Positions 1 through 64,000 of a stretch of 64,000 nt of DNA are shown piece after piece. This DNA comes from Paludibacteraceae bacterium (lineage in GTDB: Bacteria; Bacteroidota; Bacteroidia; Bacteroidales; Paludibacteraceae). The notes beneath the pieces were generated by a model. It saw only the letters and a list, made by a program, of their open reading frames with translations. It was not told the origin of the DNA and searched no databases. The DNA lies in NCBI GenBank assembly GCA_017630395.1, contig JAGBVI010000001.1:124001-188000 (forward strand). The letters run 5' to 3'. The position numbers and the translations under genes are program-made. Every line of letters starts with the position of its first letter. The first letter of the stretch is position 1.

Positions 1-2
1 AT

Positions 3-464
3 AAGTATGATTATTCGGAATGTTTTTATGATGGAGCACATAAGAGTGTTACGATAATTTGTCCTAAACATGGAAAGTTTGTGACAAAAGGTTATTCACA
101 TCTAGCGGGGGTCGGATGCCCTTCGTGTTATGAACGATATAAAAAATTTGAAAGTGAAGTTTACGAATTTGTTAAGAGTTTATATAATGGATACATAATA
201 CGATGTGATAGAAGAGTTCTAAAAGACCCAAATACAGGAAGATGTAAAGAAATTGACATTTATCTACCTGATTTAGATTTAGGTATAGAATGTGATGGTG
301 AGTATTGGCACGAAAAATATGAGATTGAACAACCAGGTTATCATGAAAATAAAAAACAATTATTTAAAAAATACGGTATACGTTTATTACAAATAAAATA
401 TAATGATTGGCAAAAGAATAGAGAACAGTGTTATAATAAATTGAAAGAGATTTTTACAGTATGA
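3..464 (+). CDS. Homing-type endonuclease (Vsr-like PD-(D/E)XK), 5' end outside window
   Basis: The reading frame is open from base 3 with no start in view, so the gene begins upstream. The N-terminal part has paired metal-binding motifs (CPKHG, then GCPSCY) like the small zinc repeats found before phage homing endonucleases. The core EIDIYLPDLDLGIECDGEYWH fits a Vsr/EDxHD-type PD-(D/E)XK nuclease, with an Asp in EIDIY, a Glu in IECDG and a following His. The gene at 18226-19827 has the same core (ELDIVIP...VECNGLYWH). The TGA stop overlaps the nrdD ATG (ATGA), so the gene is translationally coupled to a classic homing-endonuclease host gene. Family assignment is by motif only; the target is unknown. 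Confidence 0.75.
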   Translation, partial: KYDYSECFYDGAHKSVTIICPKHGKFVTKGYSHLAGVGCPSCYERYKKFESEVYEFVKSLYNGYIIRCDRRVLKDPNTGRCKEIDIYLPDLDLGIECDGEYWHEKYEIEQPGYHENKKQLFKKYGIRLLQIKYNDWQKNREQCYNKLKEIFTV

Positions 465-2842
465 GCGAAGTAACAGAGAAAAGAGTTAATAAGATTGATT
501 GTGTCGACACAATTAATGAGTATATTGATAAGAGAGATTGGCGTATTCAAGCAAATGCGAATGGTTCGTATAGCTTTTCTGGTCTTGTAAATCAAACTGC
601 AGGAAAAGTTATAGCAAATTATTGGTTAAATGAGGTGTATACTAAAAAGGAAGGTGATGCTCATCGTAACGGTGACTATCATATTCATGATTTAGATGTG
701 TTGGGAGCTTACTGCTGTGGGCATGATTTACAGAAATTACTCCAAGAGGGTTTCAATGGTGTTGTAAGCCGCGCATCTTCTAAGCCACCCAAGCATTTCC
801 GTGAAGCACTCGGATAGATGGCAAATTTCGTAGGTATTCTACAGAGTGAGTGGGCAGGTGCTCAGGCTTTCTCTTCATTCGATACTCTCCTTGCTCCTTA
901 TGTTTTCTTTGACATGACAGTAGAGGGTATGGATGAACGAGATGTAAAGAAAGCTCTTCTCTCCTTTGTCTATAATCTCAATGTTCCTAGCAGATGGGGC
1001 TAGAGTCCATTTTCTAATGTTACTATTGACATGACTGTTCCCAATCACATGAAGTACCTTGCTCCTCAGCGTGGGGAAGAACCTTATTTTGTTCGTAATT
1101 GGCGTGAATTCCTTGAAAGCGAAAATCTTACGGATGACCCTGATGCAGCACTTGAGAAGAATGAGGGTTGGAACAGATTGTTTGAGGAAGCACGTAAGCG
1201 TATTGGTGATTATGACAGTGACGAAGAGACTATCCTTTATTCTCTCACTTATGACCACTTCAAAAAGGAGATGATGATTATCTCTAAGATGTATTATGAG
1301 GTTCTTTCTGAGGGTGACTGCGTAGGACAGCCTTTCACATTCCCTATTCCTACTGTAAACATTACAGAGGACTTTGAATGGGATAATCCTGATTATGAAT
1401 TCCTTTTTGAGAATGCTGCTCTATATGGTTCTACCTACTTCCAGAACTTCATTGGTTCTCAGTATCTCCGTGATGAGAATGGTAAGCTCACTATCCGTGA
1501 TGAAAGTGCTTACTCTACTGATGACGTAAGAAGTATGTGTCCTCTTACACTTGATACTAAGGTAATTACGAATAAAGGTGTAGTTGAATTGAAAGACTTA
1601 GACCCTTCCGTTCATAAGGTTAGAACAAACATGGCAAGATGGGCCGAGTTCAGGAAATCACCAATTTATAATAATCATACTGTTTTCAGAATCACTTTTG
1701 AAAATCAAACATTTGCAGACATGAGTTCTGAACATTTGCAGTGTGCAATTAAAGATGGTAATAGTAAACTTTACAAGGCTTCTGAATTGGAAGTTGGTAT
1801 GAAGTGTATGTTCCTTTATGATTGCACTGTTGATGGTTCTCGCGTAATGGGTGGTAATGAGTATGCCATTACACAAATTGAAAAGATGGGCGTTGCACCA
1901 ACTCAGTGTATTGAAATTGTTACTGATGATGAATACGAGCACGAATTTATGTTGGCTAACGGCTTGATGACTCATAACTGTCGCTTGCAGCTTGACCGTA
2001 AGGCACTTAGAAAGCGTGGTGGTGGTCTCTTTGGTTCTGATGCACAGACAGGTTCTATTGGTGTAGTAACAATTAACATGGCTCGTCTTGGTTATCTTTA
2101 TAAGGGTGACTTGAAGGCACTCTATAAGCGTCTTGGGCAGTTGATGGACATGGCACGTTCTACACTTGATAAGAAGAGAGCATTTGTAGAGGAAATGAAC
2201 CTCCGTGGTCTTTATCCTTATACACGCCGTTATGTCCGTACCTTGGATACATTCTTCTCTACGATTGGTGTAAATGGCATGAATGAGATGGTTCGTAATT
2301 TCACCAATGATGAGTACGACATTACCGATGCAAGAGGACAGAAGATGGCATTGGATATTCTCAAGTGGATGAATGAGCGAATGGTAGGTTATCAGGAGAC
2401 AGGTAAGGCATTGTGGAATTTGGAAGCAACACCTGCTGAGGGTACTACTACACGATTTGCTCGTGAAGATATTAAGCGTTATCCTGACATCATTCAGGCA
2501 GGTTTCTCTGATGCTCCTTACTACACCAACTCTTCACAGCTTCCTGTAGATTACTCCGATGATGTATTTGCAGTATTGGATTTACAGGATGACTTGCAGA
2601 AAGCATATACAGGTGGTACGGTTCTCCACATTTATAATGATGAGGACGTAACAGCAGAGGAATGTAAGGTTCTTCTTCGTAAGGTGCTTACCAATTATAG
2701 ACTTCCTTATGTTTCTTTTACAGCAACATTCTCCACATGTCCTAAGCATGGCAGAATCCCTGGCATCCATGAGTTCTGTCCGTTGTGCGACAAGGAGTTG
2801 ATGGCAAAACATGCTGATGAAATTGACCCCAATAAGGCATAA
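461..2842 (+). CDS. nrdD: Anaerobic (class III) ribonucleoside-triphosphate reductase, catalytic part; contains intein and two TAG(Gln) codons
   Basis: Reduces ribonucleotides to deoxyribonucleotides without oxygen. Reading TAG at 815-817 and 1001-1003 as Gln gives one 793-aa protein; both fall in conserved text (EALGQMANF, SRWGQSPFSN). Family motifs are HRNGDYHIHDLD, YCCGHDL (Cys85-86), GAQAFSSFDT, and the active-site MC/CRLQLD followed by GSIGVVTIN. A 146-aa mini-intein (residues 361-506) separates the two cysteines of the usual MCCRL motif. The C-terminus has the zinc ribbon CPKHG...CPLC and then stops at TAA before the glycyl-radical loop that all NrdD enzymes need. That loop is encoded separately at 3720-3896. 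The start ATG overlaps the upstream TGA, and the stop TAA overlaps the next ATG. Family call is very secure; activity depends on splicing and on the detached radical segment. Confidence 0.95.
1541..1978 (+). other. Mini-intein in NrdD (146 aa), unusual position-1 residue
   Basis: The insert sits between extein Cys360 and Cys507. Block A reads PLTLDTKVITNKG, a block-B-like SSEH lies near its residue 50-55, block F reads QCIEIVTDDEYEHEFMLANG and the end is LMTHN followed by extein Cys+1. There is no room for a homing nuclease. If the extein is the family-standard MCCRLQLD, the intein starts with Pro, not Cys. The alternative start at Cys360 would leave MCRLQLD after splicing. A Cys at the F:4-like position and Thr before HN resemble class 3 inteins, but the expected block B Trp is absent (Gln). 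Confidence 0.85.
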
Positions 2843-3621
2843 TGAATCTTCAACTTCATAACTGTGATTCATTGGGGTGGTTGAAAAACCACCCCTCCCA
2901 TTCTATCGACATCATCCTTTCCTCTCCTCCTTACAATACGAATAAAAAAGGTGGAGCAACATTAGGAAAGCAGAACACTAAGGGACATCCTACGGTTCGT
3001 TATGACATCAGACTTGATACGATGACGAATGAAGAATATTCAGAGTGGATGCTTCAATACTTCAAAGAGTTTGAGAGAGTGTTGAAACCTAATGGAGTAA
3101 TCTTATGGAATATGAACTATGGTGGAATGAACACAGAATGTATGTATTTGACATTAGCAGACATCTTTAGGAATACATGCTTCACAATGGCAGATGACAT
3201 TTGTTGGAAGAAAAAGAGTGCGATTCCTAATAATGTATCAGCCACTCAATTGACAAGAATTTGGGAGCATGTGTTTGTTCTTTGTAGAAAGGATGAGATA
3301 AAAACATTCACTACAAACAAGGCTGTGAAAAGTGTCAGTCATCATGGACAGAAGTTTTATGAGTGTTACTACAACTTCATTGAAGCAAAGAACAATGATG
3401 GAACTAATGATTTGAACAAATGCACATATTCCACAGAGTTGTGTGAGAAGTTATTGTCATTATATGGCAAAGAAGGAATGGTTGTATTAGACCCTTTTAG
3501 TGGAACAGGTACAACAGGAATGGCATGTAAGAACTTGGGTATGAGTTACATAGGTATTGAACTATCAGAAGCTCAAACTGAGTATGCTAAAAAAAGATTA
3601 GAAATTGTTGATTTTTCGTAA
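2842..3621 (+). CDS. DNA methyltransferase (amino-MTase, SPPY type)
   Basis: Methylates adenine N6 or cytosine N4 in DNA. The order of motifs is catalytic SPPYNTN near residue 30, a variable target-recognition middle, and the AdoMet-binding motif DPFSGTGTTG near residue 215 followed by YIGIELSE. This is the permuted beta arrangement; 259 aa is the usual size. Its ATG overlaps the TAA of nrdD (TAATG), so it is co-translated, and it separates nrdD from its glycyl-radical segment at 3720. It is TAG-free. SPPY is commoner in N4-cytosine enzymes, but the base cannot be settled from motif alone. Confidence 0.9.
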   Translation: MNLQLHNCDSLGWLKNHPSHSIDIILSSPPYNTNKKGGATLGKQNTKGHPTVRYDIRLDTMTNEEYSEWMLQYFKEFERVLKPNGVILWNMNYGGMNTECMYLTLADIFRNTCFTMADDICWKKKSAIPNNVSATQLTRIWEHVFVLCRKDEIKTFTTNKAVKSVSHHGQKFYECYYNFIEAKNNDGTNDLNKCTYSTELCEKLLSLYGKEGMVVLDPFSGTGTTGMACKNLGMSYIGIELSEAQTEYAKKRLEIVDFS

Positions 3622-3701
3622 GTCATTGATGCTACGACAATGATTAGGGAAATTCAACTGAAATTCAGAAATAATGAAAGAGAAATGGTAAAAAGTAGCA
3701 T

Positions 3702-3709
3702 GTAAATAA
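3702..3709 (+). promoter_or_regulatory. T4-like late promoter box GTAAATAA
   Basis: The box lies 10 bases before the ATG of the glycyl-radical gene, so that gene may be transcribed separately from nrdD. Confidence 0.5.
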
Positions 3710-3719
3710 CAGTACAATT

Positions 3720-3896
3720 ATGGGCAAGAAAGAATTTTTGAATAAGTATGAGGGTGAGAGACAGCGTTGTGAGGTATTCTCTCGTGTAATGGGTTACTAT
3801 CGTAATGTTAATTCATTCAATGTTGGTAAGAAGTCAGAATTCGCTGAGCGTGAGTTCTTTAAGGTCAAGGGTTGTCAATGCTCTTGTGGTTGCTGA
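3720..3896 (+). CDS. Separate glycyl-radical segment of NrdD (58 aa)
   Basis: The protein contains RCEVFSRVMGYYRNV, then NVGKKSEFAERE. This is the C-terminal glycyl-radical loop of NrdD (RV-x-GY, then N-x-GK-x-EF-x-R), with the radical glycine at residue 25. The upstream nrdD lacks exactly this part. The two pieces are separated by a methyltransferase gene, and this one has its own ATG and a late-type promoter box. It ends in a cysteine-rich tail (GCQCSCGC) that could hold metal or cross-link. I infer that it docks on the 793-aa chain and receives the radical from NrdG, comparable to the spare glycyl-radical protein YfiD/GrcA for pyruvate formate-lyase. A frame-bridging splice was considered; each piece has its own start and stop. 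Confidence 0.85.
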   Translation: MGKKEFLNKYEGERQRCEVFSRVMGYYRNVNSFNVGKKSEFAEREFFKVKGCQCSCGC

Positions 3897-3930
3897 TTAC
3901 TAAACCTCGATAACAGAATGTAATAATAGA

Positions 3931-3960
3931 CCCTCCTGAGATGGAGGGTTTTATTTTTTC
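3931..3960 (+). terminator. Rho-independent terminator after the nrdD block
   Basis: The stem is CCCTCC/GGAGGG with a 6-base loop, followed by TTTTATTTTTT. Confidence 0.85.
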
Positions 3961-3972
3961 TTTAAAAAAGTA

Positions 3973-4001
3973 TTGACAGAGATTAGGAGTTGTAGTATAA
4001 T
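3973..4001 (+). promoter_or_regulatory. Sigma70-type promoter
   Basis: TTGACA, a 17-base spacer and TATAAT lie 9 bases before the ATG at 4011. Both hexamers are perfect consensus. Confidence 0.9.
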
Positions 4002-4010
4002 AGTTGTGCC

Positions 4011-4319
4011 ATGAAATTTACAGGAGTATTATACGGAATACCTAACGAATGGGTAATTGTGTTGGAAGGAGATTACTTCCGTTACCAAGAGCTTTATAAG
4101 ACTGAGACTGTCGATTGGACACAAGGACAGATGTATAAGATATTTGGTAAACAGAAGTTCAAAAAGATAGTACAGACTTTGGAAGAATATGTAGGATATC
4201 CTCGTAAGTTTGAGATTACTGATAAAATGCTTACTGTGGTAGGATTATGGCGACACATGGAAACCAAAGAAATTCACAAATCAGATTACGATACAATTTT
4301 ATGGGAGGTAAAGCGTTAA
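4011..4319 (+). CDS. Hypothetical protein (102 aa)
   Basis: I do not recognise this protein. It begins MKFTGVLYGIP and is mixed charged, with no membrane segment or metal motif. It is the first gene after a perfect sigma70-type promoter, so probably early. Its end overlaps the start of the nucleotidyltransferase gene by 19 bases, which suggests an operon with the nucleotidyltransferase and ligase-like genes. Confidence 0.7.
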   Translation: MKFTGVLYGIPNEWVIVLEGDYFRYQELYKTETVDWTQGQMYKIFGKQKFKKIVQTLEEYVGYPRKFEITDKMLTVVGLWRHMETKEIHKSDYDTILWEVKR

Positions 4320-5155
4320 AAACAGTAGGACGAATTCATAAGGAGGAAATGGAAACCACTTATGAAGTTCTGAGAGAGCACATCTATCAAGCCCTTGGTT
4401 TGGTAATTGGAGAGTATGTACCTTGTGGTTCATTCCTAGTTCGTGAAAGTTGTGGAGACATTGACATTGCATTTGATGTGAATGTGGCAATGAAGCGATT
4501 AGGATTAGATAAGGAAGGTATTACCAAGCGATTGAACGATTTGTATGTAACCCTTCCTGAATACAATTATTCTAAAGGTTTAGACATTCACAGTATACCT
4601 TTCCCTATCTTCGATAAGGATGGTAAGCGTACTGACCGTTATGTACAGGTAGATTTGATGCCTGTAGAAAATGTTCAGATGGCAAAGTGGGGTATGCTGA
4701 CAGATGGTAATAGTCCGTGGAAGTCTGCTACTCGTAATGGACTTATCCGTGCAATTGCCAAGTATCGTGATACCAATGTTCGCACCAATGAGAATGGTTC
4801 TGTTCTTGAATTTGATAGACTTTATTTTGACCAAAGACATGGTTTGTTCCGAATGACACGCTCTTATGAGGGCAAGAATGGTCGCATCAACAAGAATCCT
4901 AAGACAATCAGTAAGAACTTGATTACTAACAATCCTTCAATGATTGTAAAACTTCTCATGGATTATACTGAAACACATTGGGACATTCTGAATGCAAATG
5001 ATGTATGGAGTGTTCTTATGGAGAATACTTACTTTGATGATAGACGATTTGCCATTATAAAAGAATACATTGATGAGATGGAAAGAGAAGGTTTTGATTA
5101 TCCCTCCGAGATTAAAGAGTGGTATAATGAACAATTAGAAGACGATTGCAAATGA
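4301..5155 (+). CDS. Polymerase-beta-type nucleotidyltransferase
   Basis: Transfers a nucleotide to an unknown acceptor. The signature G43-S44 followed by GDIDIAFD (Asp53, Asp55) is the metal-binding motif of pol-beta-fold nucleotidyltransferases. The segment from GGKAL to KEE before it resembles the start of phage members of this family, so I chose the ATG at 4301 over the one at 4349, which has a nearby AGGAGG. A third acidic residue may lie in the VQVDLMPVE segment. The 284-aa protein overlaps the next gene (ATGA), which has ligase motifs. The pairing suggests RNA or DNA end repair, but the substrate cannot be read from the sequence. Confidence 0.8.
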   Translation: MGGKALKTVGRIHKEEMETTYEVLREHIYQALGLVIGEYVPCGSFLVRESCGDIDIAFDVNVAMKRLGLDKEGITKRLNDLYVTLPEYNYSKGLDIHSIPFPIFDKDGKRTDRYVQVDLMPVENVQMAKWGMLTDGNSPWKSATRNGLIRAIAKYRDTNVRTNENGSVLEFDRLYFDQRHGLFRMTRSYEGKNGRINKNPKTISKNLITNNPSMIVKLLMDYTETHWDILNANDVWSVLMENTYFDDRRFAIIKEYIDEMEREGFDYPSEIKEWYNEQLEDDCK

Positions 5156-6174
5156 ATAAAATTTCTACAATAAAGATGAATAAGGTAAGTCGTAAGCGTT
5201 TGAGAACTCAATTCAAACCACGATTTATTGATAACCGTAAGGAACTTCACCTTCTTACCCTTGGTATTGGAGGTGGTGGAGTTACTGAAAAGATTGATGG
5301 TCAATGTTTTGCAGTAAAGGTAGGAGATGATAGCAAAATCCTAATCAAAACTGCAAGAGGTGAGTATGATAAGATTAGTAGAGAACCTAGCCACCAAGCT
5401 CTCGTTGAACACTTACAAACGCACATGTTCATGGAACTTTTGAAGATGAAGCGTAAGTATGGTGCTTTTGAGTTTGAGGGTGAATTGATTTATGCTCCTC
5501 AAGAATACTATGATGCTGACAATACTGTTACCATAGTAGCTACCAAGTATCATAAGGTTCGTATGGGTAATAAGGGTGCTGTTGTCATTCGTAAGTTCAA
5601 GGGTAATGTAAAGGAAGAGGATGTTGAGTTCGTTTTGAAAGAGCTTCAAATGTACTTTACGATTACTGCTCACAAAGGCTTCAAGTGTTACCTCATCGAT
5701 GAGATGATTCCTACTGAGGACATTGATACTGTTGTTGACATTCCTAGTAACTGTGAATTGTCAGACATTCCTAATCTCCTTGACAAGTTGGCTGAAAGTT
5801 CTAGGTCTCTTATCAATGGTTCAATTGATGTAAAGGGTTGTGAAGTAGAGGGTTATGTATTCTATGTCAATGGTATTCCTTATGCTATTATCAACAAGAG
5901 ATGGAAAGCATTGAAAGAGAAATACTTAGAGAAGTATACTGAGATTGCTGAGTTGTATGGCATCTATAAGAAGCTTGAGCGACCAATTGGTTATGATGAT
6001 ATTAACATATGGGTGAAGAAGTGTGAGGATTTCTTGACAGATAAGGAGATTCCAAAGGGAGTGCGATTTACAAAGAAAGAACGAATCATGAGCATGCTTC
6101 CTAAATTATCGCAAAACATTCCAGTAGGAGATTATCTGAGATTTACCAACAGATTACTCAGCGTAGTTGAATAA
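5152..6174 (+). CDS. ATP-dependent polynucleotide (RNA/DNA) ligase-like protein
   Basis: A covalent nucleotidyltransferase of the ligase superfamily. KIDG with Lys47 is the adenylation motif I, FEFEGELIY fits motif III, VEGYVFYV motif IV and AIINKRWKALK motif V with the second catalytic lysine. The 340-aa length and lack of an obvious OB-fold or BRCT domain are closer to phage RNA ligases than to replicative DNA ligases. It starts by ATGA overlap with the nucleotidyltransferase gene. I infer a repair module, for instance against host tRNA or mRNA cleavage. The exact nucleic acid is not known. Confidence 0.75.
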   Translation: MNKISTIKMNKVSRKRLRTQFKPRFIDNRKELHLLTLGIGGGGVTEKIDGQCFAVKVGDDSKILIKTARGEYDKISREPSHQALVEHLQTHMFMELLKMKRKYGAFEFEGELIYAPQEYYDADNTVTIVATKYHKVRMGNKGAVVIRKFKGNVKEEDVEFVLKELQMYFTITAHKGFKCYLIDEMIPTEDIDTVVDIPSNCELSDIPNLLDKLAESSRSLINGSIDVKGCEVEGYVFYVNGIPYAIINKRWKALKEKYLEKYTEIAELYGIYKKLERPIGYDDINIWVKKCEDFLTDKEIPKGVRFTKKERIMSMLPKLSQNIPVGDYLRFTNRLLSVVE

Positions 6175-6178
6175 ATAA
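6171..6178 (+). promoter_or_regulatory. T4-like late promoter box ATAAATAA
   Basis: The box lies 7 bases before the ATG at 6186. A T4-type start point would make the mRNA almost leaderless. Confidence 0.55.
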
Positions 6179-6185
6179 TTTCAAC

Positions 6186-7043
6186 ATGTTTAAGTATAAA
6201 GTCACTGTAAAGAATGGTAAAGGTTCTCTTAATGAAAGTAAAACTGTTCTCGTAAAAAGCAAGAGACACCTTACAAGTGAGGAAGCATTTGATAAGGCTT
6301 CTGAGTATTATAAGAACAAGTATAATTTCATTGTGGAGAGTGCCGATGTAAGTTCTGATAGCACGATTAGTGTATATGTAGGAACTTGGGGTAAGTACAA
6401 TGATGGTTCACTTCACGGTGAGTGGATTGACTTGTCAAAATTTGATACTCCTGAAGATTTCAAAAATTATTGCCACAAGAAACTTCATGCTGATGAACCT
6501 GATGCAGAGTTGATGTTTCAAGATGTAGAGGGGCCTGCTTGGGTTCGTTCCGTAATCAGCGAGTATGGCATGAACTATGAAATGGTATGGGGTTGGTTAG
6601 GTCTTGACAAATGGGAGAAGCCAGTTGTTGATGGTTACATTGAACTTTACGGTATTGATGGATTCAGTGATTTTGATGAGTTGGCAAGTGCTGCTCAGGA
6701 TGCCTACATGGGCGGTGAAGGACAGGACTTTGACGATTGGGTTCAGGATTTCTTCTCAGAGACAATGGGTCACATGAAGGTGTCCGATTTCATTGACAAG
6801 CATTACAACTGGGTTGATTTTGACAATGCCAAGATGTACATGGATAATGATGGATATGGCTACAACGAAGAGGAAGACGATTACGAAGAGGTTGATGACG
6901 ATGCAGCAGAAGAGTGGGTTCGTATGGGATACAGCACTGTTCAAGACCTCATTGATAACAGCCTCATTGACTGGCCCTTTGTAGAGCGTGATTATAAGAT
7001 TGAACTCTCCGTTGCTTCTAATGGCTGCGTATATTATGGATAA
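6186..7043 (+). CDS. ardA: Tagged ArdA antirestriction protein (shared N-terminal module + ArdA)
   Basis: Residues 1-60 are the module shared by eight genes in this window (here MFKYKVTVKNGKGSLNES, then a helix and IVESADV). From about residue 64 the protein is ArdA-like: SVYVGTWGKYNDGSLHGEWI and ELMFQDVEGP are family hallmarks, followed by a very acidic C-terminal half with a run of Asp, Glu and Tyr. ArdA is a DNA-mimic dimer that blocks type I restriction-modification enzymes; usual length is about 165-180 aa, so 285 aa reflects the added module. L15-N-E17 matches the T4 prohead protease consensus (I/L-x-E), and IVE near residue 56 is a second possible site. I infer packaging into the head and injection, as for T4 IPI or P1 Dar proteins. 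A terminator follows at 7086. Confidence 0.85.
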   Translation: MFKYKVTVKNGKGSLNESKTVLVKSKRHLTSEEAFDKASEYYKNKYNFIVESADVSSDSTISVYVGTWGKYNDGSLHGEWIDLSKFDTPEDFKNYCHKKLHADEPDAELMFQDVEGPAWVRSVISEYGMNYEMVWGWLGLDKWEKPVVDGYIELYGIDGFSDFDELASAAQDAYMGGEGQDFDDWVQDFFSETMGHMKVSDFIDKHYNWVDFDNAKMYMDNDGYGYNEEEDDYEEVDDDAAEEWVRMGYSTVQDLIDNSLIDWPFVERDYKIELSVASNGCVYYG

Positions 7044-7085
7044 AAATGTATTGAGTTCTGAAAAAAGAACTGATGTATAATTATT

Positions 7086-7114
7086 GGAGGGGTTATAAAA
7101 CCCCTCCTTTTTGT
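7086..7114 (+). terminator. Rho-independent terminator
   Basis: The stem is GGAGGGG/CCCCTCC with an 8-base loop and a T run. It lies between the ArdA fusion and the next methyltransferase, which rules out an upstream start for the latter. Confidence 0.85.
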
Positions 7115-7120
7115 TTAGAC

Positions 7121-7924
7121 ATGAAATACGAATTTGAAAATTTTACATTATTCCAAGGCGATTCATCAGAAGTGTTGAAAACTTTTGATGACGAATCCAT
7201 TGACATGGTTATTACAAGTCCTCCTTATGACGATTTAAGAAATTATAATGGGTTTTCATTTGATTTTGAGACCATTGCAAGGGAATTGTATCGCGTTTTG
7301 AAGCAAGGCGGTGTAGTCGTTTGGGTAGTAAATGACGCAACTTATAAAGGAACAGAATCATGCACAAGTTTCAGACAGGCATTGTATTTCAGAGAATGTG
7401 GATTCAATCTCCATGATACGATGATTTGGATAAAGGATGGAGGTGGAGCGATTGGTAGCAATAAATGCTATACTCAGAATTTTGAATACATGTTTGTGTT
7501 TTCAAAGGGTTCTCCGAAATCCATTAATCTCATTTATGATAAACCTAATAAGACAGTTGCAAGAACTCACAAAAATACAGAAACTTGTAGAATGGGTAGA
7601 AGATTAAAAAATGGTGTTCATAAACAAGAGAAACGAACATTCAGAGAAATGTCAAAGAGAAATAACTGGTGGTATCTCGTTCCTCAGAAACAGGAGGGTT
7701 CATCGTGGCATCCAGCGGTTTTACAAAAACAAATTGCTGATGACCATATAAAAAGTTGGTCAAATGAAGGTGATGTGGTTTTAGACCCATTTATGGGAAG
7801 TGGAACTGTTGCAAGGTCTTGTGAAGAACTAGGTAGAAAGTGTATTGGAATTGAAATTTCAGAAGATTATTGTCAGAAAATGATTGAAAAATTTGGACTT
7901 GACAAAGTTGAAGAACTTGAATAA
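7121..7924 (+). CDS. DNA methyltransferase (SPPYDD type)
   Basis: A beta-arranged amino-methyltransferase of 267 aa. Catalytic SPPYDDL is near residue 33 and AdoMet-binding DPFMGSGTVA near residue 225, followed by KCIGIEISE. The middle holds NNWWYLVPQKQEGSSWHPA, a segment typical of phage N4/N6 methyltransferases. I start it at ATG 7121 because a longer frame beginning at 7073 would run through the terminator. It is followed by a short gap and the phosphatase gene. Target sequence unknown. Confidence 0.9.
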   Translation: MKYEFENFTLFQGDSSEVLKTFDDESIDMVITSPPYDDLRNYNGFSFDFETIARELYRVLKQGGVVVWVVNDATYKGTESCTSFRQALYFRECGFNLHDTMIWIKDGGGAIGSNKCYTQNFEYMFVFSKGSPKSINLIYDKPNKTVARTHKNTETCRMGRRLKNGVHKQEKRTFREMSKRNNWWYLVPQKQEGSSWHPAVLQKQIADDHIKSWSNEGDVVLDPFMGSGTVARSCEELGRKCIGIEISEDYCQKMIEKFGLDKVEELE

Positions 7925-7950
7925 AATAATCCAAGTAAAGGAGAAATAAA

Positions 7951-8763
7951 ATGGAATATAAATTAACTCACGAAATGTGTCTCTTGTGTGGTGATATTCA
8001 TGGTTGCCTTAGAGATGAAGAGGAGCACAAAGGATTTTTTGACAGTGTTGACAAGTGTGGTGGTTTTGAGAATACAGACATCATCATTCTTGGTGACATT
8101 GGTGTAGGCTTTTATCATTATGATTACATAAATGATGATTATAAGCCTTATGGTGATGTAAAGTGGTTAAAAGAATTGGATAAATGGGCAAAGGATAATA
8201 ACAATGATGTATGGGTATTCAGAGGTAATCACGATGACCCTTCCAAATACACGGAAGATAGTAAGTTATGGGATTGGTTAGATAATGTTCATTGTTTGAG
8301 AGATGGCGATACTGTTGTTAGTCATAATGGTAAGCGTTATCTCGTAATCCCTGGTTCTATCTCCATTGACAGAAGTGGCAGACATCGGGTTCTAGGCTTC
8401 ACCTATTGGGATGACGAATACATAAAGTATGACCTTTACGAACAGATGGAAGCACAGAACTTTGACGGTGTATTTGCCCATAGTGGGCCTACACCTCCTG
8501 AATGTATGAAGTCACACTTTGTAGAGAACTGGGCAATCCGTGAGAAAGAGGGTGACTTCTGGCAACCTAACAAGAAATTCCCAAAGGGGTTGAAAGAGAC
8601 TATTGAGGAAGAACGAGAGAACATTGATAAAATAATTACCAAGTTCAAGCCTAAGTATTGGTTCAATGGTCACTATCATGAGGATGCACACTTTGAGCGT
8701 AACGGTTGTGAAGTGTTTGCATTGAGTATTAGCAAATTCTTGGAGTTAGATAGATACGAATAA
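7951..8763 (+). CDS. Calcineurin-like metallophosphoesterase
   Basis: Hydrolyses phosphate esters with a di-metal centre. The metal ligands appear in order: GDIHG, GDIG, GNHD, FAHSGP and GHYHEDAH. The 270-aa length is normal. A good ribosome-binding site (AAAGGAGAAATAAA) precedes the ATG, and the TAA overlaps the next ATG (TAATG), coupling it to the EcoRI-like methyltransferase. Candidate substrates are nucleic acid ends, nucleotides or phosphoproteins; nothing in the sequence decides. Confidence 0.85.
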   Translation: MEYKLTHEMCLLCGDIHGCLRDEEEHKGFFDSVDKCGGFENTDIIILGDIGVGFYHYDYINDDYKPYGDVKWLKELDKWAKDNNNDVWVFRGNHDDPSKYTEDSKLWDWLDNVHCLRDGDTVVSHNGKRYLVIPGSISIDRSGRHRVLGFTYWDDEYIKYDLYEQMEAQNFDGVFAHSGPTPPECMKSHFVENWAIREKEGDFWQPNKKFPKGLKETIEEERENIDKIITKFKPKYWFNGHYHEDAHFERNGCEVFALSISKFLELDRYE

Positions 8764-9728
8764 TGGGAACTAGAAAAACATTAAATGATGCCAAAAGAAG
8801 AAAGGCAGATGAATTTTATACTTCGTATGAAGATATTGAAAAAGAAATGAAGTATTATACTCATTTTTTCAAGGATAAAACTGTATATTGTAACTGTGAC
8901 AATCACGAATCTAATTTCAGAAAATACTTCTTTGATAATTTTGATAAGTTAGGGTTGAAGCGTCTTATCTGTACTTCTTACCCTTATGGTACATTAGAGG
9001 ACATCAATAAAGATGAAATGCAACTAACTGTAATGAACGGTAATGGAGATTTCAGAAGTGAAGAATGTATTGAGTTTTTGAAGCAATGTGATATAGTTGT
9101 TACCAATCCTCCATTCTCTTTATTCAGACAACATTTGAAGTTGATTATGGAACATGGTAAGAAGTTCATTACTCTTGGAACGAATAAAGGAGTGGTGACA
9201 AAGGAAGTGTTTCCATATTTCAAGAGAAATGAGGTGAGACTTGGTGTTTCAATACATAGTGGCGACAGGGAGTTTAGAGTTCCTGATGATTATCCTTTAA
9301 GTGAAAAGGCAAGTAGAATAGATGAAAAAGGTGTAAAATACATCAGAGTTGATGGTGTAAGATGGTATACAAACTTTGATATCTCACAAGATAATAAAGG
9401 AATTGAACCTGTATGTCATTATAATGAAAAAGATTATCCTAAGTATGATAACTTGGACGCTATTCATGTGAAAAACAGTAAAGACATCCCTGTTGATTAT
9501 GATGGTCTAATGGGAGTTCCTGTCACTTACATTGATAGACAAAGAGAGGATTTGTTTGAAATTGTAGGAATTTTCAATAGGTTTTCTCAAAGTGATTATG
9601 TGAACGGATTTATCTGTGGTGAAAATGCAGAATACGAAGAAAAAAGTGGCAAAGTTTTGAGAACAAGAGGTCCTGTTCTTAATAGAAAAGCACTTTATAC
9701 AAGAATTCTAATAAAGAGAAAAGTATGA
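8763..9728 (+). CDS. Adenine-specific DNA methyltransferase, M.EcoRI-like
   Basis: The N-terminus (DEFYTSYEDIEKEM, HFFKDKTVYCNCDN) and catalytic NPPFSLF near residue 118 fit the EcoRI-type N6-adenine methyltransferase family. The next segment FITLGTNKGVV and the PDDYPL region are also family-like. Length 321 aa. It is translationally coupled to the phosphatase gene. No partner endonuclease is next to it. Its end (TGA at 9726) is followed by a 63-base gap before nrdG. Confidence 0.85.
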   Translation: MGTRKTLNDAKRRKADEFYTSYEDIEKEMKYYTHFFKDKTVYCNCDNHESNFRKYFFDNFDKLGLKRLICTSYPYGTLEDINKDEMQLTVMNGNGDFRSEECIEFLKQCDIVVTNPPFSLFRQHLKLIMEHGKKFITLGTNKGVVTKEVFPYFKRNEVRLGVSIHSGDREFRVPDDYPLSEKASRIDEKGVKYIRVDGVRWYTNFDISQDNKGIEPVCHYNEKDYPKYDNLDAIHVKNSKDIPVDYDGLMGVPVTYIDRQREDLFEIVGIFNRFSQSDYVNGFICGENAEYEEKSGKVLRTRGPVLNRKALYTRILIKRKV

Positions 9729-9791
9729 GTAATAGAAGAATAAGTTGTTCAAAGAAAATGGAATAAAATTACTAAATGTTTGTGACATAAG

Positions 9792-10553
9792 ATGGATAAA
9801 GAACGAAACGAGAGAGAAGGAACGAATAGTGCAGTTTTTAGCAAAGTAGCGGGAGTAGAAAAGATAAGCATGATTGACATGAGGGGTTATGTCAGTTGTG
9901 TATTATTCTCAAACAAGTGTTCTGGCTATGTTTGCCCATACTGCTACAATATTGATTTGTGGAAAGGGCAACTTCCTGAGTTAGACCCACAAGAGATAAA
10001 GGATTATCTTTTATCTCGTAAGAATCTCATTGATTATGTGGTATTCAGTGGTGGAGAATGCACACTTCATCGTGATTACTTAATTGACAGTGCGAAGTGG
10101 TGTAAGGAGCAAGGGTTCAAGGTCAAAGTAGATACTAATGGTTCTAATCCTAATCTCGTAATACAGATGATTGAGGATGGATTGATTAATTATGTAGCCT
10201 TGGATTACAAATACCCTGACCTTCCTAATGAATACTTGAAGTTCCACAGTAACAGTATGCTTAGATGGAACATGGAACAGTTACTTGAATATATGATTAG
10301 TAATAATGTTCCGTTTGAGACAAGAACTACAATACACCCTGAGATTACCGATGAGGAAAAGGCTAATAAAATTTTAAAAGAATTGGAGAAATGGGGTTAT
10401 AAGGGAACACATTATTTCCAGTTCTTCAACGAATGCCCTGAGACGTTAGGAAATGTAAATCAAAATCCTAGAAGATTTAGAACAGAGGATTTGATAGAAA
10501 CAACGTTTAAGGTAGAGTTTAGAAATCTGAAAGCGAATGAAAAACGAATGTAA
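9792..10553 (+). CDS. nrdG: Anaerobic ribonucleotide reductase activase (radical SAM)
   Basis: Generates the glycyl radical on NrdD using AdoMet and a 4Fe-4S cluster. The cluster motif is C-SGYV-C-PY-C (near residues 38-46), that is CX4CX2C, one residue longer than the standard CX3CX2C. Downstream features are normal for the family: VVFSGGECTLH (the GGE motif), KVDTNGSNP and YVALDYKYP. The 253-aa protein is longer than classic NrdG (about 155 aa) and resembles the longer activases. It overlaps the next methyltransferase gene. Here its client should be the separate glycyl-radical protein at 3720 or its complex with NrdD. Confidence 0.88.
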   Translation: MDKERNEREGTNSAVFSKVAGVEKISMIDMRGYVSCVLFSNKCSGYVCPYCYNIDLWKGQLPELDPQEIKDYLLSRKNLIDYVVFSGGECTLHRDYLIDSAKWCKEQGFKVKVDTNGSNPNLVIQMIEDGLINYVALDYKYPDLPNEYLKFHSNSMLRWNMEQLLEYMISNNVPFETRTTIHPEITDEEKANKILKELEKWGYKGTHYFQFFNECPETLGNVNQNPRRFRTEDLIETTFKVEFRNLKANEKRM

Positions 10554-11451
10554 AAACGTGTTATTGTTAGGAGATGCAACAGAACGAATGAAAAGTATAC
10601 CTGATAATTCCGTAGACTGTTGTATTACAGACCCACCGTACAATTACGAATTTATTGGTAAAAATTGGGATGAAAACGAAATTGAACGAAGATGTAAAAA
10701 GGTTGAAAATAGTTCAACCTTAGTAAAAAACATACCTTACGGAAGTGCATTGGCAGGAGGTAAGCGTGATGCTAAGTGGTACAAACGAAACGCTGATAAT
10801 ATTCTTGCATATAGAAATTGGATTCAAGAATGGGCAAAAGAACTATTTAGAATTCTAAAACCAGGCGCATATGTATTTGTATTTAACAGCAGTAGAACAA
10901 TTGCCCACGTACAAATTGCTCTGGAAAGCGTTGGTTTCTATGCCAGAGACATTATAGTATGGAGGAGGAATTCAGGCATTCCAAAGGGACTGAATATATC
11001 CAAGAAAATGGAGAAAATGGGAGATATGGATTTTGGATATTGGAAAGGGTGGCATAGTTGTTTGAGAAATGAATGGGAAGGTATATCTCTTGTTCAAAAA
11101 CCATTAGAAGACAATTACTTAACTACGCTTAAAAAATTTTCAGTAGGATTGCTTAATACTCGTATTAATTCAGAATCTTTTCAGTCAAATATAATAGAAA
11201 ACATTGGTAGAGATAAAATTGATGACTATAATTCTCACCCTACGGTGAAGCCTTTATCTTTGATTAGATGTTTGTTACGACTTGTAGTAGTTCGTGATAT
11301 CAATTTCACAGTAATTGACCCATTTATAGGAAGCGGAACAACTGCTATTGCCGCTTTGTGTGAGGGTGTGAATTTCATAGGGATTGATAAATCCGAAAAG
11401 TATCTAGGTATCGCATCGAGAAGAATTAACGAATATGAAAAACGAATGTGA
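10537..11451 (+). CDS. DNA methyltransferase (DPPYNYE type)
   Basis: A beta-class amino-methyltransferase of 304 aa. Catalytic DPPYNYEF is near residue 32 and AdoMet-binding DPFIGSGTTA near residue 267, followed by NFIGIDKSEKY. RILKPGAYVFVF is the conserved strand after motif IV. Its start MKNEC is repeated at the next methyltransferase start (11435), and both starts lie inside the 3' end of the preceding gene (ATGAAAAACGAATG), a sign of tandem duplication. Target unknown. Confidence 0.9.
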   Translation: MKNECKNVLLLGDATERMKSIPDNSVDCCITDPPYNYEFIGKNWDENEIERRCKKVENSSTLVKNIPYGSALAGGKRDAKWYKRNADNILAYRNWIQEWAKELFRILKPGAYVFVFNSSRTIAHVQIALESVGFYARDIIVWRRNSGIPKGLNISKKMEKMGDMDFGYWKGWHSCLRNEWEGISLVQKPLEDNYLTTLKKFSVGLLNTRINSESFQSNIIENIGRDKIDDYNSHPTVKPLSLIRCLLRLVVVRDINFTVIDPFIGSGTTAIAALCEGVNFIGIDKSEKYLGIASRRINEYEKRM

Positions 11452-12308
11452 TAAAGTAATTCAAGGGGATTGTATAGAGGTTATGCAATCCCTACCTACT
11501 GCTGATTTGATTATTTGTGACCCACCTTATTTCAAGGTTGTGGCAGAAAAGTGGGACTATCAATGGAGAACTGATGAAGATTATCTTGAATGGAGTAAGC
11601 AATACTTAACAGAGTGTTACAAAAAGTTACGAATAGGTGGCACAATGTATTTGTTTGGTTATTTCCGAATGTTAGGTAAGTTGTTGCCATTATTGGAAGA
11701 GATAGGGTTTTCATTGAGACAACAGATTATAATCAATAAAGGCAGTAGCAGGAAGAGCAACGAAGAATTATAAGATGTTTCCTAACTGTACTGAATCTGT
11801 TCTGATGCTCATAAAGGATAATACATTATTCTCAAAAAAGTTTCTCAAAGAAAGACAGAAAGAATTAGGACTTACTTCAAAGGAAATCAATGAAGCATTA
11901 GGAGTGAAAAGTAATGGTGGTGGAATGTGGAGTATCTATACAGGCAACAATGTATGTAAGCAATTCCCTACCAATGAATTATGGGATAAGTTACAGAAGG
12001 TATTGAAATTTGAACTACCTTATGAAAAGATTGCTCAAACTTATAATCCTATTATGGGACTTACAGATGTATGGGATGACATTGATTTTTATAAAGAGAA
12101 GCGTTATCATCCTACACAAAAGCCAAAAGAACTAATAAAGAGATTGGTTGAAGTTTCTAGCAACAAAGGTGATGTTGTAATTGACCCATTTGGAGGAAGT
12201 GGTAATACCGCATTGGTTTGTGAAGAACTTGAAAGAGATTATTATCTGATTGAACTTGAAAGAGATTATTATAAGAAAATAACAGAAAGAATTGAAAATG
12301 AGCGATAA
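11435..12308 (+). CDS. DNA methyltransferase in two frames (+1 shift near 11737, or split gene)
   Basis: The first frame (11435-11773) has the catalytic DPPYFKVV and ends at TAA after an unlikely tail (GSSRKSNEEL). The second frame (ATG 11775-12308) has HPTQKP and the AdoMet motif DPFGGSGNTA. Moving one base forward at AAATAAAGGC gives KAVAGRATKNYKMFPNCTES, which is typical methyltransferase text, so the parts belong together as about 290 aa. Explanations are a recent frameshift mutation, programmed +1 shifting, or assembly of two separately translated halves, which some methyltransferases tolerate. Residues after TSKEINEALGV resemble an insert common in phage relatives. Confidence 0.75.
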
Positions 12309-12963
12309 AGAAGTAAGTGGGTATTCATTATATTCTGTTCAACAGAAGGAACGAACAGTTGAAAATCAACTTCCTGATTTTTATCCACCCCTTCCTGATA
12401 AGAAGTATGAAGTGATTTATGCCGACCCTCCTTGGGATTATGGTGGCAAAACTCAGTTTGACAAATCATGTATCAAAGGTGAGAACAAAGATTGGGAGAA
12501 GAACATTTTTCTATCTGCTGCTAATTTCAAATATCCTACTGTAAAGACAAAGATTTTGAAGACGATGCCTATACAAGACATTTGTGCTGACAACTGTTTG
12601 TTATTCATGTGGGTAACAAGTCCTCATTTAGCACAAGGTATTGAACTAGGACAGTCATGGGGATTTGAATATAGAACTGTGGTATTTGTTTGGGATAAGA
12701 TGGTTCATAATCCTGGTCAATACACACTGTCAAACTGTGAGTTATGTTTGTTGTTCAAGAAAGGTAAAATACCAACTCCAAGAGGTGCAAGAAATGTACA
12801 ACAGTTGGTAAGAAGTCCTAGGAGAGAACATAGCAGAAAACCTGATGAAGTTAGAGATAACATTGTGAAGATGTTTCCTACTCAAAAGAAAATTGAACTG
12901 TTTGCGAGAGAAAAGGTAGACGGTTGGGATTTTTGGGGATTAGATGTAATGAAAGAGGGCTGA
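12298..12963 (+). CDS. MT-A70-family adenine methyltransferase
   Basis: The catalytic motif DPPWDYGG near residue 43 is the MT-A70 signature (N6-adenine). LLFMWVTSPHL and the tail PTQKKIELFAREKVDGWDFW are characteristic. The ATG at 12298 overlaps the previous stop; an earlier ATG at 12292 is also possible. Length 221 aa. The final codons and TGA lie in a GAGGGCTGACC arm that is repeated at 13511, where it forms a hairpin with its complement. Confidence 0.9.
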   Translation: MSDKEVSGYSLYSVQQKERTVENQLPDFYPPLPDKKYEVIYADPPWDYGGKTQFDKSCIKGENKDWEKNIFLSAANFKYPTVKTKILKTMPIQDICADNCLLFMWVTSPHLAQGIELGQSWGFEYRTVVFVWDKMVHNPGQYTLSNCELCLLFKKGKIPTPRGARNVQQLVRSPRREHSRKPDEVRDNIVKMFPTQKKIELFAREKVDGWDFWGLDVMKEG

Positions 12964-12966
12964 CCT
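12954..12966 (+). repeat. Direct repeat flanking tagged gene 12997 (left copy)
   Basis: AGAGGGCTGACCT occurs here at the end of the MT-A70 gene and again at 13511-13523. Similarity extends a few bases upstream (ATGAA versus ATGGA). Confidence 0.8.
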
Positions 12967-12977
12967 AATAATTTATA

Positions 12978-12985
12978 ATAAATAA
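12978..12985 (+). promoter_or_regulatory. T4-like late promoter box ATAAATAA
   Basis: The box ends 11 bases before the ATG at 12997. The following AAGAAACAGTT leader has no strong Shine-Dalgarno sequence. Confidence 0.6.
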
Positions 12986-12996
12986 AAGAAACAGTT

Positions 12997-13458
12997 ATGT
13001 ATAAGTATAAAGTTCAAGTAAAGAAAGTAAGTGGAAGACTCAATGAGAGTGTTCTCCCTAGTAAGAATTTGGTAGTAAAGTCTAAGACAAAGAAGTCTAA
13101 GAGTACCGTTTTAGCAGAGGCTTCTAAGTTCTTCAAGAAGAAGTATGGACTTGTAATTGAGAGTGCTGATGTTGATGTTGAGTCGTTTAATGAAATTATT
13201 GACATTTTTTCAGAACAGTATGAAAATTATTACTACATGGTTGATAAATCCGAAGTTGATGAAACTCTTTGGGCTGAATGTTGGGAAGAAGTAACTTCAA
13301 AGATTGTGGAATTCTTAGATGCTCATCCAAGCGTCATCAAGAAGATGGAAGGTATGGATGATTTTAAAAAGGGTGAGTATGCTGCCAACATTCTTAAAAA
13401 GACCAAACTTGGGGTAAGAATAGAAGAAATGGTTGAGACGTTAGAAAGATTCAGATAA
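12997..13458 (+). CDS. Tagged small acidic protein (shared N-terminal module, unknown cargo)
   Basis: Residues 1-60 are the shared module (MYKYKVQVKKVSGRLNES, then KSKTKKSKSTVLAEASKFF and GLVIESADV). The cargo, residues 61-153, is acidic and helical (EIIDIFSEQYENYYYMV, ETLWAECWEEV) and I do not recognise it. Its size and charge suit a DNA mimic or inhibitor, by analogy with the ArdA member. The gene with its late promoter and terminator is flanked by a 13-base direct repeat, as if inserted at the 3' end of the MT-A70 gene. Confidence 0.8.
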   Translation: MYKYKVQVKKVSGRLNESVLPSKNLVVKSKTKKSKSTVLAEASKFFKKKYGLVIESADVDVESFNEIIDIFSEQYENYYYMVDKSEVDETLWAECWEEVTSKIVEFLDAHPSVIKKMEGMDDFKKGEYAANILKKTKLGVRIEEMVETLERFR

Positions 13459-13468
13459 CTAATCAAAA

Positions 13469-13502
13469 ACCCACTACTCAAAAGGTAGTGGGTGATTTTT
13501 TT
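13469..13502 (+). terminator. Shared cassette terminator, copy 1
   Basis: The stem is ACCCACTAC/GTAGTGGGT with loop TCAAAAG, preceded by AATCAAAA and followed by a T run. The same element follows genes 17670, 20735 and 54825. Confidence 0.9.
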
Positions 13503-13510
13503 GGTATGGA

Positions 13511-13536
13511 AGAGGGCTGACCTTTATTGGTCAGCC
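13511..13536 (+). repeat. Right direct-repeat copy forming a hairpin
   Basis: AGGGCTGACC pairs with GGTCAGCCCT (10 bp, 6-base loop). The left arm repeats 12954-12966. It may be the original hairpin of the MT-A70 gene end. Confidence 0.7.
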
Positions 13537-13559
13537 CTAATACATTTATGGTTAAGTTA

Positions 13560-14036
13560 TTAGTCAACAAAGCGTTCACCTAGTTTGCCCATGAACTCAA
13601 TATAAGTTTCATAAGGCATACCAATCATTCCCGCTAATGTGTAAGGGCCGTCTGCTCTGAGAAGAGAAGCGAGAACTCGTTTTTCTTCAGGGCATAAGTC
13701 CTCATGCTCTTTCCAAATTTCGTGTTCGATTTCCATCAAAGACTTACCTTCATGAATACATTTCTGATGTTTGTGAAGAGTGCAGTAAAGTGCTTCCATT
13801 GGTGATTTTTTGTGTGTAAGAACCTCATCGTCATCATGTTTGTAGCAAGTTTTCTTATGCTTTTCAAGGATGTGACAAATATATTTCTCAAATTCGTGGT
13901 ATAATTTTTCGTCTTTACCTGCCATAACTTCATCAAGTCTATCATCTACATATTTCCTGATTGTTTTAACAACATCATCAGGCATAGGAGGCATAGGCAA
14001 TAATGGATGTGGTGAATAAGGTGGAGTAGGTATCAT
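13560..14036 (-). CDS. Hypothetical protein with proline-rich N-terminus (158 aa)
   Basis: I do not recognise this protein. The first 20 residues are proline-rich (PTPPYSPHPLLPMPPMP). The rest is charged, helical and rich in His, Lys and Glu, with several Cys-His pairs (ICHILEKHKKTCYKH, LYCTLHKHQKCIH) that could bind metal. It lies downstream of, and in the same direction as, the 14119 gene, so both probably belong to one late transcript. Confidence 0.7.
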   Translation of the reverse strand: MIPTPPYSPHPLLPMPPMPDDVVKTIRKYVDDRLDEVMAGKDEKLYHEFEKYICHILEKHKKTCYKHDDDEVLTHKKSPMEALYCTLHKHQKCIHEGKSLMEIEHEIWKEHEDLCPEEKRVLASLLRADGPYTLAGMIGMPYETYIEFMGKLGERFVD

Positions 14037-14118
14037 AGTTCCTTATTTCCTTTCTATTGGTTATATACAAAAGAGGGAGTGGAGAACTCTAACATTCTCA
14101 CACTCCCTCAGTCATAGG

Positions 14119-14892
14119 TTAGGGTGTAGTAGTTGTAGTAGTGGTTGTCTTGAGAGCGTTGATAATCTCAGCGGTCTGAGCAGCCTGTGAATACTTGAAG
14201 ATTTGACCCTGCAAGTCAGCGATTTGCGTATTCTTCTGGGTGATAATGTCTTCTGTATGGAGGTCACGCATCAACTGTCTCGTAGCACATCCTTCGCTTG
14301 CAATCAACTGTTTGATACCACAGTCTTGCTGTGCGATTTGGAAGCCCAAGTTACTGATACCATTACCTAATGTAGTGAAGCCGTTGTTCATTGCGATGGT
14401 CTGATTGAGAATACCCTTCTCAATACTGCATCCGAGCATGTCTAACTTATTCTGAGTTGCACAGCAACAATCCTTTACAGCAGCTACGATACTTGCTGTT
14501 TCTGTTGAAGACTGGAACTGAATTTGTGTAAGTGCTCCGAGGATAGCAGTCTTAACATCACTAATGTTTCCGCTTACATCAGTTATTGCAACACCAAGTG
14601 CTCGTGCATCATTAGCAAGCTGGTCAAGTATTCTCATACCATTAGCATTGCCACAGTTAATATCTGAATGTATTTGAGCAACAGTATCACGGATAGCGTC
14701 AACCTATGCAGAGTTTAATGTTTGTCCTGCAATGTTAGGGTCGCTTACCCCTGTGTTACCAAATAATCCATTCTGTCTGAAAATGGCAAGCCATATCAAA
14801 TACATGAATGGGTTATTCCAAGCGTTGTTGTAACTGTTAGCATCTCCTGTCGTAGTGACAGGCATCGTCATCATTGGATTACTGAATTCCAT
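14119..14892 (-). CDS. Probable virion-associated coiled-coil protein, one TAG(Gln)
   Basis: With TAG at 14704-14706 read as Gln the frame is continuous for 257 aa. The N-terminus is rich in Asn, Gly and Met (MEFSNPMMTMPVTTTGDANS), then alternating heptads follow with clustered cysteines (DCCCATQNK, GCSIEKG, QDCGIKQ, EGCATRQ) and a poly-Thr tail. This pattern of CCC, a central Gly/Asn stretch and a Cys-Ala-x-Arg segment is seen in uncharacterised gut-phage structural-type proteins. No enzyme motif is present. A long G-poor leader and a GTAAATAG box precede it. Confidence 0.75.
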
Positions 14893-15028
14893 AGTTATTG
14901 TGTCTTTCTATTGTGTTATGTTTGTGTTTGGTAGACTTACTACCATGTGTGTTTGTGTTTCGTGTTTGTTTTGTTTGTTGTTTGTGTTTTAGAGTGACCA
15001 GTTTTCCTAGTTCTCTACTTCTATTTAC
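14893..15028 (-). promoter_or_regulatory. Late box and C/A-rich leader of the 14119 gene
   Basis: On the minus strand GTAAATAG (15021-15028) is followed by a leader of about 125 bases built almost only of A and C (AACACAAACAACAAAC-like). It contains one small hairpin, GGTAG/CTACC. The remaining 120 bases up to 15149 show only an AT-rich promoter region (TATAAT at 15136) for the plus-strand gene. Confidence 0.5.
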
Positions 15029-15149
15029 AAAAATAATCTCAAAAATCTCATTTGGTCGGACTCATTGATTATGAATTAGTTATGACTTTCGTGACGAAAA
15101 TGATGAAAAATTTTTCAAAAAAGTTTCAGAACTAAGTTATAATTAAAAC

Positions 15150-16553
15150 ATGGGAATTGAAAAAGTAAAAAATGATGGACAAGTTTTTACTCCTGACTTT
15201 ATTGTCAAAGAGATGCTCGATAACATAAATTACAATTCTGAGGAAATTGTAAATAAACATATCATTGATAATAGCTGCGGAGACGGCGCATTTTTATGTG
15301 AAATTGTAAGCAGATATGTGAAATTCGCATCATTGACGAAAACAAAAGAAGAAATTTCAGAAGATTTATCTACCTATATTCATGGCATTGATGTTGATGA
15401 CGAAGCAATAGAAATGTGTATTTCTAAACTGAATTCAATAATCAAATCATGTGGATTATCGGATGTAAATTGGGATATTAAAATTGGCGATGCATTGATA
15501 GACAATACATATGATAATATGATGGATTATGTTGTTGGAAATCCACCATATGTAAGAATTCATAATATCAATGAAAACAGAGAAGATGTTAAAAAATTTA
15601 CATTTGCGAACTCTGGAATGACTGATTTGTATCTTGTGTTTTTTGAGATAGGTTTTAAAATGCTCAATAAAAATGGTGTGATGACATACATCACACCTTC
15701 ATCTTGGTTATCAAGTCTTGCAGGAACTGAATTGAGACGATTTATTCAAGAATCTCAAAACATGCTTTCTCTTGTTGATTTGGGACATTACCAAGCATTT
15801 GATGGGGTAACTACATATACAATCATTTCTACATTCTCAAAATCCATAAAATCAAAATCCTTTGATTATTATGAGTTTGATAAGATTACCAAGAAGAGTA
15901 AAATAGTTGAAACATTGACTTACGATGATTGCGTAATTGATGATTGTTTTTATCTAAGTGATAAAAAAACCCTCAAAAATCTTAGACAAATAAAATCGGT
16001 AGGTAAATCTGAAATCAAAGTTAAAAATGGATTTGCTACTTTGTCTGATAAGAGTTTTATAGGCGATTCAATTCCTGAAAGCGAAATAACAATTCCAGTC
16101 CTTAAAGCGTCAACAGGCAAATGGTCAAAATGTTTGTTTCCGTATGATAAAAATGGTAAACCTTTATCCAAGGAAGTAATTTTTTCTAATGATTGTGTAA
16201 AAAAACATTATGAGAATCAAAAGGAAAAAATACTCAAAGGAAAATCTGAATATGATGGTTGGTGGCTTTACGGAAGAACACAAGCACTTAATGATGTTTG
16301 GAAAGATAAGGTTGCAATCAATGTTCTTATAAAGGATATAAAGGACTTGAAAATAGAAGAAGTTAAATCTGGTTCAGGAATTTATAGCGGTCTTTATATT
16401 CTAGGGTGCGAAGTAGATATTGTTAAAAAAACTTTGATGACGCATGATTTCATTAATTATCTTAAAGCATTGAAAAAGTATAAGAGTGGAGGATATTACA
16501 CATTTAGTTCAAAGGACTTAGAGCAATATCTGATATTTTCAACGAAGATGTAA
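15150..16553 (+). CDS. N6-adenine DNA methyltransferase (gamma type, type II/IIG-like)
   Basis: AdoMet-binding IIDNSCGDGAFL near residue 42 precedes catalytic NPPYVRIHN near residue 131. This is the gamma order seen in M.TaqI and Eco57I-type enzymes. The opening GQVFTPDFIVKEML is also typical. The C-terminal 250 residues should be the target-recognition domain (ending in YKSGGYYTFSSKDLEQ). Length 467 aa. The following gene has nuclease features, so the two may form a restriction-modification pair. Confidence 0.88.
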   Translation: MGIEKVKNDGQVFTPDFIVKEMLDNINYNSEEIVNKHIIDNSCGDGAFLCEIVSRYVKFASLTKTKEEISEDLSTYIHGIDVDDEAIEMCISKLNSIIKSCGLSDVNWDIKIGDALIDNTYDNMMDYVVGNPPYVRIHNINENREDVKKFTFANSGMTDLYLVFFEIGFKMLNKNGVMTYITPSSWLSSLAGTELRRFIQESQNMLSLVDLGHYQAFDGVTTYTIISTFSKSIKSKSFDYYEFDKITKKSKIVETLTYDDCVIDDCFYLSDKKTLKNLRQIKSVGKSEIKVKNGFATLSDKSFIGDSIPESEITIPVLKASTGKWSKCLFPYDKNGKPLSKEVIFSNDCVKKHYENQKEKILKGKSEYDGWWLYGRTQALNDVWKDKVAINVLIKDIKDLKIEEVKSGSGIYSGLYILGCEVDIVKKTLMTHDFINYLKALKKYKSGGYYTFSSKDLEQYLIFSTKM

Positions 16554-16655
16554 TTTTTAAAAAGAACATCGTTATAATAGTTTTTGTCAAATGTGGAACT
16601 AATCGTTACATCTGCATTGGCAAAAATTACATTAGAATATAACATAGAAGAAAAC

Positions 16656-17375
16656 ATGAATAACGATAATTTGCTGAGATACGTCACCGAATCATTTTAT
16701 AAGTTCATTGATGTTGGTAATTCAAGATGTACTGCAAAACTTGACCCCCTTCATGGTGGTATTGCCAAAGATTTATCATCATTGATTGGGAATAATTATA
16801 CAGTTCATTCTAAGGGCTGGGGTGACGGAAAGGAGATAAAAGTTCAAGGTCGTTATTATCCGAAGAATGTAGATGTAACTATTAAAAATAGTGAAGGTGA
16901 TGTAGTTGCTGGTATCGCAGTTAAGTTTGTTATGCAAACTTACTCAAAAAACTCTATCAATTATTTTGAAAACATGATGGGCGAAACTGGCAATCTTCGT
17001 AAGAATAATATACCTTACTTCCAGGTGTTCATCATTCTTGATGAAATTCCTTGTTATAAGAACGATGGGACAATTAAACATTGGGAAGTTTTTTCGGAAC
17101 ATAATAATGAAAAATATGTGGCGTTATCTTATGATGACCCCGAAACTGACAAAGACGTGCCGAATAAAACTTTGATGTTTATTGTCCATGTAAAAACAGA
17201 TGATGTTAAAACGAGGGACGATTATTTGTCGTATCATAACTTTAATAAGTCTGAATTGGAATTGACAAATTATACATATTCAGAATATGGTGATGCGGTA
17301 ATTTTAAATGACTACGAAAAATTTTTGAATAGCATTGTAACCAATTTGTATAACAGAGAACAAATGAAGGGTTGA
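16656..17375 (+). CDS. Probable type II restriction endonuclease (PD-(D/E)XK)
   Basis: The region VDVTIKNSEGDVVAGIAVKFVM gives an acidic residue, beta strands and a lysine as in PD-(D/E)XK nucleases, followed by YFENMMGETGNLR, a segment I associate with restriction-enzyme-like proteins. It lies directly after a gamma methyltransferase. A TATAAT at 16573-16578 suggests a separate promoter inside the gap. I start at ATG 16656 (239 aa); a GTG at 16593 would add 21 residues. Assignment rests on motif and position, not on a recognised isoschizomer. Confidence 0.6.
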   Translation: MNNDNLLRYVTESFYKFIDVGNSRCTAKLDPLHGGIAKDLSSLIGNNYTVHSKGWGDGKEIKVQGRYYPKNVDVTIKNSEGDVVAGIAVKFVMQTYSKNSINYFENMMGETGNLRKNNIPYFQVFIILDEIPCYKNDGTIKHWEVFSEHNNEKYVALSYDDPETDKDVPNKTLMFIVHVKTDDVKTRDDYLSYHNFNKSELELTNYTYSEYGDAVILNDYEKFLNSIVTNLYNREQMKG

Positions 17376-17428
17376 AAATATAACCTCCCTTGTGTAAAAA
17401 ATTTGAAAAAAAAAGTTTCAAAAAGAGC

Positions 17429-17457
17429 TTGACAAAAGATTAGAATTTTAGTATAAT
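17429..17457 (+). promoter_or_regulatory. Sigma70-type promoter
   Basis: TTGACA, 17 bases and TATAAT lie 9 bases before the ATG at 17467. Both hexamers are consensus. Confidence 0.9.
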
Positions 17458-17466
17458 CTCCCTGTC

Positions 17467-17655
17467 ATGAAGAAGCTCACACAGAAAGAAGTTCGCAGTT
17501 GGTTGGTTTCACTTGCTCAGTCTCAGGGTTTTTACGGAAGACTGCTCCGTGATTTCAATAATACAGAGGCTTATGTTCGTAGGAACTTTATGAGTGCTCT
17601 ACATGAGAATAAAGTTAAGGACATGTTTGATTTTGTGATGTATATTGAGGGATAA
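17467..17655 (+). CDS. Hypothetical protein (62 aa)
   Basis: I do not recognise it. It is helical with mixed charge (MKKLTQKEVRSWLVSLAQSQ) and has no cysteine pair or membrane segment. A perfect sigma70-type promoter suggests early expression. Its last codons (GGATAA) run into the late box of the next gene. Confidence 0.65.
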   Translation: MKKLTQKEVRSWLVSLAQSQGFYGRLLRDFNNTEAYVRRNFMSALHENKVKDMFDFVMYIEG

Positions 17656-17659
17656 ATAA
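17652..17659 (+). promoter_or_regulatory. T4-like late promoter box ATAAATAA
   Basis: The box overlaps the stop codon of the 62-aa gene and ends 10 bases before the ATG at 17670. Confidence 0.55.
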
Positions 17660-17669
17660 TTGAAAGATT

Positions 17670-18185
17670 ATGTTTAAGTACAATGTTAAAATTTTGAAAG
17701 TTAGTGGGAGACTCAATGAGAGTGTTCTTCCTTCTAAGAATTTGGTAGTAAAGTCTAAGACTAAGAAGTCTAAGAGTGCTATTTTGACTGAGGCTTCCAA
17801 GTATTTCAAAAAGAAGTATGGTCTTGTTATTGAGAGTGCAGAGGTTCAGCCCCAAGACGAATATTTTTATTCCGAAGTAGGAGTGAGAGGTAAATGTTTC
17901 TATAAAGTCTTAAAGAAAACACCTGGAACAGTGACAGTTGTCCGTGTTAAAACTGAATCTGCATACGATGAAAATGGCAATATAATTGGCGTTCAACCTT
18001 CAACAGAAGTAGCAAAAGGTTCTACACCTGTGAGAAAAAAGGTACATAACTTAGACAAAAATAAAGACCCAAAGCACGATTACATTGAATTTAAGTTGTA
18101 TGGTAGAGCAGTTCGTTGGATGGGTGTTGATTATTATAAATCTGATTGGGAAGATTCATTCAAATACCCTCAAACGATTGACTAA
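17670..18185 (+). CDS. Tagged protein (shared N-terminal module, unknown cargo)
   Basis: Residues 1-60 are the shared module (MFKYNVKILKVSGRLNES ... GLVIESAEV). The cargo (residues 61-171) looks like a small beta-rich domain (GKCFYKVLKKTPGTVTVVRV, YIEFKLYGRAVRWMG) with a lysine-rich middle, unlike the acidic cargo of its paralogs. Function unknown. The gene is late-promoted and ends in the shared terminator at 18195. Confidence 0.8.
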   Translation: MFKYNVKILKVSGRLNESVLPSKNLVVKSKTKKSKSAILTEASKYFKKKYGLVIESAEVQPQDEYFYSEVGVRGKCFYKVLKKTPGTVTVVRVKTESAYDENGNIIGVQPSTEVAKGSTPVRKKVHNLDKNKDPKHDYIEFKLYGRAVRWMGVDYYKSDWEDSFKYPQTID

Positions 18186-18194
18186 AAATCAAAA

Positions 18195-18219
18195 ACCCAC
18201 TACTCAAAAGGTAGTGGGT
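18195..18219 (+). terminator. Shared cassette terminator, copy 2
   Basis: The stem and loop match the copy at 13469, but the following sequence is AAATTATT instead of a full T run. Confidence 0.75.
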
Positions 18220-18225
18220 AAATTA

Positions 18226-19827
18226 TTATCTAAAATTTTGTATTATTTGATATAAGTCATAACCACAATCAAAAATCGAATATGATTTTTTACGATTAGG
18301 TGCTTTTATAAATCTTTCCGTCCCACTCACAAAGTATTCCCTAGGTGGCAATGTCTAAATGAATTGAAAATTGAAAACATTGATAAATCTTTTGTCGTGT
18401 TTGTAATAATAATTTCTAAAATTATCAGTAATCAATTTTTCTAATCCATTAATTGTAATTCCTTTCATTGTAGTGATTGCTGTAATCGTATTATCGAATG
18501 TTGTAACAACTCCAATAAGTCTATTTTTATAAGTTATTGAATAATTTGTTTTGTTTCTATAATCAAGTGTGAGTGCGTATTTCTTCACGAATCTCTCAGC
18601 TCTATTCAATCCTAATTTTGATACTTTGCAATCGTTGTGATTTACATGTATCGTATTCAAGTTTAGAGATGATTTTATTACATTCATTACTGCTGATTTT
18701 CTATACAACCATTCATCCTCGAAAATGTGAATGAGATTATAACCTTTATCTTTGCATTCATTTGTCTTGTTTATGTGATATGAATAATTTTTATTTTGAG
18801 CAGAAGAATGCCAATATAATCCATTACATTCAACTGCTAATTTCTTACTTGGAATTACAATATCTAATTCATAATGATTGTCTAAAATCTTCTTATTCCT
18901 TCCTTCAATATCTACATACTTACTAATAAACTCTTTTACTTCCTTTTCAAATAATGAACCTCCATTACAATAAGGGCATTTTAGGTCACGTTTTATATTC
19001 CAACTGTTAGTAAAAATAAACTCTCTGTTACAATCATTACATTTATATAAATTTTCACCAGTTACCCCTTTGTAATCCTCAATTGGTGTAAGTAATGTCA
19101 ATCCTTTTTCTTTTGCAAATTGAACGGTATTATCATAAAAAATGTTATATCTACTTTTTTGTTGAAGTTCAATATAAGTATTGCTTTGTTTAGCACATTT
19201 CGGTGAGCAATACATTGGTTGTCTGTTACGGCGTATTGAGTATTTCATTTCTTTGCCACAATGATTGCATTTTTGTAATTCAATTTTGTGACAAATACAA
19301 ATAAGAGCATTACATGGAGTTCTGTAATTGTTATTATTTTCGTATTTTTTGTTTGCCAAATCTCTCACTTGCTCAGAAGTTTTATAAAGATGAACAATTT
19401 GACCTGTTGATTTATCTTTATAGAGTTCATACAAAACATCTTCATTTAGAACATCAAATGTTATCTAATTTGAGTAATTTGTATGTAAATTGAAAATGTG
19501 TTTTCTTTGTTCTTTACCAAATGTTCCATTCTTTTTCATTCTATCTTCAACCGCACATTTTCTTGAACAGAATGTTTTATGGTTTTTATAAGTTCTTTCG
19601 TAATCCATTCTCTTCCCACAATTGGGACAATTCATAAAGTTTAATCCTCTCACTTTCATGATTGCATAATATCCCTTTGTGACATATTCTGGTATTTCTT
19701 GTAACTGTTTCATTACAAAATCATTTACTTCAGGATAATCTTTATAAAATTTTTCAATCGTTTTGGAATGTAATTGATTTGGATGTAAGTTTTCCCTAAT
19801 AATTTGTGTTACTAATTCTTCTGTCAT
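18226..19827 (-). CDS. Free-standing homing-type endonuclease (Vsr-like), two TAG(Gln)
   Basis: Reading TAG at 18355-18357 and 19465-19467 as Gln gives a 533-aa protein. The N-terminal half has zinc motifs (NCPNCGKRM ... FCSRKCAVE; KCNHCGKEM ... YCSPKCAKQ; KCNDCNREF ... KCPYCNGG). The nuclease core follows: YELDIVIPSKKLAVECNGLYWHS, then HIFEDEWLYRK. This is the same core as in the endonuclease at 3-464. The C-terminus (KAPNRKKSYSIFDCGYDLY) becomes visible only through the first TAG. The gene sits alone between late genes, as expected for a mobile endonuclease. Its target site is unknown. Confidence 0.8.
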
Positions 19828-19874
19828 TATTAGTATTTAGGGTGCATGTTCAATAAAGGAGAATAAAAATAAAA

Positions 19875-19902
19875 AAATCCGTAAGATTTTTCTTACGGAT
19901 TT
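19875..19902 (-). terminator. Terminator of the endolysin gene
   Basis: AAATCCGTAAG pairs with CTTACGGATTT (11 bp). The minus strand continues into a T-rich run. Confidence 0.8.
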
Positions 19903-19912
19903 CGTAACTCAT

Positions 19913-20698
19913 TTAGCCCCAATGCGTTGCCTAGCAATGTTGCCAATCGTAGTTCCCTCTTCTACCAAGAGAATTGAAACCATGATATTCAAGAATGTTC
20001 CAAAATGGTTCATAGATAGGGTGAGATAATCTAGCCTTTGGGGCAGACATTTTCATCGTGTTGTTGGAAGCGTCAAAATCTAACGCTAATCCCCAAGAAT
20101 GGATACTATAAGATGATGTCCCTGTCGTTTTACGGAAGTTATAAGAGCCGTCATATACACAAGCACCAGGAGCAACCTTCTCAATGTCTTCTCCATAGTG
20201 ATTGATAATATCTTGAAGAGCTGCTGCCAATCTGTCTGCAACAAGTTTATGAATTCTAATAGACTTGACAGGCTTACCATCGTACTTGAGAGGATAATTA
20301 GCAGGAACAGGAACATTTACTAACATATTCTCACACCCTGCCTTACCAAACGCACTGTTACCACTTCTCAATACACTCTGCTTTACCAAGGATGATTTAT
20401 AATTGACATCCGTATACTTGATAGGCTTGTCAATGTATTTCTGAATGAGTGGGTCTACCTCTTGCTTCTTAATAACACCATTACCCAACTTACTAATAAT
20501 TGCATTCAAAGTCTTACTACCAATGACACCATCAGCAGTAGCTCCTACTGCCTTCTGAATATTCTTAATTGTTGTAGCCTTATATGAAGAAACCGTTGCT
20601 CCTAATGTTGTGGCAATAGCTGCTAATGTCTGAGAACCTATTACACCATCAGCATCCACTCCCAACATCTTCTGTAAAATAATCGTCAATTCTTTCAT
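19913..20698 (-). CDS. Endolysin: two peptidoglycan-binding repeats + M15 (VanY-like) peptidase, one TAG(Gln)
   Basis: Residues 1-70 contain two PG_binding_1-type repeats, each with ADGVIGS-x-T-L-x-A-I. From about residue 110 the M15 peptidase fold has zinc ligands SIHSWGLALDFD (His and Asp) and DWQH. The TAG at 19931-19933 read as Gln extends the protein to 261 aa, ending CQATHWG. It should cleave peptide cross-links of host peptidoglycan at lysis. There is no signal peptide, so it needs a holin or another route; no holin is evident next to it. A GTAAATAA box lies just upstream. Confidence 0.9.
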
Positions 20699-20703
20699 TA
20701 GGA

Positions 20704-20720
20704 TTATTTACCATAAATAA
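20704..20720. promoter_or_regulatory. Back-to-back late promoter boxes
   Basis: Minus-strand GTAAATAA (20704-20711) serves the endolysin and plus-strand ATAAATAA (20713-20720) serves the tagged gene at 20735, one base apart. Confidence 0.6.
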
Positions 20721-20734
20721 TAAAAGAAAAGATT

Positions 20735-21202
20735 ATGTTCAAGTATAAAGTTCAAATTCAAAAAGTAAGTGGAAGATTGAATGAGAGTGTTCTTCCTTCC
20801 AAGAGTTTGGTTGTAAAGTCCAAGACTAAGAAGTCTAAGAGTGCTATTTTATCGGAGGCTTCTAAGTTCTTCAAGAAGAAGTATGGTCTTGTAATTGAAA
20901 GTGCTGATGTTCAACAATTTGAAAGTCAAAGACTTTCTCCTGAACTCGTTCAGAAATGTAAGGAAATCTCTAATAAGTTCAAAAATAGACCTGACTATAA
21001 GGCACAATTGCGTAACGCTATTTCTATGGCAACAAGTTATGTAGAAACGATTGGTGAGTGGGCTGAGTATGCAGCGGCAGGAAAAGTGGAAAATGATAAA
21101 GTGAGAGTGTATCTTGGAGAAATGGTAGAAAATTCTATAATTTTAGAAGAGTTCGTAAATACGTTGAAAGAAGCAAGAGTTCTTCTCAAAGAATTCAGAT
21201 AA
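20735..21202 (+). CDS. Tagged small protein (shared N-terminal module, helical cargo)
   Basis: Residues 1-60 are the shared module (MFKYKVQIQKVSGRLNES ... GLVIESADV). The cargo (61-155) is predicted all-helical (SPELVQKCKEISNKFKNRP, VENSIILEEFVNTLKEARV) and unrecognised. Its last residues, KEFR, resemble the end of the 12997 protein (LERFR), so these two cargos may be distantly related. It lies as a plus-strand unit between two minus-strand genes, with its own late box and terminator, which fits an inserted cassette. Confidence 0.8.
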   Translation: MFKYKVQIQKVSGRLNESVLPSKSLVVKSKTKKSKSAILSEASKFFKKKYGLVIESADVQQFESQRLSPELVQKCKEISNKFKNRPDYKAQLRNAISMATSYVETIGEWAEYAAAGKVENDKVRVYLGEMVENSIILEEFVNTLKEARVLLKEFR

Positions 21203-21212
21203 GTAATCAAAA

Positions 21213-21240
21213 ACCCACTACTCAAAAGGTAGTGGGTAAT
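21213..21240 (+). terminator. Shared cassette terminator, copy 3
   Basis: Same stem and loop as at 13469. The downstream T-rich stretch overlaps the end of the convergent gp4-like gene. Confidence 0.85.
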
Positions 21241-21242
21241 TT

Positions 21243-21707
21243 TTATTTTCTATTTTCTAAATCCTTTTCTGTAAGGATGTGAAATTCCCAGCCGTTCTTT
21301 TCTGCATAGGAATGAGCGGCTTTCCATTTTGCCTGATTCTTCGCCCATTGGTGTGCTTCATAAAGAACGCTCATGGGCTTTTTTCTTTTAGAAGGCTTGG
21401 GTTCAATTGTTTGGGAGTATGGTTTTAATTCAATAAAGTATTTTTTCAATTTGTCACCAAACTTGAATACAACAAAAAGGTCTACATAATACTTGTGCCA
21501 TTTATTATCAAAAAAATAAGGAACAATCACTTCTTCACTCCCCCATTTTACAACATTTGGATTTTTATCAAGTATTCTGAAATAATCCAATTCCAGCCCG
21601 CTACGATAGACTGCTTTATTGTCCTTGCTCACAAACTTGTCTAAGTTTCTTGGATAAAAGAAGCCTTGTTTGAACTTTGTATTTCTTTGTAAATTGAGAG
21701 AACCCAT
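21243..21707 (-). CDS. Head-completion protein, T4 gp4-like
   Basis: The 154-aa protein has the gp4 pattern: QGFFYPRNLDKF, AVYRSGLELDYFRILDKNPNV, VKWGSEEVIVPYFFDNKWHKYYVDLFV and an FIELKP strand. The Glu, Asp and ELK residues make a PD-(D/E)XK-like nuclease core, as known for this family. In T4, gp4 finishes the DNA-filled head before tail joining. A canonical TATAAATA late box lies 8 bases upstream. Confidence 0.85.
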   Translation of the reverse strand: MGSLNLQRNTKFKQGFFYPRNLDKFVSKDNKAVYRSGLELDYFRILDKNPNVVKWGSEEVIVPYFFDNKWHKYYVDLFVVFKFGDKLKKYFIELKPYSQTIEPKPSKRKKPMSVLYEAHQWAKNQAKWKAAHSYAEKNGWEFHILTEKDLENRK

Positions 21708-21714
21708 GTAAAGT

Positions 21715-21722
21715 TATTTATA
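21715..21722 (-). promoter_or_regulatory. Canonical T4 late promoter TATAAATA
   Basis: Perfect consensus on the minus strand, just upstream of the gp4-like gene. Confidence 0.75.
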
Positions 21723-21805
21723 AATTGTTTCAAATCATGTTCATTGATGTTAAATGTTACGATTTTTTTTACGGCAACGAAAGGTTAAAATCACTAAAAA
21801 TGAGA

Positions 21806-21813
21806 ATAAATAA
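21806..21813 (+). promoter_or_regulatory. T4-like late promoter box ATAAATAA
   Basis: The box ends 7 bases before ATG 21821, which favours that ATG over the earlier in-frame ATG at 21725. Confidence 0.55.
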
Positions 21814-21820
21814 TAAAAAC

Positions 21821-22975
21821 ATGTTTAGGTATAAAATATATATTAAAAAGGTAAATGGGAGATTAAATGAAAGTGTTCTACCTAAGAAAAATCTAATAAT
21901 AGAAAGTAAAATTAAAAGAACCAAAAGGGGACTTTTAAGGAATGCTGCAAAATATCTTCTTGAACAATATGGATTGGAACTTAAAGATGCTCGTATTGTT
22001 CTTGAAAATGCACCTAGAATTAATGGTAGAACAGATATGGAAAAACAAGCTGCTAATGCTGCACAGACTAATCACAGATTGACAAGACCCAACATCTCGT
22101 TAGTTAAAATTAGGGACGCAATTGCAAAGGTTTTGGCAGAAGAAGTTTACAGTAATTTCCGTCTTGGTAGAAGAGAACTTAGATACAGAGTTCCAGATGG
22201 AATTTGTATAACGATGGACGGAGATGTTCAAATTTATGGAAGTCACATCCACGGTGGATTTGGAACATCTTATAGTGACGCAGCGAACGCGACATGGAAA
22301 GACCAATCGTATGATGCCGATGAAAAAGCAGCGGACAATGTATTCAGCGTTCAGTTCGATGACGATGATTTTAATGGGTTAATCTGGTATACTGAAAACT
22401 TAGACAACGAAATCATTAACGATGTTGATGATGACGCAGAAGATTACGAAACTTCTTGGTTGTATGAGGATGAGATTGAAAACTTGGAGTCTAATTTAGA
22501 ATCTATTAATTCTTACAAAGACCTTACGGAAAGAATGAGATATTTGAACTATGATACTTCCAAGGGTTTGTTAGAAGAAATTAAGACATATGTTGACAAC
22601 ATAATGAAAGAATATGTTCAAATGAGTTCAAACTCCTCAAAGGTTAATTCAAAGTCAGGATTGAGAAAGATGGAAGAAGAGGAGAAGCCAGTTCGTAAAC
22701 AACGACTTCAAAAGGAAAAATTTACAACAGAAGAACTTTTGAGTTTGTGTAAAGAAAGAGGTCATGGAGATTTGGAATATAGTGGTTATAGAACTACTCC
22801 TGATGGTAGAAAATATGAACTTAAAGTTTCAAGTGTAGCAACAGGGGGTAGAAAAGTTTGGGTATGGACAGGTTCACCATCAGTAAAACTCAGTGCAAAG
22901 GCTGTTGCTTTATACGATGTCAAAACTAAGACTTGGCAAAAGAAGCGTAATAACTTCATTGAGATTGTTGACTAA
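21821..22975 (+). CDS. Tagged large protein (divergent shared module, 384 aa)
   Basis: The N-terminus is a diverged copy of the module (MFRYKIYIKKVNGRLNES, then NLIIESKIKRTKRGLLRNAAKYLLEQYGLEL); L-N-E-S is kept although much else has changed. The cargo is the longest of the family. It has a region with GVCITMDGD-like strands (DGICITMDGDVQIYGSHIHG), an acidic centre (DDDDF, DVDDDAEDYE) and a C-terminal domain (FTTEELLSLCKERGHGDLEY ... VWVWTGSP). I recognise no enzyme motif. Its acidity again suits a nucleic-acid mimic. A terminator follows, but not the shared cassette type. Confidence 0.8.
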   Translation: MFRYKIYIKKVNGRLNESVLPKKNLIIESKIKRTKRGLLRNAAKYLLEQYGLELKDARIVLENAPRINGRTDMEKQAANAAQTNHRLTRPNISLVKIRDAIAKVLAEEVYSNFRLGRRELRYRVPDGICITMDGDVQIYGSHIHGGFGTSYSDAANATWKDQSYDADEKAADNVFSVQFDDDDFNGLIWYTENLDNEIINDVDDDAEDYETSWLYEDEIENLESNLESINSYKDLTERMRYLNYDTSKGLLEEIKTYVDNIMKEYVQMSSNSSKVNSKSGLRKMEEEEKPVRKQRLQKEKFTTEELLSLCKERGHGDLEYSGYRTTPDGRKYELKVSSVATGGRKVWVWTGSPSVKLSAKAVALYDVKTKTWQKKRNNFIEIVD

Positions 22976-22999
22976 TTTATCTAAAACAATTTATTCATT

Positions 23000-23030
23000 G
23001 GCTTCCTAATTTGTTTAGGAAGCCTTTTTG
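23000..23030 (+). terminator. Rho-independent terminator
   Basis: GGCTTCCTAA pairs with TTAGGAAGCC and is followed by TTTTTG. Confidence 0.9.
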
Positions 23031-23038
23031 CTAAATAA
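23031..23038 (+). promoter_or_regulatory. T4-like late promoter box CTAAATAA
   Basis: The box ends 8 bases before the prohead protease ATG. Confidence 0.6.
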
Positions 23039-23046
23039 ATTATAAT

Positions 23047-23718
23047 ATGTATACTAAAAGTTTGAAACTTATTGTTGAAGAACCAAAAGACAGACAGGAA
23101 TTCTCCTTTATTAAGGAATCTGTTGAGATGTCCGATGGTACAAAGGAAAAGCGTTATTACATTGAAGGCCCATTCACCGAGGCTAACAGTCGTAACCGTA
23201 ATAATCGTATCTATCCACTTGATGAGATGGTACAACAGATTAACGAGTTCAATGAAAAGTTTGTATTACAACACAGAGCAACAGGTGAATTGGAACATCC
23301 TGAGTATCCTAATCTCAATGCTGAAAAGGCATGTCACCTTATTACTTCATTGAAACAAGATGGTAATGTATTCTATGGTAAGTCCAAGATTCTTTCCACT
23401 CCAACAGGTAAGATTGTAGAAAGCCTTTTGAGAGATGGTGTGCAATTAGGTGTTTCCTCTCGTTCACTTGGATGCTTGGATGAGAGTACAGGTATTGTAA
23501 CAGATTTCCAACTTTGCACATTCGACATTGTACATGACCCTTCCTGCTAGAAAGCATTCGTAAATGGTATTCTTGAAAGTAAGGATTGGATTTGTAACTA
23601 CAATGAGAAGTTTGTTAAACAATATGAGAGTTTCGATAAGAAGTTGGCTAAACTTCCTAAGAAGGATGTAGAGAAGTATCTCTTAGGTGCTGTTATGGAT
23701 TTCATGAAGAAAATGTGA
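23047..23718 (+). CDS. Prohead maturation protease, T4 gp21-like, one TAG(Gln)
   Basis: With TAG at 23548-23550 as Gln the protein is 223 aa, close to T4 gp21 (212 aa). The Ser protease hallmarks are the histidine in TGELEHPEYP and the serine in QLGVSSRSLG; EGPFTEANSRNRNNRIYP is the conserved start of the domain. In T4 this enzyme cleaves head proteins after I/L-x-E. It is first in the head block, followed by the core protein, scaffold and capsid genes. Without TAG readthrough it would lose its last 56 residues. Confidence 0.92.
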
Positions 23719-23780
23719 TTTCATAAAGTTTTATGAAAATGTAAGAAAATCCACCACTAAACATCTTTTCGTGATAAAAT

Positions 23781-23788
23781 CACTAAAT
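23781..23788 (+). promoter_or_regulatory. CTAAATAC box: T4-like late promoter box CTAAATAC
   Basis: The box lies 14 bases before ATG 23803. A 20-base imperfect palindrome (TTTCATAA/TTATGAAA) lies upstream at 23720-23739. Confidence 0.5.
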
Positions 23789-23802
23789 ACTAATTGAAAA
23801 TT

Positions 23803-23961
23803 ATGTCTGATAATTCTAAACAACAAGAAGTGGCTATACTTAAACTTATTGAGAATGTACTCATGGGCAATAAGGAAGCTGCACAGAAAGAATTAAACAA
23901 ACTTGTATCTGACCGTATTGGTGCTCAGATTCGCAAGGTAGGTAAAGAAAACTTAATCTAA
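23803..23961 (+). CDS. Small prohead core protein candidate (52 aa)
   Basis: A short helical, charged protein (MSDNSKQQEVAILKLIENVL, then KEAAQKELNKLVSDRIGAQI) between the protease and scaffold genes. T4 has small core proteins (gp67, gp68) in the same neighbourhood, so a prohead role is likely from position. There is no sequence motif to confirm it. Confidence 0.65.
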   Translation: MSDNSKQQEVAILKLIENVLMGNKEAAQKELNKLVSDRIGAQIRKVGKENLI

Positions 23962-23974
23962 AATTTTTATAACA

Positions 23975-25030
23975 ATGGATAATAACGACACATCTGTAAA
24001 TGTAAAGGACTTGCTTCCCAAGGAGTTACTTGAAGCAGTTAGTGAGAATGGACTCGCTACTCTTCAGGAAGCTTTTGATAAATTGGTAGAGAGCAAGGTA
24101 AGCTCGCAGATTGCTACCGCTGTTAAATCCGCTGAGGTATCATTGGATGCCGCTCTTACAGAGAGAATGCAGAAACTTGTTGCCAAGCTTGATGAGAATG
24201 CTAAAATCAATCTCGTTAAGGTTGTTAATAAGCTCAATGAAAATCATCAGGCAGAGATGGCTGATGTAAAGGCTAAGGCTGTAAAGCGTATCAATGAGAT
24301 GAGAGAGAATGCCAACAAGGCTATTGCTACAATCAAGGAAAACTACGAAACAAAAACTGCTAAGGAAGCAGAAATGTTCCGTGAGAGCATTACTAAACAA
24401 CTTGGTAAGTTCATCGTAGAGAATGTAGATAAGTGCATTCCTTATGAGCAGATTCAGTCTGCTGTAAAGAACACCAAGGCTATTGAACTCCTTGAATCAT
24501 TTAAGCAACTCCTTAACTTTGAGGAAGTTTACAACAGTGAAGCACTCAAGCGTCCTATTCTTGAAGCGTATTCACGAATTGAGAATGGTAAGAAAGAAAT
24601 CAGTTCTCTTAATGAGGAAAATGAGTCACTCAAAGCAGAACTTGCAGAAGCTAAGGCAGTTATCGCTGAGGCTGAACGTAAGGCATATCTTGCTAAGAGA
24701 TTGGCTGAGATTCCTTCAAAAGACCAGAGAATGTTTGTAGAGCGTGTACTTGAAAAGGCTTCCTTGCAGTTCATCAAGGAAAACTTTGAGTATACTGTAA
24801 AGCAATATCGCACAAACAGTCTCAAAGAGAATGCAATCATTGCTGAAAAAACTCGTGCTAATGCAAAGAGTCAGCAAATCGCTGCACATTCTCGTAAGGA
24901 ATTGAGCAGAATTATGACAGAGGGTAAAAAACCTGCTATTGAAAAATCTTCTAAGAAGCCTCTTAATGAATCCAAAAACAATTGGCTTAGTAAGCTTGTA
25001 AAGGATTGGAAAGACAATTATGAGGAATAA
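23975..25030 (+). CDS. Prohead scaffold protein, T4 gp22-like
   Basis: A 351-aa protein, strongly helical and charged with long coiled-coil stretches (about residues 50-150 and 200-250), placed directly before the capsid gene. The C-terminal tail contains PAIE and PLNES, both matching the I/L-x-E prohead protease consensus, as expected for a scaffold that is degraded during maturation. PLNES repeats the LNES of the tagged family. The homology is structural and positional rather than by a strong motif. Confidence 0.85.
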   Translation: MDNNDTSVNVKDLLPKELLEAVSENGLATLQEAFDKLVESKVSSQIATAVKSAEVSLDAALTERMQKLVAKLDENAKINLVKVVNKLNENHQAEMADVKAKAVKRINEMRENANKAIATIKENYETKTAKEAEMFRESITKQLGKFIVENVDKCIPYEQIQSAVKNTKAIELLESFKQLLNFEEVYNSEALKRPILEAYSRIENGKKEISSLNEENESLKAELAEAKAVIAEAERKAYLAKRLAEIPSKDQRMFVERVLEKASLQFIKENFEYTVKQYRTNSLKENAIIAEKTRANAKSQQIAAHSRKELSRIMTEGKKPAIEKSSKKPLNESKNNWLSKLVKDWKDNYEE

Positions 25031-25053
25031 TCACTAAACTAAAAACAAATTAA

Positions 25054-25061
25054 CTAAATAC
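25054..25061 (+). promoter_or_regulatory. T4-like late promoter box CTAAATAC
   Basis: The box lies 13 bases before the capsid gene ATG. The leader is AT-rich without a Shine-Dalgarno sequence. Confidence 0.6.
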
Positions 25062-25074
25062 TTTTTATACAATT

Positions 25075-26979
25075 ATGGCTATTATTACTAAAAGAAATCG
25101 TGCTGCACAGGCTGCTCCTAAGGCTCGCCTTACGCAGACACAGAAAAATGGTCAGCGTACCCGCAAGGCAGTAAAGAACTGGTCTGAACTCCTTGAGTGT
25201 ACTGCTGGTTTCGCTCCTATTCGTAACAAGAATGTTCGTAACAACACCGCTATGCTCCTTGAGAACCAGATGCGTTGGCTCAATGAGAACAGCCCTGCTA
25301 TGACCACTGCTATGTTTGGTCCTCAGAATGGTCTTCATGGTGGCGACCTTGGCAACAGCGACTTCTATGCTCCTGGTGATATGCGTAACCCAACAACTAT
25401 CCTTCCTATGGTTCGTCGTATCTATCCCGCTCTCATGAGCAATGAGACGGTTGGTGTACAGCCCATGCCTGGTCCCGTAGCTCTTGCTTTCGCTATCCGT
25501 TATCGATACCTCAAGGGTGCTAACGCTCTTGGTGACAGCTCCACCGAGCACGTTCACGATTCCGCTCAGGGTGCTCCTCGCGGTCAGCGTGGTATTGAGA
25601 CTAAGGCTATGGTTAGCGAGGTTAGTAGTGTTGCTATGCTCACAACAGTTGTAGGTCAAAACTTCCCAACCACAGTTCCTGCTGTGATTGAAGTTGGTAC
25701 TGCACTTGAAGTACATCCTCTCATTCAGCAAATTCTTGGTGCTCCTGCTACTGCCCCTACTGCCAAGACACTTGCAGCTCTTAAGACTGCTTATGGTAAC
25801 GATATCAAGGGTCTTGACACCACTGGCATCAAGATTGTTGGTGTAACAACTGAGTCTGAAATCAGCACTCCTACATTTGATGAAGCTACTGGTAAGTGGA
25901 AGATGGGTAACTCCGAAATGGGTTATCAGAGACTTGACACCCGCTTCACTGGTGCTCAGGATGCTCGTCTCCTTGACAAGACTCTTGCAGGTGGTCGTTG
26001 GCAGTTCCGTCTTGAAGATACTGGTATTGCTGCTAAGGTACATAGCTTTGAAGCTACTGGTGCTATCGCTCGTACCTCCTTCGGCTTCGAGAAGCAGGCT
26101 GTTGAAGCTGGTACTCGTAGACTTTCAACCTCTTGGACACTTGAAACTCAGGAAGACCTCAAGAACACCAACGGTATTGACATTGACACCGAAGCTACTC
26201 AGCAGATGAGCTATGAGCTTCAGGCTGAAATTGACCGTGAAATGACCGTCCGCATGCTTTACAGCGCACTTAAGAACGGTGAATGGTCCGTATGGTCTGG
26301 TCAGCTTGCCGATGCCCGCTGGATGGGTGAGCGTGCTCGTGCTTTCTATCAGTTCATCATCAAAATGGCTATGAGAATGCGTGTTCGCAACCATCGTGGT
26401 GCTGCTAACTTCATCGTATGTACTCCTGATGTTGCTGCTCTTCTCCAGATGCTTGAAGACTATATCCCAATGCAGGTAAACAACACCATCGAGCTCAACA
26501 ACATGCAGTCCGCTGCTGCTGGTACTCTTGGTGGCAACAAGTTCAATGTTTACATTGACGAACGCACTGCCGTTTACAGCACAGACGACTACGGTCTTGG
26601 CTACAATGACATGTTTGCTGAGAACACTGAGGTTTCCCTTCCTAACTACTGCATGCTTGGTTATAAGGGTGCTGAAACGTATGATGCAGGTATTATCTAC
26701 TGCCCATACATTCCTATCATGGTTCAGACTGCAACCGATACAAACTCCTTCGCTCCTCACGTTGGTCTTATGACTCGTTATGGTGTAATGGATAACATCT
26801 TCGGTTCTCACCTCTACTACCATGTAATCCTTATTGATGACTTCTCCAACCCTGGTGTTGCTAAGGACGACCAGTCCATGTATCCCAATGGTTATGTTGG
26901 TCAGAAGTATGACAAGGGCGAAGTTCCTTCCTACTCTTTCCCTGTAAGTAGCGTTCCTACTGAGGAAGCTGGTGAGTAA
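25075..26979 (+). CDS. Major capsid protein, T4 gp23-like
   Basis: A 634-aa HK97-fold capsid protein of the T4 type. The N-terminal 41 residues are basic and Ala/Gln-rich and end in SELLE followed by CTAGFAPI, a likely prohead protease site (L-L-E) releasing a propeptide as in T4 gp23. Conserved gp23-like text includes LENQMRWLNE, ILPMVRRIYPALMSNETVGVQ, TAIARTSFGFEKQAVEAGTR-like and the end region IYCPYIPIM and DNIFGSHLYY. It has no TAG and a clear codon bias toward CTT, GCT and GGT, as expected for the most abundant protein. A terminator follows. Confidence 0.95.
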   Translation: MAIITKRNRAAQAAPKARLTQTQKNGQRTRKAVKNWSELLECTAGFAPIRNKNVRNNTAMLLENQMRWLNENSPAMTTAMFGPQNGLHGGDLGNSDFYAPGDMRNPTTILPMVRRIYPALMSNETVGVQPMPGPVALAFAIRYRYLKGANALGDSSTEHVHDSAQGAPRGQRGIETKAMVSEVSSVAMLTTVVGQNFPTTVPAVIEVGTALEVHPLIQQILGAPATAPTAKTLAALKTAYGNDIKGLDTTGIKIVGVTTESEISTPTFDEATGKWKMGNSEMGYQRLDTRFTGAQDARLLDKTLAGGRWQFRLEDTGIAAKVHSFEATGAIARTSFGFEKQAVEAGTRRLSTSWTLETQEDLKNTNGIDIDTEATQQMSYELQAEIDREMTVRMLYSALKNGEWSVWSGQLADARWMGERARAFYQFIIKMAMRMRVRNHRGAANFIVCTPDVAALLQMLEDYIPMQVNNTIELNNMQSAAAGTLGGNKFNVYIDERTAVYSTDDYGLGYNDMFAENTEVSLPNYCMLGYKGAETYDAGIIYCPYIPIMVQTATDTNSFAPHVGLMTRYGVMDNIFGSHLYYHVILIDDFSNPGVAKDDQSMYPNGYVGQKYDKGEVPSYSFPVSSVPTEEAGE

Positions 26980-27007
26980 TTTATAAGTTACTGACAAACA
27001 CTTCAAG

Positions 27008-27040
27008 GGAGATTACCGAAAGGTAATCTCCTTTTTTTCT
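27008..27040 (+). terminator. Terminator after the capsid gene
   Basis: GGAGATTACC pairs with GGTAATCTCC, followed by TTTTTTT. Confidence 0.9.
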
Positions 27041-27050
27041 TAAAAAAACA

Positions 27051-27079
27051 TTGACAAACTAAAAGAACTTTGATAAAAT
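27051..27079 (+). promoter_or_regulatory. Sigma70-type promoter, with a late box downstream at 27113
   Basis: TTGACA, 17 bases and TAAAAT are followed by a GGAGG and AAGGAG-containing leader. TTAAATAA at 27113-27120 is a possible late box, so the gene may be read both early and late. Confidence 0.75.
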
Positions 27080-27130
27080 ATACCCAACGGAGGTTAATAT
27101 AAAGGAGAACTATTAAATAATTGAAAATTT

Positions 27131-27601
27131 ATGAGAAAGCTAATTACAACATTACTCTGTTCCGTAATGCTACTCTGCAATGCTGCGTATGGTTTTTCTC
27201 AAAACTACGATGTCCGTACTAAGTCTGACATCACAGCAGAGCAGTTAAATGCAAAGTTGCAGAACAGATTGAAGGGCTGTGGTCAACATTTCATTGATGC
27301 ACAGGAAGAATACGGTGTCAATGCAGAATTCCTTGCTGCTATTGCCATTCATGAGAGTGGCAACGGTAGTAGCACTGCTGCGAGACGAAAGAATAACTTT
27401 TTTGGTCTAATGGGTTCAAGAGGGCAGTTATCATTTGCTACTCCAAGAGAGTGTATAATGACTGCTGCAAGGAACATCAGTAAGCCTAATGGTTATTACT
27501 TTGCTCGTGGTAATTATACGATTCAGCGTATAGCTAGACGGTGGGCTACTGATAAAAGGTGGGCTTCACGAATAGTTGCTACGATGAAAGGAATTCGTTA
27601 A
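27131..27601 (+). CDS. Exported cell-wall hydrolase (glucosaminidase-like)
   Basis: Residues 1-22 are a signal peptide (basic MRK, hydrophobic LITTLLCSVMLLC, then NAAYG). The domain that follows has AEFLAAIAIHESGNGSS with a catalytic-type Glu, NNFFGLMG, and a C-terminal YTIQRIARRWATDKRWA segment, like FlgJ/Bax-type N-acetylglucosaminidases. The 156-aa protein would act in the periplasm or cell wall, separately from the cytoplasmic endolysin at 19913. A possible role is signal-peptide-driven lysis. Confidence 0.8.
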   Translation: MRKLITTLLCSVMLLCNAAYGFSQNYDVRTKSDITAEQLNAKLQNRLKGCGQHFIDAQEEYGVNAEFLAAIAIHESGNGSSTAARRKNNFFGLMGSRGQLSFATPRECIMTAARNISKPNGYYFARGNYTIQRIARRWATDKRWASRIVATMKGIR

Positions 27602-27611
27602 AAACATTTAG

Positions 27612-27640
27612 GGGTGGTAGGTTTTCCTACCACCCTTTTT
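27612..27640 (+). terminator. Rho-independent terminator
   Basis: GGGTGGTAGG pairs with CCTACCACCC (loop TTTT), followed by TTTTT. Confidence 0.92.
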
Positions 27641-27661
27641 AATATTGATTTACTATAATTA

Positions 27662-30600
27662 TTAGATACCTTCAACTACCCAACCTTTATTTTCCATGAG
27701 TGTTTTATACTCAGTAGCTTGTGCAGCAACACCGTCAGCAACACCAAATGTTATGACGTGTTTTCTACCATCTGCTGCGTAACCACTTGAATTTTTAGTT
27801 CCAAAGTCATAAAGAGATTCAGCAATAATTTTCACAGATTCCAAATCCAATTTACAGTCTAAGAACATGTCATCAGCAGTTTCAAGGTAAGGAAGTTCAT
27901 AATGGAATGATGTTAAAGATGAACAACCATTAAACATATCACATCCGTTGTAAAGGCATTGGAAGCTATTCTTTGAGAATCTTATCTTGGAAAGATTGGA
28001 ACAACCACCAAACATACCTTGTGCATGTGTTAAATTAGGAAGACATGTATTAATTTCTGTAAGAGATGTATTGTATCTAAACATACATTCTGCCAATGCC
28101 AAGTTAGGAAGTTTTGTTTCAAACTTAGTGAGTGCAGAACACTCATTGAACATTTTTATACCATTTGTAAGACTTGGCAAAGCACTTCTAAATTTTGCTA
28201 AACTTTTAGAACTAGAAAACATTTGGAATCCGTTCATCAAACAACTCAAATCATCATTAAACTTAGTTAATTGTGAACGTAAGAAAAGGTTTTTACCATT
28301 TATAACATTTTGAAGAGTTGATAAATTTTCTTTTCCATCAGTGATGTCATCGTCATATTTATTTGTATCAAAAACATCATACTCATAATAGAAGTCATTT
28401 CTGTATGTATCGCCATACCAGCTTCTTAAGAATTCATCACGTTTGTTGAATTCAGTAATAGTTGAAGAGGCATCTCCTCTGAAAAGATACTTAGCGATAA
28501 CTGCTTTTTGAACATCGAAGTATCTTTCAGTACCATCAGAGAACTTTATAATACCGTCATTGAATGACACTACATTGTTAGTTTTATCGTACTTATGAGA
28601 GATGTCATGTTTATTTCTTATGAACTCGCCATAGAATTCCGTAGGAATAGTATAATCTGTTAAGTTTTCGGTTTCTATACTTTCTGTTGTAGTAATTTTA
28701 ACCTCTTTACCTTCCACTGTAAAGTTTGCCTTCCAACTTGTATCCTTGTGACCGTTATCATCTAAAACATATTCTGAATTAGAATTTGGGTACACTTTTA
28801 TTCTTGAATTCACATTTGAAGCATTTTGTGCCTATTCTCGCCTCAAGAATAAATGATATTCTTCATTTTCTTTAACAGTGAAACCAGTGAACTGCCATTT
28901 TGCATCATACGAAGCGTGACCAGAAAAGTTTTCATTACGGTCTGTCACTGTTTGAGTTCCATTACTTACAGTTATGTATTCGAGATTTCCTGCATTGTAT
29001 TTGTAAACATGAAGGTATCTGCCTTCGTTGAGATTTATTTCACTTATTTGGAAAGACGTAACAGTTGCGTTTTTCTAAGGTCTATAACAAATACCAACGT
29101 AATTACCTGAATTTGATGAACTTGCGTCTGTTATAGAATTATAACTATAATCACCAATTTCTTCAATTTCATCTCTAACCTCAATTGTAGTTTTGGTATA
29201 ATCTTCTTTATTGACCAATGTATCAAAGAGAACTTTTGAGTCAACTGTTACATCAGCATCGTCAATTATTGAATCAGAAGTTTTAACTGATACTGTGCTA
29301 TTTTCAACATCAATTAATTTACCTTCTGTAATTGAAAAATCAGGGACATCAATTAACAATTCTGATTCAGTGTGATTACTGAAAACACAACTGATAGTTT
29401 CGTTTTTATTAATTGATTCAGTGGTGAAGTATTGAATATCTTTCAAAGAGTAAACTTTTGATACAGTTTCACCATCATTTGTGGGGTTTTGGTATTTTTT
29501 AATTCTTGTGCTGTATGGGCCAGTTCTGTAACCTGTTTCAGGTCTATTTGGAGGAGCAACAGCACCAGAATTAGGTGCAGCACCATGCCAAGTGAAGAAA
29601 TATGTTTTTCCTTGTTCAAATGTAATTGGTGAATCTAATAACCATGCGTGGAAACCACCTATTACTTCTGATTTTTGTGTATTTTGAGAATATGTTACAA
29701 TTTCTCCATTTTCATTGAGAACCCATATATATAGACAACAAGAAGGAAGATTAGTTACATCAGAAATTTCAACTCTTTCAGCAGTGAAAGTGCGAGAAGG
29801 TTCGAGAACAAAACCAGAAGTTGAAGTATCACTTAATTCATCTCCACCTAAGTCAGATTCAAACTCAGGAGTATAAATTGGCTTGAAAAGCATTTCTTTT
29901 TCAAAATCCATAAAGTGAATATCTTTGTTTGCAATATGGGGTTTTGTAACGTCTCGCAATTCAATGAAGTTGAAGAGCAATGAGTCAAAACTTTGTTCAG
30001 TAGGTGCTACGTCCCAATTGTCAGCATATTCAAAATTATCATTATACGTAAATGAACCTTGATAAGCAGGCCCATTATAAGGTGTTGGAATTCTATCCCA
30101 ATTTATCAAATTGTTGATATTCAAATCGCTTGGATTGTGAGGTATTTGGTCTGTAATCCACGTATTTGTTGTGAACGTGAAATAATGTTTACCAAGATTT
30201 GCACGGTTAATCGCAGGTAATTCAGTAGCACCTAAAGCGTTAAATGTAACTTTAAGACCTGTTACCATGTATTTCTTTGAGTAAGAGCCTGGCTGACCAT
30301 ATTCTCCGTTTTTACCAAGTTTGTTATATTTCTTATCGAGATTATAGAAGAACAAACGTGTATAATGAGAAGAAGTATAAGAGTTATGACGGAAAGCAAT
30401 AACTGTACTTCTTCTCTTATTTTTCATGTCGTGTAACCAAGCAGCACGAATTTCAATGGTATTTAAGTGGTTTGAAGTAGCGTAATTATTGATTTTTTCT
30501 TGTGCGCTTAACTGAATTTCATCTTCGGATGTGGAATTTGACACTGTGAAAGAATGGTAATTATCACAAATATGTTGTTGTGCTTCTGCTGACGGTACAA

Positions 30601-32131
30601 AACCATTGCATACTCCATTAACATTCTTAATTTCCATTTGTGGGGTAACTATAATATCATTTCCACTTTGACGTGTTGTGTAACCTTTATACTCAGGAAC
30701 AAAGTGAGGACGCTTATTTTCAGGATTATTAGGAGTATCATCATCAGTTCTTGAATAAATGATATTACCACCAGGAATGAAAATGTTATTTTCATTCACG
30801 AACATCAATGTGTTTTCTACCCAATCTTCATCAGCGTGGTCTGCAAAAATTTGAGAAAGATTAAACTCACGTTGTGTATATTCATCTTCAACATTAAACT
30901 TTTCAAGATAATTATATACAGCCTATGTTGTAGGAACTGTTACATGACCGTCATCTATAATTGATTTAGAATACTTAACATTATAACTATAAGTATCATC
31001 ATTATCTTTTTTCAATTCAAGATATTCACCTGCTTTAGGTATAGATTTATTAACATGCTCATATACAGCCTATGTCGTAGGTACTGTATCAGCATTATCT
31101 TCAATTACTGTTGAAGACTTAACATTATAAGTATCATTTTTCAATTCAAGATGAGCACCTGCTGCTGGTAGAGTTATAGCAGTAGAACCGATTTGTTCCC
31201 ATTTCCAACCATTAATATCATCTACACAAATAAATTCGTTATAAATGTTGTTATTTTCCTTTTTAGATGCAGGAATGAGATATACCCAACCTTTCCATTC
31301 GCGTGATGGAGTAGGTCTCTCAGATTCAGAATTAACAACTGCATAATTAAAACCTGAATCAACTGTTGCAAAACCTTTGAGAACATCAGTTAATGTCTTA
31401 CCGATATACTACCACACCGAGATTTCAATTCCCTTTGCCACACCTGTATTATCTGCATCTGGGTCTTTTCGTTCTGGAAATTGGATAATACCAGCATATG
31501 AGTTCGCTACAAATCTTTTTGAGTTATTATTAGTATCATCAGTTGCATCTTCGTCCATGCTCTGACCATCATTTTTTACGATTGGATTATAGCCGACCGA
31601 TGGGAATCCAGAAACAAACTTATCAGTTGCTGATAAAAATTGAGGAATATATGCGCCGTTATCATCTTTAACCCTTACTGTTAAATTATTTCCTGGTGCA
31701 GTATTATTATTTTCTGCGGTGATGAAATACCCTTGTCTACTACTGTAAAACTTAACAACACCAGTTTTTTTCTTATCTGCTGTTTGATATTCTTCCGTAC
31801 CGTTGTTAAGATTTTCAGAAGATGAATTATAAAAAACTTCCCCATTAATCCATGCTTTTCTACTTACCCAGTTAGTTCCGTTGAAATAGAAATAATTTGT
31901 ACCATATTGATAAATATCGTTCTTACGAGCGACGGTAGCAAGTTTATTTCTATCATCGATATCTGTTTTGAAGAAAGCTGGAATATCTTCACCAAAAATA
32001 TCATCAGTGGTCAATGTATGACCAGACTTATTTCTTACGTTATCCAGAGTCTGACTATCCTAAACAGGTGATTTTGAAAAAATGTGGTATAATAGATTTC
32101 TATCTACAAAATGTCGTGATTCAGTTGCCAT
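27662..32131 (-). CDS. Giant tail/fibre protein with BspA-like LRR C-terminus, six TAG(Gln)
   Basis: TAG read as Gln at 28832, 29075, 30923, 31070, 31409 and 32060 (first base, plus coordinates) joins the frame from ATG 32131 to TAA 27662, 1489 aa; no TAA or TGA occurs between the pieces. The N-terminus is MATESRHFVDRNLLYHIFSK. Near residue 355-400 there are repeats of TVPTTQAVYxxL in which the Gln codon is TAG. The middle is beta-rich and unrecognised. The last 230 residues hold repeats of MF-x-x-C/S-x-S-L-x-x-F-x-x-x-L-P-x-L, the BspA-type leucine-rich repeat used in surface adhesion. The gene follows the 32154 gene on the same strand, with a late box between. I infer a receptor- or mucin-binding fibre. 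Confidence 0.85.
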
Positions 32132-32142
32132 ACTAATTATGA

Positions 32143-32150
32143 TTATTTAT
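32143..32150 (-). promoter_or_regulatory. T4-like late promoter box ATAAATAA
   Basis: The minus-strand box lies 11 bases before ATG 32131. Confidence 0.55.
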
Positions 32151-32153
32151 TTG

Positions 32154-35100
32154 TTATAAAACTTCAAATGTTATTTTACCGATGTTTGATGTCACACTAT
32201 CTGTCATCGTAATTACGAGATAATAATCTGTGTTTGTTTTAAATGGGTCTACACCTTGAAGGTTTTTGAAATTCCATGAAGCATTGTTATATGAGTTTGT
32301 TGCACAACCTATAATTTTACTTCCATCGGTGATATTGCTCATAGCATTTATCAAATGAAGATAATCTGTGTCATTTCTTGCAATATACAATTTAACTGGA
32401 CTATCAGCAGAATTAAACCAAGACTAATTAAATCCGTTGACTGTAATTTTTATTTCACCAAGTGCTTCTTTTGACGAAGTATTATTACCTTTGATGAAAT
32501 GTATTTTTTGAACATATTGTCTTATACCACTAGCATCACGGTAAGTCTGTGTCGCATCTTTTTTGGGGTGCTTTAAGAGACCTCCTTGGACGAGAAGTTC
32601 TCCTGTGTATTCATCGAGAAGAGATGCTTCACTATCATAATTTTTATTTTCAAGATTCTTCCAAATAATTTGTTTCCCATTTATGTCAAACGCATTGTAA
32701 TAACGCTCAGAATCATCATGGAATGTTATTTGATTTAATGATGTACTCTTAGTGGTATGATTCCAGAACCATCTGTCAACTAACTCATCGTTAATGGTTC
32801 TTTTTGAAACAACAGATGCTTCCTTCTTGTCGGTATATAAAACGTTGTCTCCCGTATCTTTTTCCGCTGTTTGTTTATAAATTGCCGCGCCGAATTTTTT
32901 GTTCAGATATCCGACATCTCCACTAGATGTGAGAGTATAAGAATTAGTATAAGAGAAAACTTCGCCAGCTTTGACGCTAGATTTATCGGTTAAATCTTTC
33001 TTATAGAGTGTTATATCCTTGAAACTTGAAGTATTTGAAGTATTACCTGTATTGTTACTTGAAGTCAATCTTACACGTCTAAGTGATTTCGTTACAGTTG
33101 GCTAAGTTTCTGGAATCTTTGTGATACTAAGATTTATCTTAGGTTTGGTGTCATATAGAATTCCCGAAACCCATTTTACATCACTGTCTCCATTTACATA
33201 GGTTGGAACGACTTCCATTGCGGAGATGAAGTTCGAAGCTGGTTTACTCTCATTATAAACAAAAATCTCATTGTCCAACTTTATTTCTTTGTTGTATTTG
33301 TCATCAGATGCAGCATTATACACCTTAAAGACAACATCATAAATGCCTTCTGTGTTAATCGCAGTATTAACATCAGATGTACCAGAATCTGCTGGGTTTA
33401 TGTTAATTGATGCTTTAAGACGCGCATACCCTGGGATAAAACCATCCTCAGCATCTTCATTTTGATTTATCGTTATATCGTCTAAACACACTTGAACACC
33501 AAGCGAAATCTATTTGTTGTCAATTGTTTTGTAATATCGTGATTTTATAGAATAAGTTGTTACACCTTCATTTTCTGTTGGTGTAATGGATAAGTTACCC
33601 AAATCACCGAGACTCAACGGTTCATCTGTTTCCAAAATGTATTTTCCATTTTCATCGGTTTTGATTTTAAGCAAACATCCGACAGTTCTCACATCTGTGT
33701 ATGTGTCATCTCCTGTTTTTCTCTTTAATGTAGCACTAATTTGTGTCATTTTTTCTCCACTCAAATCAACTGGAACAGTAATATAACCATCCTATTCAAG
33801 TCTTTCATTGATTTGTAAATTATGGATTGAACTTCCCACTTTATATACATGCGTATACTCTGTGTCTTTTGTTCCATCTCCATTATTTGTGTATATAAAT
33901 CCTCTTGGTATCACACCATCAATTTTTTCATATATGTAGAATGTGTCGCCCATAAGACCGTCTATCGTTGAAGCAGCATCTGGATTATTATTAGGACCAA
34001 AATAAAATTCAACAAACGGCATTCCATCCTTGGTGCTTATAATTTGATGAACGTGAGAACCTTTGAATCGGAAATTGCCACATTTGGGTTGATTGTCATC
34101 ATAATATATGCCGCTGTGCTGAGAAACATGAGCAGATACCGCACCTGTTGTTGGCACTGTGCTAGATAACTGTTCTTCGGTTGCCTTTGCCACGTCGTCA
34201 CAAGTGTTAAGACTTAATTTAGAATAAGTTTCTTTAATTTTTGTTATTACTGTGGTGGTTTCTTTACCGTTTTCGTCAGTTATCGTTATCTTAGTATCAT
34301 CCTTTTCGTTTTCCTTTATTGCATTAATGAACTAATCACCTTTTACCGTATCGAGCTTATCGTTCCATTTTTCTTTTTCTTGCTCATTAACATGAAGTGG
34401 TGTGGAATCAACTTTGTTAATTTCTCTACCGTCAAAAGCGTGGGTATATAAAGCACCGATACTGACGAGTCTATCATCGTCTGTTCTGGTATTTAAAATT
34501 TCGTTCGTTACATTAAGGTGAAGTTGTACATTTGTTTTTACTGTATCTTCTCCTTTGCCATCATTGCGGTTAGTTGTGGTAGTAAGATAAGGCGAAGAAT
34601 CAGAATCAACTGTATAAATTCGTCCGTATATTTCTTGCAACCATGCAGCTTTTTCATCATTTACGAAGTGATGTTGTGAAATTGGGAGTTCTTCTATCAC
34701 ATTCCCATCCTAATCAACTTTCTTGATAGGGTTAATCATCGAAGTGTGTGATTCAGAAGCATCAGCTACGTGATTTTCCCAACTTTCTCTATCGGATTTT
34801 CTGACGTGAATATCATTAACAGCTTCATTATAAAGTTCGTCTGTTCCTGTAACAGGAACATCCAACTAAGTTCCAAAGATGTGATTATATAATGACTTTG
34901 ATGAAGGAACTTTATTAGAAGATTTATCGGAAATGCTGTCGCTTATATATCTATCAAATACAGTCATGTTACTTGTACCTGGCTCATAATTGAACGCATT
35001 TGTACAAACAAGATTAAGATTACCATCATCGTCATATGAGCATTGAACTTTGATTAGAACGTCTCTTTGTGCTTCTCTTGCATTATTAAAAATTTCATGG

Positions 35101-36248
35101 CGTTCACCAGGGAATGCCCAGACTGTATAAGGAGAATAATAATGTTCGTAACCATTTGTAACTATTATGTTTCCATTTTCGTCCTTTAAATCGTTACCAT
35201 CAGCGTCTTTTTCGTTATAATTAAAATATCTTGATGCAAAATTACTATTTGCTGCAATAAGAATACCTTTATGTCTTTCACCGTCTTTGAAAACTGGTTT
35301 ACTAAGTTTGATGTAGAAAATAAGAGACTTTTCTTTTCGTTCATTAAGTAATTCCTTTGTTGTTTTTCCTGTTCCGTCATCAAGGTTATCCCAAATGTCA
35401 ATCAATGGAATTGGATTTTGACCGTCATCAATTTTAAAATTGGTATAATCGTAAATGCAAGTATAAGGACGGATTTTTAGTATAGATTTCCACTCAGGTT
35501 TAATTAAGAAGTCTCTTATACTCGTGTCAATTTCTCCGTCTTCCGTATAAGGTTGAATTGCAGCTTCTTCAATTATTTCTTCAACAGTGTCCGAAACATC
35601 TATTACACGAATACCATTAAAGCGATTGTCGATGTATTCTTTATCGACAATCTTTGCAAATTGTGGGTATGGGTCACAGTCATAAGTTTCATATTCATAA
35701 TTGCCATCTTTGTCTTGAATAGGATTTCCTTCTTCGTCTCGTTTGACAAAAGATGTCGCAAAATTATATTCGCAAGGGATTGGGGCGTTTTTTATAATGA
35801 AAATTCTATCAGTTGGAACTTTATCATAATTCTTTCCATTATCATCAAGTTCATCACCGAACTTATTACAAATGTAGTCATCTTGACCAATTTCTGAATC
35901 AGACCATTTGTAAAGATAAGAATTAACTTTATCGCCAACCGTTATCTTTTCCATGTCATCGCCATTTTTAACGAATGTTTCTTTTGTTCTATACCATTCG
36001 CCGTACCACAACCTTGTGAGTTGTCTCCAACCACCTTTTGCGTTTTCAAAGCCGATATAACCCTTAAAGTCTTCTCTCAATGCACTTACAGGAACTTTAT
36101 AGTTTTTGTTTACAGTTGAAAAACCATAGTTTACGCTGCCATAAGACATGAGGTAATGTTCGTATTGAAGTTTCCCCCTCTGATTGGTCTCATTTACCAA
36201 AGCCTAAGGATAAGTTGAAATTTTAATTCCTGAGTTACTTGTATTCAT
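32154..36248 (-). CDS. Giant tail/fibre protein, eight TAG(Gln)
   Basis: TAG read as Gln at 32424, 33102, 33510, 33792, 34332, 34710, 34866 and 36204 (first base, plus coordinates) joins a single 1364-aa frame starting MNTSNSGIKISTYPQALVNE; I checked the joints and found no TAA or TGA. The N-terminal third is rich in Tyr, Asp and Trp (KGGWRQLTRLWYGEWYRT). The middle has VPSSKSLYNHIFG and VPTTGAVSAHV, related to the VPTTQAVY repeats of the neighbouring gene. The C-terminus has GGLLKHPK and ends SNIGKITFEVL, matching the end of the 41274 protein. I infer a long tail or baseplate fibre. Enzyme motifs are absent. Confidence 0.82.
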
Positions 36249-36260
36249 TTCTTTATGCTA

Positions 36261-36268
36261 TTATTTAC
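36261..36268 (-). promoter_or_regulatory. T4-like late promoter box GTAAATAA
   Basis: The minus-strand box lies 12 bases before ATG 36248. Confidence 0.55.
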
Positions 36269-36314
36269 TACAAAAATACTCCCTGACAAAGAGAACTATG
36301 ATAAAATAAGAAGT

Positions 36315-37106
36315 ATGGCAAATGAATTGAACTTTGAATCATTACTTACTGAGCTTGGTGAAAATACAACTCAGACCGATATTGGTTCTTTTAGAATTAA
36401 AGAACTTAAAATGAGCGACCAGAGAAAAATCATGAACATGAGTTTTAAAGCAATTGAAATTCCTGCTCGCGTTTCAAACATTTTTAATGAGTTTATTAAA
36501 AACTCTGTAACGATTACCGATGAAAATGTGCCTGATGTATTAAATTCCATTACTGTTGACATCAAGCCATTTCTTTTGGCACAGATTCGCATTCTTACTC
36601 TTGGAGACATTTATGTTGATAAGAAGAAGAAAAAGAATTATGTAATTAATCCAATTACAGAGGAGTCTGTCGTATCAAAGATAAAATAGGAAGTGTTTAC
36701 CCACAATAACATTGAAATCGTTTGCAATGTTCCCACCCTCAATATTGATACGAATTATAATAATCAGCTTCTTCTTGAATTGGGTAAATTTAAGAAAGAT
36801 GTCTCCGAAGAAGATTATGGTAAAGTTGCAGATTTGTACCAAACTTATGAAATTTACAAATATATTAAGGAAATCAGAATGGGAGAAAGTACATTTGATT
36901 TCGTAAATTGCCCCACTAATAAAAAGATGAGAATTATAAACAATCTTTCTCCTCGTATTATTAGTGCAATTAATGGTTATATTGAAAAGACAAAAATTGC
37001 TGGTGAAACAGAAATCACCGCAACTGACAAAGAATCCAATGACACGATTAAACTTGATGTCAGTACAATTTTCTTTGAAAATACCGCAAGATTAACTGAA
37101 AATTGA
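36315..37106 (+). CDS. Baseplate-hub/chaperone-like protein (T4 gp26-type?), one TAG(Gln)
   Basis: TAG at 36687-36689 as Gln joins two same-frame pieces into 263 aa (an earlier ATG at 36255 would add 20). The section GSFRIKELKMSDQRKIMNM, followed by helices and VDIKPFLLAQIRILTLGD, resembles the T4 gp26/gp51 family of baseplate hub assembly proteins. The C-terminal 130 residues are helical and unassigned. It is divergent from the giant tail genes, which supports a tail role. Assignment is moderate. Confidence 0.6.
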
Positions 37107-37114
37107 TAAAAATT

Positions 37115-37417
37115 ATGGCTGCAACTAATAAGAAAAAACCAATAGTAAAAAATAAAATTTTCCGTTTTTACGGTTTCTATAATAACATTAACATCGGACC
37201 TAAGATACACCTTAATGGAGTGAAAATTATTCTCCATGAACAACCTGCGCTTAACATCGATGACGCTATACAACTTTATAAAAATTACTTAATACATACT
37301 GTCGGTATTAGCGAGTCGGATGTTGAACAATATCTAATTGACCTTTATTATCAATCTATTAAAGTGGAAATCCTTGATGGTGATAGTGTTACATTCGATG
37401 AAATCCCACTAATCTAA
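37115..37417 (+). CDS. Hypothetical protein (100 aa)
   Basis: I do not recognise it. The N-terminus is basic (MAATNKKKPIVKNK), then RFYGFYNNINIG and HEQPALNIDDAIQLY suggest a small alpha/beta domain; the C-terminus is acidic. It starts 8 bases after the gp26-like gene and probably belongs to the same tail-assembly transcript. Confidence 0.65.
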   Translation: MAATNKKKPIVKNKIFRFYGFYNNINIGPKIHLNGVKIILHEQPALNIDDAIQLYKNYLIHTVGISESDVEQYLIDLYYQSIKVEILDGDSVTFDEIPLI

Positions 37418-37425
37418 TATAAATA
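37418..37425 (+). promoter_or_regulatory. Canonical T4 late promoter TATAAATA
   Basis: Perfect consensus, 5 bases before ATG 37431, so the transcript should start at or within a few bases of the start codon. Confidence 0.75.
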
Positions 37426-37430
37426 ATAAT

Positions 37431-37661
37431 ATGAATCAAGAATTTATTAGAAGAAATCCTAACGGCTCTGTGACCCTTTGTGGTCGTGCAGATGGTAAGT
37501 GCTGTCCTACAATGCAGGTAATTGATGAACATCGTGTCAAGATTACTGATGATTATGGTAACAGCATCATTGTAACAAAAGAAGAAGCAGCTCTTATGAG
37601 TAGTGGTATGACCATGCTTGATGAGAGTACAGCTAAACCTAAACAGTTACTCTTTGACTAA
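37431..37661 (+). CDS. Hypothetical late protein with Cys cluster (76 aa)
   Basis: It contains LCGRADGKCCPTM followed by a beta-rich VKITDDYGNSIIVTKEEAAL segment. Three cysteines close together could bind metal. The function is unknown. Canonical late promoter; it is followed directly by the membrane protein gene. Confidence 0.7.
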   Translation: MNQEFIRRNPNGSVTLCGRADGKCCPTMQVIDEHRVKITDDYGNSIIVTKEEAALMSSGMTMLDESTAKPKQLLFD

Positions 37662-37662
37662 T

Positions 37663-37989
37663 ATGGATACAATTTGGATGATTGTAGCAGGTATTGGAAT
37701 GACATTCATCCTTAAGTATTCTTACATTTTGAGACACCCAAGAAATTGGGTGTCCTCTCTTTGTGAGACTACTAAGGAGTTTACCAACTGCTGTATGTGT
37801 ATGGGCTTTTGGGTAGGGTTCTTTATGAAACTCTGTTCCCTATTGATTACCAATGGAATAAATAGTATTTACGATGTATACGTTTGTGTTCTGTTGGGTT
37901 TTATTGTGTCTATTACCTCGTTTTTTGGAGACGTTCTTCTTGAAGTAATGGATGCTTATATAGATGATAAAAAGAAGGGGAGTGAGTAA
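37663..37989 (+). CDS. Small membrane protein (DUF1360-like pattern, 108 aa)
   Basis: Hydrophobic segments at about residues 3-20 (TIWMIVAGIGMTFIL), 45-65 and 70-95 suggest three membrane passes. TNCCMCMGFWVGFF resembles the C-x-x-C-x-x-FWVG motif of small phage membrane proteins. It might act in lysis or in the host membrane, but nothing proves that. I start at ATG 37663, just after the previous stop. The TAA lies in the loop of a GGGAGTGA/TCACTCCC hairpin. Confidence 0.7.
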   Translation: MDTIWMIVAGIGMTFILKYSYILRHPRNWVSSLCETTKEFTNCCMCMGFWVGFFMKLCSLLITNGINSIYDVYVCVLLGFIVSITSFFGDVLLEVMDAYIDDKKKGSE

Positions 37990-37998
37990 TCACTCCCT
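37979..37998 (+). terminator. Hairpin containing a stop codon
   Basis: GGGAGTGA pairs with TCACTCCC; the GTAA loop holds the TAA of the membrane protein gene. No T run follows, so termination is uncertain. Confidence 0.55.
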
Positions 37999-38006
37999 AT
38001 GATGTC

Positions 38007-38183
38007 TCACTTGGTGAGATTTATTATTTGTGTGCTGATTACCTCTGCGAGATAGAAGCTCGCGTCAAGGTCAGCGTGGCTTTCCTCGTCCCATTCCTCC
38101 ATGTCGCAGGAGGGGAAGGAGTTGAACACATTGGAGAGGCAATACAGCCACCAGGAGAGGTCTTCGATGATTTGTTTGAGCAT
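38007..38183 (-). CDS. Small acidic protein (58 aa), second gene of early minus operon
   Basis: The frame starts MLKQIIEDLSWWLYCLSNVF and continues with CDMEEWDEESHADLD. It is preceded by AGAAAGGAAACAAC. It shares the MLK start, WW and Cys/acidic character with the next upstream gene, suggesting a duplicated pair. Function unknown; possibly a host takeover or anti-defence peptide. Confidence 0.65.
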   Translation of the reverse strand: MLKQIIEDLSWWLYCLSNVFNSFPSCDMEEWDEESHADLDASFYLAEVISTQIINLTK

Positions 38184-38212
38184 GTTTGTTGTTTCCTTTC
38201 TGTTGTTTGTTA

Positions 38213-38377
38213 TTAGTTAAGAACTCGGTCAATGTAGTATTCCAACTGCCACCAAGCGTGAGCGCAATCGTCAAGCTCACCTGCTTCAACGTCAGATACG
38301 AACTCACATTCTGCACAGCACTGGCATCCAAGGTTGAGGAAGAAGGTGGAGGTTTTGAGGAGGTTTTTCTTGAGCAT
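38213..38377 (-). CDS. Small cysteine-rich acidic protein (54 aa), first gene of early minus operon
   Basis: The frame starts MLKKNLLKTSTFFLNLGCQC and continues CAECEFVSDVEAGELDDCAH, with five cysteines (CQCC, CEF...DC). An AAAGGAACTAAG site precedes it, and a perfect sigma70-type promoter lies 33 bases upstream of the ATG. The CxCCxxC cluster may bind metal. Function unknown. Confidence 0.65.
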   Translation of the reverse strand: MLKKNLLKTSTFFLNLGCQCCAECEFVSDVEAGELDDCAHAWWQLEYYIDRVLN

Positions 38378-38409
38378 CTCTTAGTTCCTTTCTTTATTGG
38401 TGTGACCAC

Positions 38410-38438
38410 ATTATACCAAAGATTTGAATTTTTGTCAA
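38410..38438 (-). promoter_or_regulatory. Sigma70-type promoter
   Basis: On the minus strand TTGACA, 17 bases and TATAAT. It drives the two small genes at 38377 and 38183. Confidence 0.88.
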
Positions 38439-38493
38439 GCTCTTTTTTTCATTTTTCTTCATCTTTTTTGTAGAACTCCTGTATAATAATAGC

Positions 38494-38853
38494 ATGGCAA
38501 AGAACATTAAACTCACCTGTAATTTGACAGGAGACTTCCGTTATGTATCAGAAGAACTTTATGAGAAGTTGGCTAAGCAATACGGCTCTGTGGAAGATTT
38601 GGAGAAGTATTATGTAAAGAAAGAGATTAGTCTACTTATCAAAAGAGGTTCAACCATTCATGACATCTCAGTTCTTCATTTATTTGAATATGATAAGGAG
38701 AAAGAGAGTTACTATGAAGATTTGGTACAGTTTCATGGTAAGGAAGAGTTAGTGAAGTTAGAGAGAAAAGAGAGCAAGACACACACCATTGAGACAGATG
38801 AAGATGTTGCTGCTTTCATTGAAGCTTGGAAAGTAAATAATAATAATGGCTAA
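38494..38853 (+). CDS. Hypothetical protein (119 aa)
   Basis: It starts MAKNIKLTCNLTGDFRYVSE and has YEKLAKQYGSVEDLEKYYV and a lysine/glutamate-rich C-terminus. I recognise no family. A TATAAT at 38482-38487 lies just before it, with no clear -35 box. It overlaps the next start by 8 bases. Confidence 0.7.
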   Translation: MAKNIKLTCNLTGDFRYVSEELYEKLAKQYGSVEDLEKYYVKKEISLLIKRGSTIHDISVLHLFEYDKEKESYYEDLVQFHGKEELVKLERKESKTHTIETDEDVAAFIEAWKVNNNNG

Positions 38854-39073
38854 GGTATATACAGTTGCAGTTCGTGACACTCATTCTATAAGTTTATATG
38901 ATGCGTCTACTGGTGGTTATGAAGGTATAATTTATGTAACTTCTGGTAGTATTATCGGAAATCCTATCATTAGTTCAAATAGCGTAACTGTCACGTTTAC
39001 GGAAAACGGTTCTACTTATATGAGTATTTTTGATTTACCAAGTAGGAGATTCAATAAAAAAATTCGCATATAA
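38846..39073 (+). CDS. Small beta-rich hypothetical protein (75 aa)
   Basis: Alternating short strands (VYTVAVRDTHSISLYDA, SVTVTFTENGSTYMSIFDL) suggest a small beta-sandwich or fibre-like unit. The start ATGGCTAA overlaps the previous stop and its TAA overlaps the next ATG (TAATG). Possibly a decoration or tail-accessory protein; not proven. Confidence 0.65.
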   Translation: MAKVYTVAVRDTHSISLYDASTGGYEGIIYVTSGSIIGNPIISSNSVTVTFTENGSTYMSIFDLPSRRFNKKIRI

Positions 39074-39876
39074 TGGCTGTCGTAGGACAAGTTTCTCTTA
39101 AACTAAACAAAACTCACATTTTAAACTGTTTTGGGATGCAACCATTATTTGTTGATAATGGTAAGATTGATGAGTCGTTTTTGGGTTTTGTTTATAGGGT
39201 AGGAACATGTTGGAATCAAGTTGGAAAAATGCACTATCTTTCAAATTATCGCTTTGGTAATGAAAATGATTGCATTTTACAGAATAAGTTTCACATTTCC
39301 AATTCAGATGAAAAGGTGGTAAATTTTTTTCTAAAAGAGAGAACATTTACATTTAAGCAAAATTGTTCACTTGATGACTTATTAAAAGATGGAAATGAAA
39401 AGAAATTAAAGGAAATTCTTCTTTTACATCTTGAAAGAATACGATATTATACGATGATGTGTCAAGGAAACTTTATCATCACTTCTAATGAAAAATTGTA
39501 CGGAAAGAAATTGTTTGGCATAACGGAAGTGCATAACTTTAACATTTATCTTGTAAAGTCAAATTTATTACCAAAAAATGTATTGATTTTAGGTCATAGT
39601 AATAGAAATTCTTTCAAGACACCATATATAGCTTGTCCTCTAATTGATAAAACGCACTTTACCGAAATTTGTAATCTGAATAATATCAATTTAAGAGATT
39701 TTGATAAATTAGATTCATCTCTAAGATATCCATTACTCGATAAAGAGAATGATTTGTATTCCCTTTATCAATCATACTTAGATAATGTTGAAGTGCCTTA
39801 TTGGTATATAGAAGATTTTGGAGAACCTGTAAAAACTCGTTAGAAAGCATACTACACTACACTTTACTTTGATTAA
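39073..39876 (+). CDS. Hypothetical protein (267 aa), one TAG(Gln)
   Basis: The TAG at 39841-39843 read as Gln adds QKAYYTTLYFD before TAA, leaving two bases before the DHFR ATG. It starts MAVVGQVSLKLNKTHILNCF; the body is mixed alpha/beta with LLHLERIRYYTMMCQGNFII and a C-terminal LDSSLRYPLLDKENDLYSLY. I do not recognise the family. Confidence 0.7.
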
Positions 39877-39878
39877 TT

Positions 39879-40454
39879 ATGAAAGCGATATTCGCCACTA
39901 CACAAGGGAAGCTCTTAGGGCTTGGGGGAACAATGCCTTGGTGTCATCATGAATGTTTTGCTGAAATAGGTAAAATGGACATGAGTTACTTCAAGGAGAT
40001 TACAAAAGAAGCTAATGTAGTCATGGGTTACAACACTTGGGTAAGTATGGGTTAGAAACCTCTAAAAGGTAGAAAGACTCATTATATCATTACTCGTAAA
40101 AAAGGATTGACACATGAAGATAGCAGAGTTCGTTTTATGGATTTGAATACCTTTATTAAGAAGTATATTCGTGAGGAGAACTTGGTATGTATTGGAGGAA
40201 GACAAATATATAAAGCATTGATGCCTTACTTTGATGAAGTCTATTGGAATGAGTTGAAGTTATCTGATATATTCTATAAGGAAGTTCTACCTAAGTTCAA
40301 TGATGAGGATAAGGTGTACATTTCTGGTAATCTTCGACATGTAATTGATTATCCTACGAAGAATGGATTTAGAGAACCTACGGCAGTAATGCAATTTGAC
40401 AAGATTGGGAATATAATTACCTACAAACGATATACAAAGAAAGCCACTCCATAA
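39879..40454 (+). CDS. folA: Dihydrofolate reductase, one TAG(Gln)
   Basis: Reduces dihydrofolate for thymidylate synthesis. Only with TAG at 40053-40055 read as Gln does the gene give a full 191-aa enzyme. Motifs are LGLGGTMPWCHH (active-site loop), NVVMGYNTWVSMGQKPLKGR (cofactor loop; family R replaced by Y after MG), HYIITR, VCIGGRQIYKALMP (GG-x-x-I/V-Y) and DEVYWNEL. The substrate-binding acidic residue usually in helix 1 may be the Glu or Asp of FAEIGKMDM. The last codons and TAA lie inside a GCCACTCC/GGAGTGGC hairpin. It complements the anaerobic reductase in nucleotide supply. Confidence 0.88.
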
Positions 40455-40680
40455 GGAGTGGCTCAAAAGTTTTACAAGCATTGGGGCTTGACCCATGTCT
40501 ATTTTTGTGACTAAATGATGAATGACACGGTTCATTATCCGTGGATGAATTACAGCTCATCCTACCCATGACTGGTGTGGTGCGGTCAGACCGCTAACAG
40601 TTCTGCTGTTCGGTGGCGATTCTAGTCGCTTGTGTCAGTCATTCTTCGCTGTTGTAAGGCAAGCCATCTTGGTGACTGCG
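40437..40680 (-). ncRNA. Structured small RNA 1 (about 240 nt)
   Basis: A perfect sigma70-type promoter (40686-40714) and a hairpin end (40443-40462) bracket a GC-rich region without a convincing ORF on the minus strand. Hairpins, in plus coordinates from the RNA 5' end, are: TGACTG/CAGTCA (40673-40678 with 40636-40641) enclosing CAAG/CTTG; GCGA/TCGC (40616-40629); AACAG/CTGTT within 40591-40613; GCGGTC/GACCGC (40582-40594); GGATGA/TCATCC (40543-40562); CACGG/CCGTG (40526-40543); then GCCACTCC/GGAGTGGC. The first stem begins where transcription should begin. It does not fit a tRNA or any RNA family I know. Confidence 0.7.
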
Positions 40681-40685
40681 GAGGT

Positions 40686-40714
40686 ATTATACACCATTTT
40701 GAAATAATTGTCAA
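40686..40714 (-). promoter_or_regulatory. Sigma70-type promoter of small RNA 1
   Basis: Minus-strand TTGACA, 17 bases and TATAAT, both perfect. Confidence 0.9.
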
Positions 40715-40754
40715 GCTAATTTTGAAACTTTTTCAACTTTTTTTTTGAAAATCT

Positions 40755-40862
40755 TAAAAAAGAAAGGGGTGGTCAAAAGACCACCCCAGTCCCAACTACC
40801 CTATGAATAAACGCTTTTATATTCTTTATCAAACTTTGTTTTACGTCCTTCCGTATCGGACA
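40755..40862 (-). ncRNA. Small RNA 2 (about 105 nt) with terminator
   Basis: The region between a perfect promoter (40868-40896) and a strong terminator (GGGGTGGTC/GACCACCCC at 40766-40787, then TTTCTTTTTT on the minus strand) has no ORF. Near its 5' end GTCC/GGAC frames GATACGGAA. It lies immediately upstream of small RNA 1 in the same direction. Confidence 0.65.
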
Positions 40863-40867
40863 GACAC

Positions 40868-40896
40868 ATTATATACGATACTAATCACTTTGTCAA
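40868..40896 (-). promoter_or_regulatory. Sigma70-type promoter of small RNA 2, overlapping a gene end
   Basis: Minus-strand TTGACA, 17 bases and TATAAT. The -35 box is also the Leu-Thr codons (TTGACA) just before the final Lys and TGA of the 86-aa gene upstream. Confidence 0.88.
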
Positions 40897-41145
40897 GTTA
40901 TTTTTCAAAAAAAGTTCAAGAATTTCATCTGTCACATCAATTCCACGAATAATAATTCTTTCTGTCTCTATTGAACTCGTTTGTATTGAAGTATTTTTGA
41001 AGTCAATTTTCAGTTCATCTTCTTCAACATCAGATGTGATAAGAACTTTTTCAATGTCATTCGTGAAGTCAATTTTCATCTTGGGGAACTCCAAGGTATC
41101 AGTATTGGCTAACACTTCCTCAATGTTATCAATTATTTTTGCCAT
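40885..41145 (-). CDS. Small acidic hypothetical protein (86 aa)
   Basis: An acidic protein with repeating K-I-D-F-x-N motifs (KMKIDFTNDIEKVL, ELKIDFKNTSI), probably beta strands. I do not recognise it. A GTAAATAA late box (41151-41158) lies just upstream, so it is probably a late gene. Its 3' end contains the -35 box of small RNA 2. Confidence 0.7.
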   Translation of the reverse strand: MAKIIDNIEEVLANTDTLEFPKMKIDFTNDIEKVLITSDVEEDELKIDFKNTSIQTSSIETERIIIRGIDVTDEILELFLKNNLTK

Positions 41146-41273
41146 TGAAATTATTTACAGGTGGCAGGAAGAATGGGGAAGATTTCATAAATAATAATGA
41201 CTATTTTAATAAGGACTTCATAAGTGTGAATGTTCCAAGTTAAAAACAACAAACTATTTTATTTTTTATATCT

Positions 41274-43319
41274 ATGGCTACAAATACAAATTATACTACA
41301 AAAACTGCTGCATTAAAGGCTACAAAGGCTGATATGCGTCAAGTACAAGTTAGTAAGAAAATTGAAATTGGCTCAACAGATACTAAGACAATCATTCAGG
41401 ATGGGTCTGTTTCTGCTGAGGATTTGCTCGTTTCTGTAGAAGGTAAGGATGAAAGACAAAGTGTTAAGAGTCTTATCCAAGACGTTAGCACTAAGGTTGA
41501 CAACATGAAGATGGGCATCGACATTGGTACTGATTCTTCTGAATCTCCTGAGGATAACCCTGAAAGCGGTGTAACAAATGCACCTGCTGCTTTCAGTGCC
41601 GTATCTAAGTTGAATTTCCGTGGTTCTTATGTAACGGTTGTTGAAGACCCTGTTACAAAGGAAGTTACTCTCTGGATTAACAAGTCAACTGCTTACCCTG
41701 ATTATGACACTGATACACCTTTTGATATGGATACGACTTCAAAGGAGAACAATAAAGTTGTCACAACTCAGACTCTTTCCACAAGTGCTGTTAAATTGTT
41801 TACACCTCCTAGTGATAATAATTACACATGTACATCTGGTACTAATGTAAATGCTGTTCTTGTTAAGGATGCTGCAACTTTTGGTAAGACTTTCTACAAG
41901 CTTCGTACTGCTAATGAGTTAGAAACTTTCCGTGTAAGTTCTACACAAGCTCTTTTCATCAGAACTACTTATAACGGTACTGCTGGCGATTGGAAGAAGA
42001 TTGACTTCGGTACAAAGGCAGGTAGAACCCACACAATCGGACAAGGTTATGCTGAAGGTGTAACTGCTTCTCCTTTCAGTGGTTCTTCTTATGCAACGAT
42101 TGGTACTACTTCCGATGCACTTTACATTCGTTATAGTGTTCAACCATTCACATCTGCTCAAGCTCCTGATGGTCGTGTTCCTAACACTTCCGAAGCCGAA
42201 GTGAATATGATTATTGACTGGGACGCTCTTTTAACTCTTGATGGTGGTACAGCCACAGTTGAATATGCTTTTGCTCCCAATACAACAACTGATTTGACTA
42301 AACTTACACCTGTTAAACTTGTCGATAAGTTCTTTACAGAATATAAGGTTGCGACAGTTGACAGTATTTCTGTTGCTTATGACAGTCAGAGTTTGTCAGG
42401 TAATGTTTCAGGTTTGAAGTATGCCACAACAGGAACAAAGGTAAAAGTTAATGCAACAGGCATTAAGAATACACAATGGAAATCTTCTAATCAGAATGAT
42501 ACTCGTATCGTTATTGATGCTGCTGGTTCTAGCACTGATGTGACAGCTAAGGTTTCAGATTGTACACTTTCATCGGGTAGTGCTACTGGTTCTGATGCGG
42601 TTTACAATTACACAATGCCTTCCGCAACCACAATCACAGCAGGTTCTACAAATACCACAAATACCAATGGTGATGGTGTTCTTAAAGTTACTGTAACTCC
42701 TTATAGCACAAGTGCAGGTACTGCAAAAACTGACGATACCACACTTAAAGGTTTCTGGGGTTCTATTCCCAAGTATACATCAGGTAATTCTACTAATGAT
42801 GGTGATAAGAAAGAACCTTTCGGTGACGAAAGTCAATTCCGTATGGCTAAGGTCGATTCTGCTGAAGGTACTTATGATAGCTCCGCTGCTGTAAATGCTG
42901 AAACTATGCTTGCTTCCATACCTGGCACATCTTATACAAATCTCGTACAAGCTGTGTGTCAATATGGTCAACTTAAGCATCCTAAGAATGCTAAGGTTCA
43001 GTATGATGGCACAACTCCTTATAGTGATATCACTACTGACGCTGTATTCATTCGTAAATTTAAGGCTTCTGGTACAGGTGGTTTCACTCTTTCTGGTACT
43101 AATATTGGTACTGCTAAGGCAGTGTATTGGTATGATGGCGCAACTTATAACTTAATCAGCACAGCAAAGACTGGCGTTTATGAGCCAAGTACAAACTCAA
43201 TTAAGGTAACTTGGAGTGCTGCTCTTCACCAACCAATTTCAACTAGCGGCAGAAACATTATGATTATTATTGTAATGGGTTCTGGAAATTCTAACATCGG
43301 AGCTTTAACCCTTGCTTAA
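41274..43319 (+). CDS. Tail-fibre/structural protein with TTxTAALKAT N-terminus (681 aa)
   Basis: The N-terminus (NYTTKTAALKATKADMRQVQ) is shared with the 51744 protein (NYTTQTAALKATTVDTRLLD) and probably docks to the virion. A short helical part (SLIQDVSTKVDNMK) and a long Thr/Ser/Asn-rich beta region follow. The C-terminal 120 residues (QLKHPKNAKVQYDG ... SNIGALTLA) match the C-terminus of the giant 32154 protein. Codon use is like the capsid gene, suggesting high expression. A CATAAATAAT box lies about 80 bases upstream. Confidence 0.75.
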   Translation: MATNTNYTTKTAALKATKADMRQVQVSKKIEIGSTDTKTIIQDGSVSAEDLLVSVEGKDERQSVKSLIQDVSTKVDNMKMGIDIGTDSSESPEDNPESGVTNAPAAFSAVSKLNFRGSYVTVVEDPVTKEVTLWINKSTAYPDYDTDTPFDMDTTSKENNKVVTTQTLSTSAVKLFTPPSDNNYTCTSGTNVNAVLVKDAATFGKTFYKLRTANELETFRVSSTQALFIRTTYNGTAGDWKKIDFGTKAGRTHTIGQGYAEGVTASPFSGSSYATIGTTSDALYIRYSVQPFTSAQAPDGRVPNTSEAEVNMIIDWDALLTLDGGTATVEYAFAPNTTTDLTKLTPVKLVDKFFTEYKVATVDSISVAYDSQSLSGNVSGLKYATTGTKVKVNATGIKNTQWKSSNQNDTRIVIDAAGSSTDVTAKVSDCTLSSGSATGSDAVYNYTMPSATTITAGSTNTTNTNGDGVLKVTVTPYSTSAGTAKTDDTTLKGFWGSIPKYTSGNSTNDGDKKEPFGDESQFRMAKVDSAEGTYDSSAAVNAETMLASIPGTSYTNLVQAVCQYGQLKHPKNAKVQYDGTTPYSDITTDAVFIRKFKASGTGGFTLSGTNIGTAKAVYWYDGATYNLISTAKTGVYEPSTNSIKVTWSAALHQPISTSGRNIMIIIVMGSGNSNIGALTLA

Positions 43320-43351
43320 TAAAATTTTAACAAATAGAAAAATAATAAATT

Positions 43352-46300
43352 ATGTCTTGGATTAATTCAAACGCTACATATAAACAAAATTCTAAGAATG
43401 ACCTTTCATTCTATCATGGTTTCAGTAAGACCCCTGTAGAACCCAATACCTCTAATGGTAATGCAGCAACAACACTTGCAAATGCTTCCACCAAGGGTGG
43501 TCACACCGTAATTGGTACAGAAGTTTGGGCTGAGGAAATTCCTTGGTTCGGTCTTGTACCTTCTCGTGCCGTTGCTGTAACTCGTCTTTCTGGTCTTACT
43601 AAACTTAATGACTTGGTAAAAGTTGACGGTGAAGGTGGTAAGGTCTATAAGTACATTGGTGCTGACGATGCTACATTTACCGAAGCACAGTGGTCTAGTT
43701 TCTGGCAAGAGGTAACTCTTACCAATGGTATGACATTGAACAACAGACACAATCAGCCTGTTCTTCGTTATTACCTCAATCAGCCAATGCAGACCCTTAC
43801 AACTACGAACAATGCTTCCATTGATTCTAAGGGTTATGCTACTCGTCTTTTCGTTGATGAGTCAAACCACACAGGTCAGACTTCTGGCGGTTCAGTAGTT
43901 TCTCAGTTTGCCGCTGGTACTGATAACATTAAGAACGGTATTCCTTCTGTTGAGTTAAACCCAAAGTTGTATTTGGGGACAACTGAAAAGATTGCAGGTA
44001 CTCACTACTATGACTATAACGTATCAGGTACAGTTCTTTGGAGCACAGCAGTAACAAGTTCTTCTCCTAAGATTTCCTGCTTCCGTTACATTGGTAAGAC
44101 TGTAACAGGTCAACTTGCCACCGTTGAAACCTCAATTTCAAAACACACAGCAGACATTTCAGATATTAAGTTAGCACTTGGTCTCGAAGATACCAATCCT
44201 GATGGTACACAGTCTGTAACAGCTCGTGTTGAAACAGTAGAGGACGTAGTAAAGGTTCTTCTTGGTCTTGGTGATTCCGACCCAATCGCTGCCACTGAGT
44301 CAATTTCTGCAACTGCTAATAATGCTGCTACGACTGCTATTACTACTGCTCTTACTGAGGGTGGTTCAATCGCTCAGGCTATCGCTACCGCCAAGAGCGA
44401 AGCACTTGAAGCAATCGGTGCAATTCAACATTTTTCTGTTGAGATTGTTCCAGAGGGGCAAACCATTGATACAATTACTCTTGTTCCCAACACGATTTAT
44501 CTCGTAAAGGATACCAATTCTGCTGCTGGTGATTATATTGAGTACATCGCTTTTACAAGCGGTGAGGAAACAAAGGTTGAGAAAATTGGAACTACTGCCA
44601 TTGACCTTACTGGTTATACAACAGATGAAGAATACGCTCTCCTTGCCAGTACAGAAGAAGGTAAAAAGGGTCGTGTAACAATTCTTGAAGAAAAAGTTGC
44701 TACTCTCACAGGCTCTGCTGATGGTTCTGTTGCTAAGGCTCTTGCTGATGCTAAGACCTACGCTGAGGGTCAGGCTAGTGCTGCAAAGAGTGGTGCTGAG
44801 ACAACTGCTGCCAATGCTCTTTCCGCTGCTCGCACCGAAATTACTGCTGAGATTGCTCAGGCTAAGTCCGAAGCTATTGCTAGTGCTGAGGTAACAATCA
44901 CTGCTGGTACAGGTATCGTTGTAACAGGTGAAGGAAAGGGTACGACATTCCAGATTGCTGTCTCTGATGATGTAGCTACTGCTGCTTCCGTAAGCGCTCT
45001 TAGTCAGGTTGTTGCATCTAACAAGATTGAACTTGAAGGAAAGATTGATGCCATTTCTGACGCTTCTACTGATGCTGTAAATGGTCTTAAAGAAACTGCA
45101 ATTACATCTCAATCTGTTTCTGGTGCAGGTGTTTCCGTAACACTTGGTGGTAAAGTTGGTGCTCCTACTCTTACTGGTAGTGTAACTCCTGCTACTTATA
45201 CATCTTCAACTAAGTCTTGGACAAATGATACCAATTTTGCTAAGGCTTCTGATGTTGCTACTGCTATCTCTGATGCTGTTGGTGCAATCGAAATTCCTAG
45301 TATTGATTGGAATCCTGATGCATAGAGTGTTGGTTTCACGGTTGATAGTGATGATAATCACTATCTTGGACTTGCAACTGCAGCTTATACGGCTGCTGTT
45401 GGTGAGACACCTGCTTCTTGGACAAACAAGGGTTATCTTATAACAGGCTCTACTGTTGAAACATTCGTTGCTGCTGAGACTGCTAAGACACTTGACGCTG
45501 CCAAGGCTTACTCTGAAAGTCTCCACACAACATCAGTTGATTACGTTGTTGCTGATACACTCCCAACTGTTCCAACAGGTGAGGAAGAAAAATACAAGGG
45601 TAAGATTTATCTTGTTCTCACAGGTGTTGATGGTGTTGTTGCCGCTCACGGTGCTCGAATTGAGTACATGTACGTCCAAGAAAATGGCGTATGGGGTTGG
45701 GAACAAATTGGTACTACTACTGCTGACCTTTCTGGTTATGCTAATACAGTTGCTACTGGTCAGGCTACCACTCTTGCTAACCAAGGTTCTGTATACGCTA
45801 ACATTGCTACCGATGGTACATTGACACTTGGTGTTGCTTCTGCTACTGACTCCGTAATGGGTGTTAGCAAGTTGTTCACAGGCGACCTTGAAGATGAACC
45901 TTCTAATGTAATTGATAGTGCTGTTTCTGTGAAGTCTGCATCGGCAATGTATGGTACATTGGCTAGTTGGATTGAGAACAAGGCTAACGCTAGTGATGTT
46001 GTAAGCTCTATCAATGGTACTAAGGGTGCTGTAAAACTTTGTGTTCATAATTTCCCAGCCAGTAATACTGAGAATTCTGAAGGAACATCACAATCTAACA
46101 CAACTACTGATTCTAATCTTTGGGGTATGGGCGTTATTAGTGGGGAGCACATTCACGGTACTACTAACTCAATAAGTATAATAGATACCTTCGTTGGTAT
46201 GTCCACATCATACCTCACCACGGCAAATCTTCCAAGTGATGCTGTAAGTGTTGAAAATAACTTCGTAATACGTGCTGATGGTCAAGTTATCACAACCATT

Positions 46301-46915
46301 CGTCCTGAGCGTATGGTAAGTGGTTTCTATGCTGGCTCTGCATCAAGTATTAAATCATTCGTTGGTGATTTAAGTAATTTGACAACAGCCATCATCGAAA
46401 ATGAGGTGTCAACATTCTATAATTGCACTGCTCTTACAACATTCATTGGTGATTTGAGTTCTCTCGTTACAGGCGATAGAATGTTCGGTAACTGTGAATC
46501 TTTCACAACATTCATCGGCGATTTGAGCGAACTTGAATGTGGTGTTAATGTTAATAATAACGGTACTCCTGGCTTGCATATAGAGCAGGGTGGAATGTTC
46601 GCAAATACTAATCTTACCGCAGACTCGGTTGAAAATATCGCTGATTCTCTCCAAGAAATTGTTGCTGATACAAGAACAGGTAAAGGCTGCATTCATATTT
46701 CTTGGCATTGGGGTAAGCTTCCTTCTTCTGCCGAAGATAAACAAGAAATTGTTGACGCTCTTTGTGGTATTGTTGACAAGGGTTGGGTATTGGTTACTAA
46801 CAGTGAACTTCTTACGATGTTTGATGCAGAGAAGTATCAGGTTGTTCAACAAACTGTTCAACCTCTTGACCTCGAAAGCGAACCACAAGAAATCGCTTAC
46901 GTTATCAAGAAGTAA
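43352..46915 (+). CDS. Long tail-fibre protein with coiled coil and BspA-like LRR, one TAG(Gln)
   Basis: TAG at 45323-45325 as Gln makes one 1187-aa protein. The N-terminal 250 residues have a Trp-rich domain (EVWAEEIPWFGLVP). Residues about 250-620 are Ala-rich coiled coil (AKTYAEGQASAAKSGAETTA). A second globular part includes VDYVVADTLPTVPTG and YVQENGVWGWEQIG. The last 200 residues contain FIGDLSSLVTGDRMFGNCES-type repeats, a BspA-like LRR resembling the C-terminus of the 27662 protein. I infer a trimeric fibre with an adhesin-type tip. A strong terminator follows. Confidence 0.82.
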
Positions 46916-46947
46916 TTTAGATTCTTTAATTTCAATCTAAAACAAGG

Positions 46948-46979
46948 GAAGCCTACCAATTAAGGTAGGCTTCTTTTTT
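46948..46979 (+). terminator. Rho-independent terminator
   Basis: GAAGCCTACC pairs with GGTAGGCTTC and is followed by TTTTTT. Confidence 0.92.
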
Positions 46980-46983
46980 CATT

Positions 46984-47133
46984 TTACTTCGTTAAAGAAG
47001 TTTCAGTCTCAATCTCATCAGAAGTATCATGACTTGTACATTCATTGCATTCAAACGCAAATTTAACGAACTCATCATTACCGCTCACGATTTGAGCAAC
47101 TTTCCAAGTAGGTATTTCGTTTTCGTAAATCAT
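46984..47133 (-). CDS. Small acidic protein (49 aa)
   Basis: MIYENEIPTWKVAQIVSGND is followed by FAFECNECTSHDTSDEIETE. The CNEC pair may bind metal. It has its own ATG and TAA on the minus strand and ends right beside the fibre terminator. Function unknown. Confidence 0.5.
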   Translation of the reverse strand: MIYENEIPTWKVAQIVSGNDEFVKFAFECNECTSHDTSDEIETETSLTK

Positions 47134-47170
47134 GTTTTTTAGTTATTGTTAGTATTTTTAGGCTATGTCC

Positions 47171-47290
47171 ACCAAATAGGTGTTGACTTTATCGATTCAT
47201 TATCAAATGTCCGTAGCCATCGGACTCTACATTCTAACCCATTTCTGCGGTATTGAATGCTACTTTTCTTCTATTTAGCACCTATTTGGT
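47171..47290. repeat. 120-bp element bounded by a 12-bp inverted repeat
   Basis: ACCAAATAGGTG (47171-47182) is perfectly inverted at 47279-47290. Inside lies GTCCG/CGGAC with a 7-base loop (47209-47225). I see no credible ORF of normal size in the 208-base gap 47134-47341. It could be a structured RNA, a binding site or a mobile-element remnant. Confidence 0.6.
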
Positions 47291-47341
47291 AGTACAGAGT
47301 CTATTTTTATCAATGTCTATATTTTCCGTTATTTTTTGAGA

Positions 47342-48661
47342 TTATTCCCATTTTTTCTTACTTAATTTGTAAAAAGATTCCATTCGTATTTTTTCTTCGG
47401 AAATTCCACATGTAGCTCTATGTCCTTTGTTATAAGTTTTATTATATTCTTCCCACGCATCGCCATCACTAAAACCATAACAATTAACTTTTACATCGTC
47501 GTAATCAGCCAACATCGCAAGTACAATTGTTCCACTGGTTAGAGGTAGCATCCATGAGGGATTGCCTAGCATATGAAGCTCACATCCTTTATATCGCTGG
47601 TGTACTCTTGTTATTTTTTGATTAGGTATTTCACTTAACAAGAACAATTTAGGTAGATATTTTTGTATTATTTCCTTTTGGTCTGATAAACCATCTGGCA
47701 ATTTGTTGTGGCACGCAGAAGTCCCAGTCAATACTAACCCATCAATTTTTTTACCGACCTTTTCAGATTGATAATTGTAAAAATTATTGAAGCGTATGAC
47801 AAAATCTGCACTATCTATTTCTTCGGAGTAATCCTCATCAACTTCCGCATTGCCAACTATTGCAACTTTTTTACCCTTTATACTTTTAAAAAAGTCATTA
47901 TCTTGTATAAAAGCTTCATTTACCATGTTCGACATTGCATTTAGACTTTCTTTCCTATCAATTTTTTTATTTTTGAATGAAATGGAAAGATAATCTTCTT
48001 TTTTATCACCCTGTTTCATTTCAAAATAGTTCACATTTGTTTTTACACCCTCCAAATAATCAATATTGATTCGTATTGGTGCGCTCATTTCCAATAGATA
48101 AGAAATAAGCCTATTTGTGTAAGGATTGTGTCTCATTCTTTTTTTCAATAATACTGCCTTTGGGTCATTGTCATTTTTTATGCCATTAACAATATTCATG
48201 ATTGTTTGAACTCCAATCTTACTGAAACATTGCCAATCATTTGTGCTAATTTTATCAATTTGTTTTGAAATTTGAGATAACCCAAGATTACTTTGTTTCT
48301 TTGTCCTCTATTCAATGGCAGTAATGAACCCAACGTGGTTTAGAACGCAATCTTCTTTTAATGTTACGATGTAATCAAAATTAAAATCTTTGTAAATCTC
48401 GCAAAATGTTTTGAACATACCTTCAACTCCTTCAAAACCTTCCATCTTAAATGTATATCGCTTTAACTCGCATTCCATTGGTAAGTCAGATTTTTCAATC
48501 TTAGTTTTGTTGCGAGCGTCATCAATCACATAAATTTTGTAATCATAATGATAATCTCTCTTGGTAAGATTTATTAAATTTTGTAAAGAAAGAGAAAGAA
48601 AATCCTTTTCCGTAGAATTCGTGAAATAACAAAATGCGACACTTATTAAATCGTTCTTCAT
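47342..48661 (-). CDS. Bifunctional glycosyltransferase: GT2-like + GT29 sialyltransferase-like, one TAG(Gln)
   Basis: TAG at 48308-48310 as Gln fuses two frames into 439 aa. Residues 1-200 are paralogous to the 50127 GT2-like protein (IYVIDDAR, GVEGMFKTF, FDYIVTL), but the DxD of the paralog (DSD) is KED here, so this half may not catalyse. Residues about 235-439 have the sialyl-motif L-like KKVAIVGNAEVDEDYSEEID and DFVIRFNNF, then an S-motif-like SWMLPLTSGTIVLAML and VNCYGFSDG. This is the pattern of GT29 sialyltransferases. It is the last gene of a glycosyltransferase operon. Donor and acceptor are unknown. Confidence 0.78.
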
Positions 48662-48669
48662 ACTTGTTT

Positions 48670-50130
48670 TTATATTTTAATCCAGTTCTCTTCGTATATA
48701 TCTTTGTCAATCAATCCGTTATCATTATACCACTTCTTATCTACAATGACTTTCTTATGTTCGCCAAGATAAGCAGCCCACCATGAGAATGAGGAACAAG
48801 ACATAATCAATTCTTCACAAGCAGTCATAAAGTAAATGTCATGAATTTCATCAGCTTCACCCATATCATTAGAACAACTTATTGTGAATTGATTGGCAAT
48901 ACAACATGATTCTACCAACTTTCTTGCTTTTTCAGGTTCGTCAGAAAATATAATAAGACGTTTAATGTGGGGAGATAAGAAACCCAATGCTCTTTCAATG
49001 AAAGTTTTGTCAGGAGATTTATAACGCTCTGACAATTTGAGATAATCACCCATTCTCACATGAATTCCTGCAACTCCTTCTTTCTTCTCATAACTAACTA
49101 ATCTATGAAATAATTGTTTAACCTCTTTCTCATAAGGTTTGAAATGTTTAGATGATTGGAAGAATCCTTGAACAAATCCAACAGTATCACTAGGAATAGG
49201 AGTATAATGATAAGTTGGCTCGGTGTATACAGGTTTACCCTTGGTATCCATTAATTGAGGAACACCAAACTCATCAGGAAGAATCTTATTAATCAATTCC
49301 TTATCATTAGGTAATCTCATCTCATAACCATTTCTCAAACAATGAGCATAACATGCAGCAATGAGGAATAGCCAATTACAGAATCTTGTATTACCAATGA
49401 AAGCAGGGATTACATACTTATTCTTCATCACTCCAAGATTATCCTTGTCTACTAAGAAGAAAGGATTAGCATGAGTATGTAATTGATGAAGATAGCCACT
49501 GTTAATTCTAGGGAAAACATTAACAAGTTCTTTGTTATCAGCTCTCCAAGTATTGATATAAGATTCATCATGATAAGGAACTCTACTAAGTTTACCCTTA
49601 GCTTTATCTTTAAGATACATCTCATGACAATCCTTATTCATCTTGAACATGACATCATAACCGCCGATGGTCATTCCTGCATGAGTATATTTCCCTTCAT
49701 AGGACATAAGAGAACGACAACCACATGAGCCAATCTTACAAGTATTAGTTGTTAGAACCTCAAAAAATCCTGTCCCTGTGTGTTCAAAAACTGTTAGCTT
49801 ATCTTTATAGATTGGAAAGTTCTCCTCATTTACGAGTTTAGGACAAAAACAATTTGCTTGAATGTTAGCAAAGATGTCATAAGAATCCTTATACTTATCA
49901 AGGATTTCCATATGTCTTTTATTCTTCATCCACAACTCCTGATTTCTGAAAGGAAGTGATTCAATCTTTTCTACAATTAAACCTCTTCTATCCTCAATAC
50001 AATCAGGATTATCAGTAAGAATAAGAACGTCAGTACAATGAGGGTAAAAGTTCTTAGCCGTGGTTTCAAGCCACGGCTTTATCATTTTTACATACTCATT
50101 TGTGAAGATACAATAGAGTAAAATTTTCAT
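48670..50130 (-). CDS. Bifunctional glycosyltransferase: GT6-like + GT11 alpha-1,2-fucosyltransferase-like
   Basis: Residues 1-225 look like GT6 (the ABO/alpha-Gal family): ILLYCIFTNEYVKMIKPWLE, DVLILTDN, a donor-site QAN where mammalian enzymes have DxD and bacterial ones NxN, and YHDESYINTW where GT6 has WHDESxLN. Residues about 240-486 look like GT11: FIGNTRFCNWLF, GIHVRMGDYLKL (H-x-R-x-GDY), LIIFSDEPEKA and IMSCSSFSWWAAYLG. One polypeptide would thus combine alpha-1,3-Gal/GalNAc transfer with alpha-1,2-fucosylation, the two steps that build histo-blood-group-like glycans. It overlaps the GT2 gene by 4 bases. Sugar specificity is inferred from family only. Confidence 0.8.
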   Translation of the reverse strand: MKILLYCIFTNEYVKMIKPWLETTAKNFYPHCTDVLILTDNPDCIEDRRGLIVEKIESLPFRNQELWMKNKRHMEILDKYKDSYDIFANIQANCFCPKLVNEENFPIYKDKLTVFEHTGTGFFEVLTTNTCKIGSCGCRSLMSYEGKYTHAGMTIGGYDVMFKMNKDCHEMYLKDKAKGKLSRVPYHDESYINTWRADNKELVNVFPRINSGYLHQLHTHANPFFLVDKDNLGVMKNKYVIPAFIGNTRFCNWLFLIAACYAHCLRNGYEMRLPNDKELINKILPDEFGVPQLMDTKGKPVYTEPTYHYTPIPSDTVGFVQGFFQSSKHFKPYEKEVKQLFHRLVSYEKKEGVAGIHVRMGDYLKLSERYKSPDKTFIERALGFLSPHIKRLIIFSDEPEKARKLVESCCIANQFTISCSNDMGEADEIHDIYFMTACEELIMSCSSFSWWAAYLGEHKKVIVDKKWYNDNGLIDKDIYEENWIKI

Positions 50131-50912
50131 AGAACATTTTCAGTATGTTTCTTCATCTCTGCCAAACTCTTTGCTCTATCCCATGTGGAAGTATTGGCAA
50201 AGACATTGGGCTTGAATGCTACGGCAGAATATGTCGTATAATCTACTTCTGCACCATTGAAAGCATTAAGACAACCTTTCATGTTAGGAATAGCGTCTAC
50301 GTTAATGCGAACAACAGGAGCCATCTCCATGAGAACAGATACAACCTTATCCTCATTATATCCATTAACTACACGCTTCTTCATTACAATCTCTTGCTGA
50401 TTACTTCCACGATTCATATAAGCAAACAAATTACAAATGGTATTCACGCCAAGCTTTGTAAAGTTCTGCCAACATCCGCAGCAACACAATTGAGCAAAAT
50501 ACGTACCAAACTGAGCCAACTGGTCAAGTGGAACATTATTCTTCTTCAAGTGTTCCTCAGTAGCATAAAGATAATCAAATGAATTAATTACACAGTCAGA
50601 GTCAAGTTTGATAAGGTAATCGTAATCGAACTTTTCTTGAATCTTTCTATATTCCTTGAACATACCGTCAATACACTCAAATCCATTAAGATTACCTTTA
50701 CGGTCAAATGTGGTGCTGATAAGAGTAGGAGAACCATGAAGTTCCTTTTTCTTCAATTTCTTCTCAGCTCTTGCATCATCGAACACATAAGTACGAACCT
50801 CATACTCAGGATGACGTGCAATAGTAGCTTCAAGTACCTTCAAACTCTCATTAAGGAAATCTATATCTTTCCAATAAGAGAAATAACAAACAGCAATCTT
50901 CTTCTTATTCAT
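50127..50912 (-). CDS. GT2-like glycosyltransferase (GT-A fold)
   Basis: A 261-aa GT-A type enzyme: IAVCYFSYWKDIDFLNESL, TYVFDDAR, FDYDYLIKLDSDCVIN with an intact DxD-type DSD, then a cysteine-rich loop (AQLCCCGCWQNF). Probably transfers the first sugar of the glycan built by this operon. It is paralogous to the N-terminal half of the 47342 protein. Start and stop overlap both neighbours, so translation is coupled. Confidence 0.8.
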   Translation of the reverse strand: MNKKKIAVCYFSYWKDIDFLNESLKVLEATIARHPEYEVRTYVFDDARAEKKLKKKELHGSPTLISTTFDRKGNLNGFECIDGMFKEYRKIQEKFDYDYLIKLDSDCVINSFDYLYATEEHLKKNNVPLDQLAQFGTYFAQLCCCGCWQNFTKLGVNTICNLFAYMNRGSNQQEIVMKKRVVNGYNEDKVVSVLMEMAPVVRINVDAIPNMKGCLNAFNGAEVDYTTYSAVAFKPNVFANTSTWDRAKSLAEMKKHTENVL

Positions 50913-51277
50913 TATTCAGTATCTTTCTTATTCTTTTTAATATACTCAAGGTCACGGTCAGCAAGTAGGAACGTCTCACATTTTACCTTATCCTTTGGCA
51001 TCATCTCAATCATCTTCTCTACAAAAGTATTGAAGTCAAAAATGACAGCAGAAGTCCAACCTGCCAAGTTATCAAAGCATCGAATTTCAATACTTCCTCC
51101 TGTCATACCTTGAGGTTCTTTTGATTGGTAATAAGCTCCCTTTTCACCTGTTGGAATACCAGGGTCAACAGAAATCTTAATACCACACTGTGCAAATACA
51201 TCCTTGGGTGCTTTGTGCAATTCCAAGTTCCAACGCCCTGTCTGAGGGTCATAATTAAATGGTTGATTAAAACTCAT
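50912..51277 (-). CDS. Hypothetical protein, first gene of the glycosyltransferase operon (121 aa)
   Basis: I do not recognise it. It begins MSFNQPFNYDPQTGRWNLEL and has a central beta-rich region (GGSIEIRCFDNLAGWTSAVI) and a basic tail. Its stop overlaps the GT2 start (TAATG). From position it could be the glycosylated virion protein or an accessory factor, but that is a guess. The 132 bases upstream hold only AT-rich sequence and a small hairpin (GGCTA/TAGCC). Confidence 0.65.
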   Translation of the reverse strand: MSFNQPFNYDPQTGRWNLELHKAPKDVFAQCGIKISVDPGIPTGEKGAYYQSKEPQGMTGGSIEIRCFDNLAGWTSAVIFDFNTFVEKMIEMMPKDKVKCETFLLADRDLEYIKKNKKDTE

Positions 51278-51409
51278 GGTTTCTATTTTTATTAAAAAAA
51301 TGTTAAAATTAGTTTATTATGTTTAGTAATTGGCTACACCATTATAGCCTCTACTCCTTATTCTAATGAAATCAGGAGTTTCTTTTCTATATCTATTTTT
51401 TTCTAATTC

Positions 51410-51679
51410 TTAAAGTCTTGTAAAATCCTTATAATTCATTTTGTCATCTTCTGTCATCTCAAAATCGTACATAAAAGTCCAATGAGTGCTTCTTACTATT
51501 CCTCCACCTGGGATTTCTACGGTCATTACACCCTTGTCAATACGAATGTCAATATCCTCTTCATCATCATAATCATCAGCATAAATTCTTCGATTATTGA
51601 TAACAATCATCGTAGCTCTAAACGTATCAACAGGCTTAGAACTTTCAAAGCTATGGTCTGTAATTGTAAAGTAATCCAT
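51410..51679 (-). CDS. Hypothetical acidic protein (89 aa)
   Basis: MDYFTITDHSFESSKPVDTF is followed by an Asp-rich stretch (YADDYDDEEDIDIRIDKG) and a beta-rich HWTFMYDFEM. I do not recognise it. A minus-strand TATAAT lies just upstream of the start. Confidence 0.65.
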   Translation of the reverse strand: MDYFTITDHSFESSKPVDTFRATMIVINNRRIYADDYDDEEDIDIRIDKGVMTVEIPGGGIVRSTHWTFMYDFEMTEDDKMNYKDFTRL

Positions 51680-51725
51680 ACATGTATAATTATACAGGAG
51701 TTCTATTCAAAGGGAGGTTTTATTG

Positions 51726-51733
51726 ATAAATAA
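51726..51733 (+). promoter_or_regulatory. T4-like late promoter box ATAAATAA
   Basis: The box ends 10 bases before ATG 51744. Confidence 0.55.
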
Positions 51734-51743
51734 TACTTGTAAA

Positions 51744-52505
51744 ATGAAGAATTATACTACGCAGACAGCAGCTCTCAAAGCAACAACAGTTGATACACGA
51801 TTATTGGATGCCAAACAAATTGATACCAAAAAGTTGTTCATAAATGGTGAATCACTTGAAGATGTCATTTTGCAAACTTCGCCAAAGGGTATCAATAATG
51901 CTGTTAAAATTTCTACAACTTTGGGGAGTGTTTTGGGAAATGATGTAACAGTAGGTGAATATGTTATTGGTGGCGGTACTGCTGGATATTTGTATGTTGA
52001 GAACTATAATAATCCTAAAAGTTTTACACCCGTTGCAGTAATTCTAAACTCAAACTTAATACATGTAAGTTGGATGACTCATGATGCTGGGTATAATTGT
52101 AAGTTATGGGAAGACGGAGATAATTTGAGTGAACTCTACGGTGGGATAAATGATGATACTATGATTGAAGTTCTCATAGTTATTCATGAACAACAAGACG
52201 GTGATGAGCCTGTACAAACTTCATTGACAGGGGCAGTTCAACATAATGTTGTCTATCATCTTGGTGAAGAAGCAAATCTCAATCTCACATTACCTACATC
52301 TCTTATTGCTAATTATGCAGCAGAAGTTGTATTCACAAGTGGTGCTACTCCAACTGTTGTAACAAGTGATAGTAGAATTAAATGGGTAGGTGATGATGTG
52401 ACTGCTGGTGTATTCACTCCTGTTGCTAATGTCAGATACTCATGTTCATTACAGTATGACGGTGTATTTGTTCGCGGTATGACTTTTGGAATTCCAACCG
52501 TTTAA
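51744..52505 (+). CDS. Tail-fibre-like protein with TTxTAALKAT N-terminus (253 aa)
   Basis: The first 45 residues (NYTTQTAALKATTVDTRLLD, IDTKKLFINGESLEDV) match the N-terminus of the 41274 protein, so this is probably another virion protein using the same anchor. The C-terminal half includes VVYHLGEEANLNLTLP and VFTSGATPTVVTSDSRIKWV, a small beta domain seen in phage fibre tips. I start at the ATG after the late box. Confidence 0.72.
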   Translation: MKNYTTQTAALKATTVDTRLLDAKQIDTKKLFINGESLEDVILQTSPKGINNAVKISTTLGSVLGNDVTVGEYVIGGGTAGYLYVENYNNPKSFTPVAVILNSNLIHVSWMTHDAGYNCKLWEDGDNLSELYGGINDDTMIEVLIVIHEQQDGDEPVQTSLTGAVQHNVVYHLGEEANLNLTLPTSLIANYAAEVVFTSGATPTVVTSDSRIKWVGDDVTAGVFTPVANVRYSCSLQYDGVFVRGMTFGIPTV

Positions 52506-52512
52506 TTGACTT

Positions 52513-53457
52513 ATGTTAAGGAGAAAACATTGTTCCGCAAAAACTCAAGCATTGAAAACTTCTGTTCCTTATGGAAGTACAAAAGTAGAGTATTTGGAAA
52601 GTTCTGGGACACAATGGATAATACCAAATATTTCAACAAAAGACTTATCTGTTGAAATAGATTACACTTCATTAAAAATAACGAATAATAATAATTATCA
52701 AAAAACATTTGGGTATTGGAGAGATAATGTACAATATCAAATTTTAGAAACTGCCAATTATGAATCATATCCAAATGGTGTCAGGGCTACTATTTTTGGA
52801 CAACCTATTTCTTTCGGTGATAGAAATAATTCATTGGAAATACAAGAAAGAACAAAATACAAGTTTGATGCTAACAGGGGTGAAGTATCTCGCAATAACA
52901 TAATTTATGCAAATGATATAGATTTTAGTAAAGGTTCTGAAAACAATCCTATTGGAATTTTTGTTGCATTGCAAAATTATTGGGATAATATTCAATATGA
53001 TAGTCCTGCAAACATGCGATTACATTCATTCAAATCTTGGAAATTAAAACTATTACAAACACATCTAATCCCATCCATTGACAAAACAGGAACTCCCTGC
53101 ATGTTTGACCTAATAACTCGCAAGAATTTCTATAATGTGGGAACAGGGCAATTCATTTATCCTACTACTTCCGCAACATACTCATTGAGAAGACCTCAAG
53201 CAGAATGGGCGAAAATGACTGATACAGGAGTTCATAAGATTTATCATACGCCTATTGGTTATGAGGGTTCTCTCGAAGAATATGCCATTGAAAATAATTA
53301 TAAGAGACTCGTTGAAACAGAATCACCTAATGAAGAAGGTAAGTATTATTCATTTAGATGGGTAGAAACTGATGATACTCTTATGACAGAATGGTTTGAA
53401 ATTGACCCTCCACAAGAAGAATTTTTTGAAGAAAATCTTGACAATTCCACAGAATAA
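52513..53457 (+). CDS. LamG/concanavalin-like virion protein (314 aa)
   Basis: The region TKVEYLESSGTQWI, followed by RLHSFKSWKLKLLQTHLIPS, DKTGTPCMFDLITRKNFYN and GTGQFIYP, is the pattern of concanavalin-like domains common in gut phage and bacterial surface proteins. The N-terminus (CSAKTQALKTS) faintly resembles TKTAALKAT. The C-terminal 80 residues include an acidic tail. Probable glycan-binding fibre or appendage. Confidence 0.72.
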   Translation: MLRRKHCSAKTQALKTSVPYGSTKVEYLESSGTQWIIPNISTKDLSVEIDYTSLKITNNNNYQKTFGYWRDNVQYQILETANYESYPNGVRATIFGQPISFGDRNNSLEIQERTKYKFDANRGEVSRNNIIYANDIDFSKGSENNPIGIFVALQNYWDNIQYDSPANMRLHSFKSWKLKLLQTHLIPSIDKTGTPCMFDLITRKNFYNVGTGQFIYPTTSATYSLRRPQAEWAKMTDTGVHKIYHTPIGYEGSLEEYAIENNYKRLVETESPNEEGKYYSFRWVETDDTLMTEWFEIDPPQEEFFEENLDNSTE

Positions 53458-53472
53458 TGCTATACTTCCCAT

Positions 53473-53480
53473 GTAAATAA
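53473..53480 (+). promoter_or_regulatory. T4-like late promoter box GTAAATAA
   Basis: The box ends 14 bases before ATG 53495. Confidence 0.5.
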
Positions 53481-53494
53481 ATTTAGCATATACT

Positions 53495-53806
53495 ATGGGC
53501 AAGACATGGAAGAAGCGTGACGGACATGGTAAGCATGTTGGTAATTGGCGTGGAAAAGGTGAAGAGTATGGTCACAATTGGCGACCTAATTCTTACAGAG
53601 GGGCTTACAGAGAGTTCTGTGAAACTGATAAAGATTATCCTAAAATGAGAAAAGGGGCAGTTCCCCCTGAGCCTTGGGATGACCAGCAAAGTGAGGGCAG
53701 AATTCGCCCTGATAGCTCAAGGTTCAATCACCGTTCAATGAAAAAGGCTAAGGATGCTCGCCGTGAGTTTGAAGATAACTTCCCTGACCTAAACATTGAA
53801 TTCTAA
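53495..53806 (+). CDS. Basic hypothetical protein (103 aa)
   Basis: A basic, Gly/Trp/Arg-rich protein (KTWKKRDGHGKHVGNWRGKG, NWRPNSYRGAYREF) that may bind nucleic acid. Its last 10 codons (NFPDLNIEF) are partly repeated as non-coding fragments before the tagged genes at 54288 and 54825, so it looks like the anchor gene of the tandem array. Confidence 0.7.
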   Translation: MGKTWKKRDGHGKHVGNWRGKGEEYGHNWRPNSYRGAYREFCETDKDYPKMRKGAVPPEPWDDQQSEGRIRPDSSRFNHRSMKKAKDARREFEDNFPDLNIEF

Positions 53807-53807
53807 A

Positions 53808-53815
53808 CTAAATAA
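53808..53815 (+). promoter_or_regulatory. T4-like late promoter box CTAAATAA
   Basis: Near-identical leaders precede 54288 (box 54272-54279) and 54825 (ATAAATAA at 54806-54813). Confidence 0.6.
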
Positions 53816-53823
53816 TAGAAATT

Positions 53824-54255
53824 ATGTACAAGTATAGAGTCCAAATTAAAGAAGTTAGTGGAAGATTGAATGAGAGTGTTCTTCCTTCTAAGAGTTTGGT
53901 AGTAAAGTCCAAAACGAAGAAGACCGATGAGCAGATTTTTGCTAAGGCTTCCAAGTATTACAAAGAGAAGTACGGACTTGTAATTGAAAGTGCTGATGTC
54001 GTTACTGATGAGTATGACATGATGCTTGTTGATTATGATTCTGTGTATAATGATGCTATTAGATTTGTAAAAAAGAATTCTAAAAAATTATCACGAATGT
54101 CAGAATTGAACGGTATTCAAATGATTTTTTCTGCCATCTGCGAGAAAAACGGAGTTAAATCTGATGAATTAGATGATGCTGCTTTTGAAACCATACGAGA
54201 TGCTGCCGCTGACGCTTGGGATACTATAAGGTCTGACACTTGGTATACTATATAA
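53824..54255 (+). CDS. Tagged protein, tandem copy 1 (143 aa)
   Basis: Residues 1-60 are the shared module (MYKYRVQIKEVSGRLNES ... KTDEQIFAKASKYYKEKYG, GLVIESADV). The cargo is small and acidic (VTDEYDMMLVDYDSVYNDAI ... DDAAFETIRDAAADAWDTIR), helical, and unrecognised. It has the KTDEQ/KTDKQ variant of the module shared with the next gene, showing these two are each other's closest relatives. Confidence 0.8.
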   Translation: MYKYRVQIKEVSGRLNESVLPSKSLVVKSKTKKTDEQIFAKASKYYKEKYGLVIESADVVTDEYDMMLVDYDSVYNDAIRFVKKNSKKLSRMSELNGIQMIFSAICEKNGVKSDELDDAAFETIRDAAADAWDTIRSDTWYTI

Positions 54256-54287
54256 ACATTGAATTCTAAAACTAAATAAAAGAAATT

Positions 54288-54770
54288 ATGTATAAGTATA
54301 ATGTAAAAATTCAAAAAGTAAGTGGTTCTCTCAATGAGAGTTCTATACCTACTAAAAATCTTGTAGTGAAGTCTAAGACAAAAAAGACTGATAAACAAGT
54401 ATTTGCAGAGGCTTCCAAGTATTACAAGGAAAAATACGGACTTGTAATTGAAAGTGCTGATGTAACGAAAAATAATTATAAAATGTTTGAAGTAGGAGAA
54501 ACTTATGATGGTCTTTTTCTTGACCATTGGGGTTATAGAAATACTAATAACCTCGTTTTTCAAGTAATTTCTCGCAATGAAGAATATGTTGTTTTGAAGG
54601 CAGTTGCAGGTGATTTTGAAAATTATAATTTCCCAAAACAGTCATTCAAACGAAAAATCAGAATAGACATGAGATACAAAAGTTTTGCCCAAGAATATGT
54701 TCAACTCCCAAAAGCATTTTGGGTAAACGGAGAACATGGTATCGTTGCTGTAAATAACGAAATGGTTTAA
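54288..54770 (+). CDS. Tagged protein, tandem copy 2 (160 aa)
   Basis: Residues 1-60 are the shared module (MYKYNVKIQKVSGSLNES ... GLVIESADV). The cargo is beta-rich (YKMFEVGETYDGLFLDHWGY, NEEYVVLKAVAGDFENYNF) with a FWVNGEHGIVAV end, quite different from copies 1 and 3. Function unknown. Confidence 0.8.
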   Translation: MYKYNVKIQKVSGSLNESSIPTKNLVVKSKTKKTDKQVFAEASKYYKEKYGLVIESADVTKNNYKMFEVGETYDGLFLDHWGYRNTNNLVFQVISRNEEYVVLKAVAGDFENYNFPKQSFKRKIRIDMRYKSFAQEYVQLPKAFWVNGEHGIVAVNNEMV

Positions 54771-54824
54771 TTTGTTTTCCCGACCTTAACATTGAAATCT
54801 AAAAAATAAATAAAAGAAACAATT

Positions 54825-55415
54825 ATGTATAAGTATAGAGTTCAAATTAAGAAAGTTAGTGGAAGATTGAATGAGAGTGTTCTTCCCTCTAAGAGTTTGA
54901 TAGTAAAGTCCAAGACTAAGAAGTCCAAGAGTGCTATTTTATCGGAGGCTTCCAAGTTCTTCAAGAAGAAGTATGGTCTTGTTATTGAGAGTGCTGATGT
55001 TCAATTTTCAGAAAAACAACCTACCGCGCCAATTAAGCCACAGCAGTTGATTAAAATGGGGATTTCACCTTATTATGCATCAGCAATTGCACAATACATG
55101 CGTCTTAATGATGTTCCTCTTGAAAATGCAAAGAGAGTTGAAGAAGAAACTTATTCCTATGATAACATTTGGGAGATGATTGAGGGAGAGGGTATCTTTG
55201 ACACGCTTAACGATTGGTATGATTGGTCAGATGATTATGGAATCTATGATGTTGAATCATTACGTAATGAGTGTATGTATGGAGAACTTGACGAAGATGA
55301 AGTTGAAGAAATCGCTCGTAATTATGTGAAAAATAATTCAGGTGACGAGGTGTATTTTGATGGTCAAATTACCATTTTCATCAGGACAGATGAATTACGT
55401 GATACTTGGGGCTAA
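54825..55415 (+). CDS. Tagged acidic protein, tandem copy 3 (196 aa)
   Basis: Residues 1-60 are the shared module (MYKYRVQIKKVSGRLNES ... GLVIESADV). The cargo begins with a Pro-rich linker (PTAPIKPQQL) and a helical part, then is very acidic (EEETYSYDNIWEMIEGEGIF, WYDWSDDYGIYDVESL, GELDEDEVEEIA). The charge pattern is like a DNA mimic, though not clearly ArdA. It ends with the shared terminator at 55449. Confidence 0.8.
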   Translation: MYKYRVQIKKVSGRLNESVLPSKSLIVKSKTKKSKSAILSEASKFFKKKYGLVIESADVQFSEKQPTAPIKPQQLIKMGISPYYASAIAQYMRLNDVPLENAKRVEEETYSYDNIWEMIEGEGIFDTLNDWYDWSDDYGIYDVESLRNECMYGELDEDEVEEIARNYVKNNSGDEVYFDGQITIFIRTDELRDTWG

Positions 55416-55448
55416 TATAACAAGTTTTCTCAAAGTAAAAATCAAAAA

Positions 55449-55480
55449 ACCCACTACTCAAAAGGTAGTGGGTAATTTTT
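55449..55480 (+). terminator. Shared cassette terminator, copy 4
   Basis: Same ACCCACTAC/GTAGTGGGT stem and TCAAAAG loop as the copies at 13469, 18195 and 21213, followed by AATTTTT. Confidence 0.9.
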
Positions 55481-55505
55481 ATACCAATTCTTCTTCGCTT
55501 CAATG

Positions 55506-56351
55506 TCAAATGAGTGCCTCATCTTGTAACATCATAAAAGGACCAGGTGCATCTTCATAATAGAAATACAAACAGTAGTCATCCTTGGTATAATCTACAA
55601 ACACATTGAACTTCTCCTTTGCTTCAAATCTCTTACAGAAGCGTAACTTACCCTCCTTGGTAACTGTCTCACTCTTGCATAAGATTAGACTATTACTTGC
55701 TGTGAGGATTTTGTTATTATACTCAATGCAGTCCCATACCTTATCACCCACCTTGAAATAATGTATTCCTAACTTATCATCCTTGCCATGATTTTTCTTT
55801 GAGAGTTTCTTGATAGATGTTTTCATCTTCTTTAACAACTTCTCATCAAACAACTCTTCCACATCACCTAGAACATACTTACCCTCTTCAAATTCATAAA
55901 AGTCCTTTACTTTGAGAATAGGTTTCTTTGGCTTTCTAGGTTCAGAAACTTTCTGAACTTTTGGCTTAGGTGGTTCAACCTTTTTAGGCTCTTCCTCGGT
56001 AGAAGGTTCAGATTTTTTCTGAACCTTGGGTGGTGGAGTAGATGCTAATTTAGGTTCTTCCTCTTTCGTTGTCTTGGATGCCACCTCATCCTTCGTCTTC
56101 TTCCTAGTCCTTTTCTTGGGAGGTTCAATTATTATATCATCATTTGTCTTATGAACTTTCTTAGTAGGTTTTATTTCATCTTTGACGTTCTCTATTGGAT
56201 TCCCAGTAATGACTTTACGAGTTTTCTTCTTTTGTGATACCGTTTCAATGGCAGTTTTATCTTTCTTGACAACTTTTTTCTTAGGAGTAGGAGAAATAAC
56301 ATCTTCCACCTTTTCAACTACCTCTGTTACTTTCTTCTTAGACCTTGCCAT
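55506..56351 (-). CDS. Lys/Pro/Glu-rich protein with C-terminal folded domain (281 aa)
   Basis: Residues 1-140 are disordered, alternating Lys and Glu/Pro (KKKVVKKDKTAIETVSQKKK, EPPKPKVQKVSEPRKPKK). The C-terminal 140 residues look folded (FYEFEEGKYVLGDVEELFDE ... FNVFVDYTKDDYCLYFYYED). I do not recognise it. A basic tail could bind DNA or RNA. A terminator separates it from the genes upstream. Confidence 0.7.
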   Translation of the reverse strand: MARSKKKVTEVVEKVEDVISPTPKKKVVKKDKTAIETVSQKKKTRKVITGNPIENVKDEIKPTKKVHKTNDDIIIEPPKKRTRKKTKDEVASKTTKEEEPKLASTPPPKVQKKSEPSTEEEPKKVEPPKPKVQKVSEPRKPKKPILKVKDFYEFEEGKYVLGDVEELFDEKLLKKMKTSIKKLSKKNHGKDDKLGIHYFKVGDKVWDCIEYNNKILTASNSLILCKSETVTKEGKLRFCKRFEAKEKFNVFVDYTKDDYCLYFYYEDAPGPFMMLQDEALI

Positions 56352-56382
56352 GAGGATTATTATAAGTAAGTTCTTTTGAAAA

Positions 56383-56415
56383 AGAAGCCACTCAATATAA
56401 AAAAGAGTGGCTTCT
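56383..56415 (-). terminator. Rho-independent terminator
   Basis: AGAAGCCACTC pairs with GAGTGGCTTCT; the minus strand then reads TTTTTC. It closes the 57649-56501 transcript. Confidence 0.8.
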
Positions 56416-56500
56416 AAAAAATGGTTATATGATTATTTTTAAACCTAAGTTTATTTGAAAATCGCATGATGTCGGCAATAACGACATTTATTATGTCGTT

Positions 56501-56929
56501 TTATAGTCCGAGTTTCTTGGCAATTTCATCGTTTCTATTGTAATTTTTATCATTTGTTATCACTGTATCACTATGCCATTTGTTGCGAAAAGATTCAATC
56601 ACCCATTGGCAATGATTTGTGATAATATCCTCACCGTCTTTTACAAAACACGAATTATAATAAATTGGATAGTCATCTGTGTCCTCATTAAACACCTTGA
56701 TATAACGGAATTTCACAACAAGATTGTCAAAAAAATCATCAGATAGACAATCATGTTTTGTCCTTTTTTTGTCGCTCTTTCTCAGCGCAAGATGATAATG
56801 ATAATTGTTCACATCAACCCAATTTACATAAATGTCATTGTGATTGAAACCTTTTTCATTAATGGTGAATGAGCAGTAGTTTTTACTCATCTTATCAATT
56901 GCTCTAATAACTAGTTCTTCGTTTGTCAT
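56501..56929 (-). CDS. Hypothetical protein (142 aa)
   Basis: MTNEELVIRAIDKMSKNYCS, then YVNWVDVNNYHYHLALRKSD. Mixed alpha/beta with many aromatic residues; no motif recognised. It lies 6 bases after the 56936 gene on the same strand. Its TAA sits in a small AACGACAT/ATGTCGTT hairpin. Confidence 0.65.
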   Translation of the reverse strand: MTNEELVIRAIDKMSKNYCSFTINEKGFNHNDIYVNWVDVNNYHYHLALRKSDKKRTKHDCLSDDFFDNLVVKFRYIKVFNEDTDDYPIYYNSCFVKDGEDIITNHCQWVIESFRNKWHSDTVITNDKNYNRNDEIAKKLGL

Positions 56930-56935
56930 AAAGTT

Positions 56936-57361
56936 TCAGCGTGTGCTATCAAAGTGATTTCTAAGTTCTACGAAGTGAACACCATTCACTTCCGTAATAT
57001 GTGCGTCTCTATCGGTCTGTTTGAGAATAATCTTTGAAATCAAATTTTCCTCTCGTTTTATATGATTTTTCTTTTCTTTATCAATACCCATGAACAACAT
57101 TTTCTTAATATTTCTATCAGAGATGTTTAATGAATAACTACACTTTATATCATTTATTTTGACAATGGAGATATGACCGAGAACGAACTCCCATTTAAAA
57201 AATTTGAGTAGCAAGGGGTCGTGAATTTGAACATCAATAATATTGCGGTTCTCACAAAAAAGTGTTGCATAAATTGTACCCATAATCATGGGTGTAAACA
57301 CGACTTTCTTTATAGGGTTGTCTGTGAGAAAATTTACCATATCTTTATTTGTGACTTTCAT
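56936..57361 (-). CDS. Hypothetical protein (141 aa)
   Basis: MKVTNKDMVNFLTDNPIKKV, with YATLFCENRNIIDVQIHDPL and a lysine-rich MGIDKEKKNHIKREENLISK. I do not recognise it. Middle gene of a three-gene minus-strand transcript. Confidence 0.65.
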   Translation of the reverse strand: MKVTNKDMVNFLTDNPIKKVVFTPMIMGTIYATLFCENRNIIDVQIHDPLLLKFFKWEFVLGHISIVKINDIKCSYSLNISDRNIKKMLFMGIDKEKKNHIKREENLISKIILKQTDRDAHITEVNGVHFVELRNHFDSTR

Positions 57362-57382
57362 ATTGTAAAAAATCTTTCTATT

Positions 57383-57649
57383 TTAGCGAACCTCTTTGAA
57401 CCAAATAATGTTCTCAAACTTCTCATACTCTTCATCCGTCATTTCGTCATCGAGGAGATAAGAAGTATACAAAGCATCACGAAGAAGATTGCGAATCGCA
57501 CGAAAATGGAAGTTAGTTTTACCCTCACACAAAGCACAACGAATTGCCTGAGAAAGATAAGGAAAAGTCTTACGGAAACCATGAAAGTTTACACTCCAAA
57601 GAGAACCGTTACCATAATCGCCAATGTTGATGAATGCTTTGTTGCTCAT
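57383..57649 (-). CDS. Hypothetical protein (88 aa)
   Basis: I start at MSNKAFINIGDYGNGSLWSV because it lies 28 bases after the promoter -10 box. Helical with aromatic residues (LRDALYTSYLLDDEMTDEEY). Function unknown. First gene of an early-type minus-strand transcript. Confidence 0.65.
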   Translation of the reverse strand: MSNKAFINIGDYGNGSLWSVNFHGFRKTFPYLSQAIRCALCEGKTNFHFRAIRNLLRDALYTSYLLDDEMTDEEYEKFENIIWFKEVR

Positions 57650-57676
57650 GAATGTTAGTGTTGTTTGTATAACCAC

Positions 57677-57705
57677 AATATATACCAATTTATCCGTGAT
57701 GTCAA
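57677..57705 (-). promoter_or_regulatory. Sigma70-type promoter
   Basis: Minus-strand TTGACA, 17 bases and TATATT. Confidence 0.8.
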
Positions 57706-57812
57706 GAACTTTTTTGAAATTTATAATTTTTCACAAAAAATCAACCAAGGAAACAAATGTGTATAACTATCGTAACCAGTTGTTCCGTATCTGGTCTCAA
57801 TGAGATAGAGAA

Positions 57813-58565
57813 TTATTCTTGTGAGTTTATTCTTTCTTTTGCAATGTCAAAATAGTTCTCGTCTAGTTCGATACCAATGAAATTTCTATTAAGATTTTTA
57901 CAAGCAACTCCACATGAACCACTGCCCATAGTGAAGTCTAGGACAGTATCACCCTCATTAGTATAAGTCTTTACCAGGTATTCTAGCAATTCGATAGGTT
58001 TCTGTGTAGGATGGAACTTAGTATCATACATGCTATCTCTTTTACAATCAATAATTTGCAAAGGGTATCTTGTTCCGTTATCTATATATTCTTTTGGTTT
58101 TATTGAATCATTGCCACCTCTTTGTGTTATTGAAAACCTAGCATCGTCGCCTATTTTGTTAGAACGAAGAGGACCCTCATACTTGGTCATCTGAGGGTTG
58201 TAAGTAGGTTGTTTCTTATAGAATACAGAAATTAGTTCAACTATTTTGCCAGGTCTTTTCTTAACTTGGAAAACATTTGTCAATCTTTCTTTTTTCCAAA
58301 TCCAATCATAACGATAATTCTTTATGTTAGATGTTCTCAATAAAGACGAAAATGGTTCTTGTCCAAAAAGAACAATTGCACCATTAGGCTTAACAATCTT
58401 GTCAAGTCTTTTCCACATATCTTCAAATGGAATGATAACATCCCAAGGACATGGAGTTGAACCGTAAGGCAAATCAGTAATCACTGAATCAACAGTAACA
58501 CCTTTATCTATAAGTTCATCCATCGTCTTCAAACAATCTCCTTGATATAATTCAAAATTAGGCAT
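57813..58565 (-). CDS. DNA methyltransferase, tandem array member 4 (TDLPYGS type)
   Basis: A beta-arranged amino-methyltransferase of 250 aa: catalytic DLPYGSTPCPWD near residue 32, HPTQKP near residue 190 and AdoMet-binding DFTMGSGSCGVACKNLNRNF near residue 210. The DxPY with Leu in place of Pro is a known variant. The C-terminal 45 residues are almost the same as in the 59264 and 59997 genes. It overlaps the upstream gene by 8 bases. Confidence 0.9.
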   Translation of the reverse strand: MPNFELYQGDCLKTMDELIDKGVTVDSVITDLPYGSTPCPWDVIIPFEDMWKRLDKIVKPNGAIVLFGQEPFSSLLRTSNIKNYRYDWIWKKERLTNVFQVKKRPGKIVELISVFYKKQPTYNPQMTKYEGPLRSNKIGDDARFSITQRGGNDSIKPKEYIDNGTRYPLQIIDCKRDSMYDTKFHPTQKPIELLEYLVKTYTNEGDTVLDFTMGSGSCGVACKNLNRNFIGIELDENYFDIAKERINSQE

Positions 58566-59271
58566 TTTCTATTCTTTCCTTGGATATTTTATAGTAGTTC
58601 TCGTCTAACTCAATACCAATGAAATTTCTATTCAATTCTTTTGCAGCAACGGCAGAAGTACCACTTCCCATGAATGGGTCAATAACTAAATCACCTTCAT
58701 TAGAAAGAGTTTTTACAAAGAATTTGATAAGGTCAAGTGGTTTCTGTGTAGGGTGAGTTCCACATTCCTTTTCTCTCTTAGGAGTAACAGATGTTTCAAT
58801 GAAATCATGAAGTGCTTTACCATCGTTGTTGAATGTCCCTGTTTTCTTCTTATAGACGAAGTATAACCAAGGCTCTGTGCTATTGATAAAGTGTAAGTTC
58901 ATGTTCCTAGGCATAGGATTAGTCTTATGCCATACACCTACAGTCTTATAATAAAATCCATGCTCTTGTGCCATTTCAATAATTGTTTCCAATTTCATAA
59001 TAGACATGAACATAATGAGAGAACTACCCACCTTACTAACTCTCGCAGCTTCTTTGAAGAAAGAATTCATAAGTTCTTTCCATTCTTCGTAGCCTACATT
59101 ATCCCAACCTGCTGCAACAAAGAAATTGTCACGCATATTTTGAAGATTGGCTGCTCTGCTCTTTGCAAATTCTCCCAAGTTATAAGGAGGGTCAGTTACT
59201 ATCAAATCAACAGTATCATCACCTATCGTCCCTAATACTTTCAAGCAGTCATCATTGTATAATTCAAACAT
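58558..59271 (-). CDS. DNA methyltransferase, tandem array member 3 (TDPPYNLG type)
   Basis: 237 aa. Catalytic DPPYNLGEF near residue 28, HPTQKPLDLIKFFVKTLSNE and AdoMet-binding DPFMGSGTSAVAAKELNRNF. It is closest to classic M.DpnA/HinfI-like N6-adenine enzymes. The end (NFIGIELDENYYKISKERIE) matches the array consensus. Confidence 0.9.
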   Translation of the reverse strand: MFELYNDDCLKVLGTIGDDTVDLIVTDPPYNLGEFAKSRAANLQNMRDNFFVAAGWDNVGYEEWKELMNSFFKEAARVSKVGSSLIMFMSIMKLETIIEMAQEHGFYYKTVGVWHKTNPMPRNMNLHFINSTEPWLYFVYKKKTGTFNNDGKALHDFIETSVTPKREKECGTHPTQKPLDLIKFFVKTLSNEGDLVIDPFMGSGTSAVAAKELNRNFIGIELDENYYKISKERIENA

Positions 59272-60004
59272 TTTCTATTCTTTCTTTTGCAATGTTAAAA
59301 TAGTTCTCGTCTAGTTCTATACCTATAAATTTTCTATTCAAATTCTTGCACGCCACTCCACATGAGCCACTACCCATAGTAAAATCCAAAACAGTATCAC
59401 CTTCATTGGTATAAGTTTTAATTAACCATTCTAAAATTTCAACAGGTTTCTGTGTAGGATGTAACTTTCCGTTACGATTAGGAACTACATTAAATTCAAG
59501 AATTGAAGATGGTTGAACAAAATCAGGGTCATACTTCTTTTTAATCTTCTTCAAATCTAGGTGATTATTCTTTCCACAGTAATGGTCATAATTATAACAT
59601 TCCTTATGTTTTCCAACACGGTCTTTCATGATTGGATTATAAGTAGTTCCTTTCATGTAGAAGCATTGAACATTCTCATGATATTTCATTGGACGATACT
59701 TTGCTTGTGTCATCCCTGTTGGAACATTCTTTTTCCAAATCAATTCATACCCATAATTGTCAATGTTGCTGTTTATTAACTTCGTTGTAAAGGGCTGACT
59801 AGAAAATAAAACAACAGGACAATTATCTTTCTTTATCCTCTCTATTCTATCCCACATCTCATCAAAAGGAATAACCACATCCCACGAACATGCAGTTGTC
59901 CCATAAGGAATGTCAGTAATAATGGCATCTACGGTAACTCCCATCTTCGCCAACTCATCCATCACATCTAAACAATCTCCTCTATAAAGTTCAATTTTAG
60001 GCAT
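59264..60004 (-). CDS. DNA methyltransferase, tandem array member 2 (TDIPYGT type)
   Basis: 246 aa. Catalytic DIPYGTTACSWDVVIPFDEM is a close relative of the 57813 enzyme (DLPYGSTPCPWDVIIPFEDM), while the middle recognition part differs. The AdoMet motif is DFTMGSGSCG. This shows duplication followed by change of the recognition region. Confidence 0.9.
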   Translation of the reverse strand: MPKIELYRGDCLDVMDELAKMGVTVDAIITDIPYGTTACSWDVVIPFDEMWDRIERIKKDNCPVVLFSSQPFTTKLINSNIDNYGYELIWKKNVPTGMTQAKYRPMKYHENVQCFYMKGTTYNPIMKDRVGKHKECYNYDHYCGKNNHLDLKKIKKKYDPDFVQPSSILEFNVVPNRNGKLHPTQKPVEILEWLIKTYTNEGDTVLDFTMGSGSCGVACKNLNRKFIGIELDENYFNIAKERIENV

Positions 60005-60851
60005 TTTCTATTCTTTCTTTTGCAATGTTAAAATAGTTCTCGTCTAACTCAATACCTATGAAATTTCTATTGAGATTTTTACATGCCACTCCTGTTGTTC
60101 CACTTCCCATAAAGCAATCTAATACCACGTCATTTTCCTTTGTAAAAAGATTCACAAGATGTTCCATTAGTTTTATGGGCTTCATAGTAAGATGGTCAGA
60201 TTCTTTTCTTTCTTTTCCGCTAGGTTTAGGAACATTCATGACATTAGCAGCCATAAGGTCATCGATTTTATAAGAAAAATCAACAAGACCTACACCCCAT
60301 TTCATCCAATTCTCTACAAATGTTCCATCTTTGGGCTTCTGTGCAAGAATAATATCCTCATGACAACCACGAAGTTGTGGTGTTTTTCTTCCACTCAATG
60401 AGTTTAGAATTTCAACCTTTTCTTCCTCAGAGATTTTCATTCGTTTCACAAAGTGGTCTTGGGAAAATGCTTTGCCTTGTCCGTTACGAATCCAAGTAAT
60501 AACATCTCGTATTTCAAAACCAACGTCCTCAATAGCACATGCAGAACGATGTAATAATCTAGGTTGATTACACACTAGGAAAAAGCCACCAGGTTTAAGA
60601 ATGCGGAAAATTTCTTTTGAATATTTCAAAGTAAAATCATACAACTTCTTTCCTTGTTGTGGGTCAAACTTCATACCAACAGGTAATGAGCCAATGATTC
60701 CACTTTTCTTAACACTTTTTGTCAATTCTTTGGTGTCCCAATTGTCACCCATCCCATCTATAAAATAAGGAGGGTCTGTTATAACACAATCAATGCTATT
60801 ATTTTCTATTTTTGGCAATCTATATAGACAATCTTCACAAAATAACTTCAT
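59997..60851 (-). CDS. DNA methyltransferase, tandem array member 1 (TDPPYFID type)
   Basis: 284 aa. Catalytic DPPYFIDGMGDNWD near residue 26, ILKPGGFFLVCNQPR, and AdoMet-binding DCFMGSGTTGVACKNLNRNF. It overlaps the HNH endonuclease gene by an ATGA, so the two may be a restriction-modification pair. DCF replaces the usual DPF in motif I. Confidence 0.9.
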   Translation of the reverse strand: MKLFCEDCLYRLPKIENNSIDCVITDPPYFIDGMGDNWDTKELTKSVKKSGIIGSLPVGMKFDPQQGKKLYDFTLKYSKEIFRILKPGGFFLVCNQPRLLHRSACAIEDVGFEIRDVITWIRNGQGKAFSQDHFVKRMKISEEEKVEILNSLSGRKTPQLRGCHEDIILAQKPKDGTFVENWMKWGVGLVDFSYKIDDLMAANVMNVPKPSGKERKESDHLTMKPIKLMEHLVNLFTKENDVVLDCFMGSGTTGVACKNLNRNFIGIELDENYFNIAKERIENA

Positions 60852-61552
60852 GGGTATATTTTATCAGAGTTCTTAAACTTTTCGGATAGTAATTCAAACA
60901 TTTTCCTTTGAACATCTAAAGGAGACCTCATGATAAAATTAGGATTAAGAATGGCATCAACCCGACCGTCTTTAGAAAAAATAAAATCGTTTTTGGCAGT
61001 TTTGTTACAGTATTGACATTGTGGAATAATATTATCAGGGGTCAATGGTAATCTTGGATTACAATGACCTTTTTCTAGTTTTGCCACATTTGTTTTTGAA
61101 CCCTTTAATGGCTATCCTTCTTTAACGCCACATGTAGCACATCTATGACCGAAAAAACTTTTAATGTCATTCCAACTCATTCCTGATAAATTATTGTTTC
61201 TCTTTATTGAATTTTTCATACTCCAATCAGGATGAACTTCTTTCAAACTTACTAAACAATGTTCACCTGACTTCAAAGTATATCCATTAGATAAAACATT
61301 TCCTTTGTTTAATACATACCAACCACTTTGAGAACCCAAATGTCTTACCTATTGGTCTTTTGCAGCATGTGGCAATCGTTGTCTTACAAAATCACTTACC
61401 TAATCTTTATGTACAACCTTATTTTCATTCATTATAAGAAATATAAGTTGCCACCATTTACTCGTGTTTTTGTTAGGTAACTTTATTCCTATTTTCTTCA
61501 AATAGTTAAAATGACACTCATTTAATTTTTCAATTGCTTCAATTTCAGTCAT
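60848..61552 (-). CDS. HNH-type restriction endonuclease, three TAG(Gln)
   Basis: TAG read as Gln at 61112, 61349 and 61400 (first base) gives a continuous 234-aa protein from ATG 61552. The N-terminus is MTEIEAIEKLNECHFNYLKK. The C-terminal half has RCATCGVKEG, then LEKGHCNPRLPLTPDNIIPQ and CQYCNKTAKND: two CxxC zinc pairs framing a K-G-H...N HNH core, as in HNH type II restriction enzymes. GSQSGWYVLNKGNVLSNGYT is another family-like stretch. It directly precedes the methyltransferase array. Three TAG codons make it the most TAG-dense non-tail gene here. Confidence 0.8.
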
Positions 61553-61561
61553 ATACTTAAA

Positions 61562-61897
61562 TCAACCTCCACATGTTTTGAACAGAACGATTTGAGTATG
61601 AATATTAGTCTTTGTTTCCTCAATCGCTGTCTTTATTATTTCAAGTGCAACAGTTCTTGTAATGTAAAACTTTTCAACAAGAACATCTGCCGCTTCATCA
61701 TAAAAATCTATCGTCTCAAATTGTTTCAAATCCTCATCAATCCACATTCTACTGCAATTCTCTCCACAGTATAGTGATAATGTATGTTTCTCAAAACAAC
61801 CACTTCTTATCAAATCATTGGCGTATTCTTCACCTATTTCTTGGGTTTCTTCTGCTGTCTGATTCAACAAGAAGTACAAAATGTTATCGAACTCCAT
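61562..61897 (-). CDS. Hypothetical acidic protein (111 aa)
   Basis: Acidic and helical (NQTAEETQEIGEEYANDLIR, DEDLKQFETIDFYDEAADVL) with CGENCSRMW. I do not recognise it. It sits inside the DNA-modification island, between the HNH enzyme and a methyltransferase, and may regulate or assist them. Confidence 0.65.
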   Translation of the reverse strand: MEFDNILYFLLNQTAEETQEIGEEYANDLIRSGCFEKHTLSLYCGENCSRMWIDEDLKQFETIDFYDEAADVLVEKFYITRTVALEIIKTAIEETKTNIHTQIVLFKTCGG

Positions 61898-61903
61898 GCT
61901 CTA

Positions 61904-62704
61904 TTATTTATTTCCCAACAGTCGCTGATTACAGACTTCCACATTCTCAGGTAGAATTTCAATACCTATTCCGTTCCTGTTCAGTTGATTGCATGCAACT
62001 AACGTAGTCCCGCTTCCCACAAATGGGTCAAGAACTGTATCACCTTCATCAGTAAAAAGTTTAATAAACCAAGTGGGAATTGATAACGGAAATACTGCAC
62101 TATGTCCTTTGTTGTGAGTTTCACAAGGTAGATAAAGAACATTGTCTGGAAATACACTATCCTTTCCACACCAATTGGCACGCCGAGTTCCCACGTTTGA
62201 TTTCGTTCCACTGTCCATTCTTTTCTTATCTCTTTCAGAAATGTTGGAAAGACGAGAAGACCAATCGCCAATGGGAACTTTTACTGCATCTTGATTCATC
62301 TTGAACTTCTTTTCCTTTGTGAAGTGGAGAAGTCTTTCCCATGCGTCACGGAAACGGTTGGGCCATTTACCAGGGGCTGCATTCTTCTTATGCCAGATGT
62401 ATTCCTCAGTCCATAACCAACCCATTTCACGCATGGCAATAATCAATTCCATTACATAAGTGGAACGTTCCCCATTAACAACCTTTTCTTTAATGTTTAA
62501 GACGAATGAACCGCTTGGCTTCAAGATTCGTAACATCTCCTTAACACGAGGAATCCACCACTCCACATAATCATCTACTTTGATACCTCCATAGGTGTTC
62601 TTTCTCTGGTCTGCATAAGGTGGAGAAGTAACGATGAGGTCAATGGTGTTGTCCTCAATCTTCTTCATCTCTTCCAGACAATCACCAGTATAAATTTCAA
62701 TCAT
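61904..62704 (-). CDS. DNA methyltransferase (TSPPYADQ type)
   Basis: 266 aa from MIEIYTGDCLEEMKKI. Catalytic SPPYADQRKN near residue 30, RILKPSGSFVLNIKEK, then FPLSIPTWFIKLFTDEGDTV and AdoMet-binding DPFVGSGTTLVACNQLNRNG. The shape (YIWHKKNAAPGKWPNRFRDA) is typical of phage and bacterial N4/N6 enzymes. Its start lies 8 bases inside the Mom-like gene, the same overlap length as in the tandem array. Confidence 0.9.
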   Translation of the reverse strand: MIEIYTGDCLEEMKKIEDNTIDLIVTSPPYADQRKNTYGGIKVDDYVEWWIPRVKEMLRILKPSGSFVLNIKEKVVNGERSTYVMELIIAMREMGWLWTEEYIWHKKNAAPGKWPNRFRDAWERLLHFTKEKKFKMNQDAVKVPIGDWSSRLSNISERDKKRMDSGTKSNVGTRRANWCGKDSVFPDNVLYLPCETHNKGHSAVFPLSIPTWFIKLFTDEGDTVLDPFVGSGTTLVACNQLNRNGIGIEILPENVEVCNQRLLGNK

Positions 62705-63299
62705 GTTTCTTTTTACCTCTTCGTTTTTCCAAGTCATAGAGATAGATTTCCTTGCCTAATGTCTGCTCATAATGTGCTTCACCATTCTCAAGGGCTTCCT
62801 TTACTCTCTTGGCAAAAGGTTTCAATTCACCCTTATATTTTGTTCTAATGGTTTTGTCATGGTATCTCTTACCCTCAAACATTATCACTCTACCCTTGGC
62901 AGTTCTTCCTAGATGTTCAAAGTTGGATGCTTGGTAAATCACTCCCTTGTGACCATAAGTGTTATCAGCATAGGAGATTACCTTCTTCACATTGGTATTC
63001 TTGATTAGCCATTTGAGCGTTCTGCCTATAAAGTAACTCTCAGTATTCTTAGGCGTATTGTCAATGCAACACAATCGTCTAAGTTCAATGATGTCATCTA
63101 TGGAGTCGGCATATTTCTTCCAACAGTTAGCCATACCTAATCCTCCATAAATCATTGCTCCTACCATTGTGTCACCGTCCATGAGCTTGAAGCAATAGGA
63201 AGATAAGAGACCATTGATGTTATGACTATAATGCCACTTTTCAATGAAGTCTTTTATCTCTTTTCTTTCACAAGGCTGAACAGTATATGTAATTGCCAT
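62697..63299 (-). CDS. Mom-like DNA base-modification enzyme (GNAT fold)
   Basis: A 200-aa protein of the phage Mu Mom type, which modifies adenine in DNA so that many restriction enzymes fail to cut. Family-like text: EKWHYSHNINGL, MVGAMIYGGLGMAN, IIELRRLCC, NTESYFIGRTLKWLIKNTN, VISYADNTYGHKGVIYQASN. Mom proteins are GNAT-related; the SYAD-x-x-x-GHxGxIYQAxN segment is the strongest match. The C-terminus is basic (EKRRGKKKHD), suited to DNA. It is coupled to the 61904 methyltransferase. Confidence 0.8.
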   Translation of the reverse strand: MAITYTVQPCERKEIKDFIEKWHYSHNINGLLSSYCFKLMDGDTMVGAMIYGGLGMANCWKKYADSIDDIIELRRLCCIDNTPKNTESYFIGRTLKWLIKNTNVKKVISYADNTYGHKGVIYQASNFEHLGRTAKGRVIMFEGKRYHDKTIRTKYKGELKPFAKRVKEALENGEAHYEQTLGKEIYLYDLEKRRGKKKHD

Positions 63300-63306
63300 G
63301 AGAGTA

Positions 63307-63813
63307 TTATACTGATGTTCTAAATTTCTCTTTTACTTCATTGACAATTTGTTTAATGTAATCTTCCATAAATTGCCAATCGGGAGAACAATCTATTTTA
63401 CATGGTAATTTCACGACTGTGTTTTTAAGATGTTTATACCATTTTCTTCCATAAGAATACTTCAGTCGTTCTAAGTCAAATACTGTAACCAAAAATAATC
63501 CAACATACGGATTCAAATTGGAATTATAACCTGCCACTATATTAGTTGTAGCTATAAAGTCTTCATTTATATAGTTTGTATACCCAACTGAACCTTGTCC
63601 ATCACAAATAAATAAAATACAATTTCCCTTTTGTAATTTCTTCTCATCTTTGAAGCATTTTTCTTGAACACTATTATTTTGTTTTGAAGCACCAAGATAA
63701 AGACAATCAGTTCCATCAGACAATTGTTCCCCTTTATTTGAAATTTTACCTACTTCAAATCTAAACAAATCACCTAATCTAAATTTCTTCCAATTAGTTG
63801 TATCTAACATCAT
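63307..63813 (-). CDS. HsdS-like (type I specificity) target-recognition protein, half-size
   Basis: 168 aa with TTNWKKFRLGDLFRFEVGKI, YLGASKQNNSVQEK, GNCILFICDGQGSVGYTNYI and YGRKWYKHLKNTVVKLPCK. This is one target-recognition domain of the type I S-subunit kind; full HsdS proteins carry two (about 400 aa). No HsdM or HsdR is visible. It could serve as a recognition subunit for a separately encoded methyltransferase or be the S part of a split enzyme. Confidence 0.72.
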   Translation of the reverse strand: MMLDTTNWKKFRLGDLFRFEVGKISNKGEQLSDGTDCLYLGASKQNNSVQEKCFKDEKKLQKGNCILFICDGQGSVGYTNYINEDFIATTNIVAGYNSNLNPYVGLFLVTVFDLERLKYSYGRKWYKHLKNTVVKLPCKIDCSPDWQFMEDYIKQIVNEVKEKFRTSV

Positions 63814-64000
63814 AAATGTGTTCTAATTTCCTCTTTTACTTCATTGACAATTTCTTTAATGTAATCTTCCATGTATTGCCAATCAGGATTACCGTCATTG
63901 TCAGACGGAAGCCATATTTCAGATTCTTCCATTCGTTCCAATTTCCATTTTCTACCGTAAGAAAACCTAAACTTTTCGTTACGAATGACGGTAGATAAGA
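63810..64000 (-). CDS. Second HsdS-like protein, truncated by window edge
   Basis: The last 62 residues are visible: TVIRNEKFRFSYGRKWKLER, ESEIWLPSDNDGNPDWQYME, then DYIKEIVNEVKEEIRTHL. The ending closely matches that of the 63307 protein (PDWQFMEDYIKQIVNEVKEK), so the two are tandem copies with different recognition parts. Its TGA overlaps the next ATG. The gene continues beyond base 64000. Confidence 0.75.
   Translation of the reverse strand, partial: LSTVIRNEKFRFSYGRKWKLERMEESEIWLPSDNDGNPDWQYMEDYIKEIVNEVKEEIRTHL

Follow-up and report, generated by a model that had tools for sequence, protein, structure and literature searches.

The window analysed here is a stretch of 64,000 nt of Paludibacteraceae bacterium (JAGBVI010000001.1, 124,001-188,000, forward strand), and its numbering is used throughout unless a contig position is indicated. 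It belongs to a giant-phage contig (C113) of 375.7 kb with a GC content of 35.3%. Eight genes of the window, and eleven of the contig, open with a common N-terminal module of 59 residues, behind which stand mostly unrelated C-terminal parts, here called cargos. These genes and the head genes among them are as follows.

6172..7043, + strand: module gene 1; box 6172-6178; module 6186-6350; putative site, codons 15-18, at 6228-6239; ArdA-family cargo
12979..13458, + strand: module gene 2; box 12979-12985; module 12997-13173; acidic cargo of 93 aa, net charge -10
17653..18185, + strand: module gene 3; box 17653-17659; module 17670-17846; cargo of 111 aa
20714..21202, + strand: module gene 4; box 20714-20720; module 20735-20911; cargo of 95 aa
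21807..22975, + strand: module gene 5; box 21807-21813; divergent module 21821-21997; two-part cargo of 325 aa
23047..23718, + strand: gp21-type prohead protease; 223 aa with the TAG at 23548-23550 read as sense, otherwise 167 aa; box 23032-23038
23975..25030, + strand: gp22-like scaffold candidate, between gp21 and gp23; LNE tripeptides at residues 87, 212 and 330
25075..26979, + strand: gp23-type major capsid protein; putative propeptide cut WLNE/N after residue 71, codons 69-72 at 25279-25290
53809..54255, + strand: module gene 6; box 53809-53815; module 53824-54000; acidic cargo of 83 aa
54273..54770, + strand: module gene 7; box 54273-54279; module 54288-54464; cargo of 100 aa
54807..55415, + strand: module gene 8; box 54807-54813; module 54825-55001; acidic cargo of 136 aa, net charge -20

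To judge from its reading frames, TAG is a sense codon in this phage: 100 of 166 ORFs ending in TAG stay open for at least 40 codons; the figures for TGA and TAA are 14/123 and 43/295. Genes for protease, portal and terminase that looked broken are not so; the apparent breaks are TAG recoding. The GC content and the recoding together also led us to reject membership of the Jug phages, for which PMC12363816 gives average GC contents of 27 and 30% and no alternative code. An intron in gp21 is unsupported, since Rfam gave no match at gathering scores within the window.

A preliminary description had placed a gp21-like protease with gp22- and gp23-like substrates in the window. The protease matches PF03420 (Peptidase_S77) at E 6.8e-25 and phrog_207 at 5e-58, with scores that rise on TAG read-through (81.0 to 88.1 bits and 175 to 198 bits, respectively); the capsid protein matches Gp23 (PF07068) at 2.8e-71. 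Both assignments hold, and the gp22-like candidate has gene order and a weak profile match (phrog_237, E 0.0033) in its favour.

The same description named the eight module genes, and all were found at the given starts, alignable over residues 1-59/60; the start at 21821 is an ATG inside a longer ORF that begins with TTG (21725). Three further copies lie beyond the window at contig positions 122708, 232486 and 276668, and none was found in the rest of the assembly. The copy at 6186 looks the most divergent, with four residues missing after LNES, and the others are 32-55% identical to it over about 60 residues. Two details claimed for the family need narrowing. LNES at residues 15-18 is identical in all eight window copies, but the copy at contig position 232486 reads LKES, so that among the four residues only N16 varies across the eleven, with L15, E17 and S18 constant; and the KSKTKK basic patch is replaced by KSKRHL in the 6186 copy.

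A profile built on these copies recovers them at E 2e-23 to 2e-34, values that prove nothing alone, as the profile was made from the same sequences. A database search with a profile matched 245 proteins at E<=0.01; this and the identity among the copies place the family beyond chance. From this search 120 of the 245 matching proteins, and from a second search 120 of 221, were listed and read. Among the matches listed, the profile matches 225 of 233 pooled proteins, the other eight being fragments or cargo-only; each of the 225 has the module at its N-terminus, with no internal or second copy. It starts at residue 1 in 213, at residues 8-25 in six with longer start calls, and is partial in six. 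Merging identical modules left 191 that are distinct, 190 of which cover residues 15-18.

The variation at these residues resembles that of a protease site. Among the 190 distinct modules, P3 is L in 178, I in 11 and F in one (L/I, 189/190); P2 is freer (N161, K24, S2, I1, T1, D1); P1, residue 17, is E in 188; and P1', residue 18, is S in 188, G in one and N in one. Two of the 190 carry Q at P1, an observation that counts against the tag model set out below. The published gp21 motif is L/I-X-E, and T4 propeptides have 10-19 residues (PMC9026906). The putative module site, L/I-x-E/S, equals that motif, and a cut after Glu17 would remove 17 residues, inside the T4 range. By sequence, the T4 sites are FLTE/A in gp23 and FIAE/A in IPII and IPIII.

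A site of the same class is present at the N-arm of the capsid protein. In the best 120 of 3265 close relatives it reads L[NTK]E/N (N 115, T 3, K 2). At distant capsid loci (465 matched, 80 kept) [LIF]-x-E occurs at the same N-arm position in 79 of the 80. For close and distant relatives alike, the pattern demanded a hydrophobic residue and E. The 64 distinct sites of the distant loci have N, Q, E, R, K, S or T at P2 and mostly A or S at P1'. Alignment with T4 gp23 puts the T4 cut elsewhere, seven residues past WLNE/N at AMTT/A, and the cut proposed here therefore follows the relatives.

In two predicted models the module forms a compact beta-beta-alpha-beta fold, with pLDDT by tens of residues of 78-91 in one and 66-86 in the other; the prediction is thus of a small domain with a fold of its own, not of a bare peptide. 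Residues 18-59 are also conserved, needlessly for a plain T4-type tag, and this counts against a tag of that plain kind. E17 and S18 belong to the six least variable positions, and K28, S29, K30 and Y50 are about as conserved as the cleavage site. The module is strongly basic (pI about 10). A domain with this fold, charge and conservation might never be cut; it could hold the cargos to packaged DNA or to the inner shell by docking or DNA binding, with L-x-E-S kept for folding. We think this unlikely, though it fares best among the alternatives. The constraint at residues 15-18 has the pattern of a protease site, with P3, P1 and P1' fixed and P2 freer; in both models the site sits in a predicted loop (in the better model, the part of the module predicted with least confidence), adjoining a stretch of variable length; and the same class of motif recurs at the capsid N-arm.

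The TAAATAA box, which we take to resemble a T4 late promoter, precedes 11/11 module genes and 48/573 other ORFs of the contig; as the module copies are duplicates, the eleven boxes are not independent. Ahead of other genes, 54 of 67 occurrences lie 10-19 nt upstream of a start; the permuted heptamers AAATAAT, ATAATAA and AATAAAT, which overlap the same AT-rich stretch, peak there too (34, 23 and 20, versus 54). The box is found at 5/8 T4-homologous virion or packaging genes and at 0/11 methyltransferases; that set includes weak matches to gp13 (8.5e-6) and gp15 (1.5e-4), and a gp53 match to a transposase-like ORF was excluded as spurious. The other genes with a box have an N-terminal site (residues 5-24) in 12/48 cases versus 40/525 without a box, and a control pattern with an extra residue ([LIF]..E, residues 5-40) is also enriched (11/48 versus 36/525, p 8e-4). 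Three of them have T4-like starts of 10-11 residues.

Mean pairwise DNA identity among the eleven copies is 0.26-0.28 from -120 to -20 and 0.51 from -20 to 0; among the eight closest it is 0.85 across codons 40-59 and 0.32 right after. The unit of DNA homology thus runs from the box to codon 59, which suggests a promoter-plus-tag cassette.

Behind the module the variety is wide. The eleven cargos of the contig fall into ten clusters, the 17670 cargo (contig 141670) sharing one with the copy at contig position 232486 (listed at 232420), and 28 cargo clusters are found among the 233 pooled proteins from the matches listed. Difference in fold was judged from two predicted models only, and in one of these the cargo is poorly modelled. 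In the other, the cargo of gene 8 has a confidently predicted alpha/beta fold. The cargo of gene 5 appears to be composite: relatives among the matches listed have the module with the first part (284-297 aa), with the last part (155-162 aa) or with both (384-397 aa). Acidity is not general, pI being below 5 in 14 of 30 cluster representatives versus 32% of 418 ORFs.

The 6186 cargo, the sole one identified, is by homology an ArdA-family protein. It reaches ArdA (PF07275) at E 4.6e-12 and 47.2 bits (gathering cut-off 27) over profile positions 1-139 of 155, and the family part is residues 63-227 of the 285. The best match to a plasmid ArdA spans cargo residues 1-151 of 223 at 38.8% identity (E 5e-13); the homology covers most of plasmid ArdA, beginning where the tag ends, and the best-matching free ArdA gene starts nine codons ahead of the matched region. 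The internal protein IPI of T4 and the Dar proteins of P1 counter restriction for their phages. If delivered with the DNA, ArdA would block type I restriction ahead of any phage gene expression.

Among contig sizes of at least 5 kb, module and gp23-type capsid genes are on shared contigs in 14 of 45 and 13 of 51, with about 0.14 expected. Co-occurrence was tested against the gp23 capsid gene and judged from exactly equal contig size; most contigs below 2 kb, repeat rows of the second search and the 488,370-base entry of P0004/P0040 were excluded. P0040 matches a protein of the window at 100% identity. No module was matched in 50,697 phage records (two queries of our own, and also P0018), in viral_contigs or in genome_contigs; the capsid protein had no match in viral_contigs, nor the capsid alignment any in genome_contigs. 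None was found in 357 other genomes of the family, 392 of the order and 394 of the phylum (partly overlapping samples), where one 33-residue match with two stops (E 6.5e-4) was judged to be chance. The searched sets may lack records very close to the window, and these results are therefore no sign of rarity. Nor was the module found in 18 records from remoter relatives that have this type of capsid protein, several of the records being fragments.

The reading we prefer, at a probability of about 0.7, is that the module is a capsid-targeting tag cut by gp21 after Glu17, and that the cargos are likely packed and injected with the DNA. It is supported in part by the conserved gp21-type site, the matching capsid site, the late-type box, the N-terminal place and the contigs shared with capsid genes; injection itself we infer. 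The tag might instead direct late, unpackaged host-takeover proteins elsewhere: to tail or baseplate, to host ribosome or polymerase, or to a replication compartment. This seems quite improbable, given a protease-type site in the module, a module gene (gene 5) whose end lies 71 bp upstream of the protease gene, and small contigs shared with the capsid gene; an antirestriction cargo made late would, moreover, hardly benefit the phage if it did not travel to the next host. That the tagged proteins merely fill the core, entering and being cut while the head assembles and then being lost or degraded before infection, with none injected, is very hard to credit when the cargos are conserved, nearly whole ArdA homologues included, and one has a confident predicted fold.

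If the module is a cleavable capsid-targeting tag, events might run as follows. Late in infection, tagged proteins would be made alongside the head proteins; the folded tag would dock into the scaffold core; gp21 would cut the beta1-beta2 loop, so that strand beta1 is lost and the protein unlatched from the core. The freed cargo, still headed by a basic stretch of about 42 residues (Ser18 onward), would remain with the DNA and pass out by way of the tail. Were the cassette duplicated onto other reading frames, new proteins would become cargo. More tentatively, and at somewhat less than even odds, the giant phage and its relatives may have a general, evolvable delivery system, in which a duplicating cassette of about 200 bases captures ORFs as head cargo, beta1 is a cleavable latch and the basic remnant a handle for DNA association or ejection.

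Such a system would provide counter-defence in the first minute of infection (ArdA) and a set of early effectors, and the module becomes a candidate tag with which proteins of choice might be loaded into large heads of the T4 type. T4 tags are known on a handful of proteins. Here, one tag recognisable in sequence would mark a whole repertoire, so that sequence alone could yield a list of the proteins which uncultured giant phages likely inject.

Several known systems bear comparison. The Dar system of P1 (DarA, DarB, Hdf and others) is of the antirestriction kind, as is the ArdA-family cargo; its proteins are head-packaged, as is predicted here, and the prohead protease removes an N-terminal part of DarA, but the available text describes no tag common to the cargos, and its main text has no occurrence of ArdA (PMC12810830). 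Polyvalent proteins are likewise predicted injected effectors, with ArdA among their domains; they join many domains per chain (PMC5512222), whereas module proteins mostly have one cargo behind one tag. SPN3US and phiKZ, as described in PMC5694885, are also giant phages with head proteins whose shared start holds a protease motif. SPN3US gp53 and gp54 have identical first 15 residues with the cleavage motif, but these two proteins, 34% identical to each other, are paralogues whose propeptides are long and whose sites are of the A/S-x-E type (PMC5694885); most of the module cargos are unrelated to one another, and their site is of the L/I-x-E type.

The closest parallel is with the T4 capsid targeting sequence (CTS) of IPI, IPII, IPIII and Alt, which gp21 cuts (PMC9026906), also N-terminal, with an L/I-x-E site, and borne by several dissimilar proteins. 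Both phages encode a gp21-family protease and a gp23-type shell, both have a cargo of the antirestriction kind, and Tyr4 is common to the module and T4 IPIII (MKTYQEFIAE). T4 ipI, ipII and ipIII gave no phmmer match to the contig ORFs at E 0.01, a result that does not exclude kinship, the tags being so short. The module differs from the T4 CTS in its predicted fold and in a further stretch of about 42 conserved basic residues; and unlike T4, this phage has eleven members, within a family of about 28 cargo clusters. The comparison makes testable the idea that a folded, self-releasing tag can stand in for the short peptide of T4.

All eight genes to which the preliminary description gave a common N-terminal module (6186, 12997, 17670, 20735, 21821, 53824, 54288 and 54825) do carry it, over about 59 residues, and three additional copies lie outside the window on the same phage contig, C113 (contig positions 122708, 232486 and 276668). 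C113 has 375,692 bases, of which the window takes up 124001-188000. The claimed invariance of L-N-E-S at residues 15-18 holds for L15, E17 and S18, identical in all eleven copies; N16 is K once. Scanned with a module profile, 5.8 billion proteins yielded 245 matches at E ≤ 0.01; a second search, built on the 21821 copy, yielded 221 at E ≤ 0.001, with 120 listed in each case; the listed matches, pooled with the eleven own copies, make 233 proteins, of which 225 match the module profile, none with a double or deep-internal module. Behind the module, single-linkage BLAST sorts 223 cargos of at least 30 residues from this pool into 28 clusters (largest n = 92); the first search set alone (120 listed relatives plus 11 own) gives 30, with ArdA fusions making up 21 proteins. 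Printed examples of the 21821 type have two cargo parts in three arrangements behind the same module, a pattern that resembles shuffling of domains while the front stays constant.

By eye, a transposase-like ORF sits just before the window (C113:121521-122612, minus strand), about 100 bases before the 122708 copy. This copy and the 276668 copy have GDVDMYDDY in common across the end of the module; together with the ORF, this is possibly a trace of recent recombination. Repetitive ORFs at C113:276000-278575 (phrases like FYGCTYLSSF) flank the 276668 copy on both sides and, by eye, look like leucine-rich-type repeats.

The contig is a giant phage genome binned with a bacterium, and apparently complete, because its last 141 bases repeat its first 141, a scan of all but one 4-kb piece found 27 tRNA genes, and it encodes T4-homologous virion genes. 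This phage reads TAG as a sense codon: across the whole contig, 100 of 166 TAG-ended ORFs stay open for at least 40 further codons, versus 14 of 123 for TGA and 43 of 295 for TAA; code-15 gene models unite portal, sheath, terminase and protease; and there is a tRNA with the matching anticodon:

C113:235055-235130 (L011:7055-7130), minus strand, tRNA with anticodon CTA, labelled tRNA-Pyl by ARAGORN

Window genes containing TAG come out shortened in standard-code ORF lists; among the eleven module genes only 276668 has an internal TAG. An NrdD-like anaerobic ribonucleotide reductase gene (phrog_487) and a radical-SAM gene, at 1031-2842 and 9792-10553, would be in keeping with an anaerobic host.

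Each module start has the heptamer TAAATAA 14-23 bases upstream, in 11 of 11 copies versus 48 of 573 other ORFs (p = 5e-12, the module copies having arisen by duplication and thus not being independent). It is a positioned signal: before non-module genes, 54 of 67 occurrences up to 120 bases upstream sit 10-19 bases from the start; the reverse complement has no such peak (1 of 28), and permuted heptamers able to overlap the box's AT-rich stretch have a lower peak there (AAATAAT 34, ATAATAA 23, AATAAAT 20, TAATAAA 10). In sequence the box is like TATAAATA, the late promoter of T4; among relatives the first T of that promoter is poorly conserved, and Aeh1 has CTAAATA (PMC1524935). With TAG read as sense, it precedes five of eight T4-homologous virion or packaging genes (gp4, gp15, gp18, gp20 and gp21) and is absent before gp13, gp17 and gp23, as before all 11 methyltransferase genes. 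Box plus tag form the spreading unit, because mean DNA identity among the eleven copies, at background (0.26-0.28) from -120 to -20, rises to 0.51 over the last 20 bases, and among the eight closest copies drops from 0.85 over codons 40-59 to 0.32 directly after.

The module had been proposed as a capsid-targeting tag cut after Glu17. In 190 distinct modules covering positions 15-18, the residues are L178/I11/F1, N161/K24/S2/I1/T1/D1, E188/Q2 and S188/G1/N1; a freer P2 between nearly fixed P3, P1 and P1' is the behaviour of a protease site. The site follows the L/I-X-E rule published for T4 gp21, and the predicted propeptide, 17 residues, falls inside the published range of 10-19 (PMC9026906, passages). 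Two AlphaFold models give beta1 (2-12/13), a loop holding the site, beta2, a helix and beta3; the site stretch is the least confident part of the module (66) in the better model, not so in the other. The length of the stretch behind the site differs among relatives. The contig's ORFs contain LNES 16 times, ten of these in modules, versus 2.7 in shuffles. A second cut site, at E55, was considered and rejected.

The gp21-like protease and gp23-like substrate reported for the window are both present, as Peptidase_S77 at 23047-23718 and Gp23 capsid protein at 25075-26979; reading the protease's in-frame TAG (23548-23550) as sense raises phrog_207 from 175 to 198 bits and Pfam from 81.0 to 88.1. 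The capsid protein N-arm is MLLENQMRWLNENSPAM; among 120 listed close relatives its site is LNEN in 115, LTEN in 3 and LKEN in 2. With a pattern that itself demanded a hydrophobic residue and E, [LIF]-x-E was found soon after AMLLENQ in 79 of 80 kept IMG/VR loci with distant relatives, at a spacing of four residues in 61 of 64 distinct versions (P2: N29, Q12, E10, R8, K2, S2, T1; P1': A46, S14, G2, N1, D1). By alignment the T4 cut, FLTE/A, maps seven residues further on, to AMTT/A; a cut at the N-arm site is therefore suggested by the relatives. Three LNE tripeptides occur in the gp22-like scaffold candidate of the window (23975-25030). A separate candidate of the gp67/gp68 kind lies outside the window:

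C113:120263-120691, gp67/gp68-like candidate, acidic, 142 aa, start MFKCFKFIDDMMKQLNEAD, late box, weak match to phrog_9013 (head scaffolding family; E = 0.0067)

Contigs of at least 5 kb from the module lists and from the capsid-protein list (120 listed of 3265) were paired by exact base count. At least 14 of 45 first-list and at least 13 of 51 second-list module contig sizes recur in the listed capsid-protein matches (5,207, 5,809, 8,039, 9,408 and 12,970 bases among them), versus 0.14-0.15 on average in a shifted-value control; because the coincidences lie so far above the control, module genes and the gp23 gene share contigs, sometimes within 5-13 kb. The module was not found in 18 records of more distant relatives, several of them fragments, an empty result not telling alone.

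T4 IPIII starts MKTYQEFIAE/A, and three non-module proteins of the phage have similar starts of 10-11 residues:

C113:252947-253906, short-start protein, MKYKIKFVNE/S, late box
C113:361962-362309, short-start protein, MTYNVKFIKE/S, late box
C113:246622-247707, minus strand, short-start protein, MKHFNIRFINE/E (MKHFNIRFINEE), late box

These are candidate further head cargos, with the box before three of three, versus 80 of 768 candidate starts, and a shuffle expectation of 0.38 (maximum 3). Pfam and PHROGs gave no match to any of the three at E 0.01. More broadly, [LIVF]-x-E-[ASNG] at residues 5-24 occurs in 12 of 48 box genes versus 40 of 525 (nominal p = 5e-4, more than one pattern having been tried). 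Control patterns with D, K or Q are not enriched; the test is weakened because a control with one extra spacer residue is (residues 5-40, p = 8e-4).

The ArdA-family cargo of 6186 is the only own cargo with an identified function; the 54825 cargo has a confident predicted model for which no confident relative was found. A search of 72,556 plasmid records with the 6186 cargo stripped of its tag matched 4904, of which 4076 are predicted to be conjugative; ArdA is annotated on 10 of 12 listed matches. The tag stands before a nearly whole ArdA, because in the best match the free gene begins nine codons ahead of the matched region; the cargo extends about 70 residues past the ArdA-matched part. At least 11 DNA-methyltransferase genes of one family, a striking number, lie on the contig (window stretches 2842-12308 and 57813-62737); with ArdA, they suggest heavy restriction pressure.

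No description of the module was found in the literature searched, including passages of PMC5512222, PMC12363816, PMC9026906, PMC5694885, PMC12810830, PMC1524935 and PMC13037316; in the Jug-phage paper (PMC12363816), the words ArdA, injected and paralog do not appear in the main text. Those marks of a T4-type capsid targeting sequence that can be tested are present in the module, which probably works like one, through loading, cutting and injection (probability about 0.7). We class it as a variant of that sequence, because it shares these marks and goes beyond the T4 type: it is larger, is predicted to fold, has a conserved remainder and stands before more cargos.
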